Shown piece by piece: positions 1 to 64,000 of a DNA stretch of 64,000 nt; positions within the stretch are counted from its first letter, which is position 1; each line of letters opens with the position of its first letter. Made by a program: the position numbers and the translations under genes. Under the pieces are notes generated by a model. That model saw nothing but the letters and a program-made list of their open reading frames with translations, made no database searches and was not told the origin of the DNA. The stretch is taken from contig NZ_JACSDK010000013.1 in NCBI RefSeq assembly GCF_014925385.1, forward strand, positions 1 through 64,000, read 5' to 3'. Source of the DNA: Pelagibius marinus. GTDB lineage: Bacteria; Pseudomonadota; Alphaproteobacteria; Kiloniellales; Kiloniellaceae.

Positions 1-242
1 AAAATTTGTGGCTACTAATTGGCAGCTTTTGGCTAATCTGCGACATGCCAAGACGCGGACATAAGGTCTGGAGTTCCCTCAGGAGCAGACACTCCTACGT
101 ATTGCGACGCTGCCGCCGTTAATGAGTACACGCCCTGGGATGTCACGATGCCTTTTTGGGCAGAGAGAAGATTCAGACTGGCCAGAATATGGTTGTCCAG
201 TCATCGCTTGCTTCTACTGGCAACGGAATGGCGGATTAATCA

Positions 243-2666
243 ATGTTCATCCTCAAAGATCACCCCTTTATCTTATCGTGGGCCCGCCTTAGCGCCATAC
301 TATTTGCTTGCGGCGTTATTCTTGGTTATGCCGCTCCGGCGCTTGCCAAAATGGAGTCAGATGCTTCGAGAGCCCACTACGAGTCTGCAGTAAAGCGTGT
401 CGAAGCGGGAGATCTGCGCGCAGCCATCATTGAACTGAAGAACGCACTGCAGCAAGACCGGACGAACCCAGCGGCCCGACTGCTTCTAGGAGAGGTCTAT
501 CTGCAACTCGGAAACGGTGGCTCTGCTGAAAAGGAATTGAGGGCCGCCAAGCACTACGGCACTGATGAAGCGCGCGTCATGGTCCCTCTAGCACGAGCCA
601 TGCTTTTGCAGGGGCGTTTTAAGGAGTTGCTAGGCGAGTTCCCGGTAGAGGCTCTAGCGCCCCCGAACGACTTCGAGATGATGTTGCTGCGTGCCGAAGC
701 TTACATAGGTCTGGGTCAATTCGAGACCGCTCGTTCAATTTACGACGCAGCAGCAAGAGAGAAGCCCGAGCATGCTCGTATCCACCTTGGCCTGGCCCAA
801 ATCGCAATGGCGACACGGAATTTTGAGGAAGCCGAGACCTACGCCACGACAGCCCTAGCGCTTGAAGCGAACCTCGTTGAAGCCTTGCTTTTGCAGGCAG
901 AAGCGCGCCGATTAAGCGGCCAGCATGAGGGCGCGCTCGCTCTGTTTGGGCAAATCGTCCAGCAGAGGTCGCAGCCGGCTGCCACTATATTGCGTGCGCA
1001 CATCGGGCGCGCTGCCACTCTCATCGCGCTTGATCGCGATGCAGAAGCGGAACAGGCGATAGCATCCGCCCGCGAAATCGCGCCAGAAATACCCCTCGCT
1101 GCCTATTTGCGGGCTTTGATCAAGGTTCGGCAGCGCGATTTTAAGACAGCACGGCAGGAATTGGAGAGTGCCTCGCTGTCTTTGGAAAATTTCTTGCCGG
1201 CGCAGTTCTTGTTCGGCGTCGTCTATTACGCTTCCGGGAATTTCGAAACTGCAAGAACCTGGCTCCTTCGCTTTGTCTGGAAGCAGCCAGAGAACCTTCC
1301 GGCAAAGAAACTTCTGGCAGCAACGTTTTTGCGCTTGAATGCGTTTCCTGAGGCCATCGGTTTACTCGAGCCGGTTCTGACGCAGGCACCAGACGACCCG
1401 CAGATACTCTTTCTGCTCGGCGATGCATATCTTCGTGATCGCCAGGCTGCCAAGGCAGCCAGTGTGCTTCGGCGGGCAGCGGAGAATACTTCTCAGGATC
1501 CGCGCATACTAAGCCAGCTGGCCATTAGCTACTTGGCGACAGGCCAGCGGGATGAGGCATTGACCGCCCTCAATGCCACGCTCGATCTTGGGGTCGATGC
1601 TAGTGCCATCGGCTATGCCCTAGCATATTCGCATTTGCGGTCTGGTGCTTTCGACAGTGCATTGAATGTGGCGCAGGAACTGCGCAAGCGCTTTCCGCAG
1701 AGTGCCATAGCGGCAAATCTCGAGGGCGGTGCGTATGCGGCGCTTGGCCAGTTGGATCGGGCTCGGGCCTCCTTCGGAGAAGCATTGGCCATAGACCCAA
1801 GCTATCACCCAGCGCGCGCTAATCAGGCGAGTCTCAAGGCGAAAGCCGGTGACTTTGAGGGCGCTGAGGCCGAGTACGATGCGATTTTGGCCGTGGAACC
1901 AGGAAATTTGTCAGCGCTGTTGGGAATGGCCGCGCTCGCTAATCGTCGTGGCGACCAGGATGCCAAAGGACGCTGGCTGGTCAGCGCAGTGGAGGCGGAC
2001 CCCAACAGCCTCAGGGCGTCAATCGCACTGGCAGAACATCAAGCGGCAGCGGATAGTATGGCGGCGGCAATCGCGACCATGGAGGGTCTTGCAGAAAGAC
2101 AACGGCGCAATCCGCAGGTGCTTTTGGCTCTGGCGCGATTTCAAAGTAGGGCGGGCCAGTCGGCTGCTGCTGTTCAGAGTTATGAGCGCCTTGTGGAGAT
2201 CAGTGACGGATCGATCGAAGCCCGGCAACAGCTTGCCGAGGCGTACCTCGCCGCAGGCGATCTAGAGGCGGCGCGGTCCTCATATGAGCGCCTCAAGGAA
2301 GCCGCGGCCGACAATCCAATCATATGGAATAACCTTGCCGTCCTCTATCGGCGGGCCGGCGACAGACGCGCACGAGCGCATGCGGAGAGGGCCCTCGAGT
2401 TAGCTCCAGACGAACCAGCGATCATGGATACCTTGGGTTGGATCCTGCTGGATGAAGGTGAGATCGATCGTGCTGCAGAACTACTCAGGCAGGCGCACAA
2501 AGCAGCACCAGCGACCGCCGACATCACCTATCACTATGCGGAGGCCCTCCGCCGAAAGGGCGAAAATCAAGCAGCTCGCCAGCTGTTGCAGTCTCTCCTG
2601 GCAGAAAGCCAGCCGTTTTCCAGCCGGCCGGCGGCTGCGGCTTTGCTGGAGGAGCTGTCGCGGTGA
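243..2666 (+). CDS. TPR-repeat protein, PrsT-like (PEP-CTERM/EPS system)
   Basis: An 807-residue protein. Residues 1-35 look like a signal peptide (hydrophobic stretch ending APALA), and almost all the rest is degenerate tandem tetratricopeptide repeats. The opening of the mature part (AAIIELKNALQQD, then RLLLGEVYLQLGN and AEKELRAA) closely matches, from memory, the PEP-CTERM TPR family PrsT, which accompanies exosortase and exopolysaccharide loci. It is probably a periplasmic or outer-membrane scaffold for polysaccharide export or protein sorting. I see no lipobox. The ATG at 243 has no clear ribosome-binding site. No exosortase or prsK/prsR gene lies to its right; such partners could lie left of the window. 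Codon usage looks less GC-rich than in the catabolic genes downstream. Confidence 0.8.
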   Translation: MFILKDHPFILSWARLSAILFACGVILGYAAPALAKMESDASRAHYESAVKRVEAGDLRAAIIELKNALQQDRTNPAARLLLGEVYLQLGNGGSAEKELRAAKHYGTDEARVMVPLARAMLLQGRFKELLGEFPVEALAPPNDFEMMLLRAEAYIGLGQFETARSIYDAAAREKPEHARIHLGLAQIAMATRNFEEAETYATTALALEANLVEALLLQAEARRLSGQHEGALALFGQIVQQRSQPAATILRAHIGRAATLIALDRDAEAEQAIASAREIAPEIPLAAYLRALIKVRQRDFKTARQELESASLSLENFLPAQFLFGVVYYASGNFETARTWLLRFVWKQPENLPAKKLLAATFLRLNAFPEAIGLLEPVLTQAPDDPQILFLLGDAYLRDRQAAKAASVLRRAAENTSQDPRILSQLAISYLATGQRDEALTALNATLDLGVDASAIGYALAYSHLRSGAFDSALNVAQELRKRFPQSAIAANLEGGAYAALGQLDRARASFGEALAIDPSYHPARANQASLKAKAGDFEGAEAEYDAILAVEPGNLSALLGMAALANRRGDQDAKGRWLVSAVEADPNSLRASIALAEHQAAADSMAAAIATMEGLAERQRRNPQVLLALARFQSRAGQSAAAVQSYERLVEISDGSIEARQQLAEAYLAAGDLEAARSSYERLKEAAADNPIIWNNLAVLYRRAGDRRARAHAERALELAPDEPAIMDTLGWILLDEGEIDRAAELLRQAHKAAPATADITYHYAEALRRKGENQAARQLLQSLLAESQPFSSRPAAAALLEELSR

Positions 2667-2911
2667 CTCTGGTGACAGCGAAGTGACCCAGTGAGAACGA
2701 TGGCGATGGCGGACTCAGCGTACACCGACCGAGTATAGGAAAGCGATGTGACGAAGCCTGGACAGCTGGTCTACTCCCCATAGGCTCCCACTGTTGATGG
2801 GAAGCTCCCTCACGAAGCGCGTTTCGGTGCGGCGCATCTATCGATGGGACGCGGCCATCTCACGGCCGGCTTTCAGCGAGTTGAGTCAGCAGACAGCGAA
2901 GAGCCTCATCA

Positions 2912-3223
2912 CTAACGCCACATCGTCTTCGGGCCGTTGAGGACCATCGGAGGCATGACAAGGCAATAGATAGCAAGCGTTCGCAAGTGCCGACAGGCCT
3001 GGCTTGCACCCTCCTCGCTGAGATCGTCCAGGAGGGAACTGTAGCCGGGTGGGCTATGGTGTCGCGTAGCAACGATTGCGGGATTATAGCCGACCACGTC
3101 GGCGGCGAGTATTGCAGCGAGCCTGCGTTCCACGCTGTGCCTTCCTCGTTCAGGAGAATTCCGGCGCACAACCGCAAAATCCATGTCGTTCGAAAGGCCT
3201 TGGAACGTCCGCTTCTGGCACAT
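2912..3223 (-). pseudogene. Remnant of a class III adenylate/guanylate cyclase N-terminus
   Basis: The minus-strand frame at about 3133-3086 encodes VERRLAAILAADVVGY, which is the near-invariant start of TPR-containing class III cyclases of alphaproteobacteria. In intact members this leads into the cyclase core with its metal-binding aspartates and the GDGLLVEF-type motif. Here the similarity ends right after VVGY and the frame closes within about 60 codons without any cyclase motif. I read it as a decayed 5' fragment. The exact limits are arbitrary, and it could also be part of a dispersed repeat rather than a once-functional gene. Confidence 0.35.
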
Positions 3224-3278
3224 TGCGGACGATTAGAACGGCTCGGACTGGTGTCTGCTTTTGACCCGTTTCGGACAT
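3204..3278 (-). repeat. Two degenerate 24-base direct repeats
   Basis: On the minus strand two units beginning GTCCG and ending GAC start at about 3276 and 3230, 46 bases apart. They agree at 18 of 24 positions by my hand alignment (consensus GTCCGnAAnGnG, then nCAnAAGCnGAC). Similar GTCCGC-type units are, from memory, common dispersed intergenic sequences in alphaproteobacteria and often sit next to class III cyclase starts, as here. Confidence 0.4.
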
Positions 3279-3399
3279 CTTGGTCTGTTGGGGGGACAGG
3301 TGCGAAAGGAACCGTGGTCGGAGCTTACTCGATCACCCGCGGCGTTGGCGCGGCGTGTTGCGGTGGTTGGCGCCGTCTCGTTCAGGAAATGACAAATGT

Positions 3400-4098
3400 T
3401 CATCGCCTCAGGGCGAGGCCATCAAGCAGGAAATCGAGGCCCTCCCTGAACGCGCCGTCCCAATCGTCATCCAACAGCAGACGAGAGCGTTCAATTGTCG
3501 GGTAGCATTCATCAAGGTGTGCAAGGCGCTGCTGTGCGGCGGCCCTATCGTCTTCCGAGAGGTCGAAGCTCGCCCGGGTAATGGTAGCGCCCATCACGTG
3601 GTTCCAGAGCGACCATATCGCTACGTTCAGGTCTGCGTCCGCCACACCGGCTCCGGACAGGGTTTTGCTCAGCAGTTCCAGGCGACTGAGGGTGTTCGGG
3701 CCCAGCGCCCGGCGCGGCAACAGCGCTGCCGCCCAAGGATGGCGCAGCATACTGGCGCGCCAGTCTTCGAGCACATGAACGACTTCGCCGCGCCAGTCTT
3801 CAGGCTCAACTGTCTGCGGCGGTCCGCGATACGCGAGTACCGAGTCGAGCGCCAGATCGAGGACATCCTCTTTGTTGTCGACGTGCCAATAGAGGCTCAT
3901 CACGCCCGAGCCGAGGCGATCGGCCAGCCGCCGCATCGTCAATCCGTCCACGCCTTGGGCGTCCAGCAGTTCTACCGCGGTTGTAACGATGCGTTCGCGG
4001 GACAGAGGCGGTTCACCGCGCGGCGCCTGCTCGGCCTGGGATGACACACTTTTCCGTTGAGACCGTTTGCTTTGGGCACCGCTACGTTTGGCTGTCAT
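3400..4098 (-). CDS. TetR family regulator (TetR_C-type)
   Basis: A 232-residue repressor. An N-terminal basic tail is followed by a TetR helix-turn-helix at about residues 36-82 (LTMRRLADRLGSGVMSLYWHV is the recognition region). A C-terminal ligand-binding domain of the tetracycline-repressor type follows, with LPRRALGPNTL and WNHVMGATI. I chose the ATG at 4098; a longer frame reaches 4185 but would run to within two bases of the operator. The gene is divergent from the exported RidA-like gene at 4293, and a 31-base inverted repeat lies between them. It probably represses that gene and itself. The ligand is unknown. Confidence 0.85.
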   Translation of the reverse strand: MTAKRSGAQSKRSQRKSVSSQAEQAPRGEPPLSRERIVTTAVELLDAQGVDGLTMRRLADRLGSGVMSLYWHVDNKEDVLDLALDSVLAYRGPPQTVEPEDWRGEVVHVLEDWRASMLRHPWAAALLPRRALGPNTLSRLELLSKTLSGAGVADADLNVAIWSLWNHVMGATITRASFDLSEDDRAAAQQRLAHLDECYPTIERSRLLLDDDWDGAFREGLDFLLDGLALRR

Positions 4099-4186
4099 CC
4101 ATCTTCCTCGCTGGCCAGAAACTCGATTTTGGTCGGCAAGGCCAAGAATGTCGATCCTGACCGATTGACTCGTGCAGTGTACCATG

Positions 4187-4217
4187 AGATTGTCTCGTAC
4201 GCTGTACGAGACAATCT
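4187..4217. promoter_or_regulatory. TetR operator, 14-base perfect inverted repeat
   Basis: The arms 4187-4200 and 4204-4217 (AGATTGTCTCGTAC and its exact complement) are separated by GCT. The core CGTACNNNGTACG is typical of operators bound by TetR-family dimers. It sits between the divergent tetR (start 4098) and ridA-like (start 4293) genes, so one dimer site could control both. Confidence 0.8.
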
Positions 4218-4292
4218 GGCGGTGGGGATCAGAGTTCAGTCTTGCCGGCCGCGCGCTACGTTGCGCGCGGTCCGCGGAGCCAAGGGAAAGTC

Positions 4293-4775
4293 ATGTCACG
4301 CGCAATCAAGAGTCTGTTCATCGGAGGGTTAATCATCATGGGAATTTCCACTGCGACGACGGCGGCCGGGAAGGATATCAAGCTGACCATCGTCAATCCG
4401 CAAACCCTCTACGACCCATCGCCCAATGGCTACAGCACTGCTGTGATCACTCCTACCAATGCCCGGGTGGCCTACATCTCCGGGCAGGGCGGCCAGGACA
4501 GGAAGGGCGCCTTGTCACCCGACTTCGCTGCCCAGGTTGAGCAGGCCTACGCCAATTTGCGCAGCGCCCTCGATGCGCTGGGTGCCAGGCCGGATCAGGT
4601 CGCCAAGCTCACGGTTTTCGTGGTCGATCACGATATATCCAAGCTCGAGGTGCTCACCAGAAACGTCAAGAAAGTGTTCGGAGAGGCGCTGCCGGCACAG
4701 ACCCTGATTCCCGTTCCCAAGCTTGCAATCGACCCCATGCTCTTCGAGGTGGAAGCCGTCGTTGTTTTGGAATAG
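4293..4775 (+). CDS. RidA family protein with signal peptide
   Basis: A 160-residue Rid/YjgF/UK114 protein. Residues 1-25 form a signal peptide (basic start, hydrophobic stretch, ending ATTAAG), so it is probably exported to the periplasm. The Rid core follows, with VAYISGQGG, the AQVEQAYANLRSALDALGA helix and FEVEAVVV at the end. Typical RidA enzymes deaminate reactive enamines and imines using an arginine in a VARLP-like motif. Here the aligned motif is VPKL, so Lys143 appears to replace the arginine; the protein may lack imine deaminase activity or bind another ligand. The start at 4293 follows AAGGGAAAG and gives a clean signal peptide. It is probably repressed by the divergent TetR. Confidence 0.8.
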   Translation: MSRAIKSLFIGGLIIMGISTATTAAGKDIKLTIVNPQTLYDPSPNGYSTAVITPTNARVAYISGQGGQDRKGALSPDFAAQVEQAYANLRSALDALGARPDQVAKLTVFVVDHDISKLEVLTRNVKKVFGEALPAQTLIPVPKLAIDPMLFEVEAVVVLE

Positions 4776-4980
4776 TGGAGGCGACGGGTCAGGCGCGCTT
4801 GTCACCTGTGAGAAGGGTACCGATTGATATATGCGTGCCACTTCATCGGGTCGACGTGCAGGCAATGTCACCTCCTGGCACATTGGCGAACTATCCGGTC
4901 CGTGAGTCCCGTGTCTGTTCGCCCCCCAAAACCGGACGAAGCTATTGCTTCACCGGGGCCGGCCCCCATGAAGGCGCGCC

Positions 4981-5820
4981 CTAATCTGCCTCCGGCAGCG
5001 GCCGCTTGGCCGGGCCGTCGTAGCGCCACAGGCGTTCGCGCGGGATCGGCCCCTTGTTGCGCAGGCCCGACTGCGACTCCTCCCAGGCGTGGGCGAGGAT
5101 GCCCACCGAGCGCGACAGGCAGAAGAGGCCGCGCGCCAGCGGCGCGGGAAAGCCGAGCTCGGCGTAGATGACCGCCGTGGCGCCGTCGATGTTCATGGGG
5201 ATGCGCTTGCCCTTCTCAGCGGCGAGGTGATTCTCGACGGCGCGCCCGATGGCGGCGAAGCGCCCGCTCACGGCTCCCTTCTTCGCATAGACATCGACCA
5301 TCTCCAGGAGGCGCGGCGCGCGCGGGTCGATGGGGTGGAAGCGGTGGCCGAAGCCCGGCAGGAACCTGCCGCCCGCCGCCGCGAAGGCGGCCAGTTCCGC
5401 CTCGACGGCCTCTTCCAGGCTCGCCCCGGCATCGCAGCGCGCGGCGACGGCCTGGAAGAAGGTCATGGCCTGCTCGCCGGCGCCGCCGTGCACGTCGCCC
5501 AGCACGTTGACCGCCGAGGCCATGGCGTTGTTGAGGCCGACGCCGCAGGTGGCGGCCATGCGGGCGATGGCGATGGAAGGCGCCTGGGGGCCGTGGTCGA
5601 CGGCGGACATGAGGGCGATGTCCAGCAGTTCGGCCTCGTCCTTGCCCGGCAGCTCGCCGCGCAGCAGCAGCCAGATCATCTGCGCGAAGGAGACCCTGCC
5701 GATCAGCTCCTCGACGGGATAGCCGCGGTAGCGGATGACCCCCGGCTCCATCTCGATGATCCCGGTCGCCCACCAGGCGGCGTCGGCGGCGATCGTCGGG
5801 TCATGGTTCTGGTCGCTCAT
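4981..5820 (-). CDS. Citryl-CoA lyase-like protein (citrate synthase fold)
   Basis: A 279-residue protein with the citrate synthase small-family fold, about two thirds the length of classical citrate synthases. It keeps the expected active-site residues: His111 in DVHGGAGE, His159 in PGFGHRFHP, Asp212 in MNIDGA, and the HAWEE segment near 244. Short citrate synthase homologues of this length are usually annotated as citryl-CoA lyase, which cleaves citryl-CoA to acetyl-CoA and oxaloacetate. The ATG overlaps the stop of the CoA-transferase gene upstream (ATGA), so the two are surely co-translated. The pair suggests activation of a citrate- or malate-like acid to its CoA ester followed by C-C cleavage; the real substrate cannot be read from the sequence. 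Confidence 0.8.
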   Translation of the reverse strand: MSDQNHDPTIAADAAWWATGIIEMEPGVIRYRGYPVEELIGRVSFAQMIWLLLRGELPGKDEAELLDIALMSAVDHGPQAPSIAIARMAATCGVGLNNAMASAVNVLGDVHGGAGEQAMTFFQAVAARCDAGASLEEAVEAELAAFAAAGGRFLPGFGHRFHPIDPRAPRLLEMVDVYAKKGAVSGRFAAIGRAVENHLAAEKGKRIPMNIDGATAVIYAELGFPAPLARGLFCLSRSVGILAHAWEESQSGLRNKGPIPRERLWRYDGPAKRPLPEAD

Positions 5821-7016
5821 ATGGCTTTCTCCTCGGCCAGGCGGGAAATCTCGCGGGCGCTGTAGCCCAGTTCGCGCAGCAGGCACTCCGTGTCCTGGCC
5901 CAGCCGCGGCGGCGGCGCCGTCACCCTGGGCGTTCGGCCGTCGACCTTGAAGCCGGTGCGCAGCAGGCGGAGGTCGCGGCCGACGCCGGGCACGTCCTTG
6001 AAGTCGCCGATCATGCCGCGGTCGCGCAGCTGCGGATTGGCCAAGGCCTCGGGCACCGTCAGCACCCGTCCGGCCGGCACCCCGGCGGCGTTCAGCTCCG
6101 CTTCCCATTGCAGCGCGCTCTTCGCGGCCAGCGCCTCTTCCAACTCGGCCTTCAGGGCGGCGCGGTTGTCGAGGCGGCCCTGGCGCTCGCTGAAGCGCGG
6201 GTCTGCGGCCAGCGCCGGACGGCCGAGCACGCGGCAGACCGCCTCGAACTGCTCCTGCTTGTTGGCGGCGATGTTCAGCAGGCCCTTGGCCGTCGCGAAG
6301 GTGCCCGAGGGGCTGGCGGTGACGTTCTCGTTGCCCAGCGGCGCCGGCGCCTTGCCCGCCACCAGGTAGTTGGAGACCGCCCAGCCCATGGTCGCCAGCG
6401 TCGCCTCCAGCATGGAAACATCGAGGAAGGTCGCTTCCGTCTTGTCAGGTCGTGCGAGGGCGGCGGCGATGGCGAAGGCGGCGGTCATGCCGCCGATGGT
6501 GTCCGCGATGGGATAGCCGACCCGGTAGGGCGCGGTCTCGGCGTCGCCGGTGATCGACATGACGCCGGAAAGCCCCTGGATGATCTGGTCGTAGGCCGGC
6601 AGGTCGCGCGCCGGGCCGTCCTGGCCGAAGCCGGAGATGGCGCAGTAGACGAGGCCGGGCCGCGCCTCCTTCAGCACCTTGTAGCCGACGCCCAGGCGGT
6701 CCATGACGCCGGGGCGGAAGTTCTCCACCACCACCTCGGCCGAGGCGACGAGCTTCAGGAAGACCGCCTTGCCGGCTTCGCTCTTCAGGTTGACGGTGAG
6801 CGAGCGCTTGCCCGGGTTCTGCGCCAGGAAGGAGACGCCCATGTGACGGGCGTTGAGCTCGGCGTCGGCGCCGAGCTGGCGGGCCAGGTCGCCGCTGCCC
6901 GGCACCTCTATCTTGATGACGTCGGCGCCCAGGTGGGCGAGCTGGTGGCAGCAGAAGGGCCCCGCCAGCACGTTGGTGAGATCGAGGACGCGCACGCCCT
7001 TCAGGAAGGCTGGCAT
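5817..7016 (-). CDS. CaiB/BaiF family CoA-transferase
   Basis: A 399-residue class III CoA-transferase of normal family length. It shows the N-terminal VRVLDLTNVLAGPF and ADVIKIE motifs, the VVVENFRPGVMDRLG motif, and a candidate catalytic aspartate, Asp143 in LPAYDQIIQG. These enzymes move CoA from a donor such as succinyl-CoA to a carboxylic acid through aspartyl-CoA intermediates. I chose the ATG at 7016, which gives the canonical N-terminus; an open frame continues upstream through the promoter region. It forms a two-gene operon with the citryl-CoA lyase-like gene, and lies divergent from an IclR regulator that probably controls it. Confidence 0.87.
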   Translation of the reverse strand: MPAFLKGVRVLDLTNVLAGPFCCHQLAHLGADVIKIEVPGSGDLARQLGADAELNARHMGVSFLAQNPGKRSLTVNLKSEAGKAVFLKLVASAEVVVENFRPGVMDRLGVGYKVLKEARPGLVYCAISGFGQDGPARDLPAYDQIIQGLSGVMSITGDAETAPYRVGYPIADTIGGMTAAFAIAAALARPDKTEATFLDVSMLEATLATMGWAVSNYLVAGKAPAPLGNENVTASPSGTFATAKGLLNIAANKQEQFEAVCRVLGRPALAADPRFSERQGRLDNRAALKAELEEALAAKSALQWEAELNAAGVPAGRVLTVPEALANPQLRDRGMIGDFKDVPGVGRDLRLLRTGFKVDGRTPRVTAPPPRLGQDTECLLRELGYSAREISRLAEEKAI

Positions 7017-7125
7017 GGTCTTTCCCCAGGAGGTTCCCGGCACAGCGGGTGTCGTAGGTCTTGGCGGCAGGCTGCGGCTGTGTTCTGCTTGCTGCAACGG
7101 CATAGCGTCGTTGAGGGCGAAATCG

Positions 7126-7140
7126 TTCTGTCTGACAGAA
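7126..7140. promoter_or_regulatory. Palindrome TTCTGTCTGACAGAA, likely IclR operator
   Basis: A perfect 7-base inverted repeat around a single central base, in the 139-base gap between the divergent CoA-transferase (start 7016) and IclR (start 7156) genes. It is only 15 bases before the iclR start, so binding would repress its own synthesis. IclR-family dimers bind short palindromes of this kind. Confidence 0.6.
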
Positions 7141-7155
7141 TATATGAGGGGCGGC

Positions 7156-7848
7156 ATGGCGGAAGAACGGGTGGAAGCGGTGGAGCGGGCCCTGACCCTG
7201 TTGGAGGCCTTCGCCGACGGCGCGCCGCAGCTGAGCCTGGCCGAGCTGGCCGCGCGCACGGGCTTCTACAAGAGCACCATCCTGCGCCTGGCCCGCTCGC
7301 TGGAGCGCTTCGGCTACCTGGTCCGCGGCGATGACGGCGCGTTTCGCCTGGGCCCGGCGCCGGCGCGCCTGGGCGCCCTCTACCGCGACCGTGCCGATCA
7401 CGGCGGCCTCATCCGCGCGGCGCTCAGGCGCCTGCGCGACGCCTCTTCCTTCACCGCGTCTTTCTACCTGCGCAGCGGCGAGACGCGGACCTGCCTCTAC
7501 CGCGAAAACTCCGAGCGCGAAATTCGCCACCACCTGGAAGAGGGCGCGCGCCTGCCGCTGACCCTCGGCGCGGCGGGCAAGGTGCTGCTGGCCTACACGG
7601 AAAAGCCGGCGACGGACACACAGCGCCGCGCCGCGCAGAAGCTCCGCCGCGACGGCTACGCCGTCTCGCAGGGCGAACGGGACCCCTTCATCGCCGCCGT
7701 CGCCGTGCCGCTGCTGGATGCCGGCGGCGCCTTTCAGGGGGCGCTCTGTCTGTCCGGCCTCGCCGCGCAGTTCACCGAAGGCCAGAAAGAGCACTGCCGA
7801 GACCTGCTGCGGCAGGCGGCTGCCGAGCTGCAGGACCAGCTCCGCTAG
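7156..7848 (+). CDS. IclR family transcriptional regulator
   Basis: A 230-residue protein with an N-terminal winged helix-turn-helix (about residues 5-65, LSLAELAARTGFYKSTILR) and a C-terminal IclR effector domain with LPLTLGAAGKVLLAY and the GDPF-like ERDPFIAAVAVPLLD segment. The ATG at 7156 follows GAGGGG by about five bases; an in-frame ATG at 7144 is an alternative. It is divergent from the CoA-transferase/lyase operon and close upstream of the molybdenum hydroxylase cluster, so either could be its target. The palindrome at 7126-7140 favours the former. Confidence 0.87.
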   Translation: MAEERVEAVERALTLLEAFADGAPQLSLAELAARTGFYKSTILRLARSLERFGYLVRGDDGAFRLGPAPARLGALYRDRADHGGLIRAALRRLRDASSFTASFYLRSGETRTCLYRENSEREIRHHLEEGARLPLTLGAAGKVLLAYTEKPATDTQRRAAQKLRRDGYAVSQGERDPFIAAVAVPLLDAGGAFQGALCLSGLAAQFTEGQKEHCRDLLRQAAAELQDQLR

Positions 7849-7865
7849 CGAGAAACACAATAACT

Positions 7866-8029
7866 TTGCATACAAAATAAAATTCAAATCAGGGGAGCCG
7901 GCAGGGATTCTTACCGCCTTTCCCGATACTTACCTCAAGGCTTCTCTGGGAAAATACGTGATCCAATGACGGAATCGGGCGAGTCTCCGTCGCCAGCGGC
8001 AATTGACAGCGGTGCTTTATCTTGCATAC
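7866..8029. repeat. Two TTGCATAC direct repeats upstream of the cluster
   Basis: TTGCATAC occurs at 7866-7873 and at 8022-8029, both within unusually AT-rich flanks (ACAAAATAAAA and TAAACAAAAAT). The downstream copy overlaps the candidate -10. They are candidate operators for the cluster's MarR or IclR regulator, possibly bound with looping. Confidence 0.35.
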
Positions 8030-8030
8030 T
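8003..8030 (+). promoter_or_regulatory. Putative sigma-70 promoter of the catabolic cluster
   Basis: TTGACA at 8003-8008 is a perfect -35 box and is followed, after 16 bases, by CATACT at 8025-8030, a plausible -10. It lies 45 bases before the GTG start at 8075. The -10 overlaps TTGCATAC (8022-8029), which recurs at 7866-7873, so a repressor binding this word would block the promoter. Confidence 0.5.
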
Positions 8031-8074
8031 AAACAAAAATAACAACGAACTCATGGGACAGGGGAGTTCGGCTG

Positions 8075-8950
8075 GTGGGGTGTTATCTTCGCCCAGGTTA
8101 TCTTCGGCCCAGGGGGCTTGAAGACGCGGTCGCCGCCATGGCGGACGGCAGCTATACGGTCCTCGCCGGAGGCACCGATTTCTATCCTGCGCGTGCCGGC
8201 GGTCTCGGGGGCCGCCCCCCTGAGAGCAAAGTTCTCGACATTACCGCCCTGGAAGGGCTGCGCGGCATCGCCGAAGAGGGCGACTCCCTTCGCATCGGTG
8301 CGCTGACCACCTGGAGCGACCTGCTGCACGCGCCGCTGCCGCCCTATTTCGCGGCCTTGAAGCTGGCGGCGCGCGAAGTGGGCGGCGTGCAGATCCAGAA
8401 CGCCGGCACCCTCTGCGGCAACCTCTGCAACGCCTCGCCGGCCGCCGACGGCGTGCCGCCGCTGCTGGCCCTGGACGCGGAGGTGGAACTGGCCTCGCAA
8501 GCGGGCGCGCGGCGCCTGGCCCTCGACGACTTCATCCTCGGCAACCGCCAAACCGCCAAGCGTCCCGACGAACTGGTGACGGCGCTGCACATCCCGAAGC
8601 TATCCGCGCGGGCGCGCAGCACCTTCCTGAAGCTGGGCGCGCGCAAGTATCTGGTGATCTCCATCGTCATGGCGGCGCTGCTGATCGATCTCGACGACAA
8701 GGGCAACGTCAGCAAGGCCCGGGTCGCCGTCGGCTCCTGCGCCGCGCGTGCCCTGCGCCTGCCGGCGGTGGAGGCGGCCCTCGAGGGGCGGCCTTTCGAC
8801 GAGGACCTGCTGCCACGCATCGGCGATGAGCAGCTTGACCCGCTGACACCGATCGACGATATCCGCGGCACCGCCGACTATCGCCGCGAGGCCGCCGTGG
8901 CGCTGCTGCGCCGCGGGGTCGAGGCCCTGCTGTCGCAGGAGGCCGCGTGA
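8075..8950 (+). CDS. Molybdenum hydroxylase FAD-binding subunit
   Basis: A 291-residue subunit of the xanthine dehydrogenase/CO dehydrogenase FAD-binding (medium subunit) type. The FAD motifs are VLAGGTDFYP (about residue 30) and IQNAGTLCGNLCNASPAADG (about 107-126), and the C-terminal CO_deh_flav domain follows. It would pass electrons from the iron-sulfur domain to an external acceptor. There is no extra FeS insertion of the 4-hydroxybenzoyl-CoA reductase beta kind. The start is GTG at 8075, nine bases after GGGGAG. Its stop overlaps the next start (TGATG). It is the first gene of the cluster and probably part of a nicotinate dehydrogenase-like enzyme. Confidence 0.85.
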   Translation: MGCYLRPGYLRPRGLEDAVAAMADGSYTVLAGGTDFYPARAGGLGGRPPESKVLDITALEGLRGIAEEGDSLRIGALTTWSDLLHAPLPPYFAALKLAAREVGGVQIQNAGTLCGNLCNASPAADGVPPLLALDAEVELASQAGARRLALDDFILGNRQTAKRPDELVTALHIPKLSARARSTFLKLGARKYLVISIVMAALLIDLDDKGNVSKARVAVGSCAARALRLPAVEAALEGRPFDEDLLPRIGDEQLDPLTPIDDIRGTADYRREAAVALLRRGVEALLSQEAA

Positions 8951-10902
8951 TGGACGCCGCGCTGAAGCAGCCCGCCGCCGAAGGCGGGCAGGAAATCCGC
9001 TTCACCCTCAACGGCGAGGCGGTGACCCTGAGCGCCGATCCCCTGGAGCGGCTGAGCGACGGGCTGCGCTACGCGCTCGGCCTTACCGGGACCAAGGTGG
9101 GCTGCAACGCCGGCGACTGCGGCGCCTGCACGGTGCTGGTCGACGGCGAGCAGGTCTGCAGTTGCCTCATGGCCTGCGGCCAGGTCGAGGGGCGGCAGGT
9201 GATGACGGTCGAGGGTCTTGCCGGCGACGCGGAGGGACAGCGCCTGCAGCAGGCTTTTCTCGATCACGGCGCGGCCCAGTGCGGCATCTGCACGCCGGGC
9301 ATGCTGATGGCCGCGACCTCGCTGCTGAAGCGGGCCGCCGCTCCGACCAAGCAGGAGGTGCAGGACGCGCTGGGCGGCGTGCTGTGCCGCTGCACCGGCT
9401 ACCAGAAGATCGTCGAGGCGGTCTGCGCCGCGGCGGAAGCGACCCCGGCTGATGTCCCCTTGACCGATCCCGATGTCGGCTGCGCCGTCGGCGCGCGCTT
9501 CGCCAAGACCGACGGCCTGGCCAAGGTGACCGGCGCCGAGCTCTACGGCGCCGATACGGCGCCGCAAGGCGCGCTGTGGCTGCGCGTCGTCCGCGCGCCG
9601 CATGCCCGCGCCAGTTTCACCCTGGGCGACCTCGACGCGGTGGTGGCGAAGACGCCGGGGCTGGAGCGTATCCTCACCGCCGCTGACATCCCCGGCAGCA
9701 AGGCCTTCGGCGTCTATCCGCACATCAAGGACCAGCCGGTGCTGGCCCAAGGAAGGGTGCGCTACCGCGGCGAGGCGGTGCTGGCGCTGGTCGGCAGCCG
9801 CGCCGCCGTCTGGTCGCTCGCCGAAGAGGAGCTGCCGATCACCTGGCAGCCGGAGGACGCGGTCACCGACTTCTGCGCCGAGGGCCAGCCGCTGGTCCAG
9901 GAAGGCCGCGCCGACAATGTGCTGGCGCGCGGCTTCGTCAACAAGGGCGACGCCGAGGCGGCCCTGGCGGCCTCGGCGCTGACGTCGGAGATCAGCACCG
10001 CCACGCCCTTCATCGAGCACGCCTACATCGAGCCGGAAGCCGGCTATGCCGAGCGCAAGGGCGATGTGCTGGAGGTCTGGGTGACCACCCAGGCGCCCTA
10101 CATGGACCGCGACGAGACGGCGGCCATCCTGGGCCTCGACAAGGAAAAGGTGCGCATCATCCCCTCGGCCTGCGGCGGCGGCTTCGGCGGCAAGCTGGAC
10201 CTCTCGCTGCATCCCCTGGTGGGGCTGGCCGCCTGGCTGTCGGAGCGGCCGGTGCGCTGCGAATACACGCGGCCGGAATCCATGGCCTCCTCCACCAAGC
10301 GCCACGCTTCGCGGGTGACGGCGCGGGCCGGCTGCGATGCCGACGGTAAGCTGACGGCGCTGGTCTTCGACGGCGACTTCGACACCGGGGCCTATGCCTC
10401 CTGGGGGCCGACGGTGGCCGACCGGGTGCCGGTCCACTGCAGCGGCCCCTACAAGGTGCCCAACGTCCTGGCCCGTTCGGTCGGGCGCTTCACCAACGCG
10501 CCGCCGGCCGGCGCCTTCCGCGGCTTCGGCGTGCCGCAGTCCGCCCTGGCGCACGAGGCGCTGATGGACGACCTGGCCGAACAGCTCGGTCTCGACCCGC
10601 TGGAGTTCCGTTATCGAAACGCGATCCGCGTCGGCGACGCCACGGCCACCGGCCAGGTGCTGACCGCCTCGGCGGGGCTGGCCGACTGCCTGGAGGCCCT
10701 GCGACCCACCTGGAAGGAGTGGCGGGCCGCCGCCGAGGCTTTCAACGGCGCCGACCCCCCGCGGGGAGGGGGGGGCGCCCCCCCCGCGGGCCTCACCCGG
10801 GCCCCCGCCCCCGCCGGCGCCGCGGCGTCGGCGTCGGCTGCGTCTGGTACGGCTGCGGCAACACCTCCATGTCCAATCCCTCGACCATGTCGGTGGCGCT
10901 GA
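8950..10902 (+). CDS. Fused [2Fe-2S]-molybdopterin hydroxylase subunit, N-terminal part (frameshifted)
   Basis: Residues 1-160 are a two-cluster iron-sulfur subunit: plant-type cysteines at 52, 57, 60 and 72, and the second cluster at 111, 114, 146 and 148 (CGICTPGM and CRCTGYQ). After a short linker the xanthine-dehydrogenase-type large subunit begins (KVTGAELYGAD, RAPHARA, then CGGGFGGK and GAFRGFG). The family normally codes these as separate chains; here they are fused. Similarity holds to about 10756 (EAFNGAD), after which the frame runs into a proline/glycine-rich, nearly AT-free stretch and then out-of-frame sequence, ending at 10902. The rest of the subunit continues in another frame from about 10812. 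The most likely substrate is an N-heteroaromatic such as nicotinate. Confidence 0.75.
   Translation: MDAALKQPAAEGGQEIRFTLNGEAVTLSADPLERLSDGLRYALGLTGTKVGCNAGDCGACTVLVDGEQVCSCLMACGQVEGRQVMTVEGLAGDAEGQRLQQAFLDHGAAQCGICTPGMLMAATSLLKRAAAPTKQEVQDALGGVLCRCTGYQKIVEAVCAAAEATPADVPLTDPDVGCAVGARFAKTDGLAKVTGAELYGADTAPQGALWLRVVRAPHARASFTLGDLDAVVAKTPGLERILTAADIPGSKAFGVYPHIKDQPVLAQGRVRYRGEAVLALVGSRAAVWSLAEEELPITWQPEDAVTDFCAEGQPLVQEGRADNVLARGFVNKGDAEAALAASALTSEISTATPFIEHAYIEPEAGYAERKGDVLEVWVTTQAPYMDRDETAAILGLDKEKVRIIPSACGGGFGGKLDLSLHPLVGLAAWLSERPVRCEYTRPESMASSTKRHASRVTARAGCDADGKLTALVFDGDFDTGAYASWGPTVADRVPVHCSGPYKVPNVLARSVGRFTNAPPAGAFRGFGVPQSALAHEALMDDLAEQLGLDPLEFRYRNAIRVGDATATGQVLTASAGLADCLEALRPTWKEWRAAAEAFNGADPPRGGGGAPPAGLTRAPAPAGAAASASAASGTAAATPPCPIPRPCRWR
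10757..10811. other. GC-only-like insertion causing a frameshift
   Basis: About 55 bases composed almost entirely of C and G runs, including GGGGGGCGCCCCCC-like self-complementary stretches, sit exactly where the hydroxylase reading frame breaks. The coding frame before (8950) and after (11774) differ by one register. Neither side of the family alignment needs extra residues here, so the stretch is an insertion or an assembly artefact at a strong hairpin. Confidence 0.6.
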
Positions 10903-11774
10903 ACCGCGAGGGCAAGCTCACGCTCTACAACGGCGCCGTCGACATCGGCCAGGGCTCCAACACCATCATGGCGCAGATCGCCGCCGATGCGCTGGGCCTG
11001 CCGGTGCAGGAGATGCGCGTCGTCATGGGCGACACGGCGCTGACGGCGGATGCCGGCAAGACCTCGGCCTCGCGCCAGACCTTCATCTCCGGCAAGGCGG
11101 CGGAGCTGGCCGGGCGCGACCTGCGCGCCCAGATCCTGCGCCTCGCCAATGCCGGCGAGGACGCGCGCCTGGAACTGAAGGACGGAGAGCTGCACGTGCA
11201 CGACGGTGTCGAAGTGCGCAGCCTCGACCTGGCGGAACTGCCGGAGGATGCGCGCGGCGACGTGCTCTGCGGCAGCGGCACCTTCGACCCGCCGACCTCG
11301 CCGCTGGACGGGAACGGCCAGGGCGACCCCTACGCCACCTACGGCTTCGCCGCGCAGATCGCCGAGGTCGAGGTCGACCTGGACCTGGGGACGGTGAAGG
11401 TGCTGCGCATGGCCGCCGCCCACGACGTCGGCCGCGCGGTCAACCCGACCCTGGTGGAAGGCCAGATCCACGGCGGCATCGCCCAGGGCCTGGGCCTGGC
11501 GCTGATGGAGGAGTACCTGCCCGGGCGCACCGAGAACCTGCACGACTACCTGATCCCCACCTTCGGCGACATGCCGGAGATCACCAGCATTCTGGTGGAA
11601 GACCCGGAGCCGCTGGGCCCCTACGGCGCCAAGGGCGTGGGCGAGCATTCGCTGATCGCCACCGCGCCGGCGATCTTCGGCGGCGTCTACCAGGCTACCG
11701 GCCTGCGGCTGACAGGCACGCCAGCGACGCCGGACCGGGTGCGCGCGGCTCTGCGCGAAGCGGGCATCGTGTGA
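10812..11774 (+). CDS. Molybdopterin hydroxylase subunit, C-terminal part (after frameshift)
   Basis: This frame resumes the large subunit at RRRRGVGVGCVWYG and NTSMSNPSTM and carries it to its normal C-terminus. It includes YNGAVDIGQGSNT, the molybdopterin-binding KTSASRQTF region, and YGAKGVGEHS, whose glutamate is the conserved base of this enzyme family. No ribosome-binding site or family-consistent start is present, so it is the second half of the gene at 8950 rather than an independent gene; an internal ATG at 10869 could in principle be used. If the frameshift is real, the enzyme is inactive; if it is an assembly error, the full protein would be about 920 residues. Confidence 0.75.
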   Translation, partial: RRRRGVGVGCVWYGCGNTSMSNPSTMSVALNREGKLTLYNGAVDIGQGSNTIMAQIAADALGLPVQEMRVVMGDTALTADAGKTSASRQTFISGKAAELAGRDLRAQILRLANAGEDARLELKDGELHVHDGVEVRSLDLAELPEDARGDVLCGSGTFDPPTSPLDGNGQGDPYATYGFAAQIAEVEVDLDLGTVKVLRMAAAHDVGRAVNPTLVEGQIHGGIAQGLGLALMEEYLPGRTENLHDYLIPTFGDMPEITSILVEDPEPLGPYGAKGVGEHSLIATAPAIFGGVYQATGLRLTGTPATPDRVRAALREAGIV

Positions 11775-11784
11775 GGACCAAGAG

Positions 11785-13335
11785 ATGAGCGCGACGGAAG
11801 CCGAAAAGACTGAAGGCCGCGGCAAGAACGCCCACAACAAGAACGGGGACATCGTCGTCTGCGACGCCTGCCCGGTGCTCTGCCGTATCCGACCGGGCAA
11901 GACCGGGGCCTGCGATCGCTATGGCAATGTCGACAACGCCCTGGTGCGCATGGACCCCTTCCTGCTGGCGCGCCAGGCGGCCGAGCGCGAGGCGGAGATG
12001 GTGCCCTTCCTGGCCACCGAAGGGGCTGGGGCGGAATGGGATGGGAACCTGGTCCAGGGCTCGGAAGCCTTCGTCACCGGCATCGGCGCCGGCACCACCT
12101 ATCCCGACTACAAGCCCGCGCCCTTCATTGTGTCGTCCAAGGTGGAAGGCGTCGACATGGTGACCGTGGTGACCGAGGGCATCTTCAGCTACTGCGGCGT
12201 GAAGGTGAAGATCGACACCGACCGCCACCTTGGGCCCGAGCAGGCCGCCGTGCGCTGCCAGGGCGAGCAGGTCGGCCACGTCACCACCGCCGAGTACGGC
12301 TCGCAGATGCTGGCCCTCGGCGGCGTGCGGCACCTGACCGGCGGCAGCAAGAAGGAAGGCAACGTCACCTGCCAGATGATGCTCGACCTCTGCAACAAGC
12401 AGGCGGTGGACCTCACCATCGACGGCGGCGCCGAGCTGACCATCCAGGCGGGCAGGGCGCCGATCATCAACGGCGTCAAGGAAGAGCGCATGCGCGTCGG
12501 CTGCGGCTCGGCCACCATCGGCATCTTCGCCCAGCAGTGGGTCGGCCAGGTGGACGAGGTCATCGTGGTGGACGATCACATCACCGGCGTGCTGACCGAG
12601 CACCAGGCGGGCAAGTTCCTTGATATGAAGCCCAGCGGCATTCGCGTGCGCGGGCGCCGTTCGACGCCGGGCCGCTATTTCCAGGTGGCCGAGCCCGGTA
12701 CCGGCTGGGGCGGCACCAACATCAGCGACCCTCTGTCGATCATCGAAAAGATCGATCCCAAGACCGCCTGGCCGGGCCTGCGCCTGCTGATGGTCAGCAC
12801 CACCGGTGAGCACGCCGCCTGGTTCGAGCTGGACGAAGATCTGAAACCCCAGGAAGCCGAAATGCCGGAGGCCGTGCAGGTCGTGGTCGACCGCATCGGC
12901 GAGAACTGCGAACCGGCGCTGGCCTCCGTGCTGTTCATGGCCGGGGCGGGCGGCAGCCTGCGCGCCGGGGCGACGGAGAACCCGGTACGCCTGACCCGCT
13001 CGGTGAAGGATGCGCTGACCCGCGTCACCGCCGGTGGCGCCAAGGCCTACGTCTGGCCGGGCGGCGGCATCACCATCATGGTCGACGTCATGGACATGCC
13101 CGACAATGCCTTCGGCTACGTGCCGACGCCGGCCATCGTCGGGCCGATCGAGTTCACCATGCCGCACGAGGTTTATGCCGAGCTGGGTGGCCACATGAAG
13201 TCGGTGCAGTCCCTGGCCGACGTCATCAAGACCCGCGGCACCGGGGAGCGCATCCGCCTGACCGACCTGAAGGCGGAGAACCCCTGGCCGCTGTCGCCGC
13301 TAAACAAGCTTCCGGGCAAGAAGGCGGGGGTCTGA
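11785..13335 (+). CDS. 6-hydroxynicotinate reductase-like iron-sulfur protein
   Basis: A 516-residue protein that I recognise as the 6-hydroxynicotinate reductase family. In Eubacterium barkeri this enzyme reduces 6-hydroxynicotinate to 1,4,5,6-tetrahydro-6-oxonicotinate with ferredoxin and contains iron-sulfur clusters and a covalent flavin. An N-terminal cluster motif is clear: CDACPVLC (Cys26, 29, 33) with Cys43. More cysteines occur at 137, 158, 196, 203, 240 and 375. SLRAGAT at 391-397 resembles the ApbE flavinylation signature that ends in GAT, making Thr397 a candidate flavin site. Start ATG 11785, eleven bases after the hydroxylase stop; its stop abuts the UPF0280 start. Family assignment is strong; the substrate is inferred. 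Confidence 0.82.
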   Translation: MSATEAEKTEGRGKNAHNKNGDIVVCDACPVLCRIRPGKTGACDRYGNVDNALVRMDPFLLARQAAEREAEMVPFLATEGAGAEWDGNLVQGSEAFVTGIGAGTTYPDYKPAPFIVSSKVEGVDMVTVVTEGIFSYCGVKVKIDTDRHLGPEQAAVRCQGEQVGHVTTAEYGSQMLALGGVRHLTGGSKKEGNVTCQMMLDLCNKQAVDLTIDGGAELTIQAGRAPIINGVKEERMRVGCGSATIGIFAQQWVGQVDEVIVVDDHITGVLTEHQAGKFLDMKPSGIRVRGRRSTPGRYFQVAEPGTGWGGTNISDPLSIIEKIDPKTAWPGLRLLMVSTTGEHAAWFELDEDLKPQEAEMPEAVQVVVDRIGENCEPALASVLFMAGAGGSLRAGATENPVRLTRSVKDALTRVTAGGAKAYVWPGGGITIMVDVMDMPDNAFGYVPTPAIVGPIEFTMPHEVYAELGGHMKSVQSLADVIKTRGTGERIRLTDLKAENPWPLSPLNKLPGKKAGV

Positions 13336-14238
13336 ATGACGCGTCCCAGTCTCCTCCGCCACGACCTGCCGGACGGCCGCCTGCATCTGCAGGAAGGCCC
13401 CATCGACCTGCTGATCGAGGCCTTCGGCCCGCGCGCGGCGGTGCGGCGGGCCTACGACGCGGCGGCGGAGTGCTTCCAGGACGTCCTGCCGGACCTGGTT
13501 GCGGAGCTGACGGCGCTGCGCCGGCCGCTGCGCCAGGACACACCGCCGTTTTCCGGCCCGGTGGCGCGGCGCATGGCGGCGGTCTGCCGACCTCACCGCG
13601 CCGCGCTCGTCACCCCCATGGCCGCGGTCGCGGGGGCTGTGGCCGACCAGGTGCTGGCCGCCATGACCGGGGCGGCGGACCTCACCCGCGCCTATGTGAA
13701 TAACGGCGGCGACATCGCCCTGCAGCTGACGCCCGGCGAAAGCCTTGCCTGCGGCCTGATCGCGCAGGTCGCCGGTCCGCGCCTGGATGGCCCGCACCTG
13801 GACGGTAGGGCCGTCATCAGCGCGGAGCTGCCGGTCCGTGGCATCGCCACCTCGGGGCGCGCCACCAAAGGACAGGGCGGGCGCAGCTTCTCGCTGGGCA
13901 TCGCCGATGCGGTGACGGTCTTCGCGCGCACGGCCGCCGAGGCCGACGTCGCCGCGACGCTGATCGCCAACGCGGTCGACCTGCCCGGCCATGCGCTGGT
14001 GGTGCGCCGCCCGGCCGAGGAGATCGACCCCGAGAGCGATCTCGGCGCGCGCCCGGTCACCGTCGCCGTCGGCAGGCTGACCGAGGCGGAAATCGCGGCG
14101 GCGCTGCGGCGCGGGCAGGCGGCGGCCGCGGAGATGCTGGCCGCCGGCCTCGTCGAAGCGGCGGTTCTGTTTCTGCGGGGGCAGGCGGAGACCGTCGGGG
14201 CGTTGCCCCTGCTGTCCGGCCTGCCGAGCGCGGCTTAG
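13336..14238 (+). CDS. UPF0280 family protein (ApbE superfamily)
   Basis: A 300-residue protein of the UPF0280/COG2122 family, distantly related to the FAD:protein FMN transferase ApbE. Features shared with ApbE include YVNNGGDIAL (compare NVGGDI), IATSGRATKGQGGRSFSLGIADAVTVFA (the region that in ApbE holds TSG and the following DP/ADAVTVVA strand) and a final ADVAATLIANAVD helix. The function of the family is not established. It starts directly at the stop of the 6-hydroxynicotinate reductase-like gene (TGA ATG). Because that reductase is a covalent flavoprotein in E. barkeri, I infer that this protein may attach or handle its flavin. Confidence 0.78.
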   Translation: MTRPSLLRHDLPDGRLHLQEGPIDLLIEAFGPRAAVRRAYDAAAECFQDVLPDLVAELTALRRPLRQDTPPFSGPVARRMAAVCRPHRAALVTPMAAVAGAVADQVLAAMTGAADLTRAYVNNGGDIALQLTPGESLACGLIAQVAGPRLDGPHLDGRAVISAELPVRGIATSGRATKGQGGRSFSLGIADAVTVFARTAAEADVAATLIANAVDLPGHALVVRRPAEEIDPESDLGARPVTVAVGRLTEAEIAAALRRGQAAAAEMLAAGLVEAAVLFLRGQAETVGALPLLSGLPSAA

Positions 14239-14253
14239 AGGGGGAAACACGTT

Positions 14254-14835
14254 TTGGCCGTCGAAGTTCGCAAAGTCACGACCAACGTCGAGGAAATCCA
14301 CCACGAGGGCGGGCCCGTCGCGGCCACGCCCCTGCTGGTCGGCTCCGCCGCCGTGGTCATCGCCAATCCCTTCTCCGGGCGCTACGTCGAGGAGCTGCAG
14401 CCCTACATGGAGGAGCTGAAGCCCCTGGGCCTCGAAATAGCCGAACGGCTGGTCAAGGCGATGGGAGGTGACAAGAGCCGCGTTTCCGGTTTCGGCAAGG
14501 CCTCCATCGTCGGCGGCGCCGGCGAGCTGGAGCACGGCGCGCTGTGGCACGTGCCCGGCGGCTACGCCATGCGCGAGCTTCTGGGCGACGCCAGGGCCAT
14601 CGTGCCCTCGGCCAAGAAGGTCGGCCCGGTCGGCGCGCGCATCGACGTGCCGATCACCCATATCAACGCCTCTTACGTGCGCGGGCACTTCAACGCCGTC
14701 GAAGTCGGTGTGCCCGGCGCGCCGGAGGCCGACGAGCTGGTGTTCATCCTGGCGATGACCAGCGGCGCGCGCATCCACGACCGCATGGGCGGCCTGCGCG
14801 TGGAAGACATCAAGGGGGAGGATGGTTTGCGATGA
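14254..14835 (+). CDS. DUF1185 (amino acid synthesis family) protein, copy 1
   Basis: A 193-residue DUF1185/PF06684 protein, a family of unproven role. The start is TTG at 14254, preceded by AGAGGGGGAA, and gives the family N-terminus AVEVRKVTTNVEEI. Conserved blocks are VVIANPFSGRY, FGKASIVGGAGELEHGA, IVPSAKKVG, IDVPITH and the terminal VEDIKGEDGLR. It is clearly homologous to the next gene, with matching blocks along the whole length, so the two may form a heteromer. Compared with copy 2 it has diverged in the N-terminal third and near the middle. Its place between the reductase pair and the electron-transfer genes suggests a part in ring reduction or processing of the reduced ring. Confidence 0.85.
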   Translation: MAVEVRKVTTNVEEIHHEGGPVAATPLLVGSAAVVIANPFSGRYVEELQPYMEELKPLGLEIAERLVKAMGGDKSRVSGFGKASIVGGAGELEHGALWHVPGGYAMRELLGDARAIVPSAKKVGPVGARIDVPITHINASYVRGHFNAVEVGVPGAPEADELVFILAMTSGARIHDRMGGLRVEDIKGEDGLR

Positions 14836-14845
14836 GGGTCCCAAA

Positions 14846-16801
<1,956 letters not shown>

Positions 16802-16831
16802 GTCCCGGCCACGAAGGAAAGGAGAGAGAGC

Positions 16832-17890
16832 ATGACGTTCGTCCGCAATGCCTGGTACGTCGCCGGCTGGTCGAAGAATTTCGGCCGGGAGCTCACGCCT
16901 CTCACCATCATGGACGAGGACATCGTCATCTACCGCACCGAGGCGGGCGCGGCCGTGGCGTTGACCGACGAGTGTCCGCACAAGCGCCTGCCGCTTTCCA
17001 AGGGACGGCTGAAGGGCGACGCGGTGGAGTGCGGCTACCACGGCATGACCTTCGGCTGCGACGGCAAATGCGTGCGCATTCCCGGCCAGAGCAACCTGCC
17101 GTCCTCGGCCTGGGTGCGCGCCTATCCGCTGCATGAGCGCCACGGCATCGTCTGGATCTGGATGGGCGAGGCGGAGAAAGCCGACCCGGAGCTGGTCTTC
17201 GACATGCCGGAGTTCACCGACCCGAACTGGGCGCCGCACCACGGCGACGCCCTGGAGCTGGAATGCAACTACCTGCCGGTGGCCGACAACCTCTGCGACC
17301 CGGCGCACGTCAGCTTCGTTCACCCGACAACGCTGGGCAACCCGGCCTGCGAGGACGTGCCCATCGACTGCGCGCGCCAGGGCCAAACGGTGATCACCTG
17401 GCGCTGGATCCGCGACGCGCCGCCGGTCGGCTTCTTCAAGGCCTTCGGAAATTTCGCCGGCAACGTCGATCGCTGGCACTACTACTATCTGCACGCGCCC
17501 AACGTGGCGGTCATCGACTTCGGCAGCGCCGCCACCGAGGAGGCCATCGGCGAGGAGGAGCGCGACAAGGGCGTGCGGCTCTTCGCGCTGCATTTCCTGA
17601 CGCCGGTCTCCGAGACGCGCACGGTCGACCACTGGATGCACCTGCGCAACATCGCCTTGGATGACGAAGGGATGGGCGAGCGCATGAACGAGCAGTTCCG
17701 CATCGCCTTCGCCGAGGACAAGGCGATCCTGGAGACGATCCAGGCACGCGAGGCCAAGGCCCCGGCGCGCCGGCCTGTGCGCATCGCCATCGACCGCGGG
17801 CCCAACCACCTGCGCCGCATCATCGCCGAGATGGCTGCGCAGGAGACCACCCCGGCGGAAGATGCGGCCGCGATGCAAGCGGTGTCGTGA
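16832..17890 (+). CDS. Rieske non-heme iron oxygenase, vanillate demethylase (VanA)-like
   Basis: A 352-residue oxygenase alpha subunit. The Rieske [2Fe-2S] ligands are Cys48 and His50 (ECPHKRLPL) and Cys67 and His70 (ECGYHG). The mononuclear iron site is DNLCDPAHVSFVH, with Asp156 bridging and His159 and His164 as ligands. The N-terminus (FVRNAWYVAGW) and length match the VanA O- and N-demethylase group rather than ring-hydroxylating dioxygenases, and no beta subunit is present. It may demethylate an N- or O-methylated substrate feeding the pathway (for example an N-methylpyridinium), or oxidise an intermediate. A GAAAGGAGAGAG ribosome-binding site precedes the ATG. Confidence 0.88.
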   Translation: MTFVRNAWYVAGWSKNFGRELTPLTIMDEDIVIYRTEAGAAVALTDECPHKRLPLSKGRLKGDAVECGYHGMTFGCDGKCVRIPGQSNLPSSAWVRAYPLHERHGIVWIWMGEAEKADPELVFDMPEFTDPNWAPHHGDALELECNYLPVADNLCDPAHVSFVHPTTLGNPACEDVPIDCARQGQTVITWRWIRDAPPVGFFKAFGNFAGNVDRWHYYYLHAPNVAVIDFGSAATEEAIGEEERDKGVRLFALHFLTPVSETRTVDHWMHLRNIALDDEGMGERMNEQFRIAFAEDKAILETIQAREAKAPARRPVRIAIDRGPNHLRRIIAEMAAQETTPAEDAAAMQAVS

Positions 17891-17916
17891 CGTTATGACG
17901 CAACGATTGCACAAAT

Positions 17917-18004
17917 CGTCACCCCCGGGCTTGATCCGAGGGTCCATGGCGCGACACCCAGTGCGGTTGGACCATGGATGCTCGGCTCAAGCCCGAACAT
18001 GATA
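17917..18004. repeat. Palindromic intergenic repeat (REP-like)
   Basis: Between the Rieske gene and the binding-protein gene, CCCGGGCTTGATCCGAGGGTCCATGG is answered by CCATGG, then ATGCTCGGCTCAAGCCCG, forming a long imperfect inverted repeat flanked by GTCA/TGA-type ends. From memory, this sort of CGGGCTTGA...TCAAGCCCG element is scattered through many alphaproteobacterial genomes. It may also end transcription of the upstream operon part. Confidence 0.7.
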
Positions 18005-18074
18005 TTGAGAGAAGCCGGGAAAGCATGAGAAGAACCGGCGACAGATCAGCGAATAGACCAACAGGAGGCAAAAC

Positions 18075-19283
18075 ATGGGGATCAGAAAGGTTTTGGGGGC
18101 GGCAGTACTCGCCGCTTCCGTCATTGCGCCGGGCGTTGCCGGCGCCCAGGAGACCATCCGCATCGGCGACATCAACAGCTACAAGAACCTGCCGGCATTC
18201 ACTATTCCCTATAAGCAGGGAGCCGAGCTGGCGATTGAGCAGATCAACGCCAAGGGCGGCGTACTAGGCAAGCCGCTGGAGATCGTCTCCCGCGACGATC
18301 AGGGCAAGCCCGGCGAGGCGGTGCGCTACGCCGAGGAGCTCTTCACCAAGGAAAACGTCGTGCTGATCTCCGGCTCGCTGTTCTCCCACGTCGGTCTGGC
18401 GCTGGGCTCCTACGCCGGCCAGAAGAAGCGCCTCTACCTCGCGGCGGAGCCGCTGGCCGACTCCCTGGTCTGGGCCCAGGGCAACCGCTACACCTTCCGC
18501 CTGCGCCCCAGCACCTACATGCAGGCTGCCATGCTGGCTGAGGCTGCGGCCAAGACGGGTGCCAAGCGCTGGGCGACCATTGCCCCGAACTATGCCTACG
18601 GCAAGGACGCCGTGGCCGCCTTCAAGGAAGTGCTGAAGGCCAAGGTGCCGGACGTCGAGTTCGTCGGCGAGCAGTGGCCGGCGCTCTTCAAGATCGATGC
18701 CGCCGCCGAGGCGCAGGCGCTGGAGTCCGTGAAGCCGGACGGCATCTACAACGTCACCTTCGGCAGCGACCTCGCGAAGTTCGTGCGTGAAGGCACGCTG
18801 CGCGAGCTGTTCAAGGAGCGCACGGTGCTGGGGCTTCTGACCGGCGAGCCGGAATACATCGATCCGCTGGGCCCCGAAGCGCCGGAAGGCTGGATCGTCA
18901 CCGGCTATCCCTGGTACGCCATCGATACCCCGGCGCACAACGCCTTCGTCGAGGCCTACCAGGCCAAGTTCGACGACTACCCGCGCGTCGGCTCCCTGGT
19001 CGGCTACAACGCCATGCTGTCCATCGCGGCGGCCCTCGAAAAGGCGGGCGGCACCGACACCGAGGCGCTGGTCGAGGCCTTCGAGGGCCTGGAACTTGAT
19101 ACGCCGGCCGGCGCCATCACCTATCGCGCGCTGGACCACCAGTCCACCATGGGGGCCTGGGTCGGCACCACCACGGTGAAGGACGGCAAGGGCGTCATGG
19201 TCGACTGGACCTACGAGAAGGGCGGTGACTACCTGCCGTCCGACGAAGTGGTGAAGACGCTGCGTCCGGCCAACGGCGGCTGA
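18075..19283 (+). CDS. ABC transporter substrate-binding protein (branched-chain/aromatic type)
   Basis: A 402-residue periplasmic binding protein of the Peripla_BP_6 (LivK/amide-urea) family. A signal peptide covers about residues 1-24 (ends GVAGA). Typical segments are RIGDINSYKNLP, GAELAIEQINAKGGVLGKPLEIVSRDDQGKPGEAV, the RLRPSTYMQ loop and ATIAPNYAYGKDA. It has a strong AGGAGG six bases before the ATG. Together with the fused permease and two ATPases downstream it makes a complete importer, probably for the heteroaromatic substrate of the cluster. Confidence 0.9.
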   Translation: MGIRKVLGAAVLAASVIAPGVAGAQETIRIGDINSYKNLPAFTIPYKQGAELAIEQINAKGGVLGKPLEIVSRDDQGKPGEAVRYAEELFTKENVVLISGSLFSHVGLALGSYAGQKKRLYLAAEPLADSLVWAQGNRYTFRLRPSTYMQAAMLAEAAAKTGAKRWATIAPNYAYGKDAVAAFKEVLKAKVPDVEFVGEQWPALFKIDAAAEAQALESVKPDGIYNVTFGSDLAKFVREGTLRELFKERTVLGLLTGEPEYIDPLGPEAPEGWIVTGYPWYAIDTPAHNAFVEAYQAKFDDYPRVGSLVGYNAMLSIAAALEKAGGTDTEALVEAFEGLELDTPAGAITYRALDHQSTMGAWVGTTTVKDGKGVMVDWTYEKGGDYLPSDEVVKTLRPANGG

Positions 19284-19300
19284 GGCCACCCCGCCGCCTT

Positions 19301-19329
19301 GGGGCGGGCGCCAGGACGGCGCCTGCCCC
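19301..19329 (+). terminator. Stem-loop after the binding-protein gene
   Basis: GGGGCGGGCGCC (19301-19312) can pair with GGCGCCTGCCCC (19318-19329) around a five-base loop, with one G-T wobble. It lies 17 bases after the binding-protein stop and before the permease gene and lacks a U tract. Such hairpins commonly stabilise or partially terminate mRNA so that the binding protein is made in excess over the membrane components. Confidence 0.55.
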
Positions 19330-19382
19330 ATCGGCCGCCCGCGTCTTTTGATGGATTTACCGCAGATGACAGAGACCGCCTG

Positions 19383-21278
19383 ATGGGTGTCTACCTGGCG
19401 CAGTTCCTTTCCGGGCTGGCGAGCGCCTCGGCGCTGTTCCTCGCCGCCTCGGGCCTGTCGATCATCTTCGGAGTCACCCGCGTGGTGAACTTCGCCCACG
19501 GCTCCTTCTATATGCTGGGCGCCTATTTCGGTTATTCCCTGGTGCGCAACCTGGGTGGCGGGGCGCTGGGCTTCTGGGTTGCCCTGCTGATTGCCTCGAT
19601 CGCGGTCGGGCTGGTCGGGCTTTTGGTCGAGGTGATCATTCTCCGGCGGCTCTACAAGGCACCGGAGCTGTTCCAGCTCATCGCGACCTTCGGCGTCATC
19701 CTTGTCATCCAAGACGTCGTCTTCTGGTACTGGGGGGCGGAGAACCTTCTGGGTCCGCGCGCGCCGGGCCTCAGCGGCATCGTGCGCATCTTCGACGTGC
19801 CCATGCCGGTCTACGACCTGGCGCTGATCGCCATCGGACCGCTTGTCCTGCTGGGCCTCTGGCTGCTGTTCAACCGGACCCGCTGGGGCGTGCTGGTGCG
19901 CGCCGCCACCGAGGACCGCGAGATGGTCGGCGCCCTGGGCGTCAACCAGTCGCTGCTCTTTACCGGCGTCTTCGTGCTGGGCTCGGCGCTGGCCGGTCTG
20001 GGCGGCGCCATCCAGCTGCCCAAGGGCGATGCCAACCTGCTGATGGACTTCGGCATCCTGGCGGAAGTCTTCGTGGTCACCGTGGTCGGCGGCATGGGCT
20101 CCATCTTCGGCGCCTTCCTGGCCGCCGTGCTGATTTCCGAGCTCAATACCTTCGGCATCCTGGTCTGGCCGAACGGCACCCTGGTGCTGATGTTCATCCT
20201 CATGGCGGTGATCCTCATCGTGCGTCCCACCGGCCTGCTGGGCCGGCCCGAGACCATCGGCCAGAAGACCGAGACCGGACCCGTCGAGGTGGTGCTGCCC
20301 GCGGGCCCGCACTACAAGATCTTCGTCGCGGTGGTCATCGCCCTGCTGGCGCTGCTGCCGCTGCTGGTCGACGACTTCATCCTGGTGCTGGTCACCGACA
20401 TCCTGGTGCTGGCGCTCTTCGCCACTTCCCTGCATTTCCTCATGTCGACCGGCGGGCTGGTCTCCTTCGGTCACGCCGCCTTCTACGGCGGCGGCGCCTA
20501 CGCGGCGGCCCTGCTGGTCACCTACGCCGCCACGCCTTTTGAGCTGGCTTTGCTCCTGGCGCCCTTCGGTGCGGGGCTGCTGGCCCTCGTGATCGGCTGG
20601 TTCTGCGTGCGCCTCTCGGGCGTCTACTTCGCCATGCTGACGCTCGCCTTTGCCCAGGTCGCCTGGTCGGTGGTCTTCCAGTGGTCTGATGTCACCAACG
20701 GCGACGACGGCCTGCTCGGCATCTGGCCGGCGGCCTGGGCCTCGGGCACCGCAACCTACTACTACGTCGCCTTCGTGGTCGCGGCTGCGGGAATCTTCCT
20801 GATCCGCCGGGTGGTCTTCGCGCCCTTCGGCTACGGCCTGCGCGCGACCCGCGATTCCTCGCTGCGCGCGGCGGCCATCGGCATCGACATCAAGCGCCAG
20901 CAGCTCGCCGCCTTCGTCTTCGCCGGCGTCATGGCAGGCCTGGCCGGCGGCCTCTTTGCCTTTTCCAAGGGCTCCGTGTTTCCGGACGAAATGTCGATCC
21001 CGCGTTCCTTCGACGCCCTGCTCATGGTGCTGCTGGGCGGCATCGAGTCGCTCTCCGGCCCGGTGGTCGGCGCCGCCGCCTTCACCTGGCTGCACGACGA
21101 GCTGATCACCTTCGAATACTGGCGCCTGCTGCTGGGCGTGGTCATCGTCGCCCTGGTGCTGCTCTTCCCGCAGGGCCTCGGCGGCGCGGCGCGGCACCAC
21201 GTCGGGCGCTACCTGAAGCTGGAAGCCTCGCCCGGCGACCTGCGCTCGGCCACACCGAAAAGGGAGCAGCGCGCATGA
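19383..21278 (+). CDS. Fused branched-chain-type ABC permease (LivH-LivM fusion)
   Basis: A 631-residue membrane protein that joins both permeases of a branched-chain amino acid-type importer. The LivH-like half (about residues 1-300) includes LSIIFGVTRVVNFAHGSFYMLGAY and the EAA-like loop VLVRAATEDREMVGALGVN. The LivM-like half (about 320-630) includes GLVSFGHAAFYGGGAYAAAL and YGLRATRDSSLRAAAIGID. About 16-18 hydrophobic segments are visible. I chose ATG 19383 because it starts directly at the first membrane segment. Its stop overlaps the ATPase start (ATGA). Confidence 0.87.
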   Translation: MGVYLAQFLSGLASASALFLAASGLSIIFGVTRVVNFAHGSFYMLGAYFGYSLVRNLGGGALGFWVALLIASIAVGLVGLLVEVIILRRLYKAPELFQLIATFGVILVIQDVVFWYWGAENLLGPRAPGLSGIVRIFDVPMPVYDLALIAIGPLVLLGLWLLFNRTRWGVLVRAATEDREMVGALGVNQSLLFTGVFVLGSALAGLGGAIQLPKGDANLLMDFGILAEVFVVTVVGGMGSIFGAFLAAVLISELNTFGILVWPNGTLVLMFILMAVILIVRPTGLLGRPETIGQKTETGPVEVVLPAGPHYKIFVAVVIALLALLPLLVDDFILVLVTDILVLALFATSLHFLMSTGGLVSFGHAAFYGGGAYAAALLVTYAATPFELALLLAPFGAGLLALVIGWFCVRLSGVYFAMLTLAFAQVAWSVVFQWSDVTNGDDGLLGIWPAAWASGTATYYYVAFVVAAAGIFLIRRVVFAPFGYGLRATRDSSLRAAAIGIDIKRQQLAAFVFAGVMAGLAGGLFAFSKGSVFPDEMSIPRSFDALLMVLLGGIESLSGPVVGAAAFTWLHDELITFEYWRLLLGVVIVALVLLFPQGLGGAARHHVGRYLKLEASPGDLRSATPKREQRA

Positions 21279-22078
21279 GCTTCGCCGAAGCGAGAACCGC
21301 CGGGTCGCCGGCGCTGTCGGTCAGCGGCCTGAGCAAGGCCTTCGGCGGCGTGCAAGCGGTGAAGGACGTGGACTTCCAGGTCGCCGAGGGCGAGCTGCTG
21401 GCCCTCATCGGCCCCAACGGGGCGGGTAAGAGCACCTGCTTCAACATGCTGAACGGCCAGATCCGGCCCGACCGGGGCAGCGTGAAGCTGTCCGGGGAGG
21501 AGCTGGTCGGCCGCTCGCCGGCGCAGATCTGGCGGCGCGGCGTCGGGCGCACCTTCCAGATCACCGCCACCTTCCCCTCCATGACCGTGGCCGAGAACGT
21601 CGCCATGGTGCTCATGAGCCAGGCCCGCGAGCTTTTCTCCTTCACCAGGAGCGCGGTAAACCGTCACCGCGCCAAGGCGCTGCAGCTGCTCGACATGGTG
21701 GGCATGGCGGGGCAGGCGGACCGGCCCTGCGGCGTGCTGGCCTACGGCGACCTGAAGCGGGTCGAACTGGCGGTGGCCCTGGGCAACGAGCCGCGGGTGC
21801 TGCTGATGGACGAGCCCACGGCGGGCATGGCGCCGCGCGAGCGCGTCGAGCTCATGGGTCTCGCCGCGCGCCTGGCGCACGAGCTGGACGTCGCCGTGCT
21901 ATTCACCGAGCACGACATGGACATCGTCTTCAGCCATGCCGACCGCATCATCGTGCTGAGCCGCGGCGAGCTGATCGCCGAGGGCGACGCCGAACAGATC
22001 CGGAGCGACCCCCTGGTGCTGAAGACCTACCTCGGCGAAGGCCAGGTCTACGGCCAAGACAAGAAGCCCAAGGACTGA
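21275..22078 (+). CDS. ABC transporter ATP-binding protein, LivG-like
   Basis: A 267-residue nucleotide-binding subunit. Walker A is IGPNGAGKSTCFN, Walker B is VLLMDEPTAGMAP, and the switch His is in FTEHDMD. The signature region reads LAYGDLKRVELAVAL, the variant usual for LivG-type ATPases. It overlaps the permease gene by four bases and is followed after five bases by the LivF-like partner. Confidence 0.92.
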   Translation: MSFAEARTAGSPALSVSGLSKAFGGVQAVKDVDFQVAEGELLALIGPNGAGKSTCFNMLNGQIRPDRGSVKLSGEELVGRSPAQIWRRGVGRTFQITATFPSMTVAENVAMVLMSQARELFSFTRSAVNRHRAKALQLLDMVGMAGQADRPCGVLAYGDLKRVELAVALGNEPRVLLMDEPTAGMAPRERVELMGLAARLAHELDVAVLFTEHDMDIVFSHADRIIVLSRGELIAEGDAEQIRSDPLVLKTYLGEGQVYGQDKKPKD

Positions 22079-22083
22079 GGGCC

Positions 22084-22785
22084 ATGCTCGAGATCAGGGG
22101 CATTCACAGCTACTACGGCCAGGCGCACATCCTGACCGACGTTTCGCTCACCCTCTCCAAGGGGGAGATCGTGGTGCTGCTGGGGCGCAACGGCGCCGGC
22201 AAGTCGACCACCATCAAGTCGATCATGGGCATGGTGCGCGTGACGGAAGGCTCCATCGCCTACGACGGTGAGGAGGTCCTGGGCGAGCCGGCGAACCGCA
22301 TCGCCCGGCGCGGCCTCGGCTACGTGCCGGAGGAGCGGCGTATCTTCACCCGCCTGAGCGTGCAGGAGAATCTGGACTGCGGCCGGCAGCCGGCCCGGGA
22401 GGGCACGCGAAACTGGACGGCGGATGACATGTTCGACCTCTTTCCCAACCTGGCCGAGGCGCGCCACCGCCCCGGCGGCACGCTCAGCGGCGGCGAGCAG
22501 CAGATGCTGACCATCGCCCGCACCCTGATGGGCAACCCGGGCTGCATCCTGCTCGACGAGCCCTCGGAGGGCCTCGCCCCGGTGGTGGTGGAGCAGATCA
22601 TCAAGGTGGTGAAGGAGATCAAGGCACAGGGCATTCCGGTGCTGCTGTCGGAGCAGAACCTCTACTTCGCCGGCCTGGTCAGCGACCGCGCCTACGTCAT
22701 CGAGACCGGGCACATCCGCTACGAAGGCTCCATGCGAGAGCTGGAAGAGAACGACGAGGTCCGCCAGCAGTATCTGGCGGTGTAA
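22084..22785 (+). CDS. ABC transporter ATP-binding protein, LivF-like
   Basis: A 233-residue second ATPase of the importer. Walker A is LLGRNGAGKSTTIK, the signature is LSGGEQQMLTIARTL, and Walker B is GCILLDEPSEGLAP. LGYVPEERRIFTRLSVQENL is a hallmark of LivF proteins. It completes the importer formed with the genes at 18075, 19383 and 21275, and is followed 12 bases later by the enamidase gene. Confidence 0.92.
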   Translation: MLEIRGIHSYYGQAHILTDVSLTLSKGEIVVLLGRNGAGKSTTIKSIMGMVRVTEGSIAYDGEEVLGEPANRIARRGLGYVPEERRIFTRLSVQENLDCGRQPAREGTRNWTADDMFDLFPNLAEARHRPGGTLSGGEQQMLTIARTLMGNPGCILLDEPSEGLAPVVVEQIIKVVKEIKAQGIPVLLSEQNLYFAGLVSDRAYVIETGHIRYEGSMRELEENDEVRQQYLAV

Positions 22786-22797
22786 GGGAGACCTGCC

Positions 22798-23976
22798 ATG
22801 AGCGAGAAGCTTGTCATCAAGAATATTGGCCTCATGCTGTCCGGCGACCTGGAGCAGCCGATCCTGGACGCCGACACCATCGTCGCCGTGGATGGGCGCA
22901 TCGCCGAGGTCGGCAAGGCCGTCGAGGTCGACACGGCCGGCGCCGACAAGACCGTCGACGCCAAGGGCACGACCGTGGCGCCGGGGCTGATCGACAGCCA
23001 CGTGCACCCGGTCTTCGGCGACTGGACGCCGCGCCAGAGCCAGATCAACTGGATCGACTCCTTCCTGAACGGCGGCGTCACGACCATGATCTCTGCCGGC
23101 GAGGTCCACCTGCCGGGCCGGCCCAAGGACATCGTCGGCCTGAAGGCCCTGGCGATCACCGCCCAGCGCGCTTTCTCCAACATGCGCTTCGGCGGGGTGA
23201 AGGTGCACGCCGGCGCGCCGGTCATCGAGAAGGGCATGGAGGAGGAGGACTTCAAGCAGCTTGCCGAGGCCGGCGTGAAGCTGCTGGGCGAGGTCGGCCT
23301 GGGCGGCGTGAAGCAGGGCGAGGAGGCCAAGAAGATGGTCGCCTGGGCGCGGAAGTACGGCATCCAGAGCACCATCCACACCGGCGGCCCCTCGATCCCA
23401 GGTTCCGGCCTCATCGACGCCGACGTGGTGCTGGAAGCAGATGCCGATGTCATCGGCCACATCAACGGCGGCCACACCGCCCTGCCGCTGACCCAGATCC
23501 GCTGCCTCTGCGAGAGCTGCAGCCGCGCGGTGGAGATTGTCCACAACGGCAACGAGCTGGCGGCGCTCTACGCCATGCGCACGGCCATGGAGCTGGGCCA
23601 GCCGGAGCGCATCATCCTCGGCACCGACTCGCCGGCGGGCTCCGGCGTGCAGCCGCTGGGCATCCTGCGCGTCATCTCGCTGCTGTCCGCCATCGGCGAG
23701 GTGCCGGCGGAGACCGTGTTCTGCTTCGCCACCGGCAACACCGCGCGGATGCGCGAGCTGGACTGCGGCCTCATCGAGGTCGGCCGGGCGGCGGACTTCG
23801 TCATCATGGACAAGGCCCAGCACACCGCCGGCAAGACCCTGCTGGACTCGGTGCGCCTGGGCGACCTGCCGGGCATCTCCATGGTCATCATCGACGGGGT
23901 GGTGCGATGCGGGCGCTCGCGCAACACGCCGCCGGCCGAAACCCTGGCCGAAGTCGTTGGGGCGGAGGTCGCGTGA
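22798..23976 (+). CDS. Enamidase-like amidohydrolase (6-oxotetrahydronicotinate hydrolase)
   Basis: A 392-residue amidohydrolase-superfamily protein. It matches the E. barkeri enamidase strikingly from memory, for example IKNIGLMLSGDL, NGGVTTMISAG, LPGRPKDIVG, GLKALAIT and the terminal SRNTPPAE. The expected metal ligands are present: His68 and His70 (DSHVHP), Glu165 (LGEVGLG), His194 (TIHTGG), His221 (IGHINGG) and Asp277 (LGTDSPAG). Enamidase opens the ring of 1,4,5,6-tetrahydro-6-oxonicotinate to give ammonia and 2-formylglutarate. Its presence 9 kb from a 6-hydroxynicotinate reductase-like gene on the same strand is the strongest pointer to the substrate of the cluster. Confidence 0.85.
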   Translation: MSEKLVIKNIGLMLSGDLEQPILDADTIVAVDGRIAEVGKAVEVDTAGADKTVDAKGTTVAPGLIDSHVHPVFGDWTPRQSQINWIDSFLNGGVTTMISAGEVHLPGRPKDIVGLKALAITAQRAFSNMRFGGVKVHAGAPVIEKGMEEEDFKQLAEAGVKLLGEVGLGGVKQGEEAKKMVAWARKYGIQSTIHTGGPSIPGSGLIDADVVLEADADVIGHINGGHTALPLTQIRCLCESCSRAVEIVHNGNELAALYAMRTAMELGQPERIILGTDSPAGSGVQPLGILRVISLLSAIGEVPAETVFCFATGNTARMRELDCGLIEVGRAADFVIMDKAQHTAGKTLLDSVRLGDLPGISMVIIDGVVRCGRSRNTPPAETLAEVVGAEVA

Positions 23977-24452
23977 GCTCCGCGCCCACATCCAAGCCGC
24001 CGCCCGAGGCGGTGACCACCGAGCCGCCCGGCGGCTACCGGCTGGAGCGGCAGATCGGTTTCCTGCTGCGCCGCGCCCATCAGTACGCCAGCGAGGTCTT
24101 CCAGTCGAAGATCGGCGCGCGCAACCTGACGCCGCAGCAGTTCTCCGTGCTCGTCACCCTGCTGGAACGGCGCGAGATCGCCCAGACCAAGCTGGGCGAC
24201 CTGGTGGCCATGGACCCGGCCACGGTGCTGGGCGTGGTGCAGCGTCTCGCCCAGCGCGGCCTGGTCGCCGTGCGCACCGACCCCGCCGACGGCCGCCGCC
24301 GCCTGGTGCAGCTGACCCACGACGGCCACGAACTGGCCCGCGATCTGGTCGAAATAGGTCCGGCTATTTCCCGCGAGACCTTGGCGGGCCTCACCGACAA
24401 TGAGCAGCGCGACCTGCTGCGCCTGCTGGATCGCCTGGGGCGGAAAGGATAG
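23973..24452 (+). CDS. MarR family regulator
   Basis: A 159-residue winged-helix repressor. The MarR core covers about residues 25-150: LTPQQFSVLVTLLERREIAQTKLGDLVAMDPATVLGVVQRLAQRGLV, then the wing DPADGRRRLVQLT. The start is GTG 23973, overlapping the enamidase stop (GTGA) and following GGCGGAGG. MarR proteins control nicotinate degradation in Bordetella (BpsR/NicR, with 6-hydroxynicotinate as ligand), so by analogy this last gene of the cluster may sense the substrate or its hydroxylated form. Confidence 0.88.
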   Translation: MSSAPTSKPPPEAVTTEPPGGYRLERQIGFLLRRAHQYASEVFQSKIGARNLTPQQFSVLVTLLERREIAQTKLGDLVAMDPATVLGVVQRLAQRGLVAVRTDPADGRRRLVQLTHDGHELARDLVEIGPAISRETLAGLTDNEQRDLLRLLDRLGRKG

Positions 24453-24819
24453 CGCAGGCAGAGCGGATCCCCGCCGCTGTCTGCAGAGACGAGCCCGTTT
24501 CCAGGCTCTCCTGCAACACGTCACGTGGGTGAGATGTGCGTCCCCGGGCTGCCGGGAGCGGACAATCGGGCGCGCTCCGATCACACGGCACTGCAGACTT
24601 GCGCTGGGCCGGGGGACGTTTCGGGCTGCCATCGGCTTTCGCCAAAGGGCCGCGAGCCTCGGGCCGAGCCGGAGGCGCCGCACCAGCGGCACCTTGCCTC
24701 CTCCCCTTTGCTGATCGAGATTTGCGGACGGCTTCTCTGAAAGCGAACTCGGGTGAAGGGCGGTCAGCCGAGAAGCGTCTCCCGGCAGTCCACAGCGGTG
24801 CCTGCCCGGTCCGGCGAGT
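24453..24819. other. Intergenic region without recognised features
   Basis: 367 bases between the convergent MarR gene and the LuxR-type response regulator. Only short open frames without ribosome-binding sites or motifs are visible. It marks the right border of the catabolic cluster. Confidence 0.5.
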
Positions 24820-25467
24820 TCAAATCAACCCTGCGCGCGTCGCAATCGAAGCCGCTTCTGCCCGGTTGCGCGCGTTTATTTTCCGAAGGATCTGGCGGAT
24901 GTGCATCTTTACCGTCACTTCGGCGATCCCGAGACCGCGCCCGATCTCCTTATTGGTCGCACCCGAGGCCAGTTGGGCAAGAATTTGCAGCTGGCGAGGT
25001 GTCAACTCATCGGGAATCGCGCCGGCATCGATATCGTCAATGGCAGGGTTGGCGCTTACCTTCCCGTTCATCTGAAGGGTCTCGGCGGGCAAGTAGCTTC
25101 CACCAGCCAAAATCACGGCGATTGCCCCGGCGAACAGCTTGGAGGGCAGGGTCTTCGGCAAGAAGCCCTTTGCCCCGGCATCAATGGCGCACTTGATATC
25201 CTCGTAAGCCGCGGCGCCTGACACCAGAGCAACGGCAGTCTCCGGAAACGCCTCTACAACTGTCTCGATCGTCTGACCGCCCTGCATGCCGGGCATCCGC
25301 AGATCAAGCAGGATCAATTCAATCGGCTCGCCTTCAGTCCCAGCCAGAGCCAGCAGTTCGTCGAGCCTGCCGACCTCGATGACCTCCAAGTCGTGCAGCT
25401 GCCGCTGCAGACGTAGTCCGGCTGCCTCACGATATAACGGATGGTCATCAGCGATGATGGCGCGCAT
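24820..25467 (-). CDS. LuxR family (NarL-type) response regulator
   Basis: A 215-residue protein with an N-terminal receiver domain: acidic pocket IIADDHP, phospho-acceptor Asp in LILLDLRMPGMQGG (about residue 55), VALVSGA, and Lys in GFLPKT. A GerE-type helix-turn-helix follows at about 150-210 (LTPRQLQILAQLASGATNKEIGRGLGIAEVTVKMHI, written here in two parts of one helix set: LTPRQLQILAQL and NKEIGRGLGIAEVTVK). It is divergent from the lone receiver gene at 25763, and the TATCC-type repeats in the gap are candidate binding sites. The hybrid kinase at 26239-28818 is a possible partner. Confidence 0.9.
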   Translation of the reverse strand: MRAIIADDHPLYREAAGLRLQRQLHDLEVIEVGRLDELLALAGTEGEPIELILLDLRMPGMQGGQTIETVVEAFPETAVALVSGAAAYEDIKCAIDAGAKGFLPKTLPSKLFAGAIAVILAGGSYLPAETLQMNGKVSANPAIDDIDAGAIPDELTPRQLQILAQLASGATNKEIGRGLGIAEVTVKMHIRQILRKINARNRAEAASIATRAGLI

Positions 25468-25612
25468 GGGCCAAACCTCAGCCGATCTCCGAATTTGCCA
25501 AAAACCGTGCCCTCCCCTCCGGCCGTCACTCTAGGGGTGACAGCAGCCTTTCAGAGCGTGTCAGCCCGTCTCGGACCGCCAGCGAGGGCTCTTTCAACTG
25601 TTCAGTCATGAT

Positions 25613-25674
25613 AGGGATTTCTTATCCCTGGGTATATGAAAACTATCCGAAGGGATAGAGGACCTATCCGAAGG
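25613..25674. promoter_or_regulatory. Cluster of inverted TATCC motifs between response regulators
   Basis: Three related sites lie within 62 bases of the divergent gap: AGGGAT/ATCCCT at 25613-25629 with a five-base spacer, the palindrome CTATCCGAAGGGATAG at 25643-25658, and CTATCCGAAGG at 25664-25674. The last two share CTATCCGAAGG with a 21-base (two helical turn) offset. This is how LuxR/NarL-type regulators often bind, and the LuxR-type gene starts only 146 bases away. Confidence 0.55.
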
Positions 25675-25762
25675 TATGCAGGCGGTTGCAGGTACCCTAG
25701 ACGATGGCATGCTGTGCTGATGACCAGTTTGAAAATTAACGATTCTTCGCTAGTTTGGCGAC

Positions 25763-26167
25763 ATGGATGGAAGTCTCTCACCAGATCGGCACCCGGCCAG
25801 AATCGTTGTAATCGATGATGATTGCGACATCCTCGCTTACCTGGTCGCCTTGCTGGCTCGCCATGGTTTTCGCTGCGTCGCATTCTTGCGGCCGGATGAA
25901 GCCCTCGAGTACATCCGCGCCCATCCCGTATCGGTAGTGTTAAGCGATATCTTTATGCCGGAAGTTGATGGCATTCAGCTCATCTCTGAAATCAAGGACT
26001 GCAGCCCGGAAGCTGTAGTTATCGGTCTGAGTGGTTACAACCAGACCTACTTGAGGTGCATGCAGGCTCTTGGTGCGTTCGCCTGCATTGCAAAGCCCAT
26101 TGATCCTGCGGTCTTGATAGAAACCATCGAACAATGCCTCGAGTGTGGCGCAACTGAAGGTCGCTAG
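25763..26167 (+). CDS. Single-domain response regulator (CheY-like receiver)
   Basis: A 134-residue receiver domain with no output domain. The conserved residues are Asp-Asp in VVIDDDCD, the acceptor Asp in VVLSDIFMPEVDG (about residue 63), Ser in VIGLSGY, and Lys in CIAKPID. It lies between a divergent LuxR regulator and the convergent hybrid kinase gene, and may be a phosphorelay shuttle or a phosphate sink for that kinase. Confidence 0.85.
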   Translation: MDGSLSPDRHPARIVVIDDDCDILAYLVALLARHGFRCVAFLRPDEALEYIRAHPVSVVLSDIFMPEVDGIQLISEIKDCSPEAVVIGLSGYNQTYLRCMQALGAFACIAKPIDPAVLIETIEQCLECGATEGR

Positions 26168-26238
26168 AGCTGCTGCGCCGGAGAGCGCAGCGATGCATGC
26201 TGCGGCTTATATCCGCCCGCGGGGCGGGGGCGTGCCAC

Positions 26239-28818
26239 TCATGGGGATTTTCCTTGTTTGTCGATGATCTCGCGAATCTGCGCCACGATTTTGTTTGGAC
26301 TGACCGGCTTGTGAAGCAAGGCATCGGCTCCTTGCCGGCGTGCAATGCTCTCGGTGATCTCCGCGTCGAACCCGGTGTAGAGGATTGCCCGCAGTTCCGG
26401 CCGAAGTTCTTTGAGCTTCGAAATCAGCGCGAGCCCGGTCATTCCCGGCATTACCTGGTCGGATACCACAAAATCCCACGACTCGGGCGTTTCTCTGACC
26501 GTGCGAAACGCTTCATGCGGACTGGTAAAACACATCACTTCATAGCCGCAGCGCCGCAATCCGGTCGTCAGCACTTGGGCCAGATCCGGATCGTCATCGA
26601 CAACAAGAACGCGTTCGTTGCCGAACAAGCTTCTCTCCGCAACAGCTTCTTGCGTCCGCGCCTCGGGTAAAGCCTTCTCAAGAGGCAGGTAGATTTCGAA
26701 GGTGGTGCCCTCTCCGAGCTCACTTTCGACGCAGATAGCGCCTCCGTACGAGCCGACGATGCCGTGGACCACCGCAAGGCCAAGGCCGGTGCCGCGCCCG
26801 AGTGTCTTTGTCGTATAGAATGGTTCAAAGATTCTTGCCCGCGTTTGGTCATCCATACCGCCCCCCGTGTCGGAGACAGAGAGCAAGGCGTAGTCGCGAC
26901 CCTGCTCAAGCTTGCCCGTTCCGCTTAGCTCTACGCGCCGGCCGGCCTTTCGGGTCACGCGGATCTGCGACAGCTTGATGGCGATCGTCCCGGGCGTGCT
27001 GCCCAGGGCGTCCCTGGCGTTGAGGCAGAGGTTGAGCAATATCTGATCAATCTGTCCCGCGTTGCAGAGAACAGGAAGTGGCCGGTCGCCAATCTCGACC
27101 ACAAGGGAGGAGGAGGAGGGCAGAGAGGTATCCAGCAGATCGCGGCAACTCTCTACCACCGCGGCCAGATCGAGGACCCGTCGTTCAGTATCGCGGGCGC
27201 CGGCAAAGGCCAGCAACTGCTCGACAAGGTCCCTGCCTCTCTCGCTGACCCTGATAATGCGCTCGGCATACTTCTGCTGTTCAGAGCCCTCGGGCAGATC
27301 ATCGACCAGGAACTGCGAAAAGCCCATGGCGGCTCCGAGCAGATTGTTGAAGTCGTGGGCGATGCCGCCGGCCAAACGACCGACTGCCTCCATCTTTCCA
27401 GTTTGCTGCAGGCGCCGCTCGAGTGCCTCACGCTCCTGCTGTTCGGCTTTTTCTCGGGAAATATCCTGCATGGCGACGACCAGATTCCCGGCTGCCTCGT
27501 CGACAGACCTGATGCTGGCGACCGAAATCAACCCCCAGTACGATCCAGCGGAAAAGCGATCCGCCAAGACCTCCTCCCGGCCGACACCGCCGGTTTGAAT
27601 CGAGTCGATCAGCCTCTGCCAGACGTCCTTCGGCAGGATGTCCGTCATCGTCAGATCAGCATAGGCGCGCTCCCCGGCCTCCCGGTCGAAACCGATGATC
27701 TGCAGGAACACTTCGTTGCAGTAAATCAGGCGGCCCGTAGGATCGGCTATGGCGATACCGGCCGGCCCCTGTTCAACGGCGGCGGACAGCTCGCGGACCC
27801 GTGCTTCGGCCAGGCTGCGGGCGGTGACATCGGTCGCGGTACCCCGATAACCCACGAACTTGCCGTCCTCGTCACACAGGGGGTCTCCGTTGATCGAGCA
27901 ATAGTAGAGCCGTCCATCTTGATCATGAAGCTTGTAGACGAAGTTCCGAAAAGGTTCATGCCTTTCCAGCATGGCTTTATGGCGCTGCCACTTCTCGGGG
28001 GCTGACTTCAGGTCGGCCGAGAAATCCCAGCGAAGGCCGCCAATCCGCGTTCCACGATCATGCGTCGCTGTCTTGGCGGTGTCCGAAATATATGTGAATC
28101 TGTGGTCCGGACCCGTCTCCCAGAAGTGATCCGATCCGATCATGGCAAATTGCTGAAAGCGCGCTTCGCTTTCGACAAGGGCCAATTCCGCCTTGTGCCG
28201 ACGGTAGGTGTAGATGATGAGAAGCAGGCCAAGCACTGCCAAGGCCAGGAGGACTGAAAGCAGGCCGTTTCGAAGCCTTTCGATTCGATCAGCCTGCCGG
28301 CGCAGCATGGCGTTCGAATGCTGCCCCGCGTCCTGCAGCAGACGATTGGCATCCTTGAAGGCACCGGCTGCGCGGCTCTCGACCAGGCTCAAGACTTGAT
28401 CTGACCCTGGAGTGAAGCCATAGAGCCCCTCTGTAAGCCACAACCTGATATCAAACAGCGCAGGATTGACCACAGCGTAGACGGCCGAGGCGCCGATCAT
28501 GTTGTCGAAGTTGTACGTGCTGCGGATTTCCGACAGCTTCGCTTGGGCAGCATCGACGGATTGGAGAACCGCCTCATTCCGTTCGCTCCCGGGGTCTGCA
28601 CGGGCAAGCTGAACCGCCTGGGCCAGGTCTCCCAGGTCATGCAGAAGGAGCACGATGTCCCGCTCCTGCTGAGACAATGTCAAAGGAATGTCAGAGCGAA
28701 TCTGCTCAATGGAGGAATGCACGAAATAGGCAACCGGGACGGTGAGGAGAATCGCCATGGCGACCACCCAGACTGCGAGGTTGGGAAACTTAAAGCCCGG
28801 CAAAAACCCAATCTTCAT
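26239..28818 (-). CDS. Hybrid sensor histidine kinase (PAS-PAS-HisKA-HATPase-REC)
   Basis: An 859-residue membrane kinase. A membrane segment near residues 12-35 and another near 185-205 enclose a periplasmic domain of about 150 residues. Two PAS domains follow (about 220-335 and 345-465; the second has GIAIADPTGRLIYCNEVFLQIIG). Next come the HisKA domain with phospho-acceptor His in LAGGIAHDFNNLLGAA, the HATPase domain (GGGMDD, GRGTGLGLAVVHG) and a C-terminal receiver (RVLVVDDDPDLA, SDQVMPGMTG, LLHKPVSP). I prefer ATG 28818 over an upstream TTG at 28839. The TAXI binding-protein gene lies upstream on the same strand, 187 bases away, and may provide the ligand signal. Confidence 0.9.
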   Translation of the reverse strand: MKIGFLPGFKFPNLAVWVVAMAILLTVPVAYFVHSSIEQIRSDIPLTLSQQERDIVLLLHDLGDLAQAVQLARADPGSERNEAVLQSVDAAQAKLSEIRSTYNFDNMIGASAVYAVVNPALFDIRLWLTEGLYGFTPGSDQVLSLVESRAAGAFKDANRLLQDAGQHSNAMLRRQADRIERLRNGLLSVLLALAVLGLLLIIYTYRRHKAELALVESEARFQQFAMIGSDHFWETGPDHRFTYISDTAKTATHDRGTRIGGLRWDFSADLKSAPEKWQRHKAMLERHEPFRNFVYKLHDQDGRLYYCSINGDPLCDEDGKFVGYRGTATDVTARSLAEARVRELSAAVEQGPAGIAIADPTGRLIYCNEVFLQIIGFDREAGERAYADLTMTDILPKDVWQRLIDSIQTGGVGREEVLADRFSAGSYWGLISVASIRSVDEAAGNLVVAMQDISREKAEQQEREALERRLQQTGKMEAVGRLAGGIAHDFNNLLGAAMGFSQFLVDDLPEGSEQQKYAERIIRVSERGRDLVEQLLAFAGARDTERRVLDLAAVVESCRDLLDTSLPSSSSLVVEIGDRPLPVLCNAGQIDQILLNLCLNARDALGSTPGTIAIKLSQIRVTRKAGRRVELSGTGKLEQGRDYALLSVSDTGGGMDDQTRARIFEPFYTTKTLGRGTGLGLAVVHGIVGSYGGAICVESELGEGTTFEIYLPLEKALPEARTQEAVAERSLFGNERVLVVDDDPDLAQVLTTGLRRCGYEVMCFTSPHEAFRTVRETPESWDFVVSDQVMPGMTGLALISKLKELRPELRAILYTGFDAEITESIARRQGADALLHKPVSPNKIVAQIREIIDKQGKSP

Positions 28819-29005
28819 GTGATCTCTCAAAAGATCCAAACGCTGCCATCGGACCGGAGTCCGCCTTGCGCGCTTGACCGCTACTCGGACAACGAAGCGT
28901 CGCCCAGCTTGGGGGCTTCACCTGCGACCTTCAGGTTTGCGAACTCGCAGCGGCCTTGGGCCGGCAGCTGCGGGTTGCTCTTGTCCCTGGGTCACATGAG
29001 TCGGT

Positions 29006-30019
29006 CTATTTTATCATCCCCACTTCGCGATAGTAGCGCTCTGCGCCCCTGTGCAACGGAATGCTGATGCCCTGCAATGCGGTCTCCAAGGTTATGGCCT
29101 TGGCTTTCGGGTGCCCGGTTTCGAACAGCTTGCGGGAAGCGTCATTCCATAGCGCCTTGGTAATTTCATAGACAAGGTCGGCGGAAACGCCGGCGCCGAC
29201 CAGCCACTGGGCGCCGACCGAGACGGTTTCGATTTCGTCGATTCCCGGGTAGGTGCTCTTGGGAATAACGTCTTTTGCAAGGAAGCTGTATTGCGCGATC
29301 AGGGCATCCCTTTCCGATCCCGATATCGGAATCAGGTCCACCCCGACATCGGACGCGAGCGCGACGACCGATGTTGTTGGGTAGCCGGCGACGATAAAGA
29401 AGGCATCGAGTTCGCCGGACCCGATCAAGGCAGCGGCCGGACTTGGCTTTAGGTATCGTGGCACTAAATCCGATTCGGATAGGCCGTAGGCCTCGAGGAT
29501 GAGGCGGGCATCGACCAATGTTCCCGAACCCGGCTCGTCCAGGGACACCCGCTTGCCCTTCAAATCCTCGACCGAGGCGATTCCGGCACCCTTGCGGGCC
29601 ACCAGGTGAATGCTCTCCAGATAGAGATTGGCAATGACACGAAGCGATGTCACCGGGTCCTGATCGCCGTAGATACCGGTCCCCGTGTAAGCCCAAAAGG
29701 CGATATCGGACTGCGCAAAACCGGATTCGAGGCTTCCTCTCGCGATGGCGTCGATGTTGGCGACTGAACCATTGGCCGACTGAGCAACGGCGACCAGCCC
29801 CGGAACGCCGCAACTGCCACCCTGATCACAGGGACGCGCCTCCGGCGGGTTGCTGATCGACTGCGCGATCAGCCCGCCGATCGGGTAGTAGGTGCCGCCG
29901 ATCCCACCGGTTCCGATCCGAAAAAGCTGGAACTCCTGCGCCTTTACCTGTGCGCCAAGGGGAAATCCTGCGGAGACCAGCGCGACCAGGGAAGCGAGAA
30001 TGGCTTTTCGCAAGAACAT
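29006..30019 (-). CDS. TAXI family TRAP transporter solute-binding protein
   Basis: A 337-residue periplasmic protein with a signal peptide (about residues 1-28, ending VKAQ). It has the TAXI hallmarks IGTGGIGGTYYPIGGLIAQ near the N-terminus and LKGKRVSLDEPGSGTLVDAR in the middle. TAXI proteins normally feed a fused TRAP permease, but none is encoded nearby. The downstream neighbour on the same strand is a hybrid histidine kinase with a large periplasmic domain, so this protein may act as a ligand-sensing accessory rather than as a transport component. Confidence 0.9.
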   Translation of the reverse strand: MFLRKAILASLVALVSAGFPLGAQVKAQEFQLFRIGTGGIGGTYYPIGGLIAQSISNPPEARPCDQGGSCGVPGLVAVAQSANGSVANIDAIARGSLESGFAQSDIAFWAYTGTGIYGDQDPVTSLRVIANLYLESIHLVARKGAGIASVEDLKGKRVSLDEPGSGTLVDARLILEAYGLSESDLVPRYLKPSPAAALIGSGELDAFFIVAGYPTTSVVALASDVGVDLIPISGSERDALIAQYSFLAKDVIPKSTYPGIDEIETVSVGAQWLVGAGVSADLVYEITKALWNDASRKLFETGHPKAKAITLETALQGISIPLHRGAERYYREVGMIK

Positions 30020-30500
30020 CGCGCTCTCCTTTTTCTGTCGATAGCGGAAACCTAACCTGCAATATCTCGATCATCTCCAAACTCGGCCCCAATGGCGGCC
30101 GAACGGATTTCATTCCGGAACTATACCCGTATTCTTGCCCGATAAGATGAGTCTCCGGTGGTGGAGTTGAACTTGCCACCGCGTTTCGGTCGATTCTCAA
30201 CTCTTACCGGTACCTTTCACCCGCCGCTATCTGTGTCTTTCCTCGATTCAAAGCATCGTTGGTGATGGTCGCCGCAAGCGACCCTTCAACCACAGGGTGC
30301 TGTCGAACGAACCGAGGGGTATCGCGAAGTCAGCATGCTGAAACGGATCGTACCTTTCGGGCGGCGCGCCTTACCGGGCGAAAACGCTGCTCGGCCGCTT
30401 CTGAAGGCACACATATGGCTGCCGCCGAAGGCGCTTTCGCGGCCCAATTGGCGGCTGTCGGCTTAACTGTTCCTTCACCGCTTATCTGCATCTACTACGT
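30020..30500. other. Intergenic region (481 bases) between divergent genes
   Basis: Separates the TAXI binding-protein gene (minus) from the PAS histidine kinase (plus). It should hold both promoters. I see no palindrome strong enough to name and no gene with a ribosome-binding site. Confidence 0.45.
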
Positions 30501-31859
30501 GTGAAATATTCCGAAATTGGCGGCGACCGGCTGTCGACGGAAGCAGAAAAGAGGGTAGCGGCTCGCCGCATGGAGTTTTCCACTTCGCCTGGAGAATCAG
30601 GCGCGACTGTTCAGGCAGACGTCGATGGTCGTCGCCCAGCCTGCGACGAAGCCGAGGACCGCAGGTTGAATGACTTGCGCGCCGAATGTCGTGCCCTGCG
30701 CAAGCAACTCGACGCGGCCGGCGACGGCGCGATTTTCGCCGAAGCGCTGGAGGCGGTCTCCGAAGCGATCGTGATCTACGACGCGGAGGGGCGGCTCGTC
30801 ACCTGCAACCACAACTTCCGGGAACTCTACGGTTACAGCGAAGAGGAAGCGCGGCCGGGGGTCCATTTTGCCGAGCTGGGGAAGATCGACGTCGCGCGCG
30901 GCCACGTGGTCGTTGGCGACGAGTATGGCGATGGCGATGCCTACCTGGAACGCAAGGCCGAATACCGCCGCAGCCTGGAAGGGTCCTTTATCGTCCAGCT
31001 CAAAGACGGCCGCTGGCTGAAGACCACCGACCGGCGCATGAGCGGTGGCGGCTTCGTCAGCGTCCAGGTCGATATCACCGAGATCAAGCACAAGGAAGAG
31101 GTGTTCCGCAACGCCATGGAGCAGGCCGAAGCCGCGGCGCGGAGCAAGTCGGAGTTCCTGGCCAACATCAGCCACGATCTGAGAACGCCGCTGAACGCGA
31201 TCCTCGGTTTTTCGGAGATGGTGCTCGGTGAAGTCAGCGGTCCCTTCGAGAACGAGACTTACCGGGGCTACCTGGAGAACATCCACAAAGGCGGCCGGCT
31301 GCTGCTGTCCATCGTCGACGACATCCTCGATACCGCGAAGCTCGACAGCGGCAAGTACAACTTGAAGCCCGAGCGTTTCGATCCGATCGAGCTGACGGAA
31401 GAAGTACTGGCGACCTTCACCCCGATCTCCCGGGACAAGGACCTGCAGATCAGCGTCACGGCGCCACCCGAGGGCATGCCGACCATCGTCTCCGACCGGC
31501 GCGCGCTGATTCAGATCATGAACAATCTTGTCTCGAATGCCTGCAAGCACACCGACGACGGAGGCTCTATCGATCTGCGGTGGGGCCTGTCGGAGGGCAA
31601 GTACGTGCAATTTTCAGTGACAGACAACGGCGTCGGCATGCCGGCGGAACTCGTGGCCAAGATCGGCGAGCCTTTCCTGTCCGACGGAAGCGCCACGGCG
31701 CTGCGCGGCGAAAGGGGAACCGGACTCGGCTTCTACATCTGTACGAAGCTTGTCGACCTGCTGGGTGGCGTCCTCTCGGTGGACAGCACGCCCGGCGAGG
31801 GCACCAGCGTCTCAGTGCAGTGGCCGCTGGAGAGCCTGGCCCCCGAGCCTATGACTTAA
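30501..31859 (+). CDS. PAS-domain sensor histidine kinase, soluble
   Basis: A 452-residue kinase without membrane segments. An N-terminal coiled region (about 50-75) precedes a PAS domain (about 80-195: AVSEAIVIYDAEGRLVTCNHNF). HisKA follows with the phospho-acceptor His in LANISHDLRTPLNAILG (about residue 225), then HATPase (NNLVSNACKHTDDGG, DNGVGMP, GERGTGLGFYI). The open frame begins with GTG 30501, which lacks a ribosome-binding site; ATG 30570 preceded by GAGGG is an alternative start. There is no adjacent plus-strand response regulator, so it is an orphan kinase. Confidence 0.88.
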   Translation: MKYSEIGGDRLSTEAEKRVAARRMEFSTSPGESGATVQADVDGRRPACDEAEDRRLNDLRAECRALRKQLDAAGDGAIFAEALEAVSEAIVIYDAEGRLVTCNHNFRELYGYSEEEARPGVHFAELGKIDVARGHVVVGDEYGDGDAYLERKAEYRRSLEGSFIVQLKDGRWLKTTDRRMSGGGFVSVQVDITEIKHKEEVFRNAMEQAEAAARSKSEFLANISHDLRTPLNAILGFSEMVLGEVSGPFENETYRGYLENIHKGGRLLLSIVDDILDTAKLDSGKYNLKPERFDPIELTEEVLATFTPISRDKDLQISVTAPPEGMPTIVSDRRALIQIMNNLVSNACKHTDDGGSIDLRWGLSEGKYVQFSVTDNGVGMPAELVAKIGEPFLSDGSATALRGERGTGLGFYICTKLVDLLGGVLSVDSTPGEGTSVSVQWPLESLAPEPMT

Positions 31860-32036
31860 CCCCACACGGTCTTCAGCCGGCCCGAGCTTCCCGACGGGCC
31901 TCCTGCGCCCGCTGGATCACCCGGGACGCAAAGGCTAATGTGCTCCCGAAAGCTTGATTTCCGTTCGAGTCGGCCGAATTCCCAAGGGAACCGGCGGGCT
32001 TTGCCGGATATGCCAACTGGGGGCGAGGGGAATTCG

Positions 32037-32633
32037 TTGAAGGAACTGCTACAGCGCAACGCCGAGTGGGCGGCCCGGCACATTGCCGAGAATCCAAACT
32101 ATTTCAAGCGTTTGTCGGAAATCCAGAGGCCGCACTACTTCTGGATCGGCTGTTCCGACAGCCGCGTGCCCGCCAACGTCATCGCCGGCCTGGAGCCGGG
32201 CGAGGTCTTCGTCCACCGCAACGTCGCCAACCTGGTGAACCCGGGCGACCTGAACTGCCTCTCGGTGCTGCAGTTCGCCGTCGAGGCACTGAAGGTTCAG
32301 GAGATCATTGTCACCGGCCACTACGGCTGCGGCGGCATCGCCGCCGCCGTGGACGGGGAGCGCCACGGCATCATCGACCACTGGCTGCAGCCGATCCGCG
32401 ACATCGCCGCCCACCAGGCCGGGGAACTGGAGAACCTCGCCGACGAGCGCGCCCGCCTCGACCGGCTGTGCGAGCTGAACGTCATGGCGCAGGTGCAGCG
32501 GGTGGCGGAAACCCCCATTGTCCAGGACGCCTGGAAGCGCGGCCAGCCCCTGCTGGTGCACGGCCTGGTCTACGGGCTCAGCGACGGCCGCCTGCGCAAC
32601 CTCGGCTGCACCCTGCCCAGACCGGCCGAATAG
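32037..32633 (+). CDS. Carbonic anhydrase, beta class
   Basis: A 198-residue enzyme interconverting CO2 and bicarbonate. The zinc ligands are evident: Cys in IGCSDSRVPAN, and His and Cys in TGHYGCGGI; the Asp-Arg dyad lies in SDSR. It resembles E. coli Can along its length (HRNVANLVNPGDLNCLSVLQ, then LCELNVMAQV and AWKRGQ). The TTG at 32037 has GAGGGG seven bases upstream and gives an N-terminus (KELLQRNAEW) matching the family; ATG 32010 or ATG 31938 in the same frame are possible alternatives. The APC permease gene follows after 18 bases, so they may be co-transcribed. Confidence 0.9.
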   Translation: MKELLQRNAEWAARHIAENPNYFKRLSEIQRPHYFWIGCSDSRVPANVIAGLEPGEVFVHRNVANLVNPGDLNCLSVLQFAVEALKVQEIIVTGHYGCGGIAAAVDGERHGIIDHWLQPIRDIAAHQAGELENLADERARLDRLCELNVMAQVQRVAETPIVQDAWKRGQPLLVHGLVYGLSDGRLRNLGCTLPRPAE

Positions 32634-32651
32634 CCGGGGGCCGCGCAGCGC

Positions 32652-33896
32652 ATGGGCGGTGAACCATCGCTGAAACCCGGCCCATCCCTTAAGCGTGGCC
32701 TCAATCTGCCGTTGCTGGTGCTCTATGGCCTGGGCACCACCATCGGCGCCGGGATCTACGCCCTGGTCGGCAAGGTGGTCGGCAATGCCGGGCTGCACGC
32801 GCCCTTCGCCTTCCTGCTGTCGGCGGCCCTGGTCGCCTTTTCCGCCTTCTCCTTCGCCGAGCTGTCCTCGCGCCTGCCGCGCAGCGCCGGCGAAGCGGTC
32901 TACGTTCATGAAAGCTTCGGCCTGCGCTGGCTGGCGCTTGCGGTCGGCCTGCTGGTGATCCTGGCCGGCATCGTGTCCTGCGCCACCCTGGCGCGCGGTT
33001 TCGTCGGCTATTTCCAGGAACTGGCCGCGCTGCCGGCCTGGCTCGGCATCCTGCTCATCGTCGCCGCCCTCGCGGCGGTGGCGGCCTGGGGCATCACCGA
33101 ATCGGCGCTGCTGGCCGCGGCGGTCACGCTGCTGGAGGCAGGCGGGCTGATCTTCGTCGTCTGGAGCGGACACGACGCCCTGGCGACCCTGCCCCAGCGC
33201 TGGACGGAGATCGTTCCCTCCCTGGAAGGCGGCGTCTGGCTCGGCCTGCTCTCCGCCGGCGTCGTGGCCTTCTATGCCTTCATCGGCTTCGAGGACATGG
33301 TCAACGTGGCCGAGGAGGTGAAGGACGCCGAGCGCAGCATGCCGGCGGCGATTCTGCTGACCCTCGCCCTGACCTCGGTGCTCTACTTCCTCGTCGGTCT
33401 GGTGGCGGTGCTGGCGGTGCCGGTCGACGATCTGGCGGTCAGCGACGCGCCGCTCGCCCTCTTCATCCAGCGCACCACCGGCGGCTCCGGCGCCTGGATC
33501 AGCCTCATCGCCATCGTCGCCGTGCTGAACGGCGCCCTCATCCAGATCATCATGGCCGCGCGGGTGCTCTACGGCCTCAGCGCCCAGGGCTGGCTGCCGC
33601 CCTTCTTCGCCCAGGTGCATGCCCGCCGGCGCACGCCCGTCAAGGCGACGCTGGCGGTCGCGGCGGCCGTGGCCGGCTTCGCCCTGCTGCTGCCCCTGGA
33701 GACCCTGGCGCGGGGCACTTCCCTGGTGACGCTGGTGATCTTCGCCACGGTGAACCTGGCGCTATGGCGTCTCAAGGCGCGCGCGCCCGCGCCGGCCGGG
33801 GCGGTGACCTTTCCCCGCTGGATCAGCCTCTGCGGCTGCCTGGTCTGTGCCGCGGTCTTCGCGTTGGAGGTCGCACGCCTGATTGCCGGCCTCTAG
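32652..33896 (+). CDS. APC family amino acid permease
   Basis: A 414-residue inner-membrane transporter with about 12 hydrophobic segments. TM1 has the unwound consensus LYGLGTTIGAGIYALVGKV, and TM6 has AFYAFIGFEDMVNVAEEVKD, both typical of the amino acid-polyamine-organocation family. The substrate cannot be told. It overlaps the end of the convergent cyclase gene by four bases (CTAG shared by both stops). Confidence 0.88.
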   Translation: MGGEPSLKPGPSLKRGLNLPLLVLYGLGTTIGAGIYALVGKVVGNAGLHAPFAFLLSAALVAFSAFSFAELSSRLPRSAGEAVYVHESFGLRWLALAVGLLVILAGIVSCATLARGFVGYFQELAALPAWLGILLIVAALAAVAAWGITESALLAAAVTLLEAGGLIFVVWSGHDALATLPQRWTEIVPSLEGGVWLGLLSAGVVAFYAFIGFEDMVNVAEEVKDAERSMPAAILLTLALTSVLYFLVGLVAVLAVPVDDLAVSDAPLALFIQRTTGGSGAWISLIAIVAVLNGALIQIIMAARVLYGLSAQGWLPPFFAQVHARRRTPVKATLAVAAAVAGFALLLPLETLARGTSLVTLVIFATVNLALWRLKARAPAPAGAVTFPRWISLCGCLVCAAVFALEVARLIAGL

Positions 33897-35014
33897 CTGG
33901 TGAAGAATTCCATCTCGCCGATGTTCTTGGCGCAGGCGACCAGGCGCTTGCCGTATTTCTTGCGGTCGAGGCTGCCCAGTTCGTCCTGGAACTCGCGGCT
34001 GATGCGGATCGCGCCCAGGTTCTCCGGGGCCTCCAGGACATCCTCGGCGTGGAGCTGCTCCAGCCTGGCCGCCTTGTTCACCTCCCGGCCGATGAGGGTG
34101 AACTGGTGCCGGGTGGTGGAGCCGAAGTCGCCGCTCAGCACCAGGCCGACGTGCAGCCCCACGCGCAGCGACAGCGGCGCGGCGCCGATCTTGATGGCGG
34201 CGACTGCCTTGACGGCCTCCTCGGCGGCGCGCAGGGCCTGCACGCAGTCGCTTCGCGCGTTGCCATCGCTGCCCGACAGCACCCAGAAGGCCATGAGGCC
34301 GTCGCCGATGAACTTGTCGATGTGTCCGCCACGTCCCAGGATCGGCAGCGACTGGGCGTTGAAGAAGCGCTGGACGATGTCGGCGATGCGGTCCGGAGCC
34401 GTGTTCAGGGTGTGCCGGCTGAAGTCGACGATGTCGGAGAACCAGATGATGGCGCGGTCGACGGCGTAGGACATCTGATGGTCGCTGCCCGCACGCAGGC
34501 GCCGGCTCAGGGCGTACTCGTTGGTGTAGGCATGGAGGATGCGGGTGTCGTCGGCCAGCTGCCGGCTGAGCGAGGAGGTCTTGTGGCTGGCATTGCGCAG
34601 CTTCAGCGAGATGATCTTGGCGATGTTCTTCCAGAGGACGCCGGCTTCGGGGTGGTTCTCGATCTTTTCCCTGTCGATGACCAGAACTTCGACGCAGCTT
34701 TCGTTGGCGACGACGTCGTAGCTGCGCTGGTAGCCGTTGCCGACCAGGTGCTGCTCGCCGATCACCTCGTTGCGCCGCCGCACGAAGAGGGTGCGGTCCC
34801 GCTCCTTGATGGCGACTGAACCGGTCACGATGATCCAGAGGCAGCGGGCCGGATCGCCGTGCCGGCAGATGTATTCGCCCTCCGCGTAGCGGTAAGGCCG
34901 CGGCTCCAGGCGGGAGGGATCGGCGACGTCGTCCACCAGGCCGCTGCTGACCAGGGCCTCTGAATAATCCGGCGCCAGGCCGCACACCTCCAGGAGCTGC
35001 GTTTCCTTTGCCAT
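33893..35014 (-). CDS. Cyclic nucleotide-binding / class III adenylate-guanylate cyclase protein
   Basis: A 373-residue soluble protein. Residues about 30-140 form a cNMP-binding domain (EGEYICRHGDPARCLWIIVTG). A linker follows, and then a class III cyclase catalytic domain at about 185-340. The metal-binding aspartates are in WFSDIVDFSRH and FIGDGLMAFW; LRVGLHVG and FTLIGREVNKAARLE complete the fold. It should make cAMP or cGMP under allosteric control by a nucleotide. It stands alone, with a convergent permease gene downstream. Confidence 0.88.
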   Translation of the reverse strand: MAKETQLLEVCGLAPDYSEALVSSGLVDDVADPSRLEPRPYRYAEGEYICRHGDPARCLWIIVTGSVAIKERDRTLFVRRRNEVIGEQHLVGNGYQRSYDVVANESCVEVLVIDREKIENHPEAGVLWKNIAKIISLKLRNASHKTSSLSRQLADDTRILHAYTNEYALSRRLRAGSDHQMSYAVDRAIIWFSDIVDFSRHTLNTAPDRIADIVQRFFNAQSLPILGRGGHIDKFIGDGLMAFWVLSGSDGNARSDCVQALRAAEEAVKAVAAIKIGAAPLSLRVGLHVGLVLSGDFGSTTRHQFTLIGREVNKAARLEQLHAEDVLEAPENLGAIRISREFQDELGSLDRKKYGKRLVACAKNIGEMEFFTS

Positions 35015-35357
35015 GTCTTGATCCGATGACGGGTTGCTGGCCGATACGCTCGTGGGACCGGCTCTTCACGGAGATGCTACCGCGAATCCGCTGCGTGCAG
35101 CCAGATCGTGCAATCGCAACTTTGCCGAGCCTGGCCGCCTTGCCGCTCCGGGCCGACTGGCGCCGCTAGGCCTGCCGCTTCGGACCGGGCGGCATCGCGA
35201 AGGCTGCGCGGGGCTTGGGGGCCCAATGCCCTGGCGGGCCTGAGAAAAGATCCTTTCGGCGGGGATGCTCCGCGGCCTGGCCGCGTAGTTCAGGAAGAAG
35301 CTCAAGACAGAGTGGTCCTCCCCAGACCAGGCAAGACAGACGGAAAGGTATCCCCCA
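35015..35357. other. Intergenic region between divergent genes (343 bases)
   Basis: Lies between the cyclase gene (minus) and the EF-hand gene (plus). No gene or clear palindrome is visible. The EF-hand gene has GGAAAGG upstream of its ATG. Confidence 0.4.
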
Positions 35358-35945
35358 ATGAAAAAGACAACGAAACTCGCGGTGGCTTTTGTGGCTCTGG
35401 CCGGCATCGGCGCGACGGCGGTGGTCTCGGCCCAGGCCGACAGCCGCTGGCAGGGCCGCGACGGCGCTGCGCCCCAGATGACGCAGCAGGCCTATGGCGG
35501 CCACCACATGCGCGGCCATCACTCGGGTGGCGGGTGGCACGGCCGCCACGGCGGCGGGCGTCACGGGTTCCGCATGATGGAGGCCTTCGACGCCAACGAC
35601 GACGGCAAGCTGAGCCAGGAGGAGATCGACTCCTCCCGCGCCGAGCGCTTCGGCAAGTTCGACGGCGACGGCGACCAGAGCCTGACCCTGCAGGAGTACG
35701 AGCAGTTGTGGCTCGACGCCATGCGCGAGCGCATGGTCGACCGCTTCCAGGATCTTGACGCCGACGGCGACGCCAAGGTGACCGCCGAGGAGTTCAAGGC
35801 GCCCTTCGCCAAGATGGTGCGCCGCATGGACCGCAACGAGGACGGCGTCATCGACCGCAACGACTTCCGCCGCCACAGGGGTATGGGCCCCGGCGAGGGC
35901 CCCGGCCAGATGCGTGGCCCGCAGACGGACGGTGACAACGGCTAA
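35358..35945 (+). CDS. Secreted EF-hand calcium-binding protein
   Basis: A 195-residue protein with a signal peptide (about residues 1-28, ending VSAQA) and a His/Gly-rich segment (about 50-72). Four EF-hand loops follow: FDANDDGKLSQEE, FDGDGDQSLTLQE, LDADGDAKVTAEE and MDRNEDGVIDRND. Each has Asp/Asn/Asp and a Glu or Asp at position 12. It is probably a periplasmic calcium-binding or calcium-responsive protein. The His-rich part could also bind transition metals, and a multicopper oxidase gene lies convergent downstream. Confidence 0.88.
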   Translation: MKKTTKLAVAFVALAGIGATAVVSAQADSRWQGRDGAAPQMTQQAYGGHHMRGHHSGGGWHGRHGGGRHGFRMMEAFDANDDGKLSQEEIDSSRAERFGKFDGDGDQSLTLQEYEQLWLDAMRERMVDRFQDLDADGDAKVTAEEFKAPFAKMVRRMDRNEDGVIDRNDFRRHRGMGPGEGPGQMRGPQTDGDNG

Positions 35946-36010
35946 GCGCGACAGCGCTTTTCCTGACGAGGCGCGGGGGAAATCCCCCACTCATTGACCC
36001 CGTGCTTCAC

Positions 36011-36047
36011 TGCACCGCGGACTTAGATGGCCCTGGTCCGCGGTGCA
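36011..36047. terminator. Bidirectional rho-independent terminator
   Basis: A perfect 12-base stem, TGCACCGCGGAC (36011-36022) with GTCCGCGGTGCA (36036-36047), around a 13-base loop, followed by GGCTTTTCC. It sits between the convergent EF-hand and multicopper oxidase genes and could end both transcripts. Confidence 0.8.
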
Positions 36048-36060
36048 GGCTTTTCCGGAT

Positions 36061-37485
36061 CTAGCCTTCGACCCTGAACCAGGTCGTCATGCCGGCGGCC
36101 TGGTGCTCCAGCATGTGGCAGTGGATCATCCACTTGCCGGGATTGTCGGCGACGAAGGCGATCTTGGCGCTCTCCAACCGCTCGAGGAGGACGGTGTCCT
36201 TCCAGGCCTCGCTGCCGGTCGGCTTGCCGTTGCGCTCCACGACCTTGAAGTGATGACCGTGGAAGTGCATGGCGTGCGGCCAGGCGGTGTCGTTGCGCAT
36301 ATCAATCGTGACGCTGCGCCCGCGCGGCGCGCTGAACAGCGGTGTGTCGGTCATGCCGGCGGTGCCGTTCAGCGCCCAGACCTGACCCTTGCCGACCAGA
36401 TCGCGGATCGCCAGGGTCTCGCCCTGGTAGGTCGCCTGGGCCATGTTGCCCATGGCCCCGCCTTCCAGCAGCAGCTCGACCGCCTGCGCGCCGGCGAGGT
36501 CGAGATTTGTCGACAGCGGGTTGGCGGGGAGCGCGGGCGGTGGCACCGGCGAAGGCTTTGTGTGAACGAGCTGGTCACTGGGATGATAGACGAGGTGCCC
36601 GGCGACGAGTCGCTGATCGGCGCTGACCTCGGTGATGGTCGCGGTGCTGCCGGGGTCCAGGATCATATCGATGATCAGATCGACGCGCTCGCCCGGTGAG
36701 AGGGCGATGTAGCCGTCGGTGAGCTCGCGCGGCGGCACCGGCTGGCCGTCCTCGGCGACGACCCAGATGCCTGGATGTTCGATGCGCAGCTCCAGGATAC
36801 GGGCGTTGCAGGTGTTGCAGAGGCGCAGGCGGATGCGCTCACCGCTGGTCACCGGGATGTCGAGCTGATCCTGGCCGTTGAGCGTCAGGGTGTTGCCGAG
36901 ACGCCCGGCATGGCTCCAGTCCATCATGTGGGCGAAGGAGGCCTCGTCGAGCTGGCCGTCCTCGCCCAGGCGCCAGTCGTCGGCGACGATGGCGATGTCC
37001 TGCTTGGCGCCGCCCCAGCCGTCCTTTTCCTCGACGATCAGCAGGCCGTAGAGGCCGCGCGCCACCTGCTCCCAGGAGCGGTTGTGCGGGTGATACCAGA
37101 AGGTGCCGGCGTCGGGGACGGTGAAGCGGTAGTCGAAGGTCTCGCCCGGGGCGATGGGGTCCTGGGTCAGGCCCGCGACGCCGTCCATGGCGTTGTCGAT
37201 GCGGATGCCGTGCCAGTGGATGGTGGTCGGCTGGTCGAGGCCGTTCTTCAGCCGCACGAAGACCTCCTCGCCCTGGCGCGCCCGGATGATCGGGCCGGGG
37301 GAGACGCCGTCGTAGAGCCAGGTGCGGGTCTTGGGCTGGCCGGCCTCCAGCAGCAGCGCCTCGCCGGGCCCGGCGGTCAGGATCCTGGGTTCGGCGGCCA
37401 GCGCCGGCAGACGCGGCAGGCCGAGCCCGAGGGCGGAAAGCGCCAGGCCGCCCTGAAGCAGGCGGCGGCGGGACAGAAGGGGCAA
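36061..37485 (-). CDS. Multicopper oxidase, Tat-exported
   Basis: A 474-residue enzyme with a twin-arginine signal (SRRRLLQGG, about residues 5-13) and three cupredoxin domains. All copper-binding blocks are there: THIHWHG-like TTIHWHG, FWYHPH, HAMHFHGHHF, and the C-terminal HCHMLEHQAAGM holding type 1 and trinuclear ligands. Methionine-rich loops of CueO are absent. Likely roles are periplasmic copper or phenolic oxidation. The gene stands alone in convergence with the EF-hand gene; the binding-protein gene lies upstream on the same strand 71 bases away. Confidence 0.9.
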   Translation of the reverse strand: MPLLSRRRLLQGGLALSALGLGLPRLPALAAEPRILTAGPGEALLLEAGQPKTRTWLYDGVSPGPIIRARQGEEVFVRLKNGLDQPTTIHWHGIRIDNAMDGVAGLTQDPIAPGETFDYRFTVPDAGTFWYHPHNRSWEQVARGLYGLLIVEEKDGWGGAKQDIAIVADDWRLGEDGQLDEASFAHMMDWSHAGRLGNTLTLNGQDQLDIPVTSGERIRLRLCNTCNARILELRIEHPGIWVVAEDGQPVPPRELTDGYIALSPGERVDLIIDMILDPGSTATITEVSADQRLVAGHLVYHPSDQLVHTKPSPVPPPALPANPLSTNLDLAGAQAVELLLEGGAMGNMAQATYQGETLAIRDLVGKGQVWALNGTAGMTDTPLFSAPRGRSVTIDMRNDTAWPHAMHFHGHHFKVVERNGKPTGSEAWKDTVLLERLESAKIAFVADNPGKWMIHCHMLEHQAAGMTTWFRVEG

Positions 37486-37556
37486 ATCTCTCTCCTGACG
37501 GCGAGTTATGGTTGCGCTGATTATCTAGGTCCCGGGAGCCCGCTGCCAAGGTTTTA

Positions 37557-38621
37557 TCAGCGGCGCTCCTCGACGGCGCTGGCCCATTCCGAGAGGAAGG
37601 CTTTCCGCTTCAGGGCGTCCAGGTAGACCAGCAGGCCGGGGCCGAGGCGGATGGGGATCAGGGTGCCGTCGTCGCCTTCGGGTAGGGCCGGGCTCAGGAA
37701 AGCCTGGTGCTCGATGAGGCGCTGGCCCTCTTCGGAGACCAGGAAATCGATGAAGTCGCCGGCCGCCTGGGCGTTGTCGCTGGTCGCCGGGATCAGGGCC
37801 GTGCGCACCATCAGCAGGGTGTAGTCGCGCGGCAGCACGATGCCGATGGGCGCCCCGGCGTCGCGCCGGGCCTGGGCATAGGAGCCCAGCACGTTGTAGG
37901 CCAGGGCGATCTCGCCCTCGGCAACGCGGTCCAGCATCTCCGAAGAACAGCAGGACAGTTCCGCCGAGAGGTTGCCGAAGATCTCCATCAGCCGCCAGTA
38001 GGTGTCCGACTGCAGGCTGTCCTGGGTGGCGAAGAGGAAGCCAAGGCCGGAAACGTTGGGGTCGTAAGTGGCGATGCGCCCTTTGAAGAGCCCGGGCGTG
38101 CGGCGCAGCAGGTTCAGCAGTTCGAAGCGGGACCGCGGCACCGCGATCTCGGCGAAGGCCTGGCGGTTGTAGATCATGACCGCCGGCTCGCGGGTGAAGC
38201 CGAAGATGCGGTCGCGCCAGGTCGCCCAACGCGGCAGGCGCGAGGTGGCGGTGGAGACGTGGCGGCGCGCGCGCCCGTCGTTCACCAGCTTGATCTGCAG
38301 GTCCATGGCCGAGGAGATGGCGAGGTCGTAGGGGCTGTCGCCCACCTTCACGTCCTGCTCGACCGCCTCGTAGACGACCCGGCTGGTGGCCTGGTCGTAG
38401 ACCACGGCCACGTCCTGGTAGCGGTTGCGGTAGGCGCGGATCAGGCCCTCCATCACCTCGGCCTCGGTGGTGCCGATGATGTGCAGGGTGCTGGCGGCCC
38501 CGACTTCCTCGACCGCCGGATAGCTGCGCCGGTCCTCGATCTCCACGGCCCCGGCGGGCGCAGCGACAAGAAGGAGCAGCAAAGTGGCGGCAAGACGGAA
38601 CATGGGCGCTTTCCGGGTCAT
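37557..38621 (-). CDS. Periplasmic binding protein coupled to TctDE
   Basis: A 354-residue extracellular binding protein of the iron/thiamine/spermidine (PBP2) type. A signal peptide occupies about residues 1-25 (ending AGA). Recognisable segments are LHIIGTTEAEVMEGLIRAYRN, PAVMIYNRQAF, and GDFIDFLVSEEGQRLIEHQAF. Its ATG overlaps the stop of the sensor kinase (ATGA), placing it third in a tctD-tctE-binding protein operon. No ABC permease is near, so it probably presents a ligand to the periplasmic domain of TctE. Confidence 0.85.
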   Translation of the reverse strand: MTRKAPMFRLAATLLLLLVAAPAGAVEIEDRRSYPAVEEVGAASTLHIIGTTEAEVMEGLIRAYRNRYQDVAVVYDQATSRVVYEAVEQDVKVGDSPYDLAISSAMDLQIKLVNDGRARRHVSTATSRLPRWATWRDRIFGFTREPAVMIYNRQAFAEIAVPRSRFELLNLLRRTPGLFKGRIATYDPNVSGLGFLFATQDSLQSDTYWRLMEIFGNLSAELSCCSSEMLDRVAEGEIALAYNVLGSYAQARRDAGAPIGIVLPRDYTLLMVRTALIPATSDNAQAAGDFIDFLVSEEGQRLIEHQAFLSPALPEGDDGTLIPIRLGPGLLVYLDALKRKAFLSEWASAVEERR

Positions 38622-40027
38622 GATCGGATTCGAGGGGCGGAGAAGGTGAGGCGCAGGCGCAGGCCCTGGGGCTCGTTGTCCTCCAGACGCACCCGGCCGC
38701 GGTGCGCCAGCATGACCTGGCGGACGATGGAAAGGCCGAGGCCGGAGCCCATGGTTTTCCCGCCCCTGGTTTCGGCGCCTGGGGTTTCGCTGGCGGACCC
38801 GCCGCGGCGGAAGCGCTCGAAGACCAGGTCGCGGTCCTGGCGCGGGATGCCGGGGCCGTGGTCGGCGATGACGATCTCCGGCGTCTTGCCGCCGGTGACG
38901 GTGATCTGAACGTAGTCGTCGGCCGGGCCGTACTTGATGGCGTTGTCGAGGCCGTTGCGGATGGCCTCCAGCAGGGCGATCTCGTCGCCCAGGATCTCGG
39001 CGCTGTCGTCCAGGTCGAGGCGGAAGTCGATGCCGCGCATCTCCGCCGCCACCTCCAGGTCGCGCGCCGCCGTGCGCGCCAGGGCGGCCAGGGAGAGCGG
39101 CTGGCGTTCGGCGCGCTCGGCGCGGTAGGCGATCATCGCCTGGGTCAGCATCTGGGTGGTGAGCTGCGAGGTCTCGTCGGCGGCGCGCAGCATGCGGCGC
39201 AGGCTTTCCTCGCTGGCCTGACCATTGCCCCTCAGGGCCACCTCCGCCTGGGCCTTCAGGGCCGCCAGGGGCGTGCGGATGCGGTGGGCCGCCTCGGCGA
39301 TGAACTGCTGGCTGGTGTCCAGGGTGTTGCGCAGGCGCTCGATGAAGTCGTTGATGGCGTCGACCAGCGGTTCGATCTCGCGCGGCGCGGCCGTTTCCAG
39401 GGGCGAGAAGTCGTCGCTGGCGCGCTCGGCGATGGCGCGTTCGATCTCGTGCACGGGCTTGAGCGCGCGGGAGATGGCGACCCAGGCCAGGAAACCCGCC
39501 AGGGCCAGGAAGCCGAGGCCGACGCCGGCGGCGGAGAGCGCGATGTTGGTGGTCAGCGTGCCGAAGGCCTCGCGGGTCTGGGCCACGGTGATGAGCACGG
39601 ACTCGCGCTGGTCGCTGGTGAGGATCGACCGCCGCGCGGTCGCCACCCGCACGGTGTCGCCGCGGTAGCGGGTGGTGAAGAAGCGCGGCGTGTCCTCCTG
39701 CTCCGGCAGCGCGCCGGGCGGCAGATCGTCGTAACCGGTAATGAGCTGTCCGCCGCTGGTGGCGATGCGGTAGAAGACCCGGTCTTCGCCGGCCAGGCCC
39801 AGCATCTCCAGGGCGGCGTAGGGCAGGTCGACGGTCAGCGCGCCTTCGGCGACGCGCACCTGCTCGGCGATGGCGATGGCGGAGGCGCCGAGGATGGTGT
39901 CCTGGGTCGAATCCGCCGCGCGCCCGGCCACCGCCTGGACCGAGAGGTAGAGCAGCACGGCCAGACCGGAGAAGACCAGCAGCAGCTGGCCCAGCAGGCG
40001 GCGGCGCAGGGACCAGGTCGTGCTCAT
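38618..40027 (-). CDS. tctE: Sensor histidine kinase, TctE-like
   Basis: A 469-residue membrane kinase. The first membrane segment is at about 12-32 and the second near 165-185, around a periplasmic TctE_N-type domain. A HAMP region follows, then HisKA with the phospho-acceptor His in FIAEAAHRIRTPLAALKAQ, and HATPase (RNGLDNAIKYGP, DHGPGIP, GSGLGLSIV). The ATG at 40027 begins directly before the first membrane segment; a GTG at 40072 is in frame but overlaps the regulator. It forms an operon with tctD and the binding protein, and is divergent from tctCBA. Confidence 0.88.
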   Translation of the reverse strand: MSTTWSLRRRLLGQLLLVFSGLAVLLYLSVQAVAGRAADSTQDTILGASAIAIAEQVRVAEGALTVDLPYAALEMLGLAGEDRVFYRIATSGGQLITGYDDLPPGALPEQEDTPRFFTTRYRGDTVRVATARRSILTSDQRESVLITVAQTREAFGTLTTNIALSAAGVGLGFLALAGFLAWVAISRALKPVHEIERAIAERASDDFSPLETAAPREIEPLVDAINDFIERLRNTLDTSQQFIAEAAHRIRTPLAALKAQAEVALRGNGQASEESLRRMLRAADETSQLTTQMLTQAMIAYRAERAERQPLSLAALARTAARDLEVAAEMRGIDFRLDLDDSAEILGDEIALLEAIRNGLDNAIKYGPADDYVQITVTGGKTPEIVIADHGPGIPRQDRDLVFERFRRGGSASETPGAETRGGKTMGSGLGLSIVRQVMLAHRGRVRLEDNEPQGLRLRLTFSAPRIRS

Positions 40028-40052
40028 GGGATCGACTTCATGGGAGAAGCGG

Positions 40053-40754
40053 TCATTCGCCGCTCCCCTCACCGTCTTCGGGCGTGGCCTCGCGCAGGCG
40101 GTAGCCGAGGCCGCGCACGGTCTCGATGACCACGCCGCCGTTGTGGATCTTGCGGCGCAGGCGGCCGATGTAGACCTCGATGGCGTTCTCGCTGGCGTCC
40201 TCGGCCAGGCCGAAGAGCTTGTCCATGAGCTGGGCTTTGCTGAAGACCTGGCCGGGCGAGGACAGCAGCACTTCCAGCAGGCGCAGCTCGCGGCTGCGCA
40301 GGTCCAGTGGCTGGCCGGCGGCGGTGACGCTGGAGGCGGCGGCGTCGAGCTCCAGCGCGCCGAGCTGAACCAGGCTCTGGGACATGCCGTGGCGGCGGCG
40401 CACCACGGCGCGGCAGCGCGCGTCCAGCTCGGCCACCTCGAAGGGCTTGGTCATGTAGTCGTCGGCGCCCAGGTCGAGCAGGTGCACCCGGTCGGCGACC
40501 TGGGAGCGGGCGGTCAGCACCAGCACCGGCAGGTCGCTTTCGCTGCTACGGATCTGCTGCAGGATCTGGCGGCCGTCGCCGCCCGGCAGCATGATATCCA
40601 GCACCACCAGGTCGAACTCGCTGCCGCCGGCATGCAGGTAGTCCTCGGCCTCCGGGGCCGTGCGCGCCCAATCCACAGCATGGCCGTCGGCGCGGAAGTG
40701 GCGTTCCAGCGCATCGCCCAGGTCCTCGTTGTCCTCTACCAGAAGCAGCCGCAT
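40053..40754 (-). CDS. tctD: OmpR-family response regulator, TctD-like
   Basis: A 233-residue regulator with an N-terminal receiver domain (LLVEDNEDLG, acceptor Asp in LVVLDIMLPGGDG at about residue 51, Lys in YMTKPFEVAEL) and a C-terminal winged helix (LRSRELRLLEVLLSSPGQVFSKAQL, ending IETVRGLGYRL; motifs given in overlapping short form). It is the first gene of the tctDE operon. The 11-base-spaced direct repeats at 40814-40834 in the divergent gap are likely its binding sites for activating tctC. Confidence 0.9.
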   Translation of the reverse strand: MRLLLVEDNEDLGDALERHFRADGHAVDWARTAPEAEDYLHAGGSEFDLVVLDIMLPGGDGRQILQQIRSSESDLPVLVLTARSQVADRVHLLDLGADDYMTKPFEVAELDARCRAVVRRRHGMSQSLVQLGALELDAAASSVTAAGQPLDLRSRELRLLEVLLSSPGQVFSKAQLMDKLFGLAEDASENAIEVYIGRLRRKIHNGGVVIETVRGLGYRLREATPEDGEGSGE

Positions 40755-40813
40755 CGGGGCTTATTCTACCTCGTGTTTATGCCGCACCTCTTCCCGCTTC
40801 CTCTGCTTCGCGC

Positions 40814-40834
40814 GCGACAGGTTGGCGACAGGTT
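40814..40834. promoter_or_regulatory. Tandem GCGACAGGTT repeats, likely TctD sites
   Basis: GCGACAGGTT occurs at 40814-40823 and again at 40825-40834, an exact 11-base period. OmpR-family dimers bind such one-helical-turn direct repeats head to tail. The sites lie 67 bases before the tctC start and 60 bases before the divergent tctD start. Confidence 0.65.
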
Positions 40835-40900
40835 CCCGCGTTATGGTCGATCCTGGCAAATACGGGTGAAGTCCCGTCAATAATGCATTGGGAGGAAATA

Positions 40901-41893
40901 ATGCGAAAGTTTCCCATGAACCGCCGCGCGGTGATTGCGGCGGCCACCGGCGTCGCCATGGCGGCCGCCTTGGGCGCAGGCGCCGCGCAGGCGCAGTCCC
41001 TTGACGAAGTCCACTTCCTGATCCCCGGCGGCGCCGGGGGCGGCTGGGGCGGGACGGCACGCGGCACCGGCGGGGCCCTGGCCAAGGCCGGCCTGGGCGG
41101 CACCGCCTCCTTCGAAAACATGTCCGGCGGCGGCGGCGGCAAGGCCATCGCCCACCTGATCGAGACGGCGGACAAGGCGGACGACACCCTGATGGTGAAC
41201 TCCACGCCGATCGTCATCCGCTCGCTGCAGAAGGTCTTTCCGCAGTCCTTCCGCGACCTGACCCCGATCGCCTCGACCATCGGCGACTACGCCGCCATCG
41301 TGGTGAACAACGATTCGCCGATCCAGGACTTCAACAGCCTGGTCGAGGCCTACAAGGCCGATCCTTCGAACGTCGCCATCGGCGGCGGCTCGGTCGCCGG
41401 CGGCATGGACCACATCGTCGCCGCCCTGGTGATGAAGGGCGCCGGCGCCAAGCCGACGGCGGTCAAGTACATCCCCTATGACGCGGGCGGCAAGGCCATG
41501 GCGGGCCTGCTGTCGGGCGAGATCAAGGCGCTGTCCACCGGCTTCGGCGAGGCCGTCGACCTGGCCAAGCAGGGCGAGGTGCGCATCCTCTGCGTCACCT
41601 CCATGAAGCGCGTCGACGCGGCGCCGGACGTGCCGACCTGCGACGAGGCGGGCTCCAAGGGCACCGAGTTCGTCAACTGGCGCGGCTTCTTCGGCCCTCC
41701 GGGTCTCTCCAAGGAAAAGCAGATGGCTTACCAGGAGACCCTGAAGAAGATGTACAGCACCCCGGAGTGGGAAACGGTCCGCGCCCGCAACGGCTGGGTC
41801 AACATCTACCACCCGGGCGACGAGTTCGTTTCCTTCCTGGAAGGCCAGGAAAAGCAGATCGGTGATCTGATGAAGGAACTCGGGTTCCTGTAA
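40901..41893 (+). CDS. tctC: Tripartite tricarboxylate transporter binding protein (TctC/Bug)
   Basis: A 330-residue periplasmic binding protein. A signal sequence covers about residues 1-27 (ends AAQA, preceded by RR). The Bug/TctC fold shows in VHFLIPGGAGGGWGGTAR, NMSGGGGGKA and IGGGSVAGGMDHI. I chose ATG 40901, eight bases after GGGAGGAAA. It is the first gene of tctCBA and is separated from tctB by a strong hairpin, as expected for an abundant binding protein. The substrate is probably a citrate-like carboxylate. Confidence 0.9.
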   Translation: MRKFPMNRRAVIAAATGVAMAAALGAGAAQAQSLDEVHFLIPGGAGGGWGGTARGTGGALAKAGLGGTASFENMSGGGGGKAIAHLIETADKADDTLMVNSTPIVIRSLQKVFPQSFRDLTPIASTIGDYAAIVVNNDSPIQDFNSLVEAYKADPSNVAIGGGSVAGGMDHIVAALVMKGAGAKPTAVKYIPYDAGGKAMAGLLSGEIKALSTGFGEAVDLAKQGEVRILCVTSMKRVDAAPDVPTCDEAGSKGTEFVNWRGFFGPPGLSKEKQMAYQETLKKMYSTPEWETVRARNGWVNIYHPGDEFVSFLEGQEKQIGDLMKELGFL

Positions 41894-41952
41894 GGAGTTA
41901 CCCTCCCGCATAGGAAATTCCCCGGCAGGGGAGATTCCACTAGGGTATCTGA

Positions 41953-41982
41953 GGGGGCCGGAGCTCAAAGGTTCCGGCCCCC
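41953..41982 (+). terminator. Stem-loop between tctC and tctB
   Basis: GGGGGCCGGA (41953-41962) pairs perfectly with TCCGGCCCCC (41973-41982) around a ten-base loop, followed by GCTTTCC. It lies 60 bases after tctC. It is probably a partial terminator or an mRNA 3'-end stabiliser that raises tctC above tctBA expression. Confidence 0.7.
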
Positions 41983-42050
41983 GCTTTCCAGCCGGGAAGC
42001 CTTGCCGGGAAATCACAACAACGACGCCCGGCAAACGTTGGGGGATTGCC

Positions 42051-42512
42051 ATGTTGACCCGTGACCGCATCGGCGCGCTGCTGCTGCTGGCCTTCAGCAT
42101 CTTCTACTGGTCGCGCATCGACGACATCCGGCTCTTGCCGTTTCAGGCCGAGGCCGCCTTCACCGGGCGCACCGCGCCGGAGGTGCTGGCGGTGCTGGGG
42201 GTCGTGCTCTCGGTCGTTCTGCTGCTGAAGCCCGGCAGTGATGCCGGCATCGAGGCGAAAGGCTACCGCTGGGGCACCGCGGGGCTGATCTGCCTGCTGA
42301 TGGTGGCCTATGGCCTGACCGTGCGGCCGGCCGGCTTTCTCATCTCCACCAGCCTGTTCCTGGCTTTTGGATTTTTCATTCTCGGCGAACGCCGCTGGCT
42401 GGTGCTGCTGGGCGTCTCCGTTCCCCTGGTCGTGCTGTTCTGGCTGCTGATGACCCAGGTCCTCAGCGTCTACATCGCGCCCTGGCCCGAATTCATGGAT
42501 CTCAGCCGATGA
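42051..42512 (+). CDS. tctB: Tripartite tricarboxylate transporter small membrane subunit (TctB)
   Basis: A 153-residue protein with about four membrane segments, including RIGALLLLAFSIFYW near the N-terminus, EVLAVLGVVLSVVLLL and WLVLLGVSVPLVVLFWLL near the end. This is the size and topology of TctB/DUF1468. It starts at ATG 42051 after GGGGGATTGCC and overlaps tctA by four bases (ATGA). Confidence 0.88.
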   Translation: MLTRDRIGALLLLAFSIFYWSRIDDIRLLPFQAEAAFTGRTAPEVLAVLGVVLSVVLLLKPGSDAGIEAKGYRWGTAGLICLLMVAYGLTVRPAGFLISTSLFLAFGFFILGERRWLVLLGVSVPLVVLFWLLMTQVLSVYIAPWPEFMDLSR

Positions 42513-44047
42513 TCGAAGGCATTCTCCAGGGACTTTCCACCGCCGCCTCGCCGATCAACCTGCTGATGGTTGCGATCGGCTGTTTCGTCGGCACCTTCAT
42601 CGGCATGCTGCCGGGTCTGGGACCGATCTCCGCCATTGCGTTGATGATCCCCATCACCTACGGCTTCGATCCGGCGACCGGCCTGATCCTCATGGCCGGC
42701 GTCTACTACGGCGCCATCTTCGGCGGCTCGACCTCGTCGATCCTGATCAACGCGCCGGGCGTCGCCGGCACCGTTGCGACGGCCTTCGACGGCTATCCCA
42801 TGGCGCGCCAGGGCAAGGCCGGCAAGGCGCTGGCCATCGCCGCCTACTCGTCCTTCTCCGGCGGCACCATTGCCGCCATCCTGCTGCTCGTCGCCGCGCC
42901 GTCGCTGGCCGTGGTGTCGCGCGCCTTTCAGTCCACCGACTACTTCGCGCTGATGGTGCTGGGCCTCACCGCTGTCGCCGCCTTTGCCGGCAAGGGCAAC
43001 GTCGTGAAGGCGCTGCTGATGACGGTGCTGGGGCTCATGCTCTCCACCGTCGGCACCGACAAGGGGGTGGGCGTGCCGCGCTTCACCTTCGGCCAGATCG
43101 ACCTGGCCGACGGCATCTCCTTCCTGCTGCTGGCCATGGCGACCTTCGCGTTGTCGGAGGCGCTGATGGCGATTCTCAAGCCCAAGAGCGACGCCGACCG
43201 CAAACGCGAGATGGAAGCGCAGAAGAACCTCGGCTCCATGAAGATCCCGCGCGAGGAACTGAAGGAGATGGCGCCGGTGGTCGGCCGCTCCTCGATCCTC
43301 GGCTTTTTCGTCGGCGTGCTGCCCGGGGCGGGCGCGACCATCGCCTCTTTCCTGGCCTACGGCATCGAACAGCGCCTGGCCGGCCCCAAGAAGGGTGCCG
43401 AATTCGGCAAGGGCTCGGTGCGCGGCCTGGCCGCGCCGGAGACGGCGAACAACGCCGCCTGCTCCGGTTCCTTCGTGCCGCTGCTGACGCTGGGCATCCC
43501 CGGCTCCGGCACCACGGCGATCATGCTGGGGGCGCTGCTGTCCTACGGCATCCAGCCCGGCCCGCGCCTCTTCGAGGAGAACCCCGACGTCTTCTGGTCT
43601 GTCATCATCTCGATGTACATCGGCAACGTGATCCTCTTGATCCTGAACCTGCCGCTGATCCCCTACATCGCGCGGGTGCTGGCCATTCCCTCGAATATCC
43701 TGCTGCCGCTGATCGTCTTCTTCTCGCTGATCGGGGTCTACTTCGTCTCCTTCAACACCTTCGACATTCAGCTGATGGTGCTCTTCGCGGTCGCCGCCGT
43801 GGGCCTGCGGCTGCTCGACTTCCCCATGGCGCCCATGCTGCTGGGCTTCATCCTGGGCGGCATGATGGAGGAGAACCTGCGCCGCGCCCTGGCGATCTAC
43901 AACGACAGCTGGGTCTTCCTCTGGGAGCGCGGCCTGACCCTCTCGATCCTGATCATCGCCGCCCTGGTGCTCTTTGTGCCGATGATCGGGCCGAAGATCA
44001 CCGCCGTCCTGGCCCGCCGCCGCGAGGTGGCCGGGGAGGGCGGCTGA
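42509..44047 (+). CDS. tctA: Tripartite tricarboxylate transporter large permease (TctA)
   Basis: A 512-residue permease with about 11-12 membrane segments. The TctA signatures are GMLPGLGPISAIALMIPITYG, YYGAIFGGSTSSILINAPG (first half) and GVLPGAGATIASFLAYG (second half), plus the LGIPGSGTTAIMLGAL region. It completes the tctCBA transporter, whose regulation by TctDE is suggested by the divergent layout. Confidence 0.93.
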   Translation: MIEGILQGLSTAASPINLLMVAIGCFVGTFIGMLPGLGPISAIALMIPITYGFDPATGLILMAGVYYGAIFGGSTSSILINAPGVAGTVATAFDGYPMARQGKAGKALAIAAYSSFSGGTIAAILLLVAAPSLAVVSRAFQSTDYFALMVLGLTAVAAFAGKGNVVKALLMTVLGLMLSTVGTDKGVGVPRFTFGQIDLADGISFLLLAMATFALSEALMAILKPKSDADRKREMEAQKNLGSMKIPREELKEMAPVVGRSSILGFFVGVLPGAGATIASFLAYGIEQRLAGPKKGAEFGKGSVRGLAAPETANNAACSGSFVPLLTLGIPGSGTTAIMLGALLSYGIQPGPRLFEENPDVFWSVIISMYIGNVILLILNLPLIPYIARVLAIPSNILLPLIVFFSLIGVYFVSFNTFDIQLMVLFAVAAVGLRLLDFPMAPMLLGFILGGMMEENLRRALAIYNDSWVFLWERGLTLSILIIAALVLFVPMIGPKITAVLARRREVAGEGG

Positions 44048-44127
44048 GACTTTCCGCGCCCGGAAGCGGCGCGCTATAGTCCCCTCGTCTGAAATTCGCA
44101 GCCATAAGCGGGCGAGGGGACGAGGGA

Positions 44128-45774
44128 ATGCCTTCAGAAAGTGCCCGGCAGGACAACCATAGGGTGGACGCCGGGGAGTTCGACTATGTGATCGTGGGCG
44201 CCGGCTCGGCCGGCTGCTGCCTGGCCAACCGGCTGTCGGCCGATCCGGACGTCAAGGTGGCGCTGCTGGAGGCCGGCGGCAAGGACTCCTGGTTCTGGAT
44301 CCACGTTCCCGTCGGCTACCTCTACACCCAGAACACCCCGCGCACCGACTGGTGCTACAAGACCGAGGCGGAGCCGGGCCTCAACGGCCGGGCGCTGAAC
44401 TACCCGCGCGGCCGGGTGCTGGGCGGCTGCTCCTCCATCAACGGCATGATCTACATGCGCGGCCAGGCCCGCGACTACGACCACTGGCGCCAGCTCGGCA
44501 ACGCCGGCTGGAGCTGGGACGAGGTGCTGCCCTACTTCAAGCGCTCCGAAGACCACTACCAGGGCGGCGACGCGTTCCATGGCGGCGAGGGCGAGTGGCG
44601 CGTCGAGGAACAGCGCCTGTCCTGGGAGATCCTCGACGCCTTCCGCGAGGCCGCGGCGGAGAGCGGCATCCCGCCGACCGACGACTTCAATCGCGGTGAC
44701 AACGAGGGCTGCGGCTACTTTCAGGTGAACCAGAAACGCGGCGTGCGCTGGTCCACCGCCAAGGGCTTCCTGAAGCCGGTGATGGACCGCCCGAATCTGA
44801 CGGTGCTGACCCACGCCCAGGCGCAGAACCTGGTGCTGGACGGCAAGCGCGTCACCGGCGTGAATTTCCTGCAGGGCGACAGTCCCAGGCGAATCACCGC
44901 GCGCGGTGAGGTGGTCCTCGCCGCCGGTTCGGTCGGCTCGGTGCAGCTTTTGGAGCTTTCCGGCATCGGCAACCCGGCGGTGCTGAAGGAGCACGGCATC
45001 GACGTGGCGCACGATCTTCCCGGTGTCGGCGAGAACCTGCAGGACCACCTGCAGATGCGCATGATCTTCAAGGTCGAGGGCACCGTGACCCTGAACCAGC
45101 GCGCGGGCAGCCTGTTCGGCAAGGCGATGATGGGGCTGGAGTACCTGCTGAACCGCAGCGGGCCGCTCTCCATGGCGCCCAGCCAGCTCGGCGCCTTCGT
45201 GAAGTCGGACCCGGCGCGCGAGACGCCGAACCTGCAATACCACGTGCAGCCCTTGAGCCTGGACAAGTTCGGCGACCCGCTGCACGACTTCCCGGCCTTC
45301 ACGGCCTCGGTCTGCAACCTGCGCCCCGAGAGCCGCGGCAGCATCCACATCCGCAGCGCCGACTTCCGCGACGCGCCCGTCATCAAGCCGGCCTACCTCT
45401 CCGCACCCGGCGACCGCCAGGTGGCGGCCCAGGCGATCCGCCTGACCCGGCGCATCTGCGCCGCGCCCGCGCTGGCCCGCTACAAGCCGGAGGAGTACAA
45501 GCCCGGCGCCCAGGTCGACGGCGACGAGGCCCTGGCCAAGGCGGCCGGCGATATCGGCACGACCATTTTCCACCCCGTCGGCACCTGCAAGATGGGGGAC
45601 GACGACCAGGCGGTGGTGGACGCCCGCCTCAAGGTGCGCGGGCTCCAGGGCCTCCGGATCGCCGATGCCTCGGTCATGCCGACCATCACTTCCGGCAACA
45701 CCAACTCCCCCACCATCATGATCGCCGAGAAGGCCGCCGACATGATCCGCGAGGACCGGCGGGCAAGCGCCTGA
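44128..45774 (+). CDS. GMC family oxidoreductase (choline dehydrogenase-like)
   Basis: A 548-residue FAD-dependent oxidoreductase. The N-terminal FAD motif is DYVIVGAGSAGCCLANRLS, then GRVLGGCSSINGMIYMRGQ (GMC signature 1), AAGSVGSVQLLELSGIG (signature 2), the active-site His in HPVGTCKMG, and the C-terminal NTNSPTIMIAEKAADMI. Such enzymes oxidise alcohols such as choline or polyethylene glycol; the substrate is not evident. It follows tctA after 80 bases on the same strand and could act on a compound imported by it. Confidence 0.9.
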   Translation: MPSESARQDNHRVDAGEFDYVIVGAGSAGCCLANRLSADPDVKVALLEAGGKDSWFWIHVPVGYLYTQNTPRTDWCYKTEAEPGLNGRALNYPRGRVLGGCSSINGMIYMRGQARDYDHWRQLGNAGWSWDEVLPYFKRSEDHYQGGDAFHGGEGEWRVEEQRLSWEILDAFREAAAESGIPPTDDFNRGDNEGCGYFQVNQKRGVRWSTAKGFLKPVMDRPNLTVLTHAQAQNLVLDGKRVTGVNFLQGDSPRRITARGEVVLAAGSVGSVQLLELSGIGNPAVLKEHGIDVAHDLPGVGENLQDHLQMRMIFKVEGTVTLNQRAGSLFGKAMMGLEYLLNRSGPLSMAPSQLGAFVKSDPARETPNLQYHVQPLSLDKFGDPLHDFPAFTASVCNLRPESRGSIHIRSADFRDAPVIKPAYLSAPGDRQVAAQAIRLTRRICAAPALARYKPEEYKPGAQVDGDEALAKAAGDIGTTIFHPVGTCKMGDDDQAVVDARLKVRGLQGLRIADASVMPTITSGNTNSPTIMIAEKAADMIREDRRASA

Positions 45775-45784
45775 GCGTCGGGAT

Positions 45785-45928
45785 CCCCCTCACCCAGCTC
45801 CGTCTAAGCTCGCTCTGCTCGCCAAGACTTCTCAACCCTCTCCCACCAGGGGAGAGGGAAAGTAAGTGGGTAGCCCCTCGCCCCTCGTGGGAGAGGGAGG
45901 GGCCCGCGCAAGCGGGAGGGTGAGGGGG
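45785..45928. repeat. Palindromic intergenic repeat with CCCTCTCCC arms
   Basis: The ends CCCCCTCACCC (45785-45795) and GGGTGAGGGGG (45918-45928) are perfect 11-base inverted repeats. Between them are further complementary pairs such as CCCTCTCCC and GGGAGAGGG around position 45840-45850. This CCCCTCACCC...CCCTCTCCC element is, from memory, a common dispersed repeat of proteobacterial genomes. Confidence 0.75.
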
Positions 45929-45980
45929 CGGTAGCGTCGCTAAGCCCCAGAATTCCGCCATTTTTCACCCTTCGCGCCGA

Positions 45981-45994
45981 TTGACCTCCGTCAA
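45981..45994 (+). promoter_or_regulatory. FNR/FixK-type box upstream of hemN
   Basis: TTGACCTCCGTCAA is a perfect inverted repeat matching the FNR-family pattern TTGAN-N4-NTCAA with C/G at the variable places. It ends 35 bases before the hemN ATG. Control of hemN by FnrL/FixK-type regulators under low oxygen is well known in alphaproteobacteria. Confidence 0.75.
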
Positions 45995-46029
45995 TGCCGC
46001 CGGCCCGCACCGCGGCTAGATTTGCCGCC

Positions 46030-47376
46030 ATGACCAGCATCCCGATTCGCCTCGCCGAGGCCCAGGCGCCGCGCTACACCAGCTATCCGACCGCCCCGCA
46101 CTTCAGCGAGGCGGTGGGCGGCGGCCTCTATCGCAGCTGGCTCAAAGAGCTGCGCTTCGGCGCGCCGCTGTCGCTCTACCTGCATGTGCCCTTCTGCCAC
46201 CAGCTCTGCTGGTACTGCGGCTGCCATACCGCGGTGGCCAACAACTACGAGCGCATCGCCGCCTATGTCGGCCTGCTGCGCCAGGAGATCGCCCTGCTGG
46301 GCCGCGTGCTGGGAAGAGACCGCCCGGTCACTGGGGTGCACTGGGGCGGCGGCACCCCCTCGATCCTCTCGGCCGAGGATTTCACCGCGGTCATGGGCCA
46401 GCTGCGCGAGGTCTTCGACTTCCAGCCGGCGGCCGAGCTGGCCATCGAGATCGACCCGCGCCACCTGACGGCGGAGAAGGCCGAGGCGCTGGCCGCTGCC
46501 GGCATCAACCGCGCCAGCCTGGGCGTGCAGGACTTCAACCCCCATGTGCAGGAAGCCATCAACCGGCTGCAGCCCTTCGAGACCACGGCCGCGGCGGCGC
46601 AAGCCCTGCGCGCGGCCGGCATCGCGGCGCTGAACTTCGACCTCATGTACGGCCTGCCGCACCAGAGCCTGGAGGACGTGAAGCAGACCGCCTCGCTGGC
46701 CGCCGATATTCACCCGCAGCGCGTCTCGGTCTTCGGTTACGCCCACGTGCCCTGGATGAAGAAGCACCAGAAGATGATCGACACGGCGGCGCTGCCCGGC
46801 GCGGAAGAGCGCCTCGCCCAGGCCGAGGCGGCCGAGCGCGTGCTGCTGCTGCGCGGCTACCGCGCCGTCGGCATGGACCACTTCGCCCTGCCGGACGATC
46901 CGCTGTTCCGCTATGCCGACGAAGGCCGGCTGCACCGCAACTTCCAGGGCTACACCACCGACCAGGCCGAGGTGCTGCTCGGCCTCGGCGTCTCCTCCAT
47001 CGGCACCCTGCCGCAGGGCTACGTTCAGAACGAGAAGGACCTGGTGGCCTATGCCAAGGCGCTGCGGGCCGGCAAGCTGCCGGTGGCGCGCGGCGTCGGC
47101 CTGACGCCGGAGGACCGGCTGCGCCGCGACGTCATCCAGTCCCTCATGTGCAACTTCTTCGTCGATCTGCGCGCCCAGGCCGTGGCCCATGGGCGGCCCG
47201 GCTTCGACTTCTCCGACTCCCTGGAGCGCCTGGTCCCGCTGGCCGGCGAGGGGCTGGTCACGGTCGAAGGCTCCAAGGTCCGGGTGACCGACGACGGCAA
47301 GCGCGCCGTGCGCCTCATCGCCTCCTGTTTCGACGCCTATCTCGGCGCCGGCGGGCGCTACAGCAAGGCGGTTTAG
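46030..47376 (+). CDS. hemN: Oxygen-independent coproporphyrinogen III oxidase
   Basis: A 448-residue radical SAM enzyme of anaerobic heme synthesis. The [4Fe-4S] cluster motif is CHQLCWYCGC (CxxxCxxCxC). The HemN N-terminus PRYTSYPTAPHF is characteristic of the true coproporphyrinogen dehydrogenase rather than HemW, and HWGGGTPS and MYGLPHQS follow. The ATG at 46030 gives this N-terminus. The FNR-type box 35 bases upstream indicates induction at low oxygen. Confidence 0.93.
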   Translation: MTSIPIRLAEAQAPRYTSYPTAPHFSEAVGGGLYRSWLKELRFGAPLSLYLHVPFCHQLCWYCGCHTAVANNYERIAAYVGLLRQEIALLGRVLGRDRPVTGVHWGGGTPSILSAEDFTAVMGQLREVFDFQPAAELAIEIDPRHLTAEKAEALAAAGINRASLGVQDFNPHVQEAINRLQPFETTAAAAQALRAAGIAALNFDLMYGLPHQSLEDVKQTASLAADIHPQRVSVFGYAHVPWMKKHQKMIDTAALPGAEERLAQAEAAERVLLLRGYRAVGMDHFALPDDPLFRYADEGRLHRNFQGYTTDQAEVLLGLGVSSIGTLPQGYVQNEKDLVAYAKALRAGKLPVARGVGLTPEDRLRRDVIQSLMCNFFVDLRAQAVAHGRPGFDFSDSLERLVPLAGEGLVTVEGSKVRVTDDGKRAVRLIASCFDAYLGAGGRYSKAV

Positions 47377-47527
47377 GCGGCGAGTTCCAGCGAAACTTCT
47401 TCAATTACGATCCACTTTCGGTTGTGTTTTCTTAACGTCCAGGTGGCAGGCTTCACGGCCTGCCGCGGGGGCGGTCCTTCCCGCGGCGGCGCGCGGACAA
47501 CGCGTTTGCGAGGAAGGAGCCGTTTCG

Positions 47528-48478
47528 ATGAAACTGGGTGTGATGAAGGCGGTCCGCCGCTGTTTCGGCTTTGGCCTGCGACACCTGCCAGTGTTCTACC
47601 TGTTGTGCCTGCTGGTGGGCGCGCCGCGCCTTCTGTTCAGCCAGACCGCAGGGCAGGGATGGCAGGTCGCCATGCTGGTGTCCTTCTTCGAAATCGTGAT
47701 CGCCTGTATGGTCGTGAGCATTATGGTGTGGACCATGATTCGCGACCGCCGGGGAGAGGCCTGGACGGTCTTGCCGGCCATCGGTGACTCATTTCAACGG
47801 GCGCCGATGATTCTCGGCGTTGCGATCGTCGTTGCAACAGTCTCCCTCGCCTTCGGCGGGCTGGGGATGTACCTCGCAACGCTGCACCCTGTTGCGGCGG
47901 CCGTGCCCTCGGTGGTGATGTTCATCCTGAAGCTCATATTCTGCGTGGCGATCCCCTGCGCTGCGGTTTCCGAGGGCGGTGTGTTCGAGGCACTGTGGCA
48001 GAGCGCACGGCTCAGCGCCGGCTCGCGATTGCGCATCCTCGGTGTCTACATCCTGATGATGCTGCCTTTCGGTATTGTCGCCGTTATAGCCGCAGCGCTG
48101 CTGCCGGCGGACGTGATGACAGATCTGCAGAGCGGCAACCTGCCGATGCTGTGGATTCTCCTAGCCGGTGCCCTCGGCAGCGCTTTTCTGTACCCAGTTC
48201 CAGTTGCGATCCATGAACAGCTCGCCGAACTGGGAGACGACTTGGAGTTCGAGCGGACGGCCGGGGTTTTCGACTTAGGCCGCCGCTTCCGGGCGGCCAC
48301 GCCACCTGCGCCGGGGGCGGGGACGGCGAGATCTGCAGAGAGTCGAGCTACTTGCGGTTGTAATTTTTTAAGCTTTTTTCGGCAGGCTTCTGGTCCTAAC
48401 GCTGCGGCCAAGGGATCCGCCTGTCAGGGGTCGTCCTTTCGGCCGAACTACGCCGCAAGGAAGGAACCGCTGTTATGA
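47528..48478 (+). CDS. VFD-family membrane protein A, run-on C-terminus
   Basis: The first of four paralogous membrane proteins. It has about six hydrophobic segments and the family segment VLPAIGDSFQ, and ends its homologous part with TAGVFD near residue 249. Paralogues stop right after AAVFD. Here a single extra base (CGACTTAG instead of CGATTAG) moves the TAG at 48276-48278 out of frame, so the frame runs on for 67 residues of unrelated sequence. It ends in an ATGA overlap with paralogue B. The natural product is therefore about 249 residues. A GC-rich hairpin (48278-48298) follows the displaced stop. Function unknown. Confidence 0.8.
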   Translation: MKLGVMKAVRRCFGFGLRHLPVFYLLCLLVGAPRLLFSQTAGQGWQVAMLVSFFEIVIACMVVSIMVWTMIRDRRGEAWTVLPAIGDSFQRAPMILGVAIVVATVSLAFGGLGMYLATLHPVAAAVPSVVMFILKLIFCVAIPCAAVSEGGVFEALWQSARLSAGSRLRILGVYILMMLPFGIVAVIAAALLPADVMTDLQSGNLPMLWILLAGALGSAFLYPVPVAIHEQLAELGDDLEFERTAGVFDLGRRFRAATPPAPGAGTARSAESRATCGCNFLSFFRQASGPNAAAKGSACQGSSFRPNYAARKEPLL

Positions 48479-49239
48479 CGCTGCGAGTTTTCGCGACCCT
48501 GGGCCGGACGTTCGTCTTCGGTCTCCGGCACTTTCCGGCTTTCTTCCTGCTGTGCCTGCTGGCCAATCTGCCGACGGTCCTCTACGGCCTGCTGCGGCCC
48601 GAGTCCTTCCAGGCCGCGATGATGGGAGGCGCGAGCTGGGAGACCGATCTGATGACGGCGGTGGAGGTCATGCTGCTGGGCCTTGTCACCGCGGTTATGG
48701 TCCACACCCGCCTGCGCGATCAGCAGGGTGAAAGCTGGACGGTTCTGCCGGCGATCGGCGACACCGTCGAATACCTGCCGACGGTTCTCGGCGTATCGTT
48801 CTGCATTGCCGTCGGCGTGACGCTCCTTTCCGTGCTGACCGACGTTCTGGGGACAATAACCCCGATCCTGGCGCTCATCCCATTTCTGATCATGGCTGTT
48901 CTGGCCCTGATCTTCACCGTGGTGATGCCCTCCGCGGCGCTGGACAACGGGGGCGTCGTCGACTGCTTCGGGCAGAGCGCGGCCCTGTCCCAGGGCTCGC
49001 GTCTGCGCATCATCGCGGTCTACATCCTGTTCTTCATTCCGGTGGCCATCGCCGGAGCCGTGTTGATCGGCGTCTTCGCGCCGGACATGAGCAGGGCGGA
49101 ACTGCCGGTCAGCACCTACCTTTACCTCGTGCCGATCGGCAACGTGTTCTTCTTCGCACTGCCGGTGATCATGCACGAACAGCTCGCCGGTCTGGATGAA
49201 GGTATTGAGCTGAGTGAGACCGCCGCCGTTTTCGATTAG
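48475..49239 (+). CDS. VFD-family membrane protein B
   Basis: A 254-residue membrane protein with about six hydrophobic segments. It is the closest paralogue of protein A (matching RTFVFGLRHFPAFFLLCLL against FGFGLRHLPVFYLLCLL, shared VLPAIGD and GSRLRI.AVYIL) and ends ETAAVFD. Upstream sequence is also duplicated: CGGTTGT at 47419 and at 48355, GGCAGGCTTC after it, and GAGGAAGGAGCCG/AAGGAAGGAACCG before the ATG. This points to a recent tandem duplication including the leader. The architecture resembles the YciC/glycerophosphodiesterase membrane-domain group. Function unknown. Confidence 0.8.
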   Translation: MTLRVFATLGRTFVFGLRHFPAFFLLCLLANLPTVLYGLLRPESFQAAMMGGASWETDLMTAVEVMLLGLVTAVMVHTRLRDQQGESWTVLPAIGDTVEYLPTVLGVSFCIAVGVTLLSVLTDVLGTITPILALIPFLIMAVLALIFTVVMPSAALDNGGVVDCFGQSAALSQGSRLRIIAVYILFFIPVAIAGAVLIGVFAPDMSRAELPVSTYLYLVPIGNVFFFALPVIMHEQLAGLDEGIELSETAAVFD

Positions 49240-49302
49240 AGCCCGGGGCGCCGCCCCACTATAGTGCCGCCCTGATCTTTGCAGAGAGGAAGGGGCGGGG
49301 CG

Positions 49303-50364
49303 GTGAAGTTTCTGGTCATGGCGGGCGACGGCATCGGGGAGGAGATCACCGAGGCGACGCTGAAAGTGCTGGAGGCGGCGGACGGCCGCTTCGGCCTCGG
49401 CCTCGACTTCGAGGCAGCGGAAATCGGCCTGAAGGCGCTGGCCAAACACGGCACCACGATGCCCGACGGCGTGCTGGAGCGCGCCCGGGCCAGCGACGGC
49501 ATCATCCTGGGGCCCATCTCCCACCTGGACTATCCGGCCCCGGAAGAGGGCGGGGTGAACATCTCCGGCGTGGTGCGCAGCAAGCTCGACCTCTACGCCA
49601 ATGTGCGGCCCGCGCGCACCCGCCCCGGCCTGCCGGCCAAGGGCGGCGACTTCGACCTGGTGATCATGCGCGAGGCGACCGAGGGCTTCTACCCCGACCG
49701 CAACATGTTCGCCGGGCGCGCCGAGTTCATGACCGACCCGGACACGGCGCTGTCGATCCGCAAGATCTCCCGCAAGGCCTCCGCGCGCATCGCCCGGCGT
49801 TCCTACGAGCTGGCCATGAAGCGGCGCAAAAAGGTGACGCTGATCCACAAGGCCAACACTTTCCGCCTCAGCGACGGTCTGTTCCTCGAAGCCTGCCACG
49901 CCGTGGCAAAGGAGTTCCCGGAGGTGGAGACCGACGAGGTCATCGTCGACGCCATGGCGGCGCTGCTGGTGCGCCATCCGGAACGCTACGACGTGATCTG
50001 CGCCACCAACTTCCATGCCGACATCCTCTCCGACCTGGCCTCGGAGCTGTCGGGCAGCCTGGGCCTCGCCGGCTCGGTGAACGCCGGCGACGACCTCTGC
50101 TGCGCCCAGGCCCAGCACGGCTCGGCCCCGGACATCGCCGGCCAGGACAGGGCCAACCCGTCCTCCCTCATCCTCTCGGCGGCCATGCTGCTGGACTGGA
50201 TCGCCGACAAGCGTGGCCTTGCCCCCTGCGGCGCGGCGGCGCGGGCCATCGACGGCGCCGTGGACGCCGCCCTCGCCCGGCCGGAAACCCGAACGCCCGA
50301 CCTGGGCGGCGCGCTCGGCACCCGCGCCTTCGCCGAGCACATCGCCGCCGCCGTCGCCGCCTGA
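49303..50364 (+). CDS. Isocitrate/isopropylmalate dehydrogenase family protein
   Basis: A 353-residue beta-decarboxylating dehydrogenase. Family motifs are MAGDGIGEEIT at the N-terminus, NVRPAR, MREATEGFYPDRN, KANTFRLSDG, the metal-binding Asp region DVICATNFHADILSDLASELSG, and HGSAPDIAG. The GTG at 49303 after GGGGCGGGGCG is the likely start. Substrate could be 3-isopropylmalate, tartrate or another 2-hydroxyacid; the loop motif is not that of a standard LeuB. It sits oddly between paralogous membrane protein genes on the same strand. Confidence 0.87.
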   Translation: MKFLVMAGDGIGEEITEATLKVLEAADGRFGLGLDFEAAEIGLKALAKHGTTMPDGVLERARASDGIILGPISHLDYPAPEEGGVNISGVVRSKLDLYANVRPARTRPGLPAKGGDFDLVIMREATEGFYPDRNMFAGRAEFMTDPDTALSIRKISRKASARIARRSYELAMKRRKKVTLIHKANTFRLSDGLFLEACHAVAKEFPEVETDEVIVDAMAALLVRHPERYDVICATNFHADILSDLASELSGSLGLAGSVNAGDDLCCAQAQHGSAPDIAGQDRANPSSLILSAAMLLDWIADKRGLAPCGAAARAIDGAVDAALARPETRTPDLGGALGTRAFAEHIAAAVAA

Positions 50365-50551
50365 GGCGTGCAACAGGCGTGATTCGCGAAATGGTTAGGA
50401 GGCCTGCAAGGTATCGACCCTAGATTGCGTTGCGGCTATAATCGGCGGCGCGCCGAGAACTCGGGGGTGAAGTCGGCCTGACGCGGAGCCACCGGGAAGG
50501 GCCGAGAGTTCTCTCGCGTTTCACTGTTTTTCGTGACTGGGGGCTTATTCC

Positions 50552-51313
50552 ATGAGTGATTCTACCAGCGGCGGCGCAGTGTCGTCGGGCGCCATAAGCA
50601 TCGGCGGTGTTTTCAGCCGAACTTTCGCATCGCTGTTTTCCAACTTCGTCACCTTTCTCATCATCTCTTTCCTGATTCTCCTGCCGCTGCCGATCTTCAA
50701 CCTGCTTGCCGGCGGCGGCATGGCCAGCCCGCCACAGGCGATCGGCGTGGGCTACCTCATCGCCGTGCTGATCAACATGGTCTTGACCTATGCCGCGATG
50801 GGCGCCGTGGTCTACGGAACCGTCGCCTACCTGCGCGGCAACCCCGCCGGGCTGGGCGAGTGTCTCTCTCGGGGCTTCGCGGCCGTGGTTCCCGTGATCC
50901 TGGTCGCCATCCTGATCACCATCATGGGGGCGATCGGCATGATGCTGCTGATCATTCCCGGGATCATCGTTTTCGTGATCACCGCCGCCGCGGTTCCGGC
51001 CGCCGTGGTGGAGCGTCCCGGCATTTGGGGCAGCATCAAGCGCAGCGCCGAACTGACCAAGGGCAACCGCTGGCGGATCTTCGCGCTGCTGGTGATCTTT
51101 TACATCGTCATGATGGGGATCGCCTGGGTGCTGGGTCTTGCCGGCTTGCCGGTTCTCGTACCGGACGGCTCGATCTTCGCGATCATCGTGCTCTATGTCT
51201 GGTCGGGCGTCACCACGGCCTTCTTCGCCGTCTTCGGCGCGGTGATCTACCACGACCTGCGCGTGGCCAAGGAAGGCGTCAGCTCCGAACAGATCGCGGC
51301 GGTCTTCGATTGA
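50552..51313 (+). CDS. VFD-family membrane protein C
   Basis: A 253-residue protein with about six membrane segments. A Gly/Ser-rich soluble start (residues 1-20) leads to ISIGGVFSRTFASLF. The central part, LLIIPGIIVFVITAAAVPAAVVE followed by SIKRSAELTKGNRWRIF, is typical of the glycerophosphoryl diester phosphodiesterase membrane domain/YciC-like group. The end is EQIAAVFD. It is closer to protein D than to A and B. Its own leader (50365-50551) separates it from the dehydrogenase gene. Function unknown. Confidence 0.8.
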   Translation: MSDSTSGGAVSSGAISIGGVFSRTFASLFSNFVTFLIISFLILLPLPIFNLLAGGGMASPPQAIGVGYLIAVLINMVLTYAAMGAVVYGTVAYLRGNPAGLGECLSRGFAAVVPVILVAILITIMGAIGMMLLIIPGIIVFVITAAAVPAAVVERPGIWGSIKRSAELTKGNRWRIFALLVIFYIVMMGIAWVLGLAGLPVLVPDGSIFAIIVLYVWSGVTTAFFAVFGAVIYHDLRVAKEGVSSEQIAAVFD

Positions 51314-51369
51314 TGTCGTGTTGGTGGGACCTGGCTGCCGCGCCAGGTCCCACAGCGTCCTGATATCCG

Positions 51370-52107
51370 ATGAGCGATACGACATATACGGACTTCGGAA
51401 GCGGCGCTGTACTCAGTCAGTCGCTTCAAGTTTTCGGGCGGAACTGCCTTCCCTTTATCGCGCTGGCCCTGTTGCTGATCTCTCCGGCCTACCTGCTCGC
51501 AGGCTGGTTGGTCTGGGAGGGAAATTTCATCCAGTCCATCCCGCCGGCGGCCCTTCAGTTCGGGCTGACGATACTCGAGTCTTTGCTCGGCTTTATCGTC
51601 CACGCGGCAGTGGTCTACGGCACCTTTCGTGACCTGCGAGGGCAAAAGACCGGGTTCGCCGCCAACTTCGCGGGCGGCTTCGGATCCGTGGTGCCGGTGC
51701 TCGCCGTGGCCATTGTCTCTGGCCTCATCGTGATCTTCGGTCTCTTCCTGCTCGTGGTGCCAGGGTTGATTTTCGCGGCGATGTATTGGGTCGCCGTGCC
51801 CGCCGCCGTGGTCGAGAAGACCGGGGTGAAAGACAGCCTTTCGCGCAGTGCCGCACTCACCTCCGGTGAGCGGTGGAAAGTCTTCGGCATCATCGTCATC
51901 ATTGGCTTTGCCCAGGTCTTTTTTGAGCGGGGGATTGACCCATTCCTGGACTACGAGAACGCTCTCCTCCTGTCGATGGCGATAACCTTGCTCTATTCGG
52001 CCTCGCTCACCGCCTTCGGTGCGGTGGCGAGCGCGGTCACCTATCACCAGCTGCGCAGAGTCAAGGAAGGTACCGGCGTCGAGGAGATTGCTGCCGTCTT
52101 CGACTAA
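51370..52107 (+). CDS. VFD-family membrane protein D
   Basis: A 245-residue membrane protein, 56 bases after protein C and homologous to it: AVLSQSLQVFGRNCLPFIAL at the N-terminus, LLVVPGLIFAAMYWVAVPAAVVEK, SLSRSAALTSGERWKVFGI and the end EEIAAVFD. The conserved C-terminal tail shared by all four paralogues (T/I-A-A/G-V-F-D, then stop) suggests a recognition signal for a common partner. Its stop overlaps the convergent RDD gene by four bases. Confidence 0.8.
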   Translation: MSDTTYTDFGSGAVLSQSLQVFGRNCLPFIALALLLISPAYLLAGWLVWEGNFIQSIPPAALQFGLTILESLLGFIVHAAVVYGTFRDLRGQKTGFAANFAGGFGSVVPVLAVAIVSGLIVIFGLFLLVVPGLIFAAMYWVAVPAAVVEKTGVKDSLSRSAALTSGERWKVFGIIVIIGFAQVFFERGIDPFLDYENALLLSMAITLLYSASLTAFGAVASAVTYHQLRRVKEGTGVEEIAAVFD

Positions 52108-53129
52108 GTCTTGCCTGGAGGGGCGCCGTTGCCGTTCGGGCCGGTCTTGCCCCCTGGCTTTCCGGCATACTTGTTCTCGCGGCGCTCACCGAACAGCATG
52201 CGCGCCTCCAGGTGGGCGCGCAGGGCGGCGTAGAAGGCCTTCAGGAACCGCTCGGCCTCGATATCGTTCCGCGCGGCGCGGTCGCCGTGCGCCCAATCGA
52301 TCTTGCGCTGGATGCGTTTGGCCACCTCGCGCCGGGTCTCGCCGCTCTGCGGGCCGCGCTGGCGCAGCACCTCCTCCAGGGTCTGCAGCTCGTAGATGCC
52401 GTAGATTTCCAGCTGGCTGCGGGTGAAGGGGAACTCGGGGTCCAGCACCACCGCGCTGCCCTGGTCGCGCCGGGCCCCGGCGGCCACGTCGTCCAGCAGC
52501 AGCGCCTTGGGCGAGGACACCACCCAGGTGCCCGCCACCAGGTCGCCGGCGCGCAGGCGGTCCTTGTTGAAGAAGGGCAGCAAAAGGCAGAGCGCGACCC
52601 AGCCGAGGGTCAGGAAGTAGACCCAGCCGCTGCTGCCCCCCAGGCCGACACCGAAGATGAGGGTCAGCGGCAGGAACAGCTCCACCTCGCGCAGCAGGTT
52701 TCGCGAAAACACGGCCCCGGGGCGCAGATAGCCGCCCTTGCGGTCGATGACGCGGATGCCCAGCGCGCGCTTGCCGGGCGTCTGGCCCTGCCAGCGCAGT
52801 TCGAAGAAGATGAAGTAGAAATTGCGGATGATGAAGGACGCCAGGATCGCCATGCCGATCGCCACGCCCTCGATGCCGAATTCGGAGAGGGTGAAGGCAA
52901 TGGTCACGACGAAGACGACCAGGGCGATTACCATGATCACAAGGTCGATCATGACGGCGGCGGCGCGCTCGCCCCTTTGGGCCAGCTGAAAGATCAGCGG
53001 CACGCCTTCGGGCGTCAGGATGCGGCGCTCGCTGTGGACGCGGGCCTGGCCTTCCGGAGCGACGCCCGTCAGCTTGGGGCCTGGAGGCGATCCTTGTGGC
53101 TTTTGGGCGGCGGCGTCAGTCGTCGTCAT
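52104..53129 (-). CDS. RDD family membrane protein of the MoxR operon
   Basis: A 341-residue protein. An N-terminal proline-rich tail leads into an RDD domain with about four membrane segments: QRGERAAAVMIDLVIM, then QGQTPGKRALGIRVID and NKDRLRAGDLVAGTWVV. A C-terminal cytoplasmic region of about 130 residues follows. The ATG at 53129 has GGGAGGGAG upstream and lies inside the end of the SpoIIM gene (14-base overlap). It is the last gene of the six-gene operon. Confidence 0.87.
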   Translation of the reverse strand: MTTTDAAAQKPQGSPPGPKLTGVAPEGQARVHSERRILTPEGVPLIFQLAQRGERAAAVMIDLVIMVIALVVFVVTIAFTLSEFGIEGVAIGMAILASFIIRNFYFIFFELRWQGQTPGKRALGIRVIDRKGGYLRPGAVFSRNLLREVELFLPLTLIFGVGLGGSSGWVYFLTLGWVALCLLLPFFNKDRLRAGDLVAGTWVVSSPKALLLDDVAAGARRDQGSAVVLDPEFPFTRSQLEIYGIYELQTLEEVLRQRGPQSGETRREVAKRIQRKIDWAHGDRAARNDIEAERFLKAFYAALRAHLEARMLFGERRENKYAGKPGGKTGPNGNGAPPGKT

Positions 53130-54150
53130 AGTGCCGCTCCCTCCCACTCGAATCTCGACCGCTCAGGGTGAAGTAGGTGAGCCAGAAGGCCAGCATGGTG
53201 CCGCCGATGACATAACGCGCCGTGATATCGGTCACCAGCTGGCGGGCGAAGCCTTCCAGAAGGCCGGCGACGAAGAGCATCAGCACCGCCCCCATGATAA
53301 GGGTGCCGGCGGCGCGTCCCCGGCGGGCGAGGCTCTCCATCCGGGTCTCGCGGTCGGGGAAGATGATGGCGCTGGCCAGCACCAACCCGCCGCCGCCGCA
53401 CAGCACGATGGCCAGCAGTTCCGTCGTCCCGTGCACGGCAAGCCAGCCGACCAGGTCCCAGGCCAGGCCGCGGGAATCGTAGAGCGCCAGGAAGGCGCCC
53501 AGGGTGAGGCCGTTGTAGAACATCAGCAGCACCGTGGGGATGCCCAGCGCGAAGCCCAGGGCGAAGGCGAACATGCCGATCCCGGCATTGTGGGAGAAGA
53601 GGTAGGTCGCGAAGACGTAGAGGCTGTCCGCCGCGCTGTCGGCGCCGTCGTAGAGCGCGCTGCGCAGGGTTTCGGTGGAGGCCGCGGGCGTGCGGCCGCC
53701 GGCCATGTCCCAGCCGACGAAGGTGTAGTACCAGTCGGCGTTGCCCTGGACCAGCAGGAAGCCGATGACGCTGCCCAGCACCATCCAGACCGTGGCCAGC
53801 AGGATCGGCCCCCGGGCCTCGCGCACCGCACCGGGAAAGCCGTAGCGCAGGAAGCTGGCGATCCGCTCCAGCAGGCTGGCGCGCGGGCCGTAGACCTGAA
53901 AATAGGCGCGCGAGCAGAGGCTCTCCAGGTAGTTCAGAACGTTCTGATCCAGGGAGATGGCGCGCGCCACGGACAGGGAGGAGAGCGTGGCGCGATAGAG
54001 CGTCGGCAGGCGCAGCAGGTCCTCGGCGGGCAGCGACTTCAGGCCGCGCTTCTCGGCGCGCCGGACCATGTCCTCCAACTCGCGCCAGCTCTTCTCCCGC
54101 TCGCGCCGGAACTCGTAGCTCTTCAGGGAGGATTTCGGGGCCAGACTCAT
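53116..54150 (-). CDS. Stage II sporulation protein M family (SpoIIM-like) membrane protein
   Basis: A 344-residue membrane protein. A soluble N-terminus with helices (WRELEDMVRRAEKRGLKSL) is followed by about six membrane segments, including YLFSHNAGIGMFAFALGFALG and HGTTELLAIVLCGGGGLVLA, the hallmark of the SpoIIM/DUF95 family. In non-spore-formers this family occurs in MoxR operons, as here. Its ATG shares one base with the stop of the DUF58 gene (TGATG). Confidence 0.87.
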   Translation of the reverse strand: MSLAPKSSLKSYEFRREREKSWRELEDMVRRAEKRGLKSLPAEDLLRLPTLYRATLSSLSVARAISLDQNVLNYLESLCSRAYFQVYGPRASLLERIASFLRYGFPGAVREARGPILLATVWMVLGSVIGFLLVQGNADWYYTFVGWDMAGGRTPAASTETLRSALYDGADSAADSLYVFATYLFSHNAGIGMFAFALGFALGIPTVLLMFYNGLTLGAFLALYDSRGLAWDLVGWLAVHGTTELLAIVLCGGGGLVLASAIIFPDRETRMESLARRGRAAGTLIMGAVLMLFVAGLLEGFARQLVTDITARYVIGGTMLAFWLTYFTLSGRDSSGRERHYDDD

Positions 54151-55460
54151 CAGATCAACTCGCGGCGCTTGATGTCGAGATAGCGGTTGATGAGCGCGGT
54201 ACCGATCTGGTCGGCCCGCACGTCCAGGCAGTGTACCCCAAGCCGGCGCAGCCGCTCCAAGACGACCCGCCTCTCGCGCAGGAACTCCTCGGCGATGACC
54301 GAGCGGGCGAGGCTGTCCAGGCTGCCCGGTTCCCCGTCGACCGTGGCTTCGAGCTGCGGATCCTGCAGGCAGACGAAGACCACCAGGTGACGCCCGGCCA
54401 GGCGCTCGACGTTCTCCAGCATCAACTCGGCGGTGATGGTGTCGACGAACTCGGTCTGCAGGATCACCAGGGAACGGCGGTCAAGCCGTGCGGCCAGGGA
54501 GGAGAGGCCGAGGGTGAAGTTGGTCTCGTCGCTGCTGTAGTCCAGCTCGGCGGCGGCGCGCTGCAGGCGCCAGAAGGTGCCGATGCCGCCGGTCGGTTGG
54601 CTGAAGAGGCGCACCTGGGAATCGAAGCCGTAGACGCCGATGCGGTCGCCGGCGCGCAGCGAGATGTAGCCCAGCTGCAGTCCGGCATTGACCGCGTGGT
54701 CCAGCTTGGTAAGCCCCTCCAGCGGCTCGCTCATCAGATGACCGGTGTCGAAGGCCAGGACGATCTGGTGGTTGCGCTCGCTGCGAAACTCCTTGCACAG
54801 CAGGTTCAGGTGGCGCGCGGAGTGCTTCCAGTCGATGGAGCGGGGGTCAAGGCCGGGCACGTACTCGCGCAAGGCCTCGAACTCCGAGCCCTCGCCCTGC
54901 TGGCGCTGCGGCTTGATCCCGAAGATCGCCATGGGGTCGGCGTACTGCAGGGCCATGTGCTTGACCGCCTTGGTATTGGGCGTGACCGCGATCTCGTTGC
55001 CCACCTCGATGATCCGCAGGCGGTAGACCAGTCCCAGCGGCCCCTTCCAGCGCAGCCAGAGGCGCTCGACCCGCGCCTTGCCGCGGCGCCTGGCACGCAG
55101 CGGAAAGGACACCAGGGTGTCCTCTTCCGGATCCAGCGGCGCCACCGCCCGCGGCGGCTGTTCCAGGTTGTCGTCCACGTCGCAGAGCAGCTCGACCACC
55201 GGGCGGCGGTAGGAAGTGGGTTCCAGGCGCACCTGGAAATCCTCCGGTGCCCCGATGTAGAGCGCCGGCGGCAGGTTGACCTGGACGCTCAGGCGTTGCG
55301 GTGAGAGGGCCAGGCCGGCGTCGGCCAGCAGCGCGAAGCAGGCGAGGAAGAGATAGGCCGGGACATAGGGCCAGAGGTCCGGGTCCGCGAGCAGCAGCGC
55401 GAAAGCCAGCGGGATGCCGGCGGCGAAGGCCGCCACGGCGCGCGGCGTCGGCCGGATCAT
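54150..55460 (-). CDS. DUF58 domain protein (von Willebrand A-like)
   Basis: A 436-residue protein with two N-terminal membrane segments (about residues 5-50), a beta-rich middle, and the DUF58 core: [25 protein letters not shown] (given as separate motifs [16 protein letters not shown] and HSARHLNLL), then a vWA-like segment [14 protein letters not shown] with a partial MIDAS. Such proteins work with MoxR ATPases as chaperone partners. Gene order MoxR-DUF58-SpoIIM-RDD supports this. Confidence 0.88.
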
Positions 55461-55491
55461 GCGGCGCTTCCTTTCCTCGGTCCGCGCGGCT

Positions 55492-56448
<957 letters not shown>

Positions 56449-57698
56449 GAATCATCTCCTGTTTCCAACGGTGTAGGCGCAGTGCCGCGCGCAGCAGGGC
56501 GGGGACCGCGATAGACGGGCCGTTGATGGCTGTGGCAACGGCGTCGTAGACTTGGCTATAGCTCTCGCTGGTGCCGCGGGCCCGGCCCGTCCGGTCCAGC
56601 CAGTCGGTGAGCTTGGCGCCGCGGCGATCGCGGGGCACGTGTATGTGGCGGCCGAGGTCGTGCAGGCAGGTTTCGTGGTAGCGCTTCAGGATGTCGGCCA
56701 GATTTCCGGCGTACTCGAAGAGGCTGGCGGTGTTGGCGATGAGCACCTGCTTGCCGGCCTTGAGGCGCGGGCGCGGCGGCAACGGCGCGCCGAAGCGCCC
56801 GGCGGCGGCCCAGACCAGGATGGCGGCGGCGAAAAGACCCTGAAGCACCGCCAGGTTCAGCGGGAAGCTCAGCAGCGCCTTCCAGAGATCGGGCGACAGG
56901 GTGAAGCCATGGCTGGTTTCGTCGAAGACCGCCGCGCCGCCGCCCTGCAGCAGGGCGTCGACCATGGCCACGGCGAAGACGGCGTTGTCACCCTCGTCGA
57001 TGCCGCTGTTGTTGATGATGTCGGGATCGGAGAGGACCCAGACGGTGGTGTCCCCGACCCTGTACTCCCCCAGCAGCACGCCGGCGTCGCTGTGGACGAT
57101 GGGCGTGATGGTGTCGGACTTGATGAGCTGGGCGCCGTCCAGGCTGGGCGCACTGTCCCAGGCGATGCGGCGCCAGTCCGGAGTCTCTTCGCTGCGCACG
57201 ATCGAGGCGTCTTCGTCGACGACGTGCAGGATCTTCTCGACATCCTTCACCTCCAGCTCGCGCAGCAACTTGATCCAGGTGCGGTTCTCATAGCCGGGAA
57301 AGCCGGACCAGCGCGGCAGCACCAGCAGCACCCGGTCGGTGTCGAACATCAGCTCCATGGACTCGATGGCGTCGGTGCTGCTGTAAGGCTGGGCCAGGAT
57401 CAGCAGGCCGCCGCCGTCGTAGGCCTTGGCGGCGGAGTCGTTGCGGCTCAGCAGGACCGGAACCTCGAGGTCCTGCAGGATCTCGGTCCAGGCCCGGTGG
57501 CCGATGGCGGAGTAGGAATAGGCGTTGGTGCCGTAGGTGCCTTCGGTCTGCGGGTCGGAATAGATGGCGACCAGGGCCGCCGCGGTGAAGGCCATGAGGC
57601 CGGCGGCGATCAGCAGGACGACCGCGCGCAGGCTGAAGGTGTCGCCCGAGGGTCCGCGGGGCGGCGCGCTCATCGGGCGTTCTCCCTGCATGGGGGCC

Positions 57699-58475
57699 TC
57701 ATGCCGGCGTCCCTTCCATGCCGTTGAAGCGCAGGAAGTCGTCGCGGCAATTGCGGTATTCGGGCTCCCTGGCGCTGCGCCCGCCGAAGTGGTTGATCTC
57801 CGAGAGGGCCACCATGCGCGTCAGCGGCGCGGTGGCTTCCCCGGGGATGGCGCTCAGGCGCAGCACCTCCCGGCTGGTCATGGCCGGGGCGACTCGCGGG
57901 CCGAGCTCGCGGCGCAGGCGCTCCATGGCGACCAGCAGCAGCAGGTGGATGGCCTCGCTGAAGCGCCCTTCGGCCGCCAGGGCGTCGGCCTCGGCCAGGG
58001 TGCGGTGCTCCGCCTCGCGGCGGGCCGGCGGCACCGCCTGCACCTTGGCCGCTTCGGCCGGCGCCACCTTGGGGCTGCGCTTGATGCCGAGACGGCTTTC
58101 AAGCAGCTCGCGGGCCAGATTGAAGAGAAAGAAGAGGATGATGCCTGCGACCACGGCGCCCAGGCCCCAGAGGATGGTGTCGACCAGCCAGGGCGGAATG
58201 GTCCACTGGTCGACCTCGGGCGCAACCTCGGGTTCCGGCTTCTCGGTCTGATAGCGGCTGTCGCCGAGCACGCGGTCGCGGCTGGCCGCGACGTCCCCAG
58301 GGGTATGCAGATTCTGCTGGGCCAGCGCAGGAAGCGCCGTCGCCACCGCCACAAGGACCGGTCCGGCGAGCGCCAGGGCGAGGCACAGCGCCAAACCTTT
58401 GATGAGACGCACGGCCCCTGCGCCGCGCGGGGCCGGCCGCCTTGGCCCTGCCTCTGTCTTCAACTCATAGTTCAT
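57699..58475 (-). CDS. DUF4129 domain protein, first gene of the MoxR operon
   Basis: A 258-residue protein with a signal-like N-terminal hydrophobic segment (about 24-50), a periplasmic linker and a membrane segment (about 98-122). A C-terminal DUF4129 domain follows: ADALAAEGRFSEAIHLLLLVAMERLRRELG, with TSREVLRLS and a terminal ending FLRFNGMEGTPA. This domain is common in MoxR operons and usually lies beside DUF4350. No other gene precedes it; the divergent psuK gene lies beyond a 214-base gap. Confidence 0.83.
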   Translation of the reverse strand: MNYELKTEAGPRRPAPRGAGAVRLIKGLALCLALALAGPVLVAVATALPALAQQNLHTPGDVAASRDRVLGDSRYQTEKPEPEVAPEVDQWTIPPWLVDTILWGLGAVVAGIILFFLFNLARELLESRLGIKRSPKVAPAEAAKVQAVPPARREAEHRTLAEADALAAEGRFSEAIHLLLLVAMERLRRELGPRVAPAMTSREVLRLSAIPGEATAPLTRMVALSEINHFGGRSAREPEYRNCRDDFLRFNGMEGTPA

Positions 58476-58689
58476 TCACTGACCGATATACCCCGCAGCG
58501 CCCCGGCATTCCATGGCGAAGTTGCCGGGACGGGCCGGGCTTCTCAGCCTCCGGTCCCTTGGCAGGCTTCCAGAAACACGATCATTGTGGCGTTTTTCGG
58601 GTGGTGCCCTAGCGTTTGCCTCCCCGGTTGCCTATGGGGCCTCCCTCGGCGAAGCTGCGCCGGTCGGCAAAGTCGAAGGGGAGGAATGC

Positions 58690-59615
58690 TTGGAAAGCGA
58701 CAGGCCGCTCAGGGTCACCGTGGTCGGGGCCTGCCACCTGGACCGCAAGGCGCGCGGTGTCGCCCCATTCGTTGCGGGGGCCTCGAATCCGGCGGAGCTG
58801 CAGAGCTGTCCCGGCGGCGTGGCGCGCAACGTCGCGGAGAACCTCTGCCGTCTCGGCGCGGAGGTCGAACTGGTGACGCGTCTGGGCGCGGATGCCGAGG
58901 GCGACGCCCTGCTGGCGGGCCTGCGGACCTCGCCCCTGGGGCTGGCGGGCGTCAGCCGTTCGCCGGCCGCGCCTACCGCCTTCCACCTCATCGCCCTGCA
59001 GCCCGACGGCGAGATGCTGGTCGCCGTCGCCGACATGCGGGTCTACGACGAGATCACCCCGGCACTGATACGGAACCTGCCGGAGAGCGTCTGGGAGTCG
59101 GAGGCGCTGATCGCGGACTGCAACCTGCCGCAGGAGACCCTGGCCTTCCTGGCCGGGCTGCGGCAAAAGGGGCGGCGGATGGCGGCGATCGGCGTCTCAC
59201 CGGCCAAAGCCGGGCGCCTGCGCCCGCATCTGGCGGCCTGCGACTTCCTGCTGGTGAACCGCCGCGAGGCGGCGGTGCTGACCGGGCTGGACCCGGAAAG
59301 GGCCGCGCCCGCGGCTCTGGCGGAGGCGCTGCTGGCGGCCGGGGCGGGCGAGGTCGTCCTCACCCTGGGCGCGGCGGGGATCTGCCTCGCCGGGGCCGGG
59401 GCGGTTGTGGAACTGCCTACACTGCCGGGCCGCCTGGTCGACGTGACCGGCGCCGGCGACGCCCTGGCGGCGGCCTTCCTGGCGGCACGCCTGCAGGGCC
59501 GGGACCTGGAAAGCGCGGGGCGGCGGGCGCTGGCGGCGGCCCGCCTGACCGTGGAGACCACCGACAGCGTCAGCGCCGAGCTGACGCCCGAGAGACTGGA
59601 GCAGATCAGCGCGTG

Positions 59616-59616
<1 letters not shown>
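58690..59616 (+). CDS. psuK: PfkB-family sugar kinase, pseudouridine kinase-like
   Basis: A 308-residue ribokinase-fold kinase. The N-terminus VTVVGACHLDRKARG, the CPGGVARNVAENLCRLGAEV motif and the C-terminal PfkB signature VDVTGAGDALAAAFLAARL (catalytic Asp in GAGD) are clear. The neighbour psuG makes pseudouridine kinase, which forms pseudouridine 5'-phosphate, the likely role. The start is TTG 58690 after GGGGAGGAA; the frame is open further upstream, but that part has no family similarity. Its stop shares bases with the psuG start (TGATG). Confidence 0.85.
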
Positions 59617-60527
<911 letters not shown>

Positions 60528-60671
60528 AAGCGAACTCTGGACCCAGCAGACAGTCAAGCTGGCGAGGACTGGCACTCGCTCCGGCGTCCGGTTCGTTATC
60601 GGCGCATGCGCTTGCCCGGGCCTGCAAAACACGTTAGGCCTCGCGCGGACTCACACACCTCAGGAGACCCC

Positions 60672-61040
60672 ATGTTTGACCACGTGGTATTCGGAGTCAG
60701 CGACTATGCAGCGAGCAAAGCGTTCTTCCTCAAGGCACTCGAGCCGCTCGGCTTAGCGGTTGTCGCGGAGGGGCCGTGGGGTGTCGAGCTAAGCTCCGAC
60801 GGCAAGTCTTCCTTGTGCCTGTTCCAAACCGAGGAGAAGCCGGCGTATCTTCACTTGGCCTTCGCTGCCGAAAATCGCCAGCAAGTCGAGGCATTCTATC
60901 GCGCGGCTCTGGAGGCGGGCGGTAAAGACAATGGCGCGCCTGGTCTGCGACCGCAGTACCACGCGAACTACTATGCGGCTTTCGTCATTGGCCCGGATGG
61001 CCACAATGTCGAAGCGGTTTGCCACGAACCCAAGGCCTAG
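60672..61040 (+). CDS. VOC family protein (glyoxalase/bleomycin resistance type)
   Basis: A 122-residue vicinal-oxygen-chelate protein with two beta-alpha-beta-beta-beta modules: FDHVVFGVSDYAASKAFFLKAL at the N-terminus, HLAFAAENRQQVEAFYRAAL in the middle and YYAAFVIGPDGHNVEAVCHE at the end. The metal-site His is in FDHVV and the Glu in NVEAV. Substrate unknown. AGGAGA precedes the ATG. It stands alone downstream of psuG. Confidence 0.87.
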   Translation: MFDHVVFGVSDYAASKAFFLKALEPLGLAVVAEGPWGVELSSDGKSSLCLFQTEEKPAYLHLAFAAENRQQVEAFYRAALEAGGKDNGAPGLRPQYHANYYAAFVIGPDGHNVEAVCHEPKA

Positions 61041-61097
61041 AAGCCTTTGCAGCCAGATTGAATCAATTCTGTTTGCGAGCGGTGCGACGAGGACGGA

Positions 61098-61258
61098 TCA
61101 CGCCCGGGGCGACTGTGGGATGACAGCGGGGCGAGGAGCGGCCAAGTGATCCGATGAGCCGCAGGGGAACTGCGCAACCCGCTGCGGCTGCATCACGAGC
61201 CGGGCGCGCTCTGCGGCGATGCGGCCCCAGCCGTATTCGACGACGCGCTGCCTTTCGA
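61098..61258 (-). pseudogene. 3' fragment of a phnF-like GntR gene
   Basis: On the minus strand the frame reads RVVEYGWGRIAAERARLV, which is the C-terminal end of the phnF gene at 62847-63569 (RVVEYGWGRMAAERAQLV). The nucleotides 61186-61247 match 62851-62912 at 58 of 62 positions by hand alignment. The upstream part of the gene is missing and the stop is lost (a TAC-to-CAT-type change), so this is a partial duplicate left behind. Confidence 0.7.
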
Positions 61259-61293
61259 AACCCGGACACAACCTCTGCAGCGCCATTGAAATA

Positions 61294-61310
61294 TTAAAAC
61301 GAGTATTCTA
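61294..61310. promoter_or_regulatory. Putative operator upstream of tetR, TTAAAACGAGTATTCTA
   Basis: This 17-base site, ending 11 bases before the TetR start at 61321, shares the frame TTAAAAnGnnnnTTCTA with a site at 61942-61958 before the SnoaL gene. The halves TAAAA and TTCTA are near-inverted, as expected for a dimeric repressor. Confidence 0.55.
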
Positions 61311-61320
61311 TTTTCTTGCT

Positions 61321-61899
61321 ATGGGAAGAAACAGAAAATACGAGCGCCAAGACGTGCTGGAAAAGGCGATGCATCTGTTTTGGCGGAACGGTTTCCAAGC
61401 CACCTCGATAGGTGAAGTGGCTCAGGCGACCGGAATGAATACGGCAAGCATGTACAAGGAGTTCGGCGACAAGGACGGACTGTTCGCCAACACCCTGGAG
61501 CATTACCGGGGCAATGTCATTTCACCTCGCTTCGAGATGCTGTCCAAGGAGCCGAATTTGAACGGGGTGTTCAAATTTCTCCAGAGCGTCGTGACGGGGG
61601 CGTCGAGGGACGAGTACAAGGGCTGCCTGATGATGAATCATATGACCCAGAAACATGCGATCAGTTCTGAGGCGTCAGAGATGATCGATGACTTCTGCGT
61701 CGCAATGGAATCACATCTTGAGGCGGCTTTCCGGGGTGCGCAGGCTGCCGGCGAACTGCCCGAGGATAAGGATCCGGCAGCTCTTGCAAGCTATGTCATG
61801 TGCTGTGTCCACGGCCTTGTGCTCTATGGACGGCATAAGAGCAAAAAAGCTGAAATACCAAAGCTTTATGACACAATTCGTCATGCGATTCTCTCGTGA
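61321..61899 (+). CDS. TetR family regulator, AcrR-like
   Basis: A 192-residue regulator. The N-terminal helix-turn-helix spans about residues 8-55 (VLEKAMHLFWRNGFQATSIGEVAQATGMNTASMYKEFGDKDGLF, shown as motifs FWRNGFQATSI and TGMNTASMYKEFGDKDGLF). The C-terminal domain includes GCLMMNHMTQ and YVMCCVHGLVLYGRHK. Base composition looks lower in GC than in neighbouring genes. Matching 17-base sites upstream of itself and of the next gene suggest it controls both. Confidence 0.85.
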   Translation: MGRNRKYERQDVLEKAMHLFWRNGFQATSIGEVAQATGMNTASMYKEFGDKDGLFANTLEHYRGNVISPRFEMLSKEPNLNGVFKFLQSVVTGASRDEYKGCLMMNHMTQKHAISSEASEMIDDFCVAMESHLEAAFRGAQAAGELPEDKDPAALASYVMCCVHGLVLYGRHKSKKAEIPKLYDTIRHAILS

Positions 61900-61933
61900 C
61901 TCCCGCTGACGCGGGCGCCGGCCTTTTGTAAAA

Positions 61934-61965
61934 TTGACATTTTAAAATGGCCGTTCTAAAATGTC
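61934..61965 (+). promoter_or_regulatory. Near-consensus sigma-70 promoter with overlapping TetR operator
   Basis: TTGACA (61934-61939), a 17-base spacer and TAAAAT (61957-61962) make a near-perfect promoter for the gene at 62044. Overlapping it is the 17-base site TTAAAATGGCCGTTCTA (61942-61958), and an inverted pair GACATTTT (61936-61943) and AAAATGTC (61958-61965). A bound repressor would cover the whole promoter. Confidence 0.75.
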
Positions 61966-62043
61966 CTTATCGGGTTCCTGTCGCTCCTGACGCGGCTTGG
62001 AAACGTGGCGAAGAGACACTTTAGGACAGGGGAGACCACAAGC

Positions 62044-62457
62044 ATGTCGATCACTGATACCGCAAAGAATTTCTTTGAAGCTTGCGAAGCCGGTAAGGGC
62101 TGGGAGGTCTGCAAAGCCTGGTGCCATGACACGGCCAGTTTTTCCTGTCAGTCGGGCGCGCTGTCCGAGACGACGACGCTCGAAGGCTATACCGATTGGA
62201 TGAGAGGGCTTCTGACCCCGATCCCGGACGGGGACTATGAACTGAAGGGGTTTGCCGCGGACGAAGCGCGCAATGTTGTTCTTGCCTATGGTGTGTTTCA
62301 CGGCACCCACACCGGTGACGGCGGACCGGTCGCGCCGACTGGCAGGTCCCTGGCGGCCGACTATGTCTACTCGATGGAGTTTGACGGCGGCAAGATCCGG
62401 CACATGACGAAGATCTGGAACGACGGGCATTCCTTGGCCCAGCTTGGCTGGGCATAG
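62044..62457 (+). CDS. SnoaL-like / NTF2-fold protein
   Basis: A 137-residue protein of the nuclear-transport-factor-2/SnoaL polyketide-cyclase fold: AKNFFEACEAGKGWEVCKAWCHDTASFSCQSG at the N-terminus (motifs AKNFFEACEAGKGWE and CHDTASF), then YTDWMRGLLTP and IRHMTKIWNDGHSLAQLGW at the end. Many such proteins are isomerases, dehydratases or ester cyclases; the substrate is unknown. It has GGACAGGGGAG upstream of the ATG and its own strong promoter controlled by the nearby TetR. Confidence 0.83.
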   Translation: MSITDTAKNFFEACEAGKGWEVCKAWCHDTASFSCQSGALSETTTLEGYTDWMRGLLTPIPDGDYELKGFAADEARNVVLAYGVFHGTHTGDGGPVAPTGRSLAADYVYSMEFDGGKIRHMTKIWNDGHSLAQLGWA

Positions 62458-62846
62458 CGCGGCCGCTGACGACGTTCCCCGTGAGGGCTTCATTTGCCTG
62501 AGCAGGCGCACTTGTGAGCAGGCGTCCATGGGGGAGCGTCCGCTTTATCCGCTCAGCGGACATCCTCCGGCAATCGCCAATCGTTCGTCCTGGCACTCAG
62601 CGGCTGTCGTCATCGCCTCACGGTCGGCTCCGTTTCCTGATGCTGGCCTGACAGGGGCGGACAGTGTCTGCGGGTTCGATGGTCTGCCTTCATGAGAGAG
62701 TCCGGTGCCCCCTGATCCGAGACGAGTTCCGGCTCGGTCATTGAGCTCGTGGCGGTCTAGGCGGCGATGCGGCGACCGCGCCCCTTGTCACCCTCGGGAC
62801 AAGCCCGAGCATGACACCCGGGGTGGTGGCGCGAGAGGGAATGTGA
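62458..62846. other. Intergenic region (389 bases) downstream of phnF
   Basis: Between the convergent SnoaL-like gene and the phnF gene. It holds a hairpin at 62787-62815 and no gene that I can support. Parts are GC-rich, with short direct similarity to the region 61040-61190. Confidence 0.45.
62787..62815. terminator. Hairpin with CTCGGG/CCCGAG stem downstream of phnF
   Basis: GTCA-CC-CTCGGG-ACAAG-CCCGAG-CA-TGAC forms a stem of six plus four bases around a five-base loop. It resembles the half-site of the palindromic repeat at 17917-18004 and sits 32 bases after the phnF stop, so it may terminate phnF or the convergent gene. Confidence 0.45.
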
Positions 62847-63569
62847 TCAGGGCTGTACCACGAGCTGGGCGCGCTCTGCGGCCATGCGGCCCCAGCCGTA
62901 TTCGACGACGCGCCCCTCGGCGTCGACGTTGACCGATTCGGTGACCAGCACCGGCTGGCTGCGCGGCAGCTCCAGCAGGCGGCATTCGTTGGCGGTTGGC
63001 AGGCGCGCGGTGATGCGGGTTTCCTTGCGCGTGTAGTCCTCGACACCGTAGTGGGCCAGCGCCTTGGTGATGGAGCGCGTCTTCTTGTAGACCTCGATCA
63101 TCTCAGGAAAGCGCTTGGCCGGGAAATGGTGCGCGGCGACCGAGATCGGCCGGCCGTCCACCTTGCCGACGCTCTCGATCAGCACCACCGACGCGCCTTT
63201 GCGGAGGTGCAGATTCCTGGCCAGACTCTCGTCGGCGCTGAGGGTGATGGCCCGCACCAGGTCGCCGGAGGGAATGCGCGACTGCTTTTCGATGTTCTCG
63301 CTGAAGCGGGTGCGCTTGCCCAGCTTGTAGTCGACCATGCGCTCCTGCACGAAGGTGCCGCGGCCCTGCTCGACGCGCAGCAGCCCTTCCTGCTCCAGGA
63401 AGGCGATGCCGCGGCGCACCGTGTGGCGGTTGACGGAGAAGCGCTCGGCCAGCTCCGCCTCCGTCGGCAGCTGCTTGCCGGGGGCGAAGGCCTGCGCCTT
63501 GATGTCGCTTTCCAGGGTCTCGGCGATCTGGCGCCACAGCGCCACGCCGTCACGCCTCTGCAAGGTCAT
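62847..63569 (-). CDS. phnF: Phosphonate metabolism regulator PhnF (GntR/HutC family)
   Basis: A 240-residue regulator. An N-terminal GntR winged helix-turn-helix covers about residues 5-75 (LWRQIAETLESDI, FSVNRHTVRRGIAFLEQEGLL), followed by a UTRA effector domain (about 95-235) ending with RVVEYGWGRMAAERAQLV. The ATG at 63569 follows AGAGG; an ATG nine bases upstream lacks spacing. It is divergent from phnG, the first gene of a C-P lyase operon continuing beyond the window, which it probably represses. Confidence 0.88.
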   Translation of the reverse strand: MTLQRRDGVALWRQIAETLESDIKAQAFAPGKQLPTEAELAERFSVNRHTVRRGIAFLEQEGLLRVEQGRGTFVQERMVDYKLGKRTRFSENIEKQSRIPSGDLVRAITLSADESLARNLHLRKGASVVLIESVGKVDGRPISVAAHHFPAKRFPEMIEVYKKTRSITKALAHYGVEDYTRKETRITARLPTANECRLLELPRSQPVLVTESVNVDAEGRVVEYGWGRMAAERAQLVVQP

Positions 63570-63664
63570 CACCGCCATCCTCTTTTCGCGGTTCCGTCAT
63601 CCAAGTTTCATGAAGTTCTGCTTTACATCTCTTCGGCGCCCCTTCTAACATCAAAACATACAGA

Positions 63665-63674
63665 CGTCTAGACG
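63665..63674. promoter_or_regulatory. CGTCTAGACG palindrome, likely PhnF operator
   Basis: A perfect 10-base palindrome with the GT-N-TA-N-AC core typical of HutC-subfamily GntR operators. It is 17 bases before the phnG start in the divergent phnF-phnG gap. A partial copy, TTGTCTAA, follows at 63685-63692. Confidence 0.65.
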
Positions 63675-63691
63675 AATATGGGACTTGTCTA

Positions 63692-64000
63692 ATGGATGCG
63701 GCTCCACGCTCGGCCGCCCCGCAAGGGGACGGCCAGTCGGCTCCGGGAGAGCGGGATCCGGCGCAGGCGGCACGCCGGCGCTGGATGTCGGTTCTGGCCA
63801 AGGCCAAGCTGAACGAACTGGAAAGCGCCTGGGAAGACCTGGCGCAAAAGCCGGCCTACGACTGGCTGCGCCGGCCGGAGGTCGGCATGGTCATGGTCCG
63901 CGCCCGCACCGGCGGCACCGGCGGCCGCTTCAACCTCGGCCAGATGACGGTGACCCGCTGCGCCCTGCGGCTGGCCTCCGGAGAGGCGGGTCTGGGGTAC
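63692..64000 (+). CDS. phnG: C-P lyase subunit PhnG (partial, runs off the window)
   Basis: The first 103 codons of PhnG, a core subunit of the carbon-phosphorus lyase complex that breaks down phosphonates. After a 25-residue proline/glycine-rich start, RRRWMSVLAKAKLNELESAWEDL and the PEVGMVMVRARTGGTGGRFNLGQMTVTRCALRL region (motifs PEVGMVMVRARTGGTG and FNLGQMTVTRC) match the family. The reading frame is open to the last base; the rest and further phn genes lie outside. It is divergent from phnF. Confidence 0.9.
   Translation, partial: MDAAPRSAAPQGDGQSAPGERDPAQAARRRWMSVLAKAKLNELESAWEDLAQKPAYDWLRRPEVGMVMVRARTGGTGGRFNLGQMTVTRCALRLASGEAGLGY

Follow-up and report, generated by a model that had tools for sequence, protein, structure and literature searches.

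The window, the whole 64,000-nucleotide stretch of DNA analysed here, carries a one-strand operon (8075-24452) that, with a probability of about 0.7, imports nicotinate, or a derivative of it decorated with methyl or other groups, and degrades it reductively, with UPF0280 maturing the 6-hydroxynicotinate reductase homologue (HNR), the DUF1185 paralogue DUF1185b assisting and a Rieske oxygenase serving as an entry module. The route in this operon is a variant of a known one. What is new is the pairing of HNR with UPF0280 which, judging from the genes and their distribution, points to a new job for this orphan protein. In the open-access literature searched, we found no statement that UPF0280 serves HNR and nothing on UPF0280 by name; a flavinylation survey (PMC8238504) contained none of six terms looked up in it, and excerpts of PMC12934955 and PMC7356986 contributed nothing decisive.

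The gene set listed in an earlier note on this DNA is real: every named gene lies on the + strand, and neighbouring frames overlap at 8947/8950, 14822/14835, 16487/16490 and 21275/21278 (Table 1). Pfam and NCBIfam models named the ORFs of the operon at a threshold of 1e-3, except for HNR (11785-13335), which had no match in either collection. Start codons were taken from a mechanical ORF list, and the true starts of the MarR, IclR and permease genes probably lie further in. Upstream of the operon, the IclR gene has the same neighbours in loci L004, L005 and L178. The CoA-transferase gave succinate--glutarate CoA-transferase as its best NCBIfam match (E 1.7e-84; 284 bits, below the cut-off of 750), and the adjoining citryl-CoA-lyase-like protein matched its model at 459 bits, above the cut-off of 261.

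Table 1. Genes of the operon and its upstream flank, in window positions.
Feature	Position	Strand	Basis or remark
Citryl-CoA-lyase-like protein adjoining CoA-transferase	4981..6108	-	NCBIfam PRK06224.1-1
Family III CoA-transferase, possible glutarate-activating step	5817..7259	-	Best NCBIfam succinate--glutarate CoA-transferase
IclR regulator just upstream	6853..7848	+	Pfam HTH_IclR; true start probably inside ORF
FAD subunit, molybdenum hydroxylase	8075..8950	+	Pfam FAD_binding_5, CO_deh_flav_C
FeS + molybdopterin subunit, 5' part, one frame	8947..10902	+	Pfam Fer2, Fer2_2, Ald_Xan_dh_C, MoCoBD_1
FeS + molybdopterin subunit, 3' part, other frame	10719..11774	+	Pfam MoCoBD_2; homology from ~10812
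6-Hydroxynicotinate reductase homologue (HNR)	11785..13335	+	62-86% identity to 29 relatives
UPF0280 / COG2122, ApbE-like predicted fold	13336..14238	+	NCBIfam PRK04334.1-2
DUF1185 paralogue a	14254..14835	+	Pfam AA_synth E 6e-66
DUF1185 paralogue b, enamidase-accompanying type	14822..15430	+	Pfam AA_synth E 7e-73
Thioredoxin-reductase-like FNR	15459..16490	+	Pfam Pyr_redox_2
[2Fe-2S] ferredoxin	16487..16801	+	Pfam Fer2
Rieske monooxygenase, dicamba O-demethylase-like	16832..17890	+	Pfam Rieske + VanA_C; PDB 3gb4
ABC importer binding protein	18075..19283	+	Pfam Peripla_BP_6
Importer permease, fused double	19299..21278	+	Pfam BPD_transp_2, two stretches
Importer ATPase 1	21275..22078	+	Pfam ABC_tran
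Importer ATPase 2	22084..22785	+	Pfam ABC_tran
Enamidase (ENA)	22798..23976	+	PDB 2vun
MarR regulator	23907..24452	+	Pfam MarR

HNR gave no convincing PDB match by sequence; its predicted model is only fair (pLDDT 74), and a fold search with that model found nothing in the PDB at an E value of 0.001 or below. Eight Cys are invariant in all 37 aligned rows, 29 of 30 members match GCV_T_C weakly (E 4.2e-5 at best), and plasmid homologues (61-69% identity) are mostly annotated '6-hydroxynicotinate reductase'. The HNR of Eubacterium barkeri carries a covalent flavin and depends on ferredoxin. The open-access literature searched yielded nothing joining 'covalently bound flavin' with hydroxynicotinate, and no text with both '6-hydroxynicotinate reductase' and enamidase. 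The excerpt of PMC3511419 gives 42% identity between the HNRs of strain SG-6C and E. barkeri.

The distribution of UPF0280 follows that of HNR. The UPF0280 ORF of the window matched PRK04334.1-2 at 365.5 bits, above the curated cut-off of 290. HNR is present in 68 of 385 genomes of the window's class, and strong UPF0280 matches occur in exactly these 68, six weak matches in other genomes being set aside; in a phylum sample of 234 genomes, the 18 with HNR are likewise those with strong UPF0280 matches. A survey of gene order in other genomes, as the earlier note had suggested, placed UPF0280 downstream of HNR and in the same orientation in all 98 loci that extend far enough. The two genes may have been passed on together, and the 68 genomes therefore do not count as 68 independent events. 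The strict pairing gives UPF0280, a family without a settled role, a second client.

The AF2 model of UPF0280 (pLDDT 91.5) had the Desulfovibrio protein 2o34 as its top Foldseek match, followed by FmnB/ApbE. Eight FmnB, ApbE or Ftp chains among the first ten Foldseek rows matched with probabilities of 0.99-1.00 and E values of 5e-5 to 9e-4, at modest TM-scores (0.32-0.47) and 12-14% identity, and a profile comparison with ApbE reached a probability of only 39-61%. Two conserved residues, Ser173 (35 of 36 rows) and Asp204 (all 36), align by sequence and manual matching of spacings with Ser241 and Asp285 of V. cholerae ApbE (numbered as in the excerpt of PMC12052999). No conserved His was found in the 36 rows at the place of the ApbE general base His257. 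We propose that UPF0280 may be a dedicated maturation factor for HNR, most likely installing its covalent flavin in the way that a relative of ApbE would. HNR as a strict-motif flavinylation target was ruled out: the motif D-x-x-[S/T]-G-A-[S/T] occurs in none of the 37 HNR rows. A looser motif, R-[AST]-G-[AVI]-T, is present in all 37.

UPF0280 is, we assume, the family COG2122. According to the excerpt of PMC5764234, COG2122 elsewhere serves homocysteine synthesis, D. vulgaris COG2122 mutants behave like DUF39 mutants, and a persulfide role has been suggested for COG2122 with DUF39 and SepCysS. These mutants, that suggestion, the eight invariant Cys of HNR and the absence of the ApbE His would all suit a sulfur or Fe-S factor that delivers persulfide or helps to assemble the HNR clusters and is no flavin transferase, a role that we nevertheless consider unlikely. 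The folds nearest after 2o34 are those of FAD-using flavin transferases, the covalent flavin of E. barkeri HNR needs an attachment route, and none of the 299 genomes searched from the window's phylum yielded HcyBio/DUF39, which is known to partner COG2122, whereas control methanogens gave matches. It is still harder to see UPF0280 as a stable reductase subunit, that is, as an FAD- or nucleotide-binding partner and no maturase: the shared genome set and constant gene order would fit, but E. barkeri HNR is reported to have been isolated in active form by itself. Extending the preferred reading of UPF0280 as a maturation factor, we raise, tentatively and with considerable doubt, the idea that UPF0280/COG2122 represents an additional class of transferase for flavin (or a related cofactor), one without the ApbE His, and serves ferredoxin-dependent reductases, namely HNR in nicotinate degraders and the DUF39 homocysteine system in anaerobes. 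If true, such a class would account for the covalent flavin carried by HNR as well as for the so far unexplained requirement for COG2122 in making methionine.

From gene identities and linkage we infer the following route. The molybdenum hydroxylase would convert nicotinate to 6-hydroxynicotinate, HNR, fed by reduced ferredoxin, would reduce this to 1,4,5,6-tetrahydro-6-oxonicotinate, and the enamidase would open the lactam to give formylglutarate and ammonia; the carbon probably leaves via glutarate and glutaryl-CoA, as the Azorhizobium precedent and the adjoining CoA-transferase suggest. Reductive, nicotinate-type ring degradation, as originally proposed, is supported by the enamidase, by the hydroxylase of locus L004 and by the gene set of locus L116. 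ENA matches E. barkeri enamidase over its full length (PDB 2vun; E 1.9e-110, residues 4-386), and the residues that we take to be the metal ligands of 2vun are kept in the printed alignment. In the PDB comparison, the L004 molybdenum subunit is closest, summed over subunits, to E. barkeri nicotinate dehydrogenase: chains A, B and D of 3hrd scored 267.5, 217.4 and 122.7 bits (about 608 together) versus 385 bits for an aldehyde oxidoreductase, the highest-scoring single chain. At L116, HNR, UPF0280, DUF1185b and an ENA orthologue (75% identity) lie close to a [2Fe-2S] protein and to a molybdenum subunit that carries cytochrome c domains, the make-up of the NicAB nicotinate dehydrogenase. By contrast, the FAD subunit of the window is as close to CO dehydrogenase as to nicotinate dehydrogenase, CutM of the former ranking first (E 1.8e-28) and 3hrd_C, the FAD subunit of the latter, second (E 3e-28).

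The molybdenum subunit gene of the window is split across two frames, a feature missed in the earlier note; relatives with the whole gene in view have a single open frame. Compared with locus L003, the window is longer by about 53 bases in the interval from 10694 to 10817. The frameshift reflects either a mistake in the assembly or a genuine lesion; in the latter case this genome may have lost the first step. The ring opener varies among HNR-UPF0280 clusters, some of which have a molybdenum hydroxylase while others lack it, so the family overall may serve several substrates, and the Rieske module suggests a decorated one. For this operon, however, it is improbable that another N-heterocycle (picolinate, isonicotinate or a pyrimidine) is degraded by ENA and HNR as specialised paralogues, given the conservation of the enamidase with 2vun, the ENA orthologue near the cytochrome-c-tailed hydroxylase at L116 and the published nicotinate clusters (excerpt of PMC3511419).

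ENA orthologues (at least 71% identity) occur in 31 of 385 genomes, 30 of which have HNR; genome G082 has the orthologue without HNR. At 32 of 105 related loci, a caprolactamase-like pair is the alternative ring opener, alternating with the enamidase; its representatives matched caprolactamase CapAB best among NCBIfam models, below the cut-off. The swap suggests two chemical ways of opening one kind of reduced lactam. No count was taken from a first HNR tree, in which the long rows L037, L090 and L108 were taken as wrong-frame cuts. A second left out L142, a short reductase piece, and for its locus traits loci below 10,500 bases were left out, with 60 of 67 rows counted. Phylogenetically independent contrasts had only five pairs on supported branches, and none was significant: the mean numbers of pairs going the same and the other way were 2.6 and 0 for ENA with DUF1185b (median p 0.25), 0 and 4.0 with Hyu (0.125), 1.5 and 0.1 with DUF1185a (1), and 2.3 and 0.1 with Rieske (0.5). 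Both DUF1185 copies matched Pfam AA_synth (221.6 and 244.3 bits versus a cut-off of 27), and DUF1185b was present in all 19 loci with the enamidase in view. DUF1185b may assist the step that follows the enamidase and acts on the aldehyde acid. What UPF0280, DUF1185 and the Rieske enzyme do here had been called undescribed, and the literature searched agrees; the one role it gives to DUF1185 is that of TgnF, cited as stimulating semialdehyde oxidation (excerpt of PMC7913881). For the DUF1185 protein HcdD, an effect was looked for and none was seen, and the excerpts state no direct activity as known (PMC7913881, PMC2954203).

The Rieske ORF combines Rieske and VanA_C domains, and its nearest PDB entry is 3gb4 (E 1e-40), a dicamba demethylase. 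Together with the FNR and ferredoxin it may form an accessory, demethylase-like entry module. The earlier note instead had the FNR and ferredoxin feed HNR, with the Rieske gene a mere neighbour. As stated, that claim gained no support, and we hold it to be possible but somewhat doubtful. Among 117 loci scanned, the window-type FNR (L003, L178, L182) and ferredoxin (the same loci plus L115 and L186; L003 and L182 are one locus) were seen only beside a Rieske gene, and dicamba demethylase uses a ferredoxin of such type. A supply to HNR would nevertheless agree with the ferredoxin dependence of the reductase. Other HNR loci hold 2-oxoacid:acceptor oxidoreductase genes instead of FNR and ferredoxin, with KorA-type genes at 12 of 105. 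One plasmid locus places a ferredoxin-NADP reductase of a different type next to HNR and divergent from it, and the annotation of 19.5 kb there shows no Rieske gene. Moreover, most Rieske loci lack the window-type FNR and ferredoxin: of 13 (at least 300 bits, among 105), only two (L003, L115) have that ferredoxin, and the Rieske enzyme is thus often found without it.

Known systems resemble separate parts of the operon. UPF0280 shares its predicted fold and its TSG and D..T motifs with the ApbE/FmnB flavin transferases (excerpt of PMC12052999); unlike that system, UPF0280 has no conserved His and HNR no strict target motif. The COG2122 system with DUF39 and NIL/ferredoxin in homocysteine synthesis (excerpt of PMC5764234) is alike in the assumed family of UPF0280 and in the top fold match 2o34; it differs in its DUF39 partner, whereas here HNR tracks UPF0280. 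The DUF1185 structures BB2672 and SPO0826 and the proteins TgnF and HcdD are placed by the excerpts (PMC7913881, PMC2954203) in the same family and in other pathways, and SPO0826 also adjoins branched-chain-type ABC importer genes. CapAB, of the hydantoinase/oxoprolinase family, resembles the alternative opener at related loci and is absent from the window operon.

The nicotinate fermentation genes of E. barkeri (ndhFSLM, hnr, ena) were reportedly described by Alhapel in 2006. Like the window operon, whose hydroxylase may be of the nicotinate dehydrogenase type, they unite a molybdenum hydroxylase, an HNR-type reductase and an enamidase in one cluster. The window differs in its proteobacterial host, in the fusion of the FeS domain to the molybdenum subunit and in the addition of UPF0280, the DUF1185 pair, Rieske/FNR/ferredoxin and the ABC importer; no further pathway enzyme was found among the operon genes scanned. 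In its excerpt, PMC3511419 names the reductive route only for E. barkeri and Azorhizobium and, by inference, for SG-6C and a few relatives. It lists nicotinate clusters in Azorhizobium caulinodans, Bradyrhizobium, Rhodopseudomonas HaA2 and strain SG-6C, the conserved cluster of Azorhizobium and Bradyrhizobiaceae covering the first three steps and holding the reductase, besides an ABC importer and two proteins without an assigned function. These two go unnamed in the excerpt and cannot be equated with UPF0280 and DUF1185; Rieske, FNR and ferredoxin are the window's, unmentioned in that text. Because similar clusters had been published (PMC3511419), neither the route nor its aerobic occurrence is new. 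Judging by HNR, present in 68 of 385 genomes, this kind of ring reduction, originally discovered in an anaerobe, occurs widely across the class to which the window belongs.

What is new in the operon under study, and open to testing, is the pairing of UPF0280 with the 6-hydroxynicotinate reductase homologue (HNR). We found HNR in 68 of 385 genomes of the class Alphaproteobacteria. UPF0280 was found in 74 (65 above the cut-off, three fragmented across split contigs and six weak); with the six weak matches (E 4.6e-7 or worse) set aside, the remaining 68 are exactly the 68 HNR genomes. A draw of 234 genomes from the phylum Pseudomonadota, which overlaps the class set, placed both in the identical 18 genomes. 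At 98 of 105 loci (107 minus two duplicates), UPF0280 lies downstream of HNR on the same strand, and at the other seven the contig ends less than 300 bases from HNR. The rest of the operon is much less constant across loci than these two genes. Among 72,556 plasmid records, 26 hold HNR, and 12 of the 26 belong to Sulfitobacter; the trait is therefore not confined to the chromosome. For HNR of the window, searches of Pfam, NCBIfam and PDB gave no family at the usual thresholds, and a structure search with its fold model returned no match. A weak GCV_T_C match is present in 29 of 30 HNR members.

Features of the window
Feature	Positions	Strand
PrsT-like TPR protein, XrtA/PEP-CTERM system	243-2666	
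CoA-transferase and citryl-CoA-lyase-like genes	4981-7259	-
Operon	8075-24452	+
Molybdenum subunit, first frame	8947-10902	+
Stretch with about 53 extra bases	10694-10817	
Molybdenum subunit, second frame	10719-11774	+
HNR	11785-13335	+
Weak GCV_T_C match in HNR	~12196-12306	
UPF0280	13336-14238	+
DUF1185a	14254-14835	+
DUF1185b	14822-15430	+
FNR	15459-16490	+
Ferredoxin	16487-16801	+
Rieske protein	16832-17890	+
Enamidase (ENA)	22798-23976	+
Choline-dehydrogenase-like gene, GMC family	44128-45774	

The predicted UPF0280 structure (pLDDT 91.5) matched best the Desulfovibrio protein 2o34, also found at the sequence level by the UPF0280 profile, followed by the flavin transferases FmnB, ApbE and Ftp, whose TM-scores among the first ten rows are modest (0.32-0.47). 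When UPF0280 was compared by profile with 30 ApbE rows, the two aligned at the TSG and D..T motifs, with a probability of 39-61% and E-values of 5e-5 to 8e-5, each the value for a single comparison. The ApbE active-site set is given as Ser-His-Asp in PMC12052999. Among 36 UPF0280 rows, the Ser is kept in 35 and the Asp in all 36, and there is no conserved His column. The strict ApbE target motif was found in none of 37 HNR rows; a looser target context is present in all 37 and proves little. HNR of Eubacterium barkeri is said, in work by Alhapel from 2006, to carry a covalent flavin. We propose that UPF0280 would mature HNR through flavin attachment, a role that fits these data. The main rival is an Fe-S or persulfide role for UPF0280, for which the eight invariant Cys of HNR speak. 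COG2122 is presumably the same family as UPF0280. According to PMC5764234, COG2122 is required, together with DUF39, for homocysteine synthesis, and its ApbE homology is remarked possibly not to extend to the flavin site. In the phylum, none of 299 genomes gave a DUF39 match, with three control genomes, two of them methanogens, positive.

The loci differ in their putative ring openers. With thresholds of at least 300 bits for ENA and at least 500 bits for hydantoinase A or B, ENA was visible in 19 of the 105 loci, a hydantoinase in 32, both in none and neither in 54; among the 67 HNR genomes besides that of the window, ENA was present in 0 of 21 with the hydantoinase (Hyu) pair at the locus and in 29 of 46 without it, counts that depend on the thresholds, since including L087, a locus in a genome with ENA that has weaker HyuA (345 bits) and HyuB (229 bits) matches, breaks the exclusion once. 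The best NCBIfam matches of Hyu-pair representatives are caprolactamase alpha and beta, under cut-off. Of the 385 genomes, 31 contain an ENA orthologue (at least 71% identity; 15 weaker matches of 38-42% set aside), and HNR is present in 30 of these. DUF1185b is present at 19/19 ENA loci but only 1/32 Hyu loci, and at the HNR locus of 23/29 ENA genomes versus 1/38 others; three of the six ENA genomes without it there are represented by stretches shorter than 10 kb. DUF1185b thus accompanies enamidase and may have its role at the following stage, on the aldehyde acid. On the HNR tree, changes in these traits are few (ENA 7, DUF1185b 6 and Hyu 12), and with just five independent pairs the trait associations do not reach significance. 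The sole functional hint that we found for DUF1185 is TgnF, cited in PMC7913881 as stimulator of a semialdehyde oxidation.

All genes named in the earlier note are present on one strand, with tight spacing and several overlaps. Its proposal that FNR and ferredoxin supply HNR fares less well, as FNR and ferredoxin of the window type were found only in loci holding the Rieske gene; the idea stays alive because at one plasmid locus a reductase adjoins HNR and no Rieske gene is annotated. The association is one-way: a Rieske match of at least 300 bits occurs in 13 of 105 loci, and ferredoxin in just two of these (L003 and L115). The closest match of the Rieske protein is dicamba O-demethylase (E 1e-40). 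In our reading, FNR, ferredoxin and Rieske protein form an accessory oxygenase module that may demethylate a decorated substrate. Genes for the 2-oxoacid:acceptor oxidoreductase KorAB lie at 12 of 105 HNR loci (6 of 60 rows, two changes on the HNR tree), which fits a ferredoxin-dependent HNR; the reductase beside them, here labelled FprA, has generic family matches only.

In the window, about 53 extra GC-rich bases relative to L003, among them runs of eight G and eight C, split the molybdenum subunit gene over two frames. Relatives whose sequence covers the entire gene have a single frame, including one long frame in L178, L179, L181 and L182, all of the same genus; HNR is present in 5 of 7 congeners searched. 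The split may be a true lesion of the strain or an assembly error. Six loci (L020, L022, L082, L085, L087 and L103) carry a variant HNR-UPF0280-DUF1185 cluster, in which KorAB adjoins on the opposite strand and the region upstream of HNR lacks a molybdenum hydroxylase of the window type; in four of them the opposite strand also holds weak homologues of the molybdenum subunit (62-177 bits).

Over residues 4-386, ENA aligns to 2vun, the enamidase of E. barkeri (E 1.9e-110). With the open frame of L004 standing in for the split gene, the molybdenum subunit gave its highest summed score with E. barkeri nicotinate dehydrogenase 3hrd (chains A, B and D; 267.5, 217.4 and 122.7 bits) and its best single-chain score with aldehyde oxidoreductase (385 bits); the FAD subunit matches CO dehydrogenase (103.4 bits) and 3hrd_C (102.7 bits) about equally well and so does not tell them apart. 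L116, in an 8.0-Mb genome of the same class, combines genes for HNR, UPF0280, DUF1185b, importer, MarR and ENA with nearby ones for a [2Fe-2S] protein and a cytochrome-c-domain molybdenum subunit, the latter two being the make-up of the NicAB nicotinate dehydrogenase. A family III CoA-transferase adjoins the operon, its best NCBIfam match being succinate--glutarate CoA-transferase, well under cut-off. In L004, L005 and L178, too, the operon has CoA-transferase and citryl-CoA-lyase-like genes next to it, divergent from an IclR gene; the pair could handle the dicarboxylic product. According to PMC3511419, the HNR cluster is conserved in Azorhizobium, Bradyrhizobium, Rhodopseudomonas HaA2 and strain SG-6C, strain SG-6C degrades nicotinate and 6-hydroxynicotinate, and tetrahydro-6-oxonicotinate conversion in Azorhizobium goes via glutarate. 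Taken together, the ENA, molybdenum-subunit, L116, PMC3511419 and CoA-transferase evidence leads us to interpret the operon as a reductive nicotinate route. This part of the earlier interpretation is supported. Such a route is already known in aerobes, and the operon is a variant of it.
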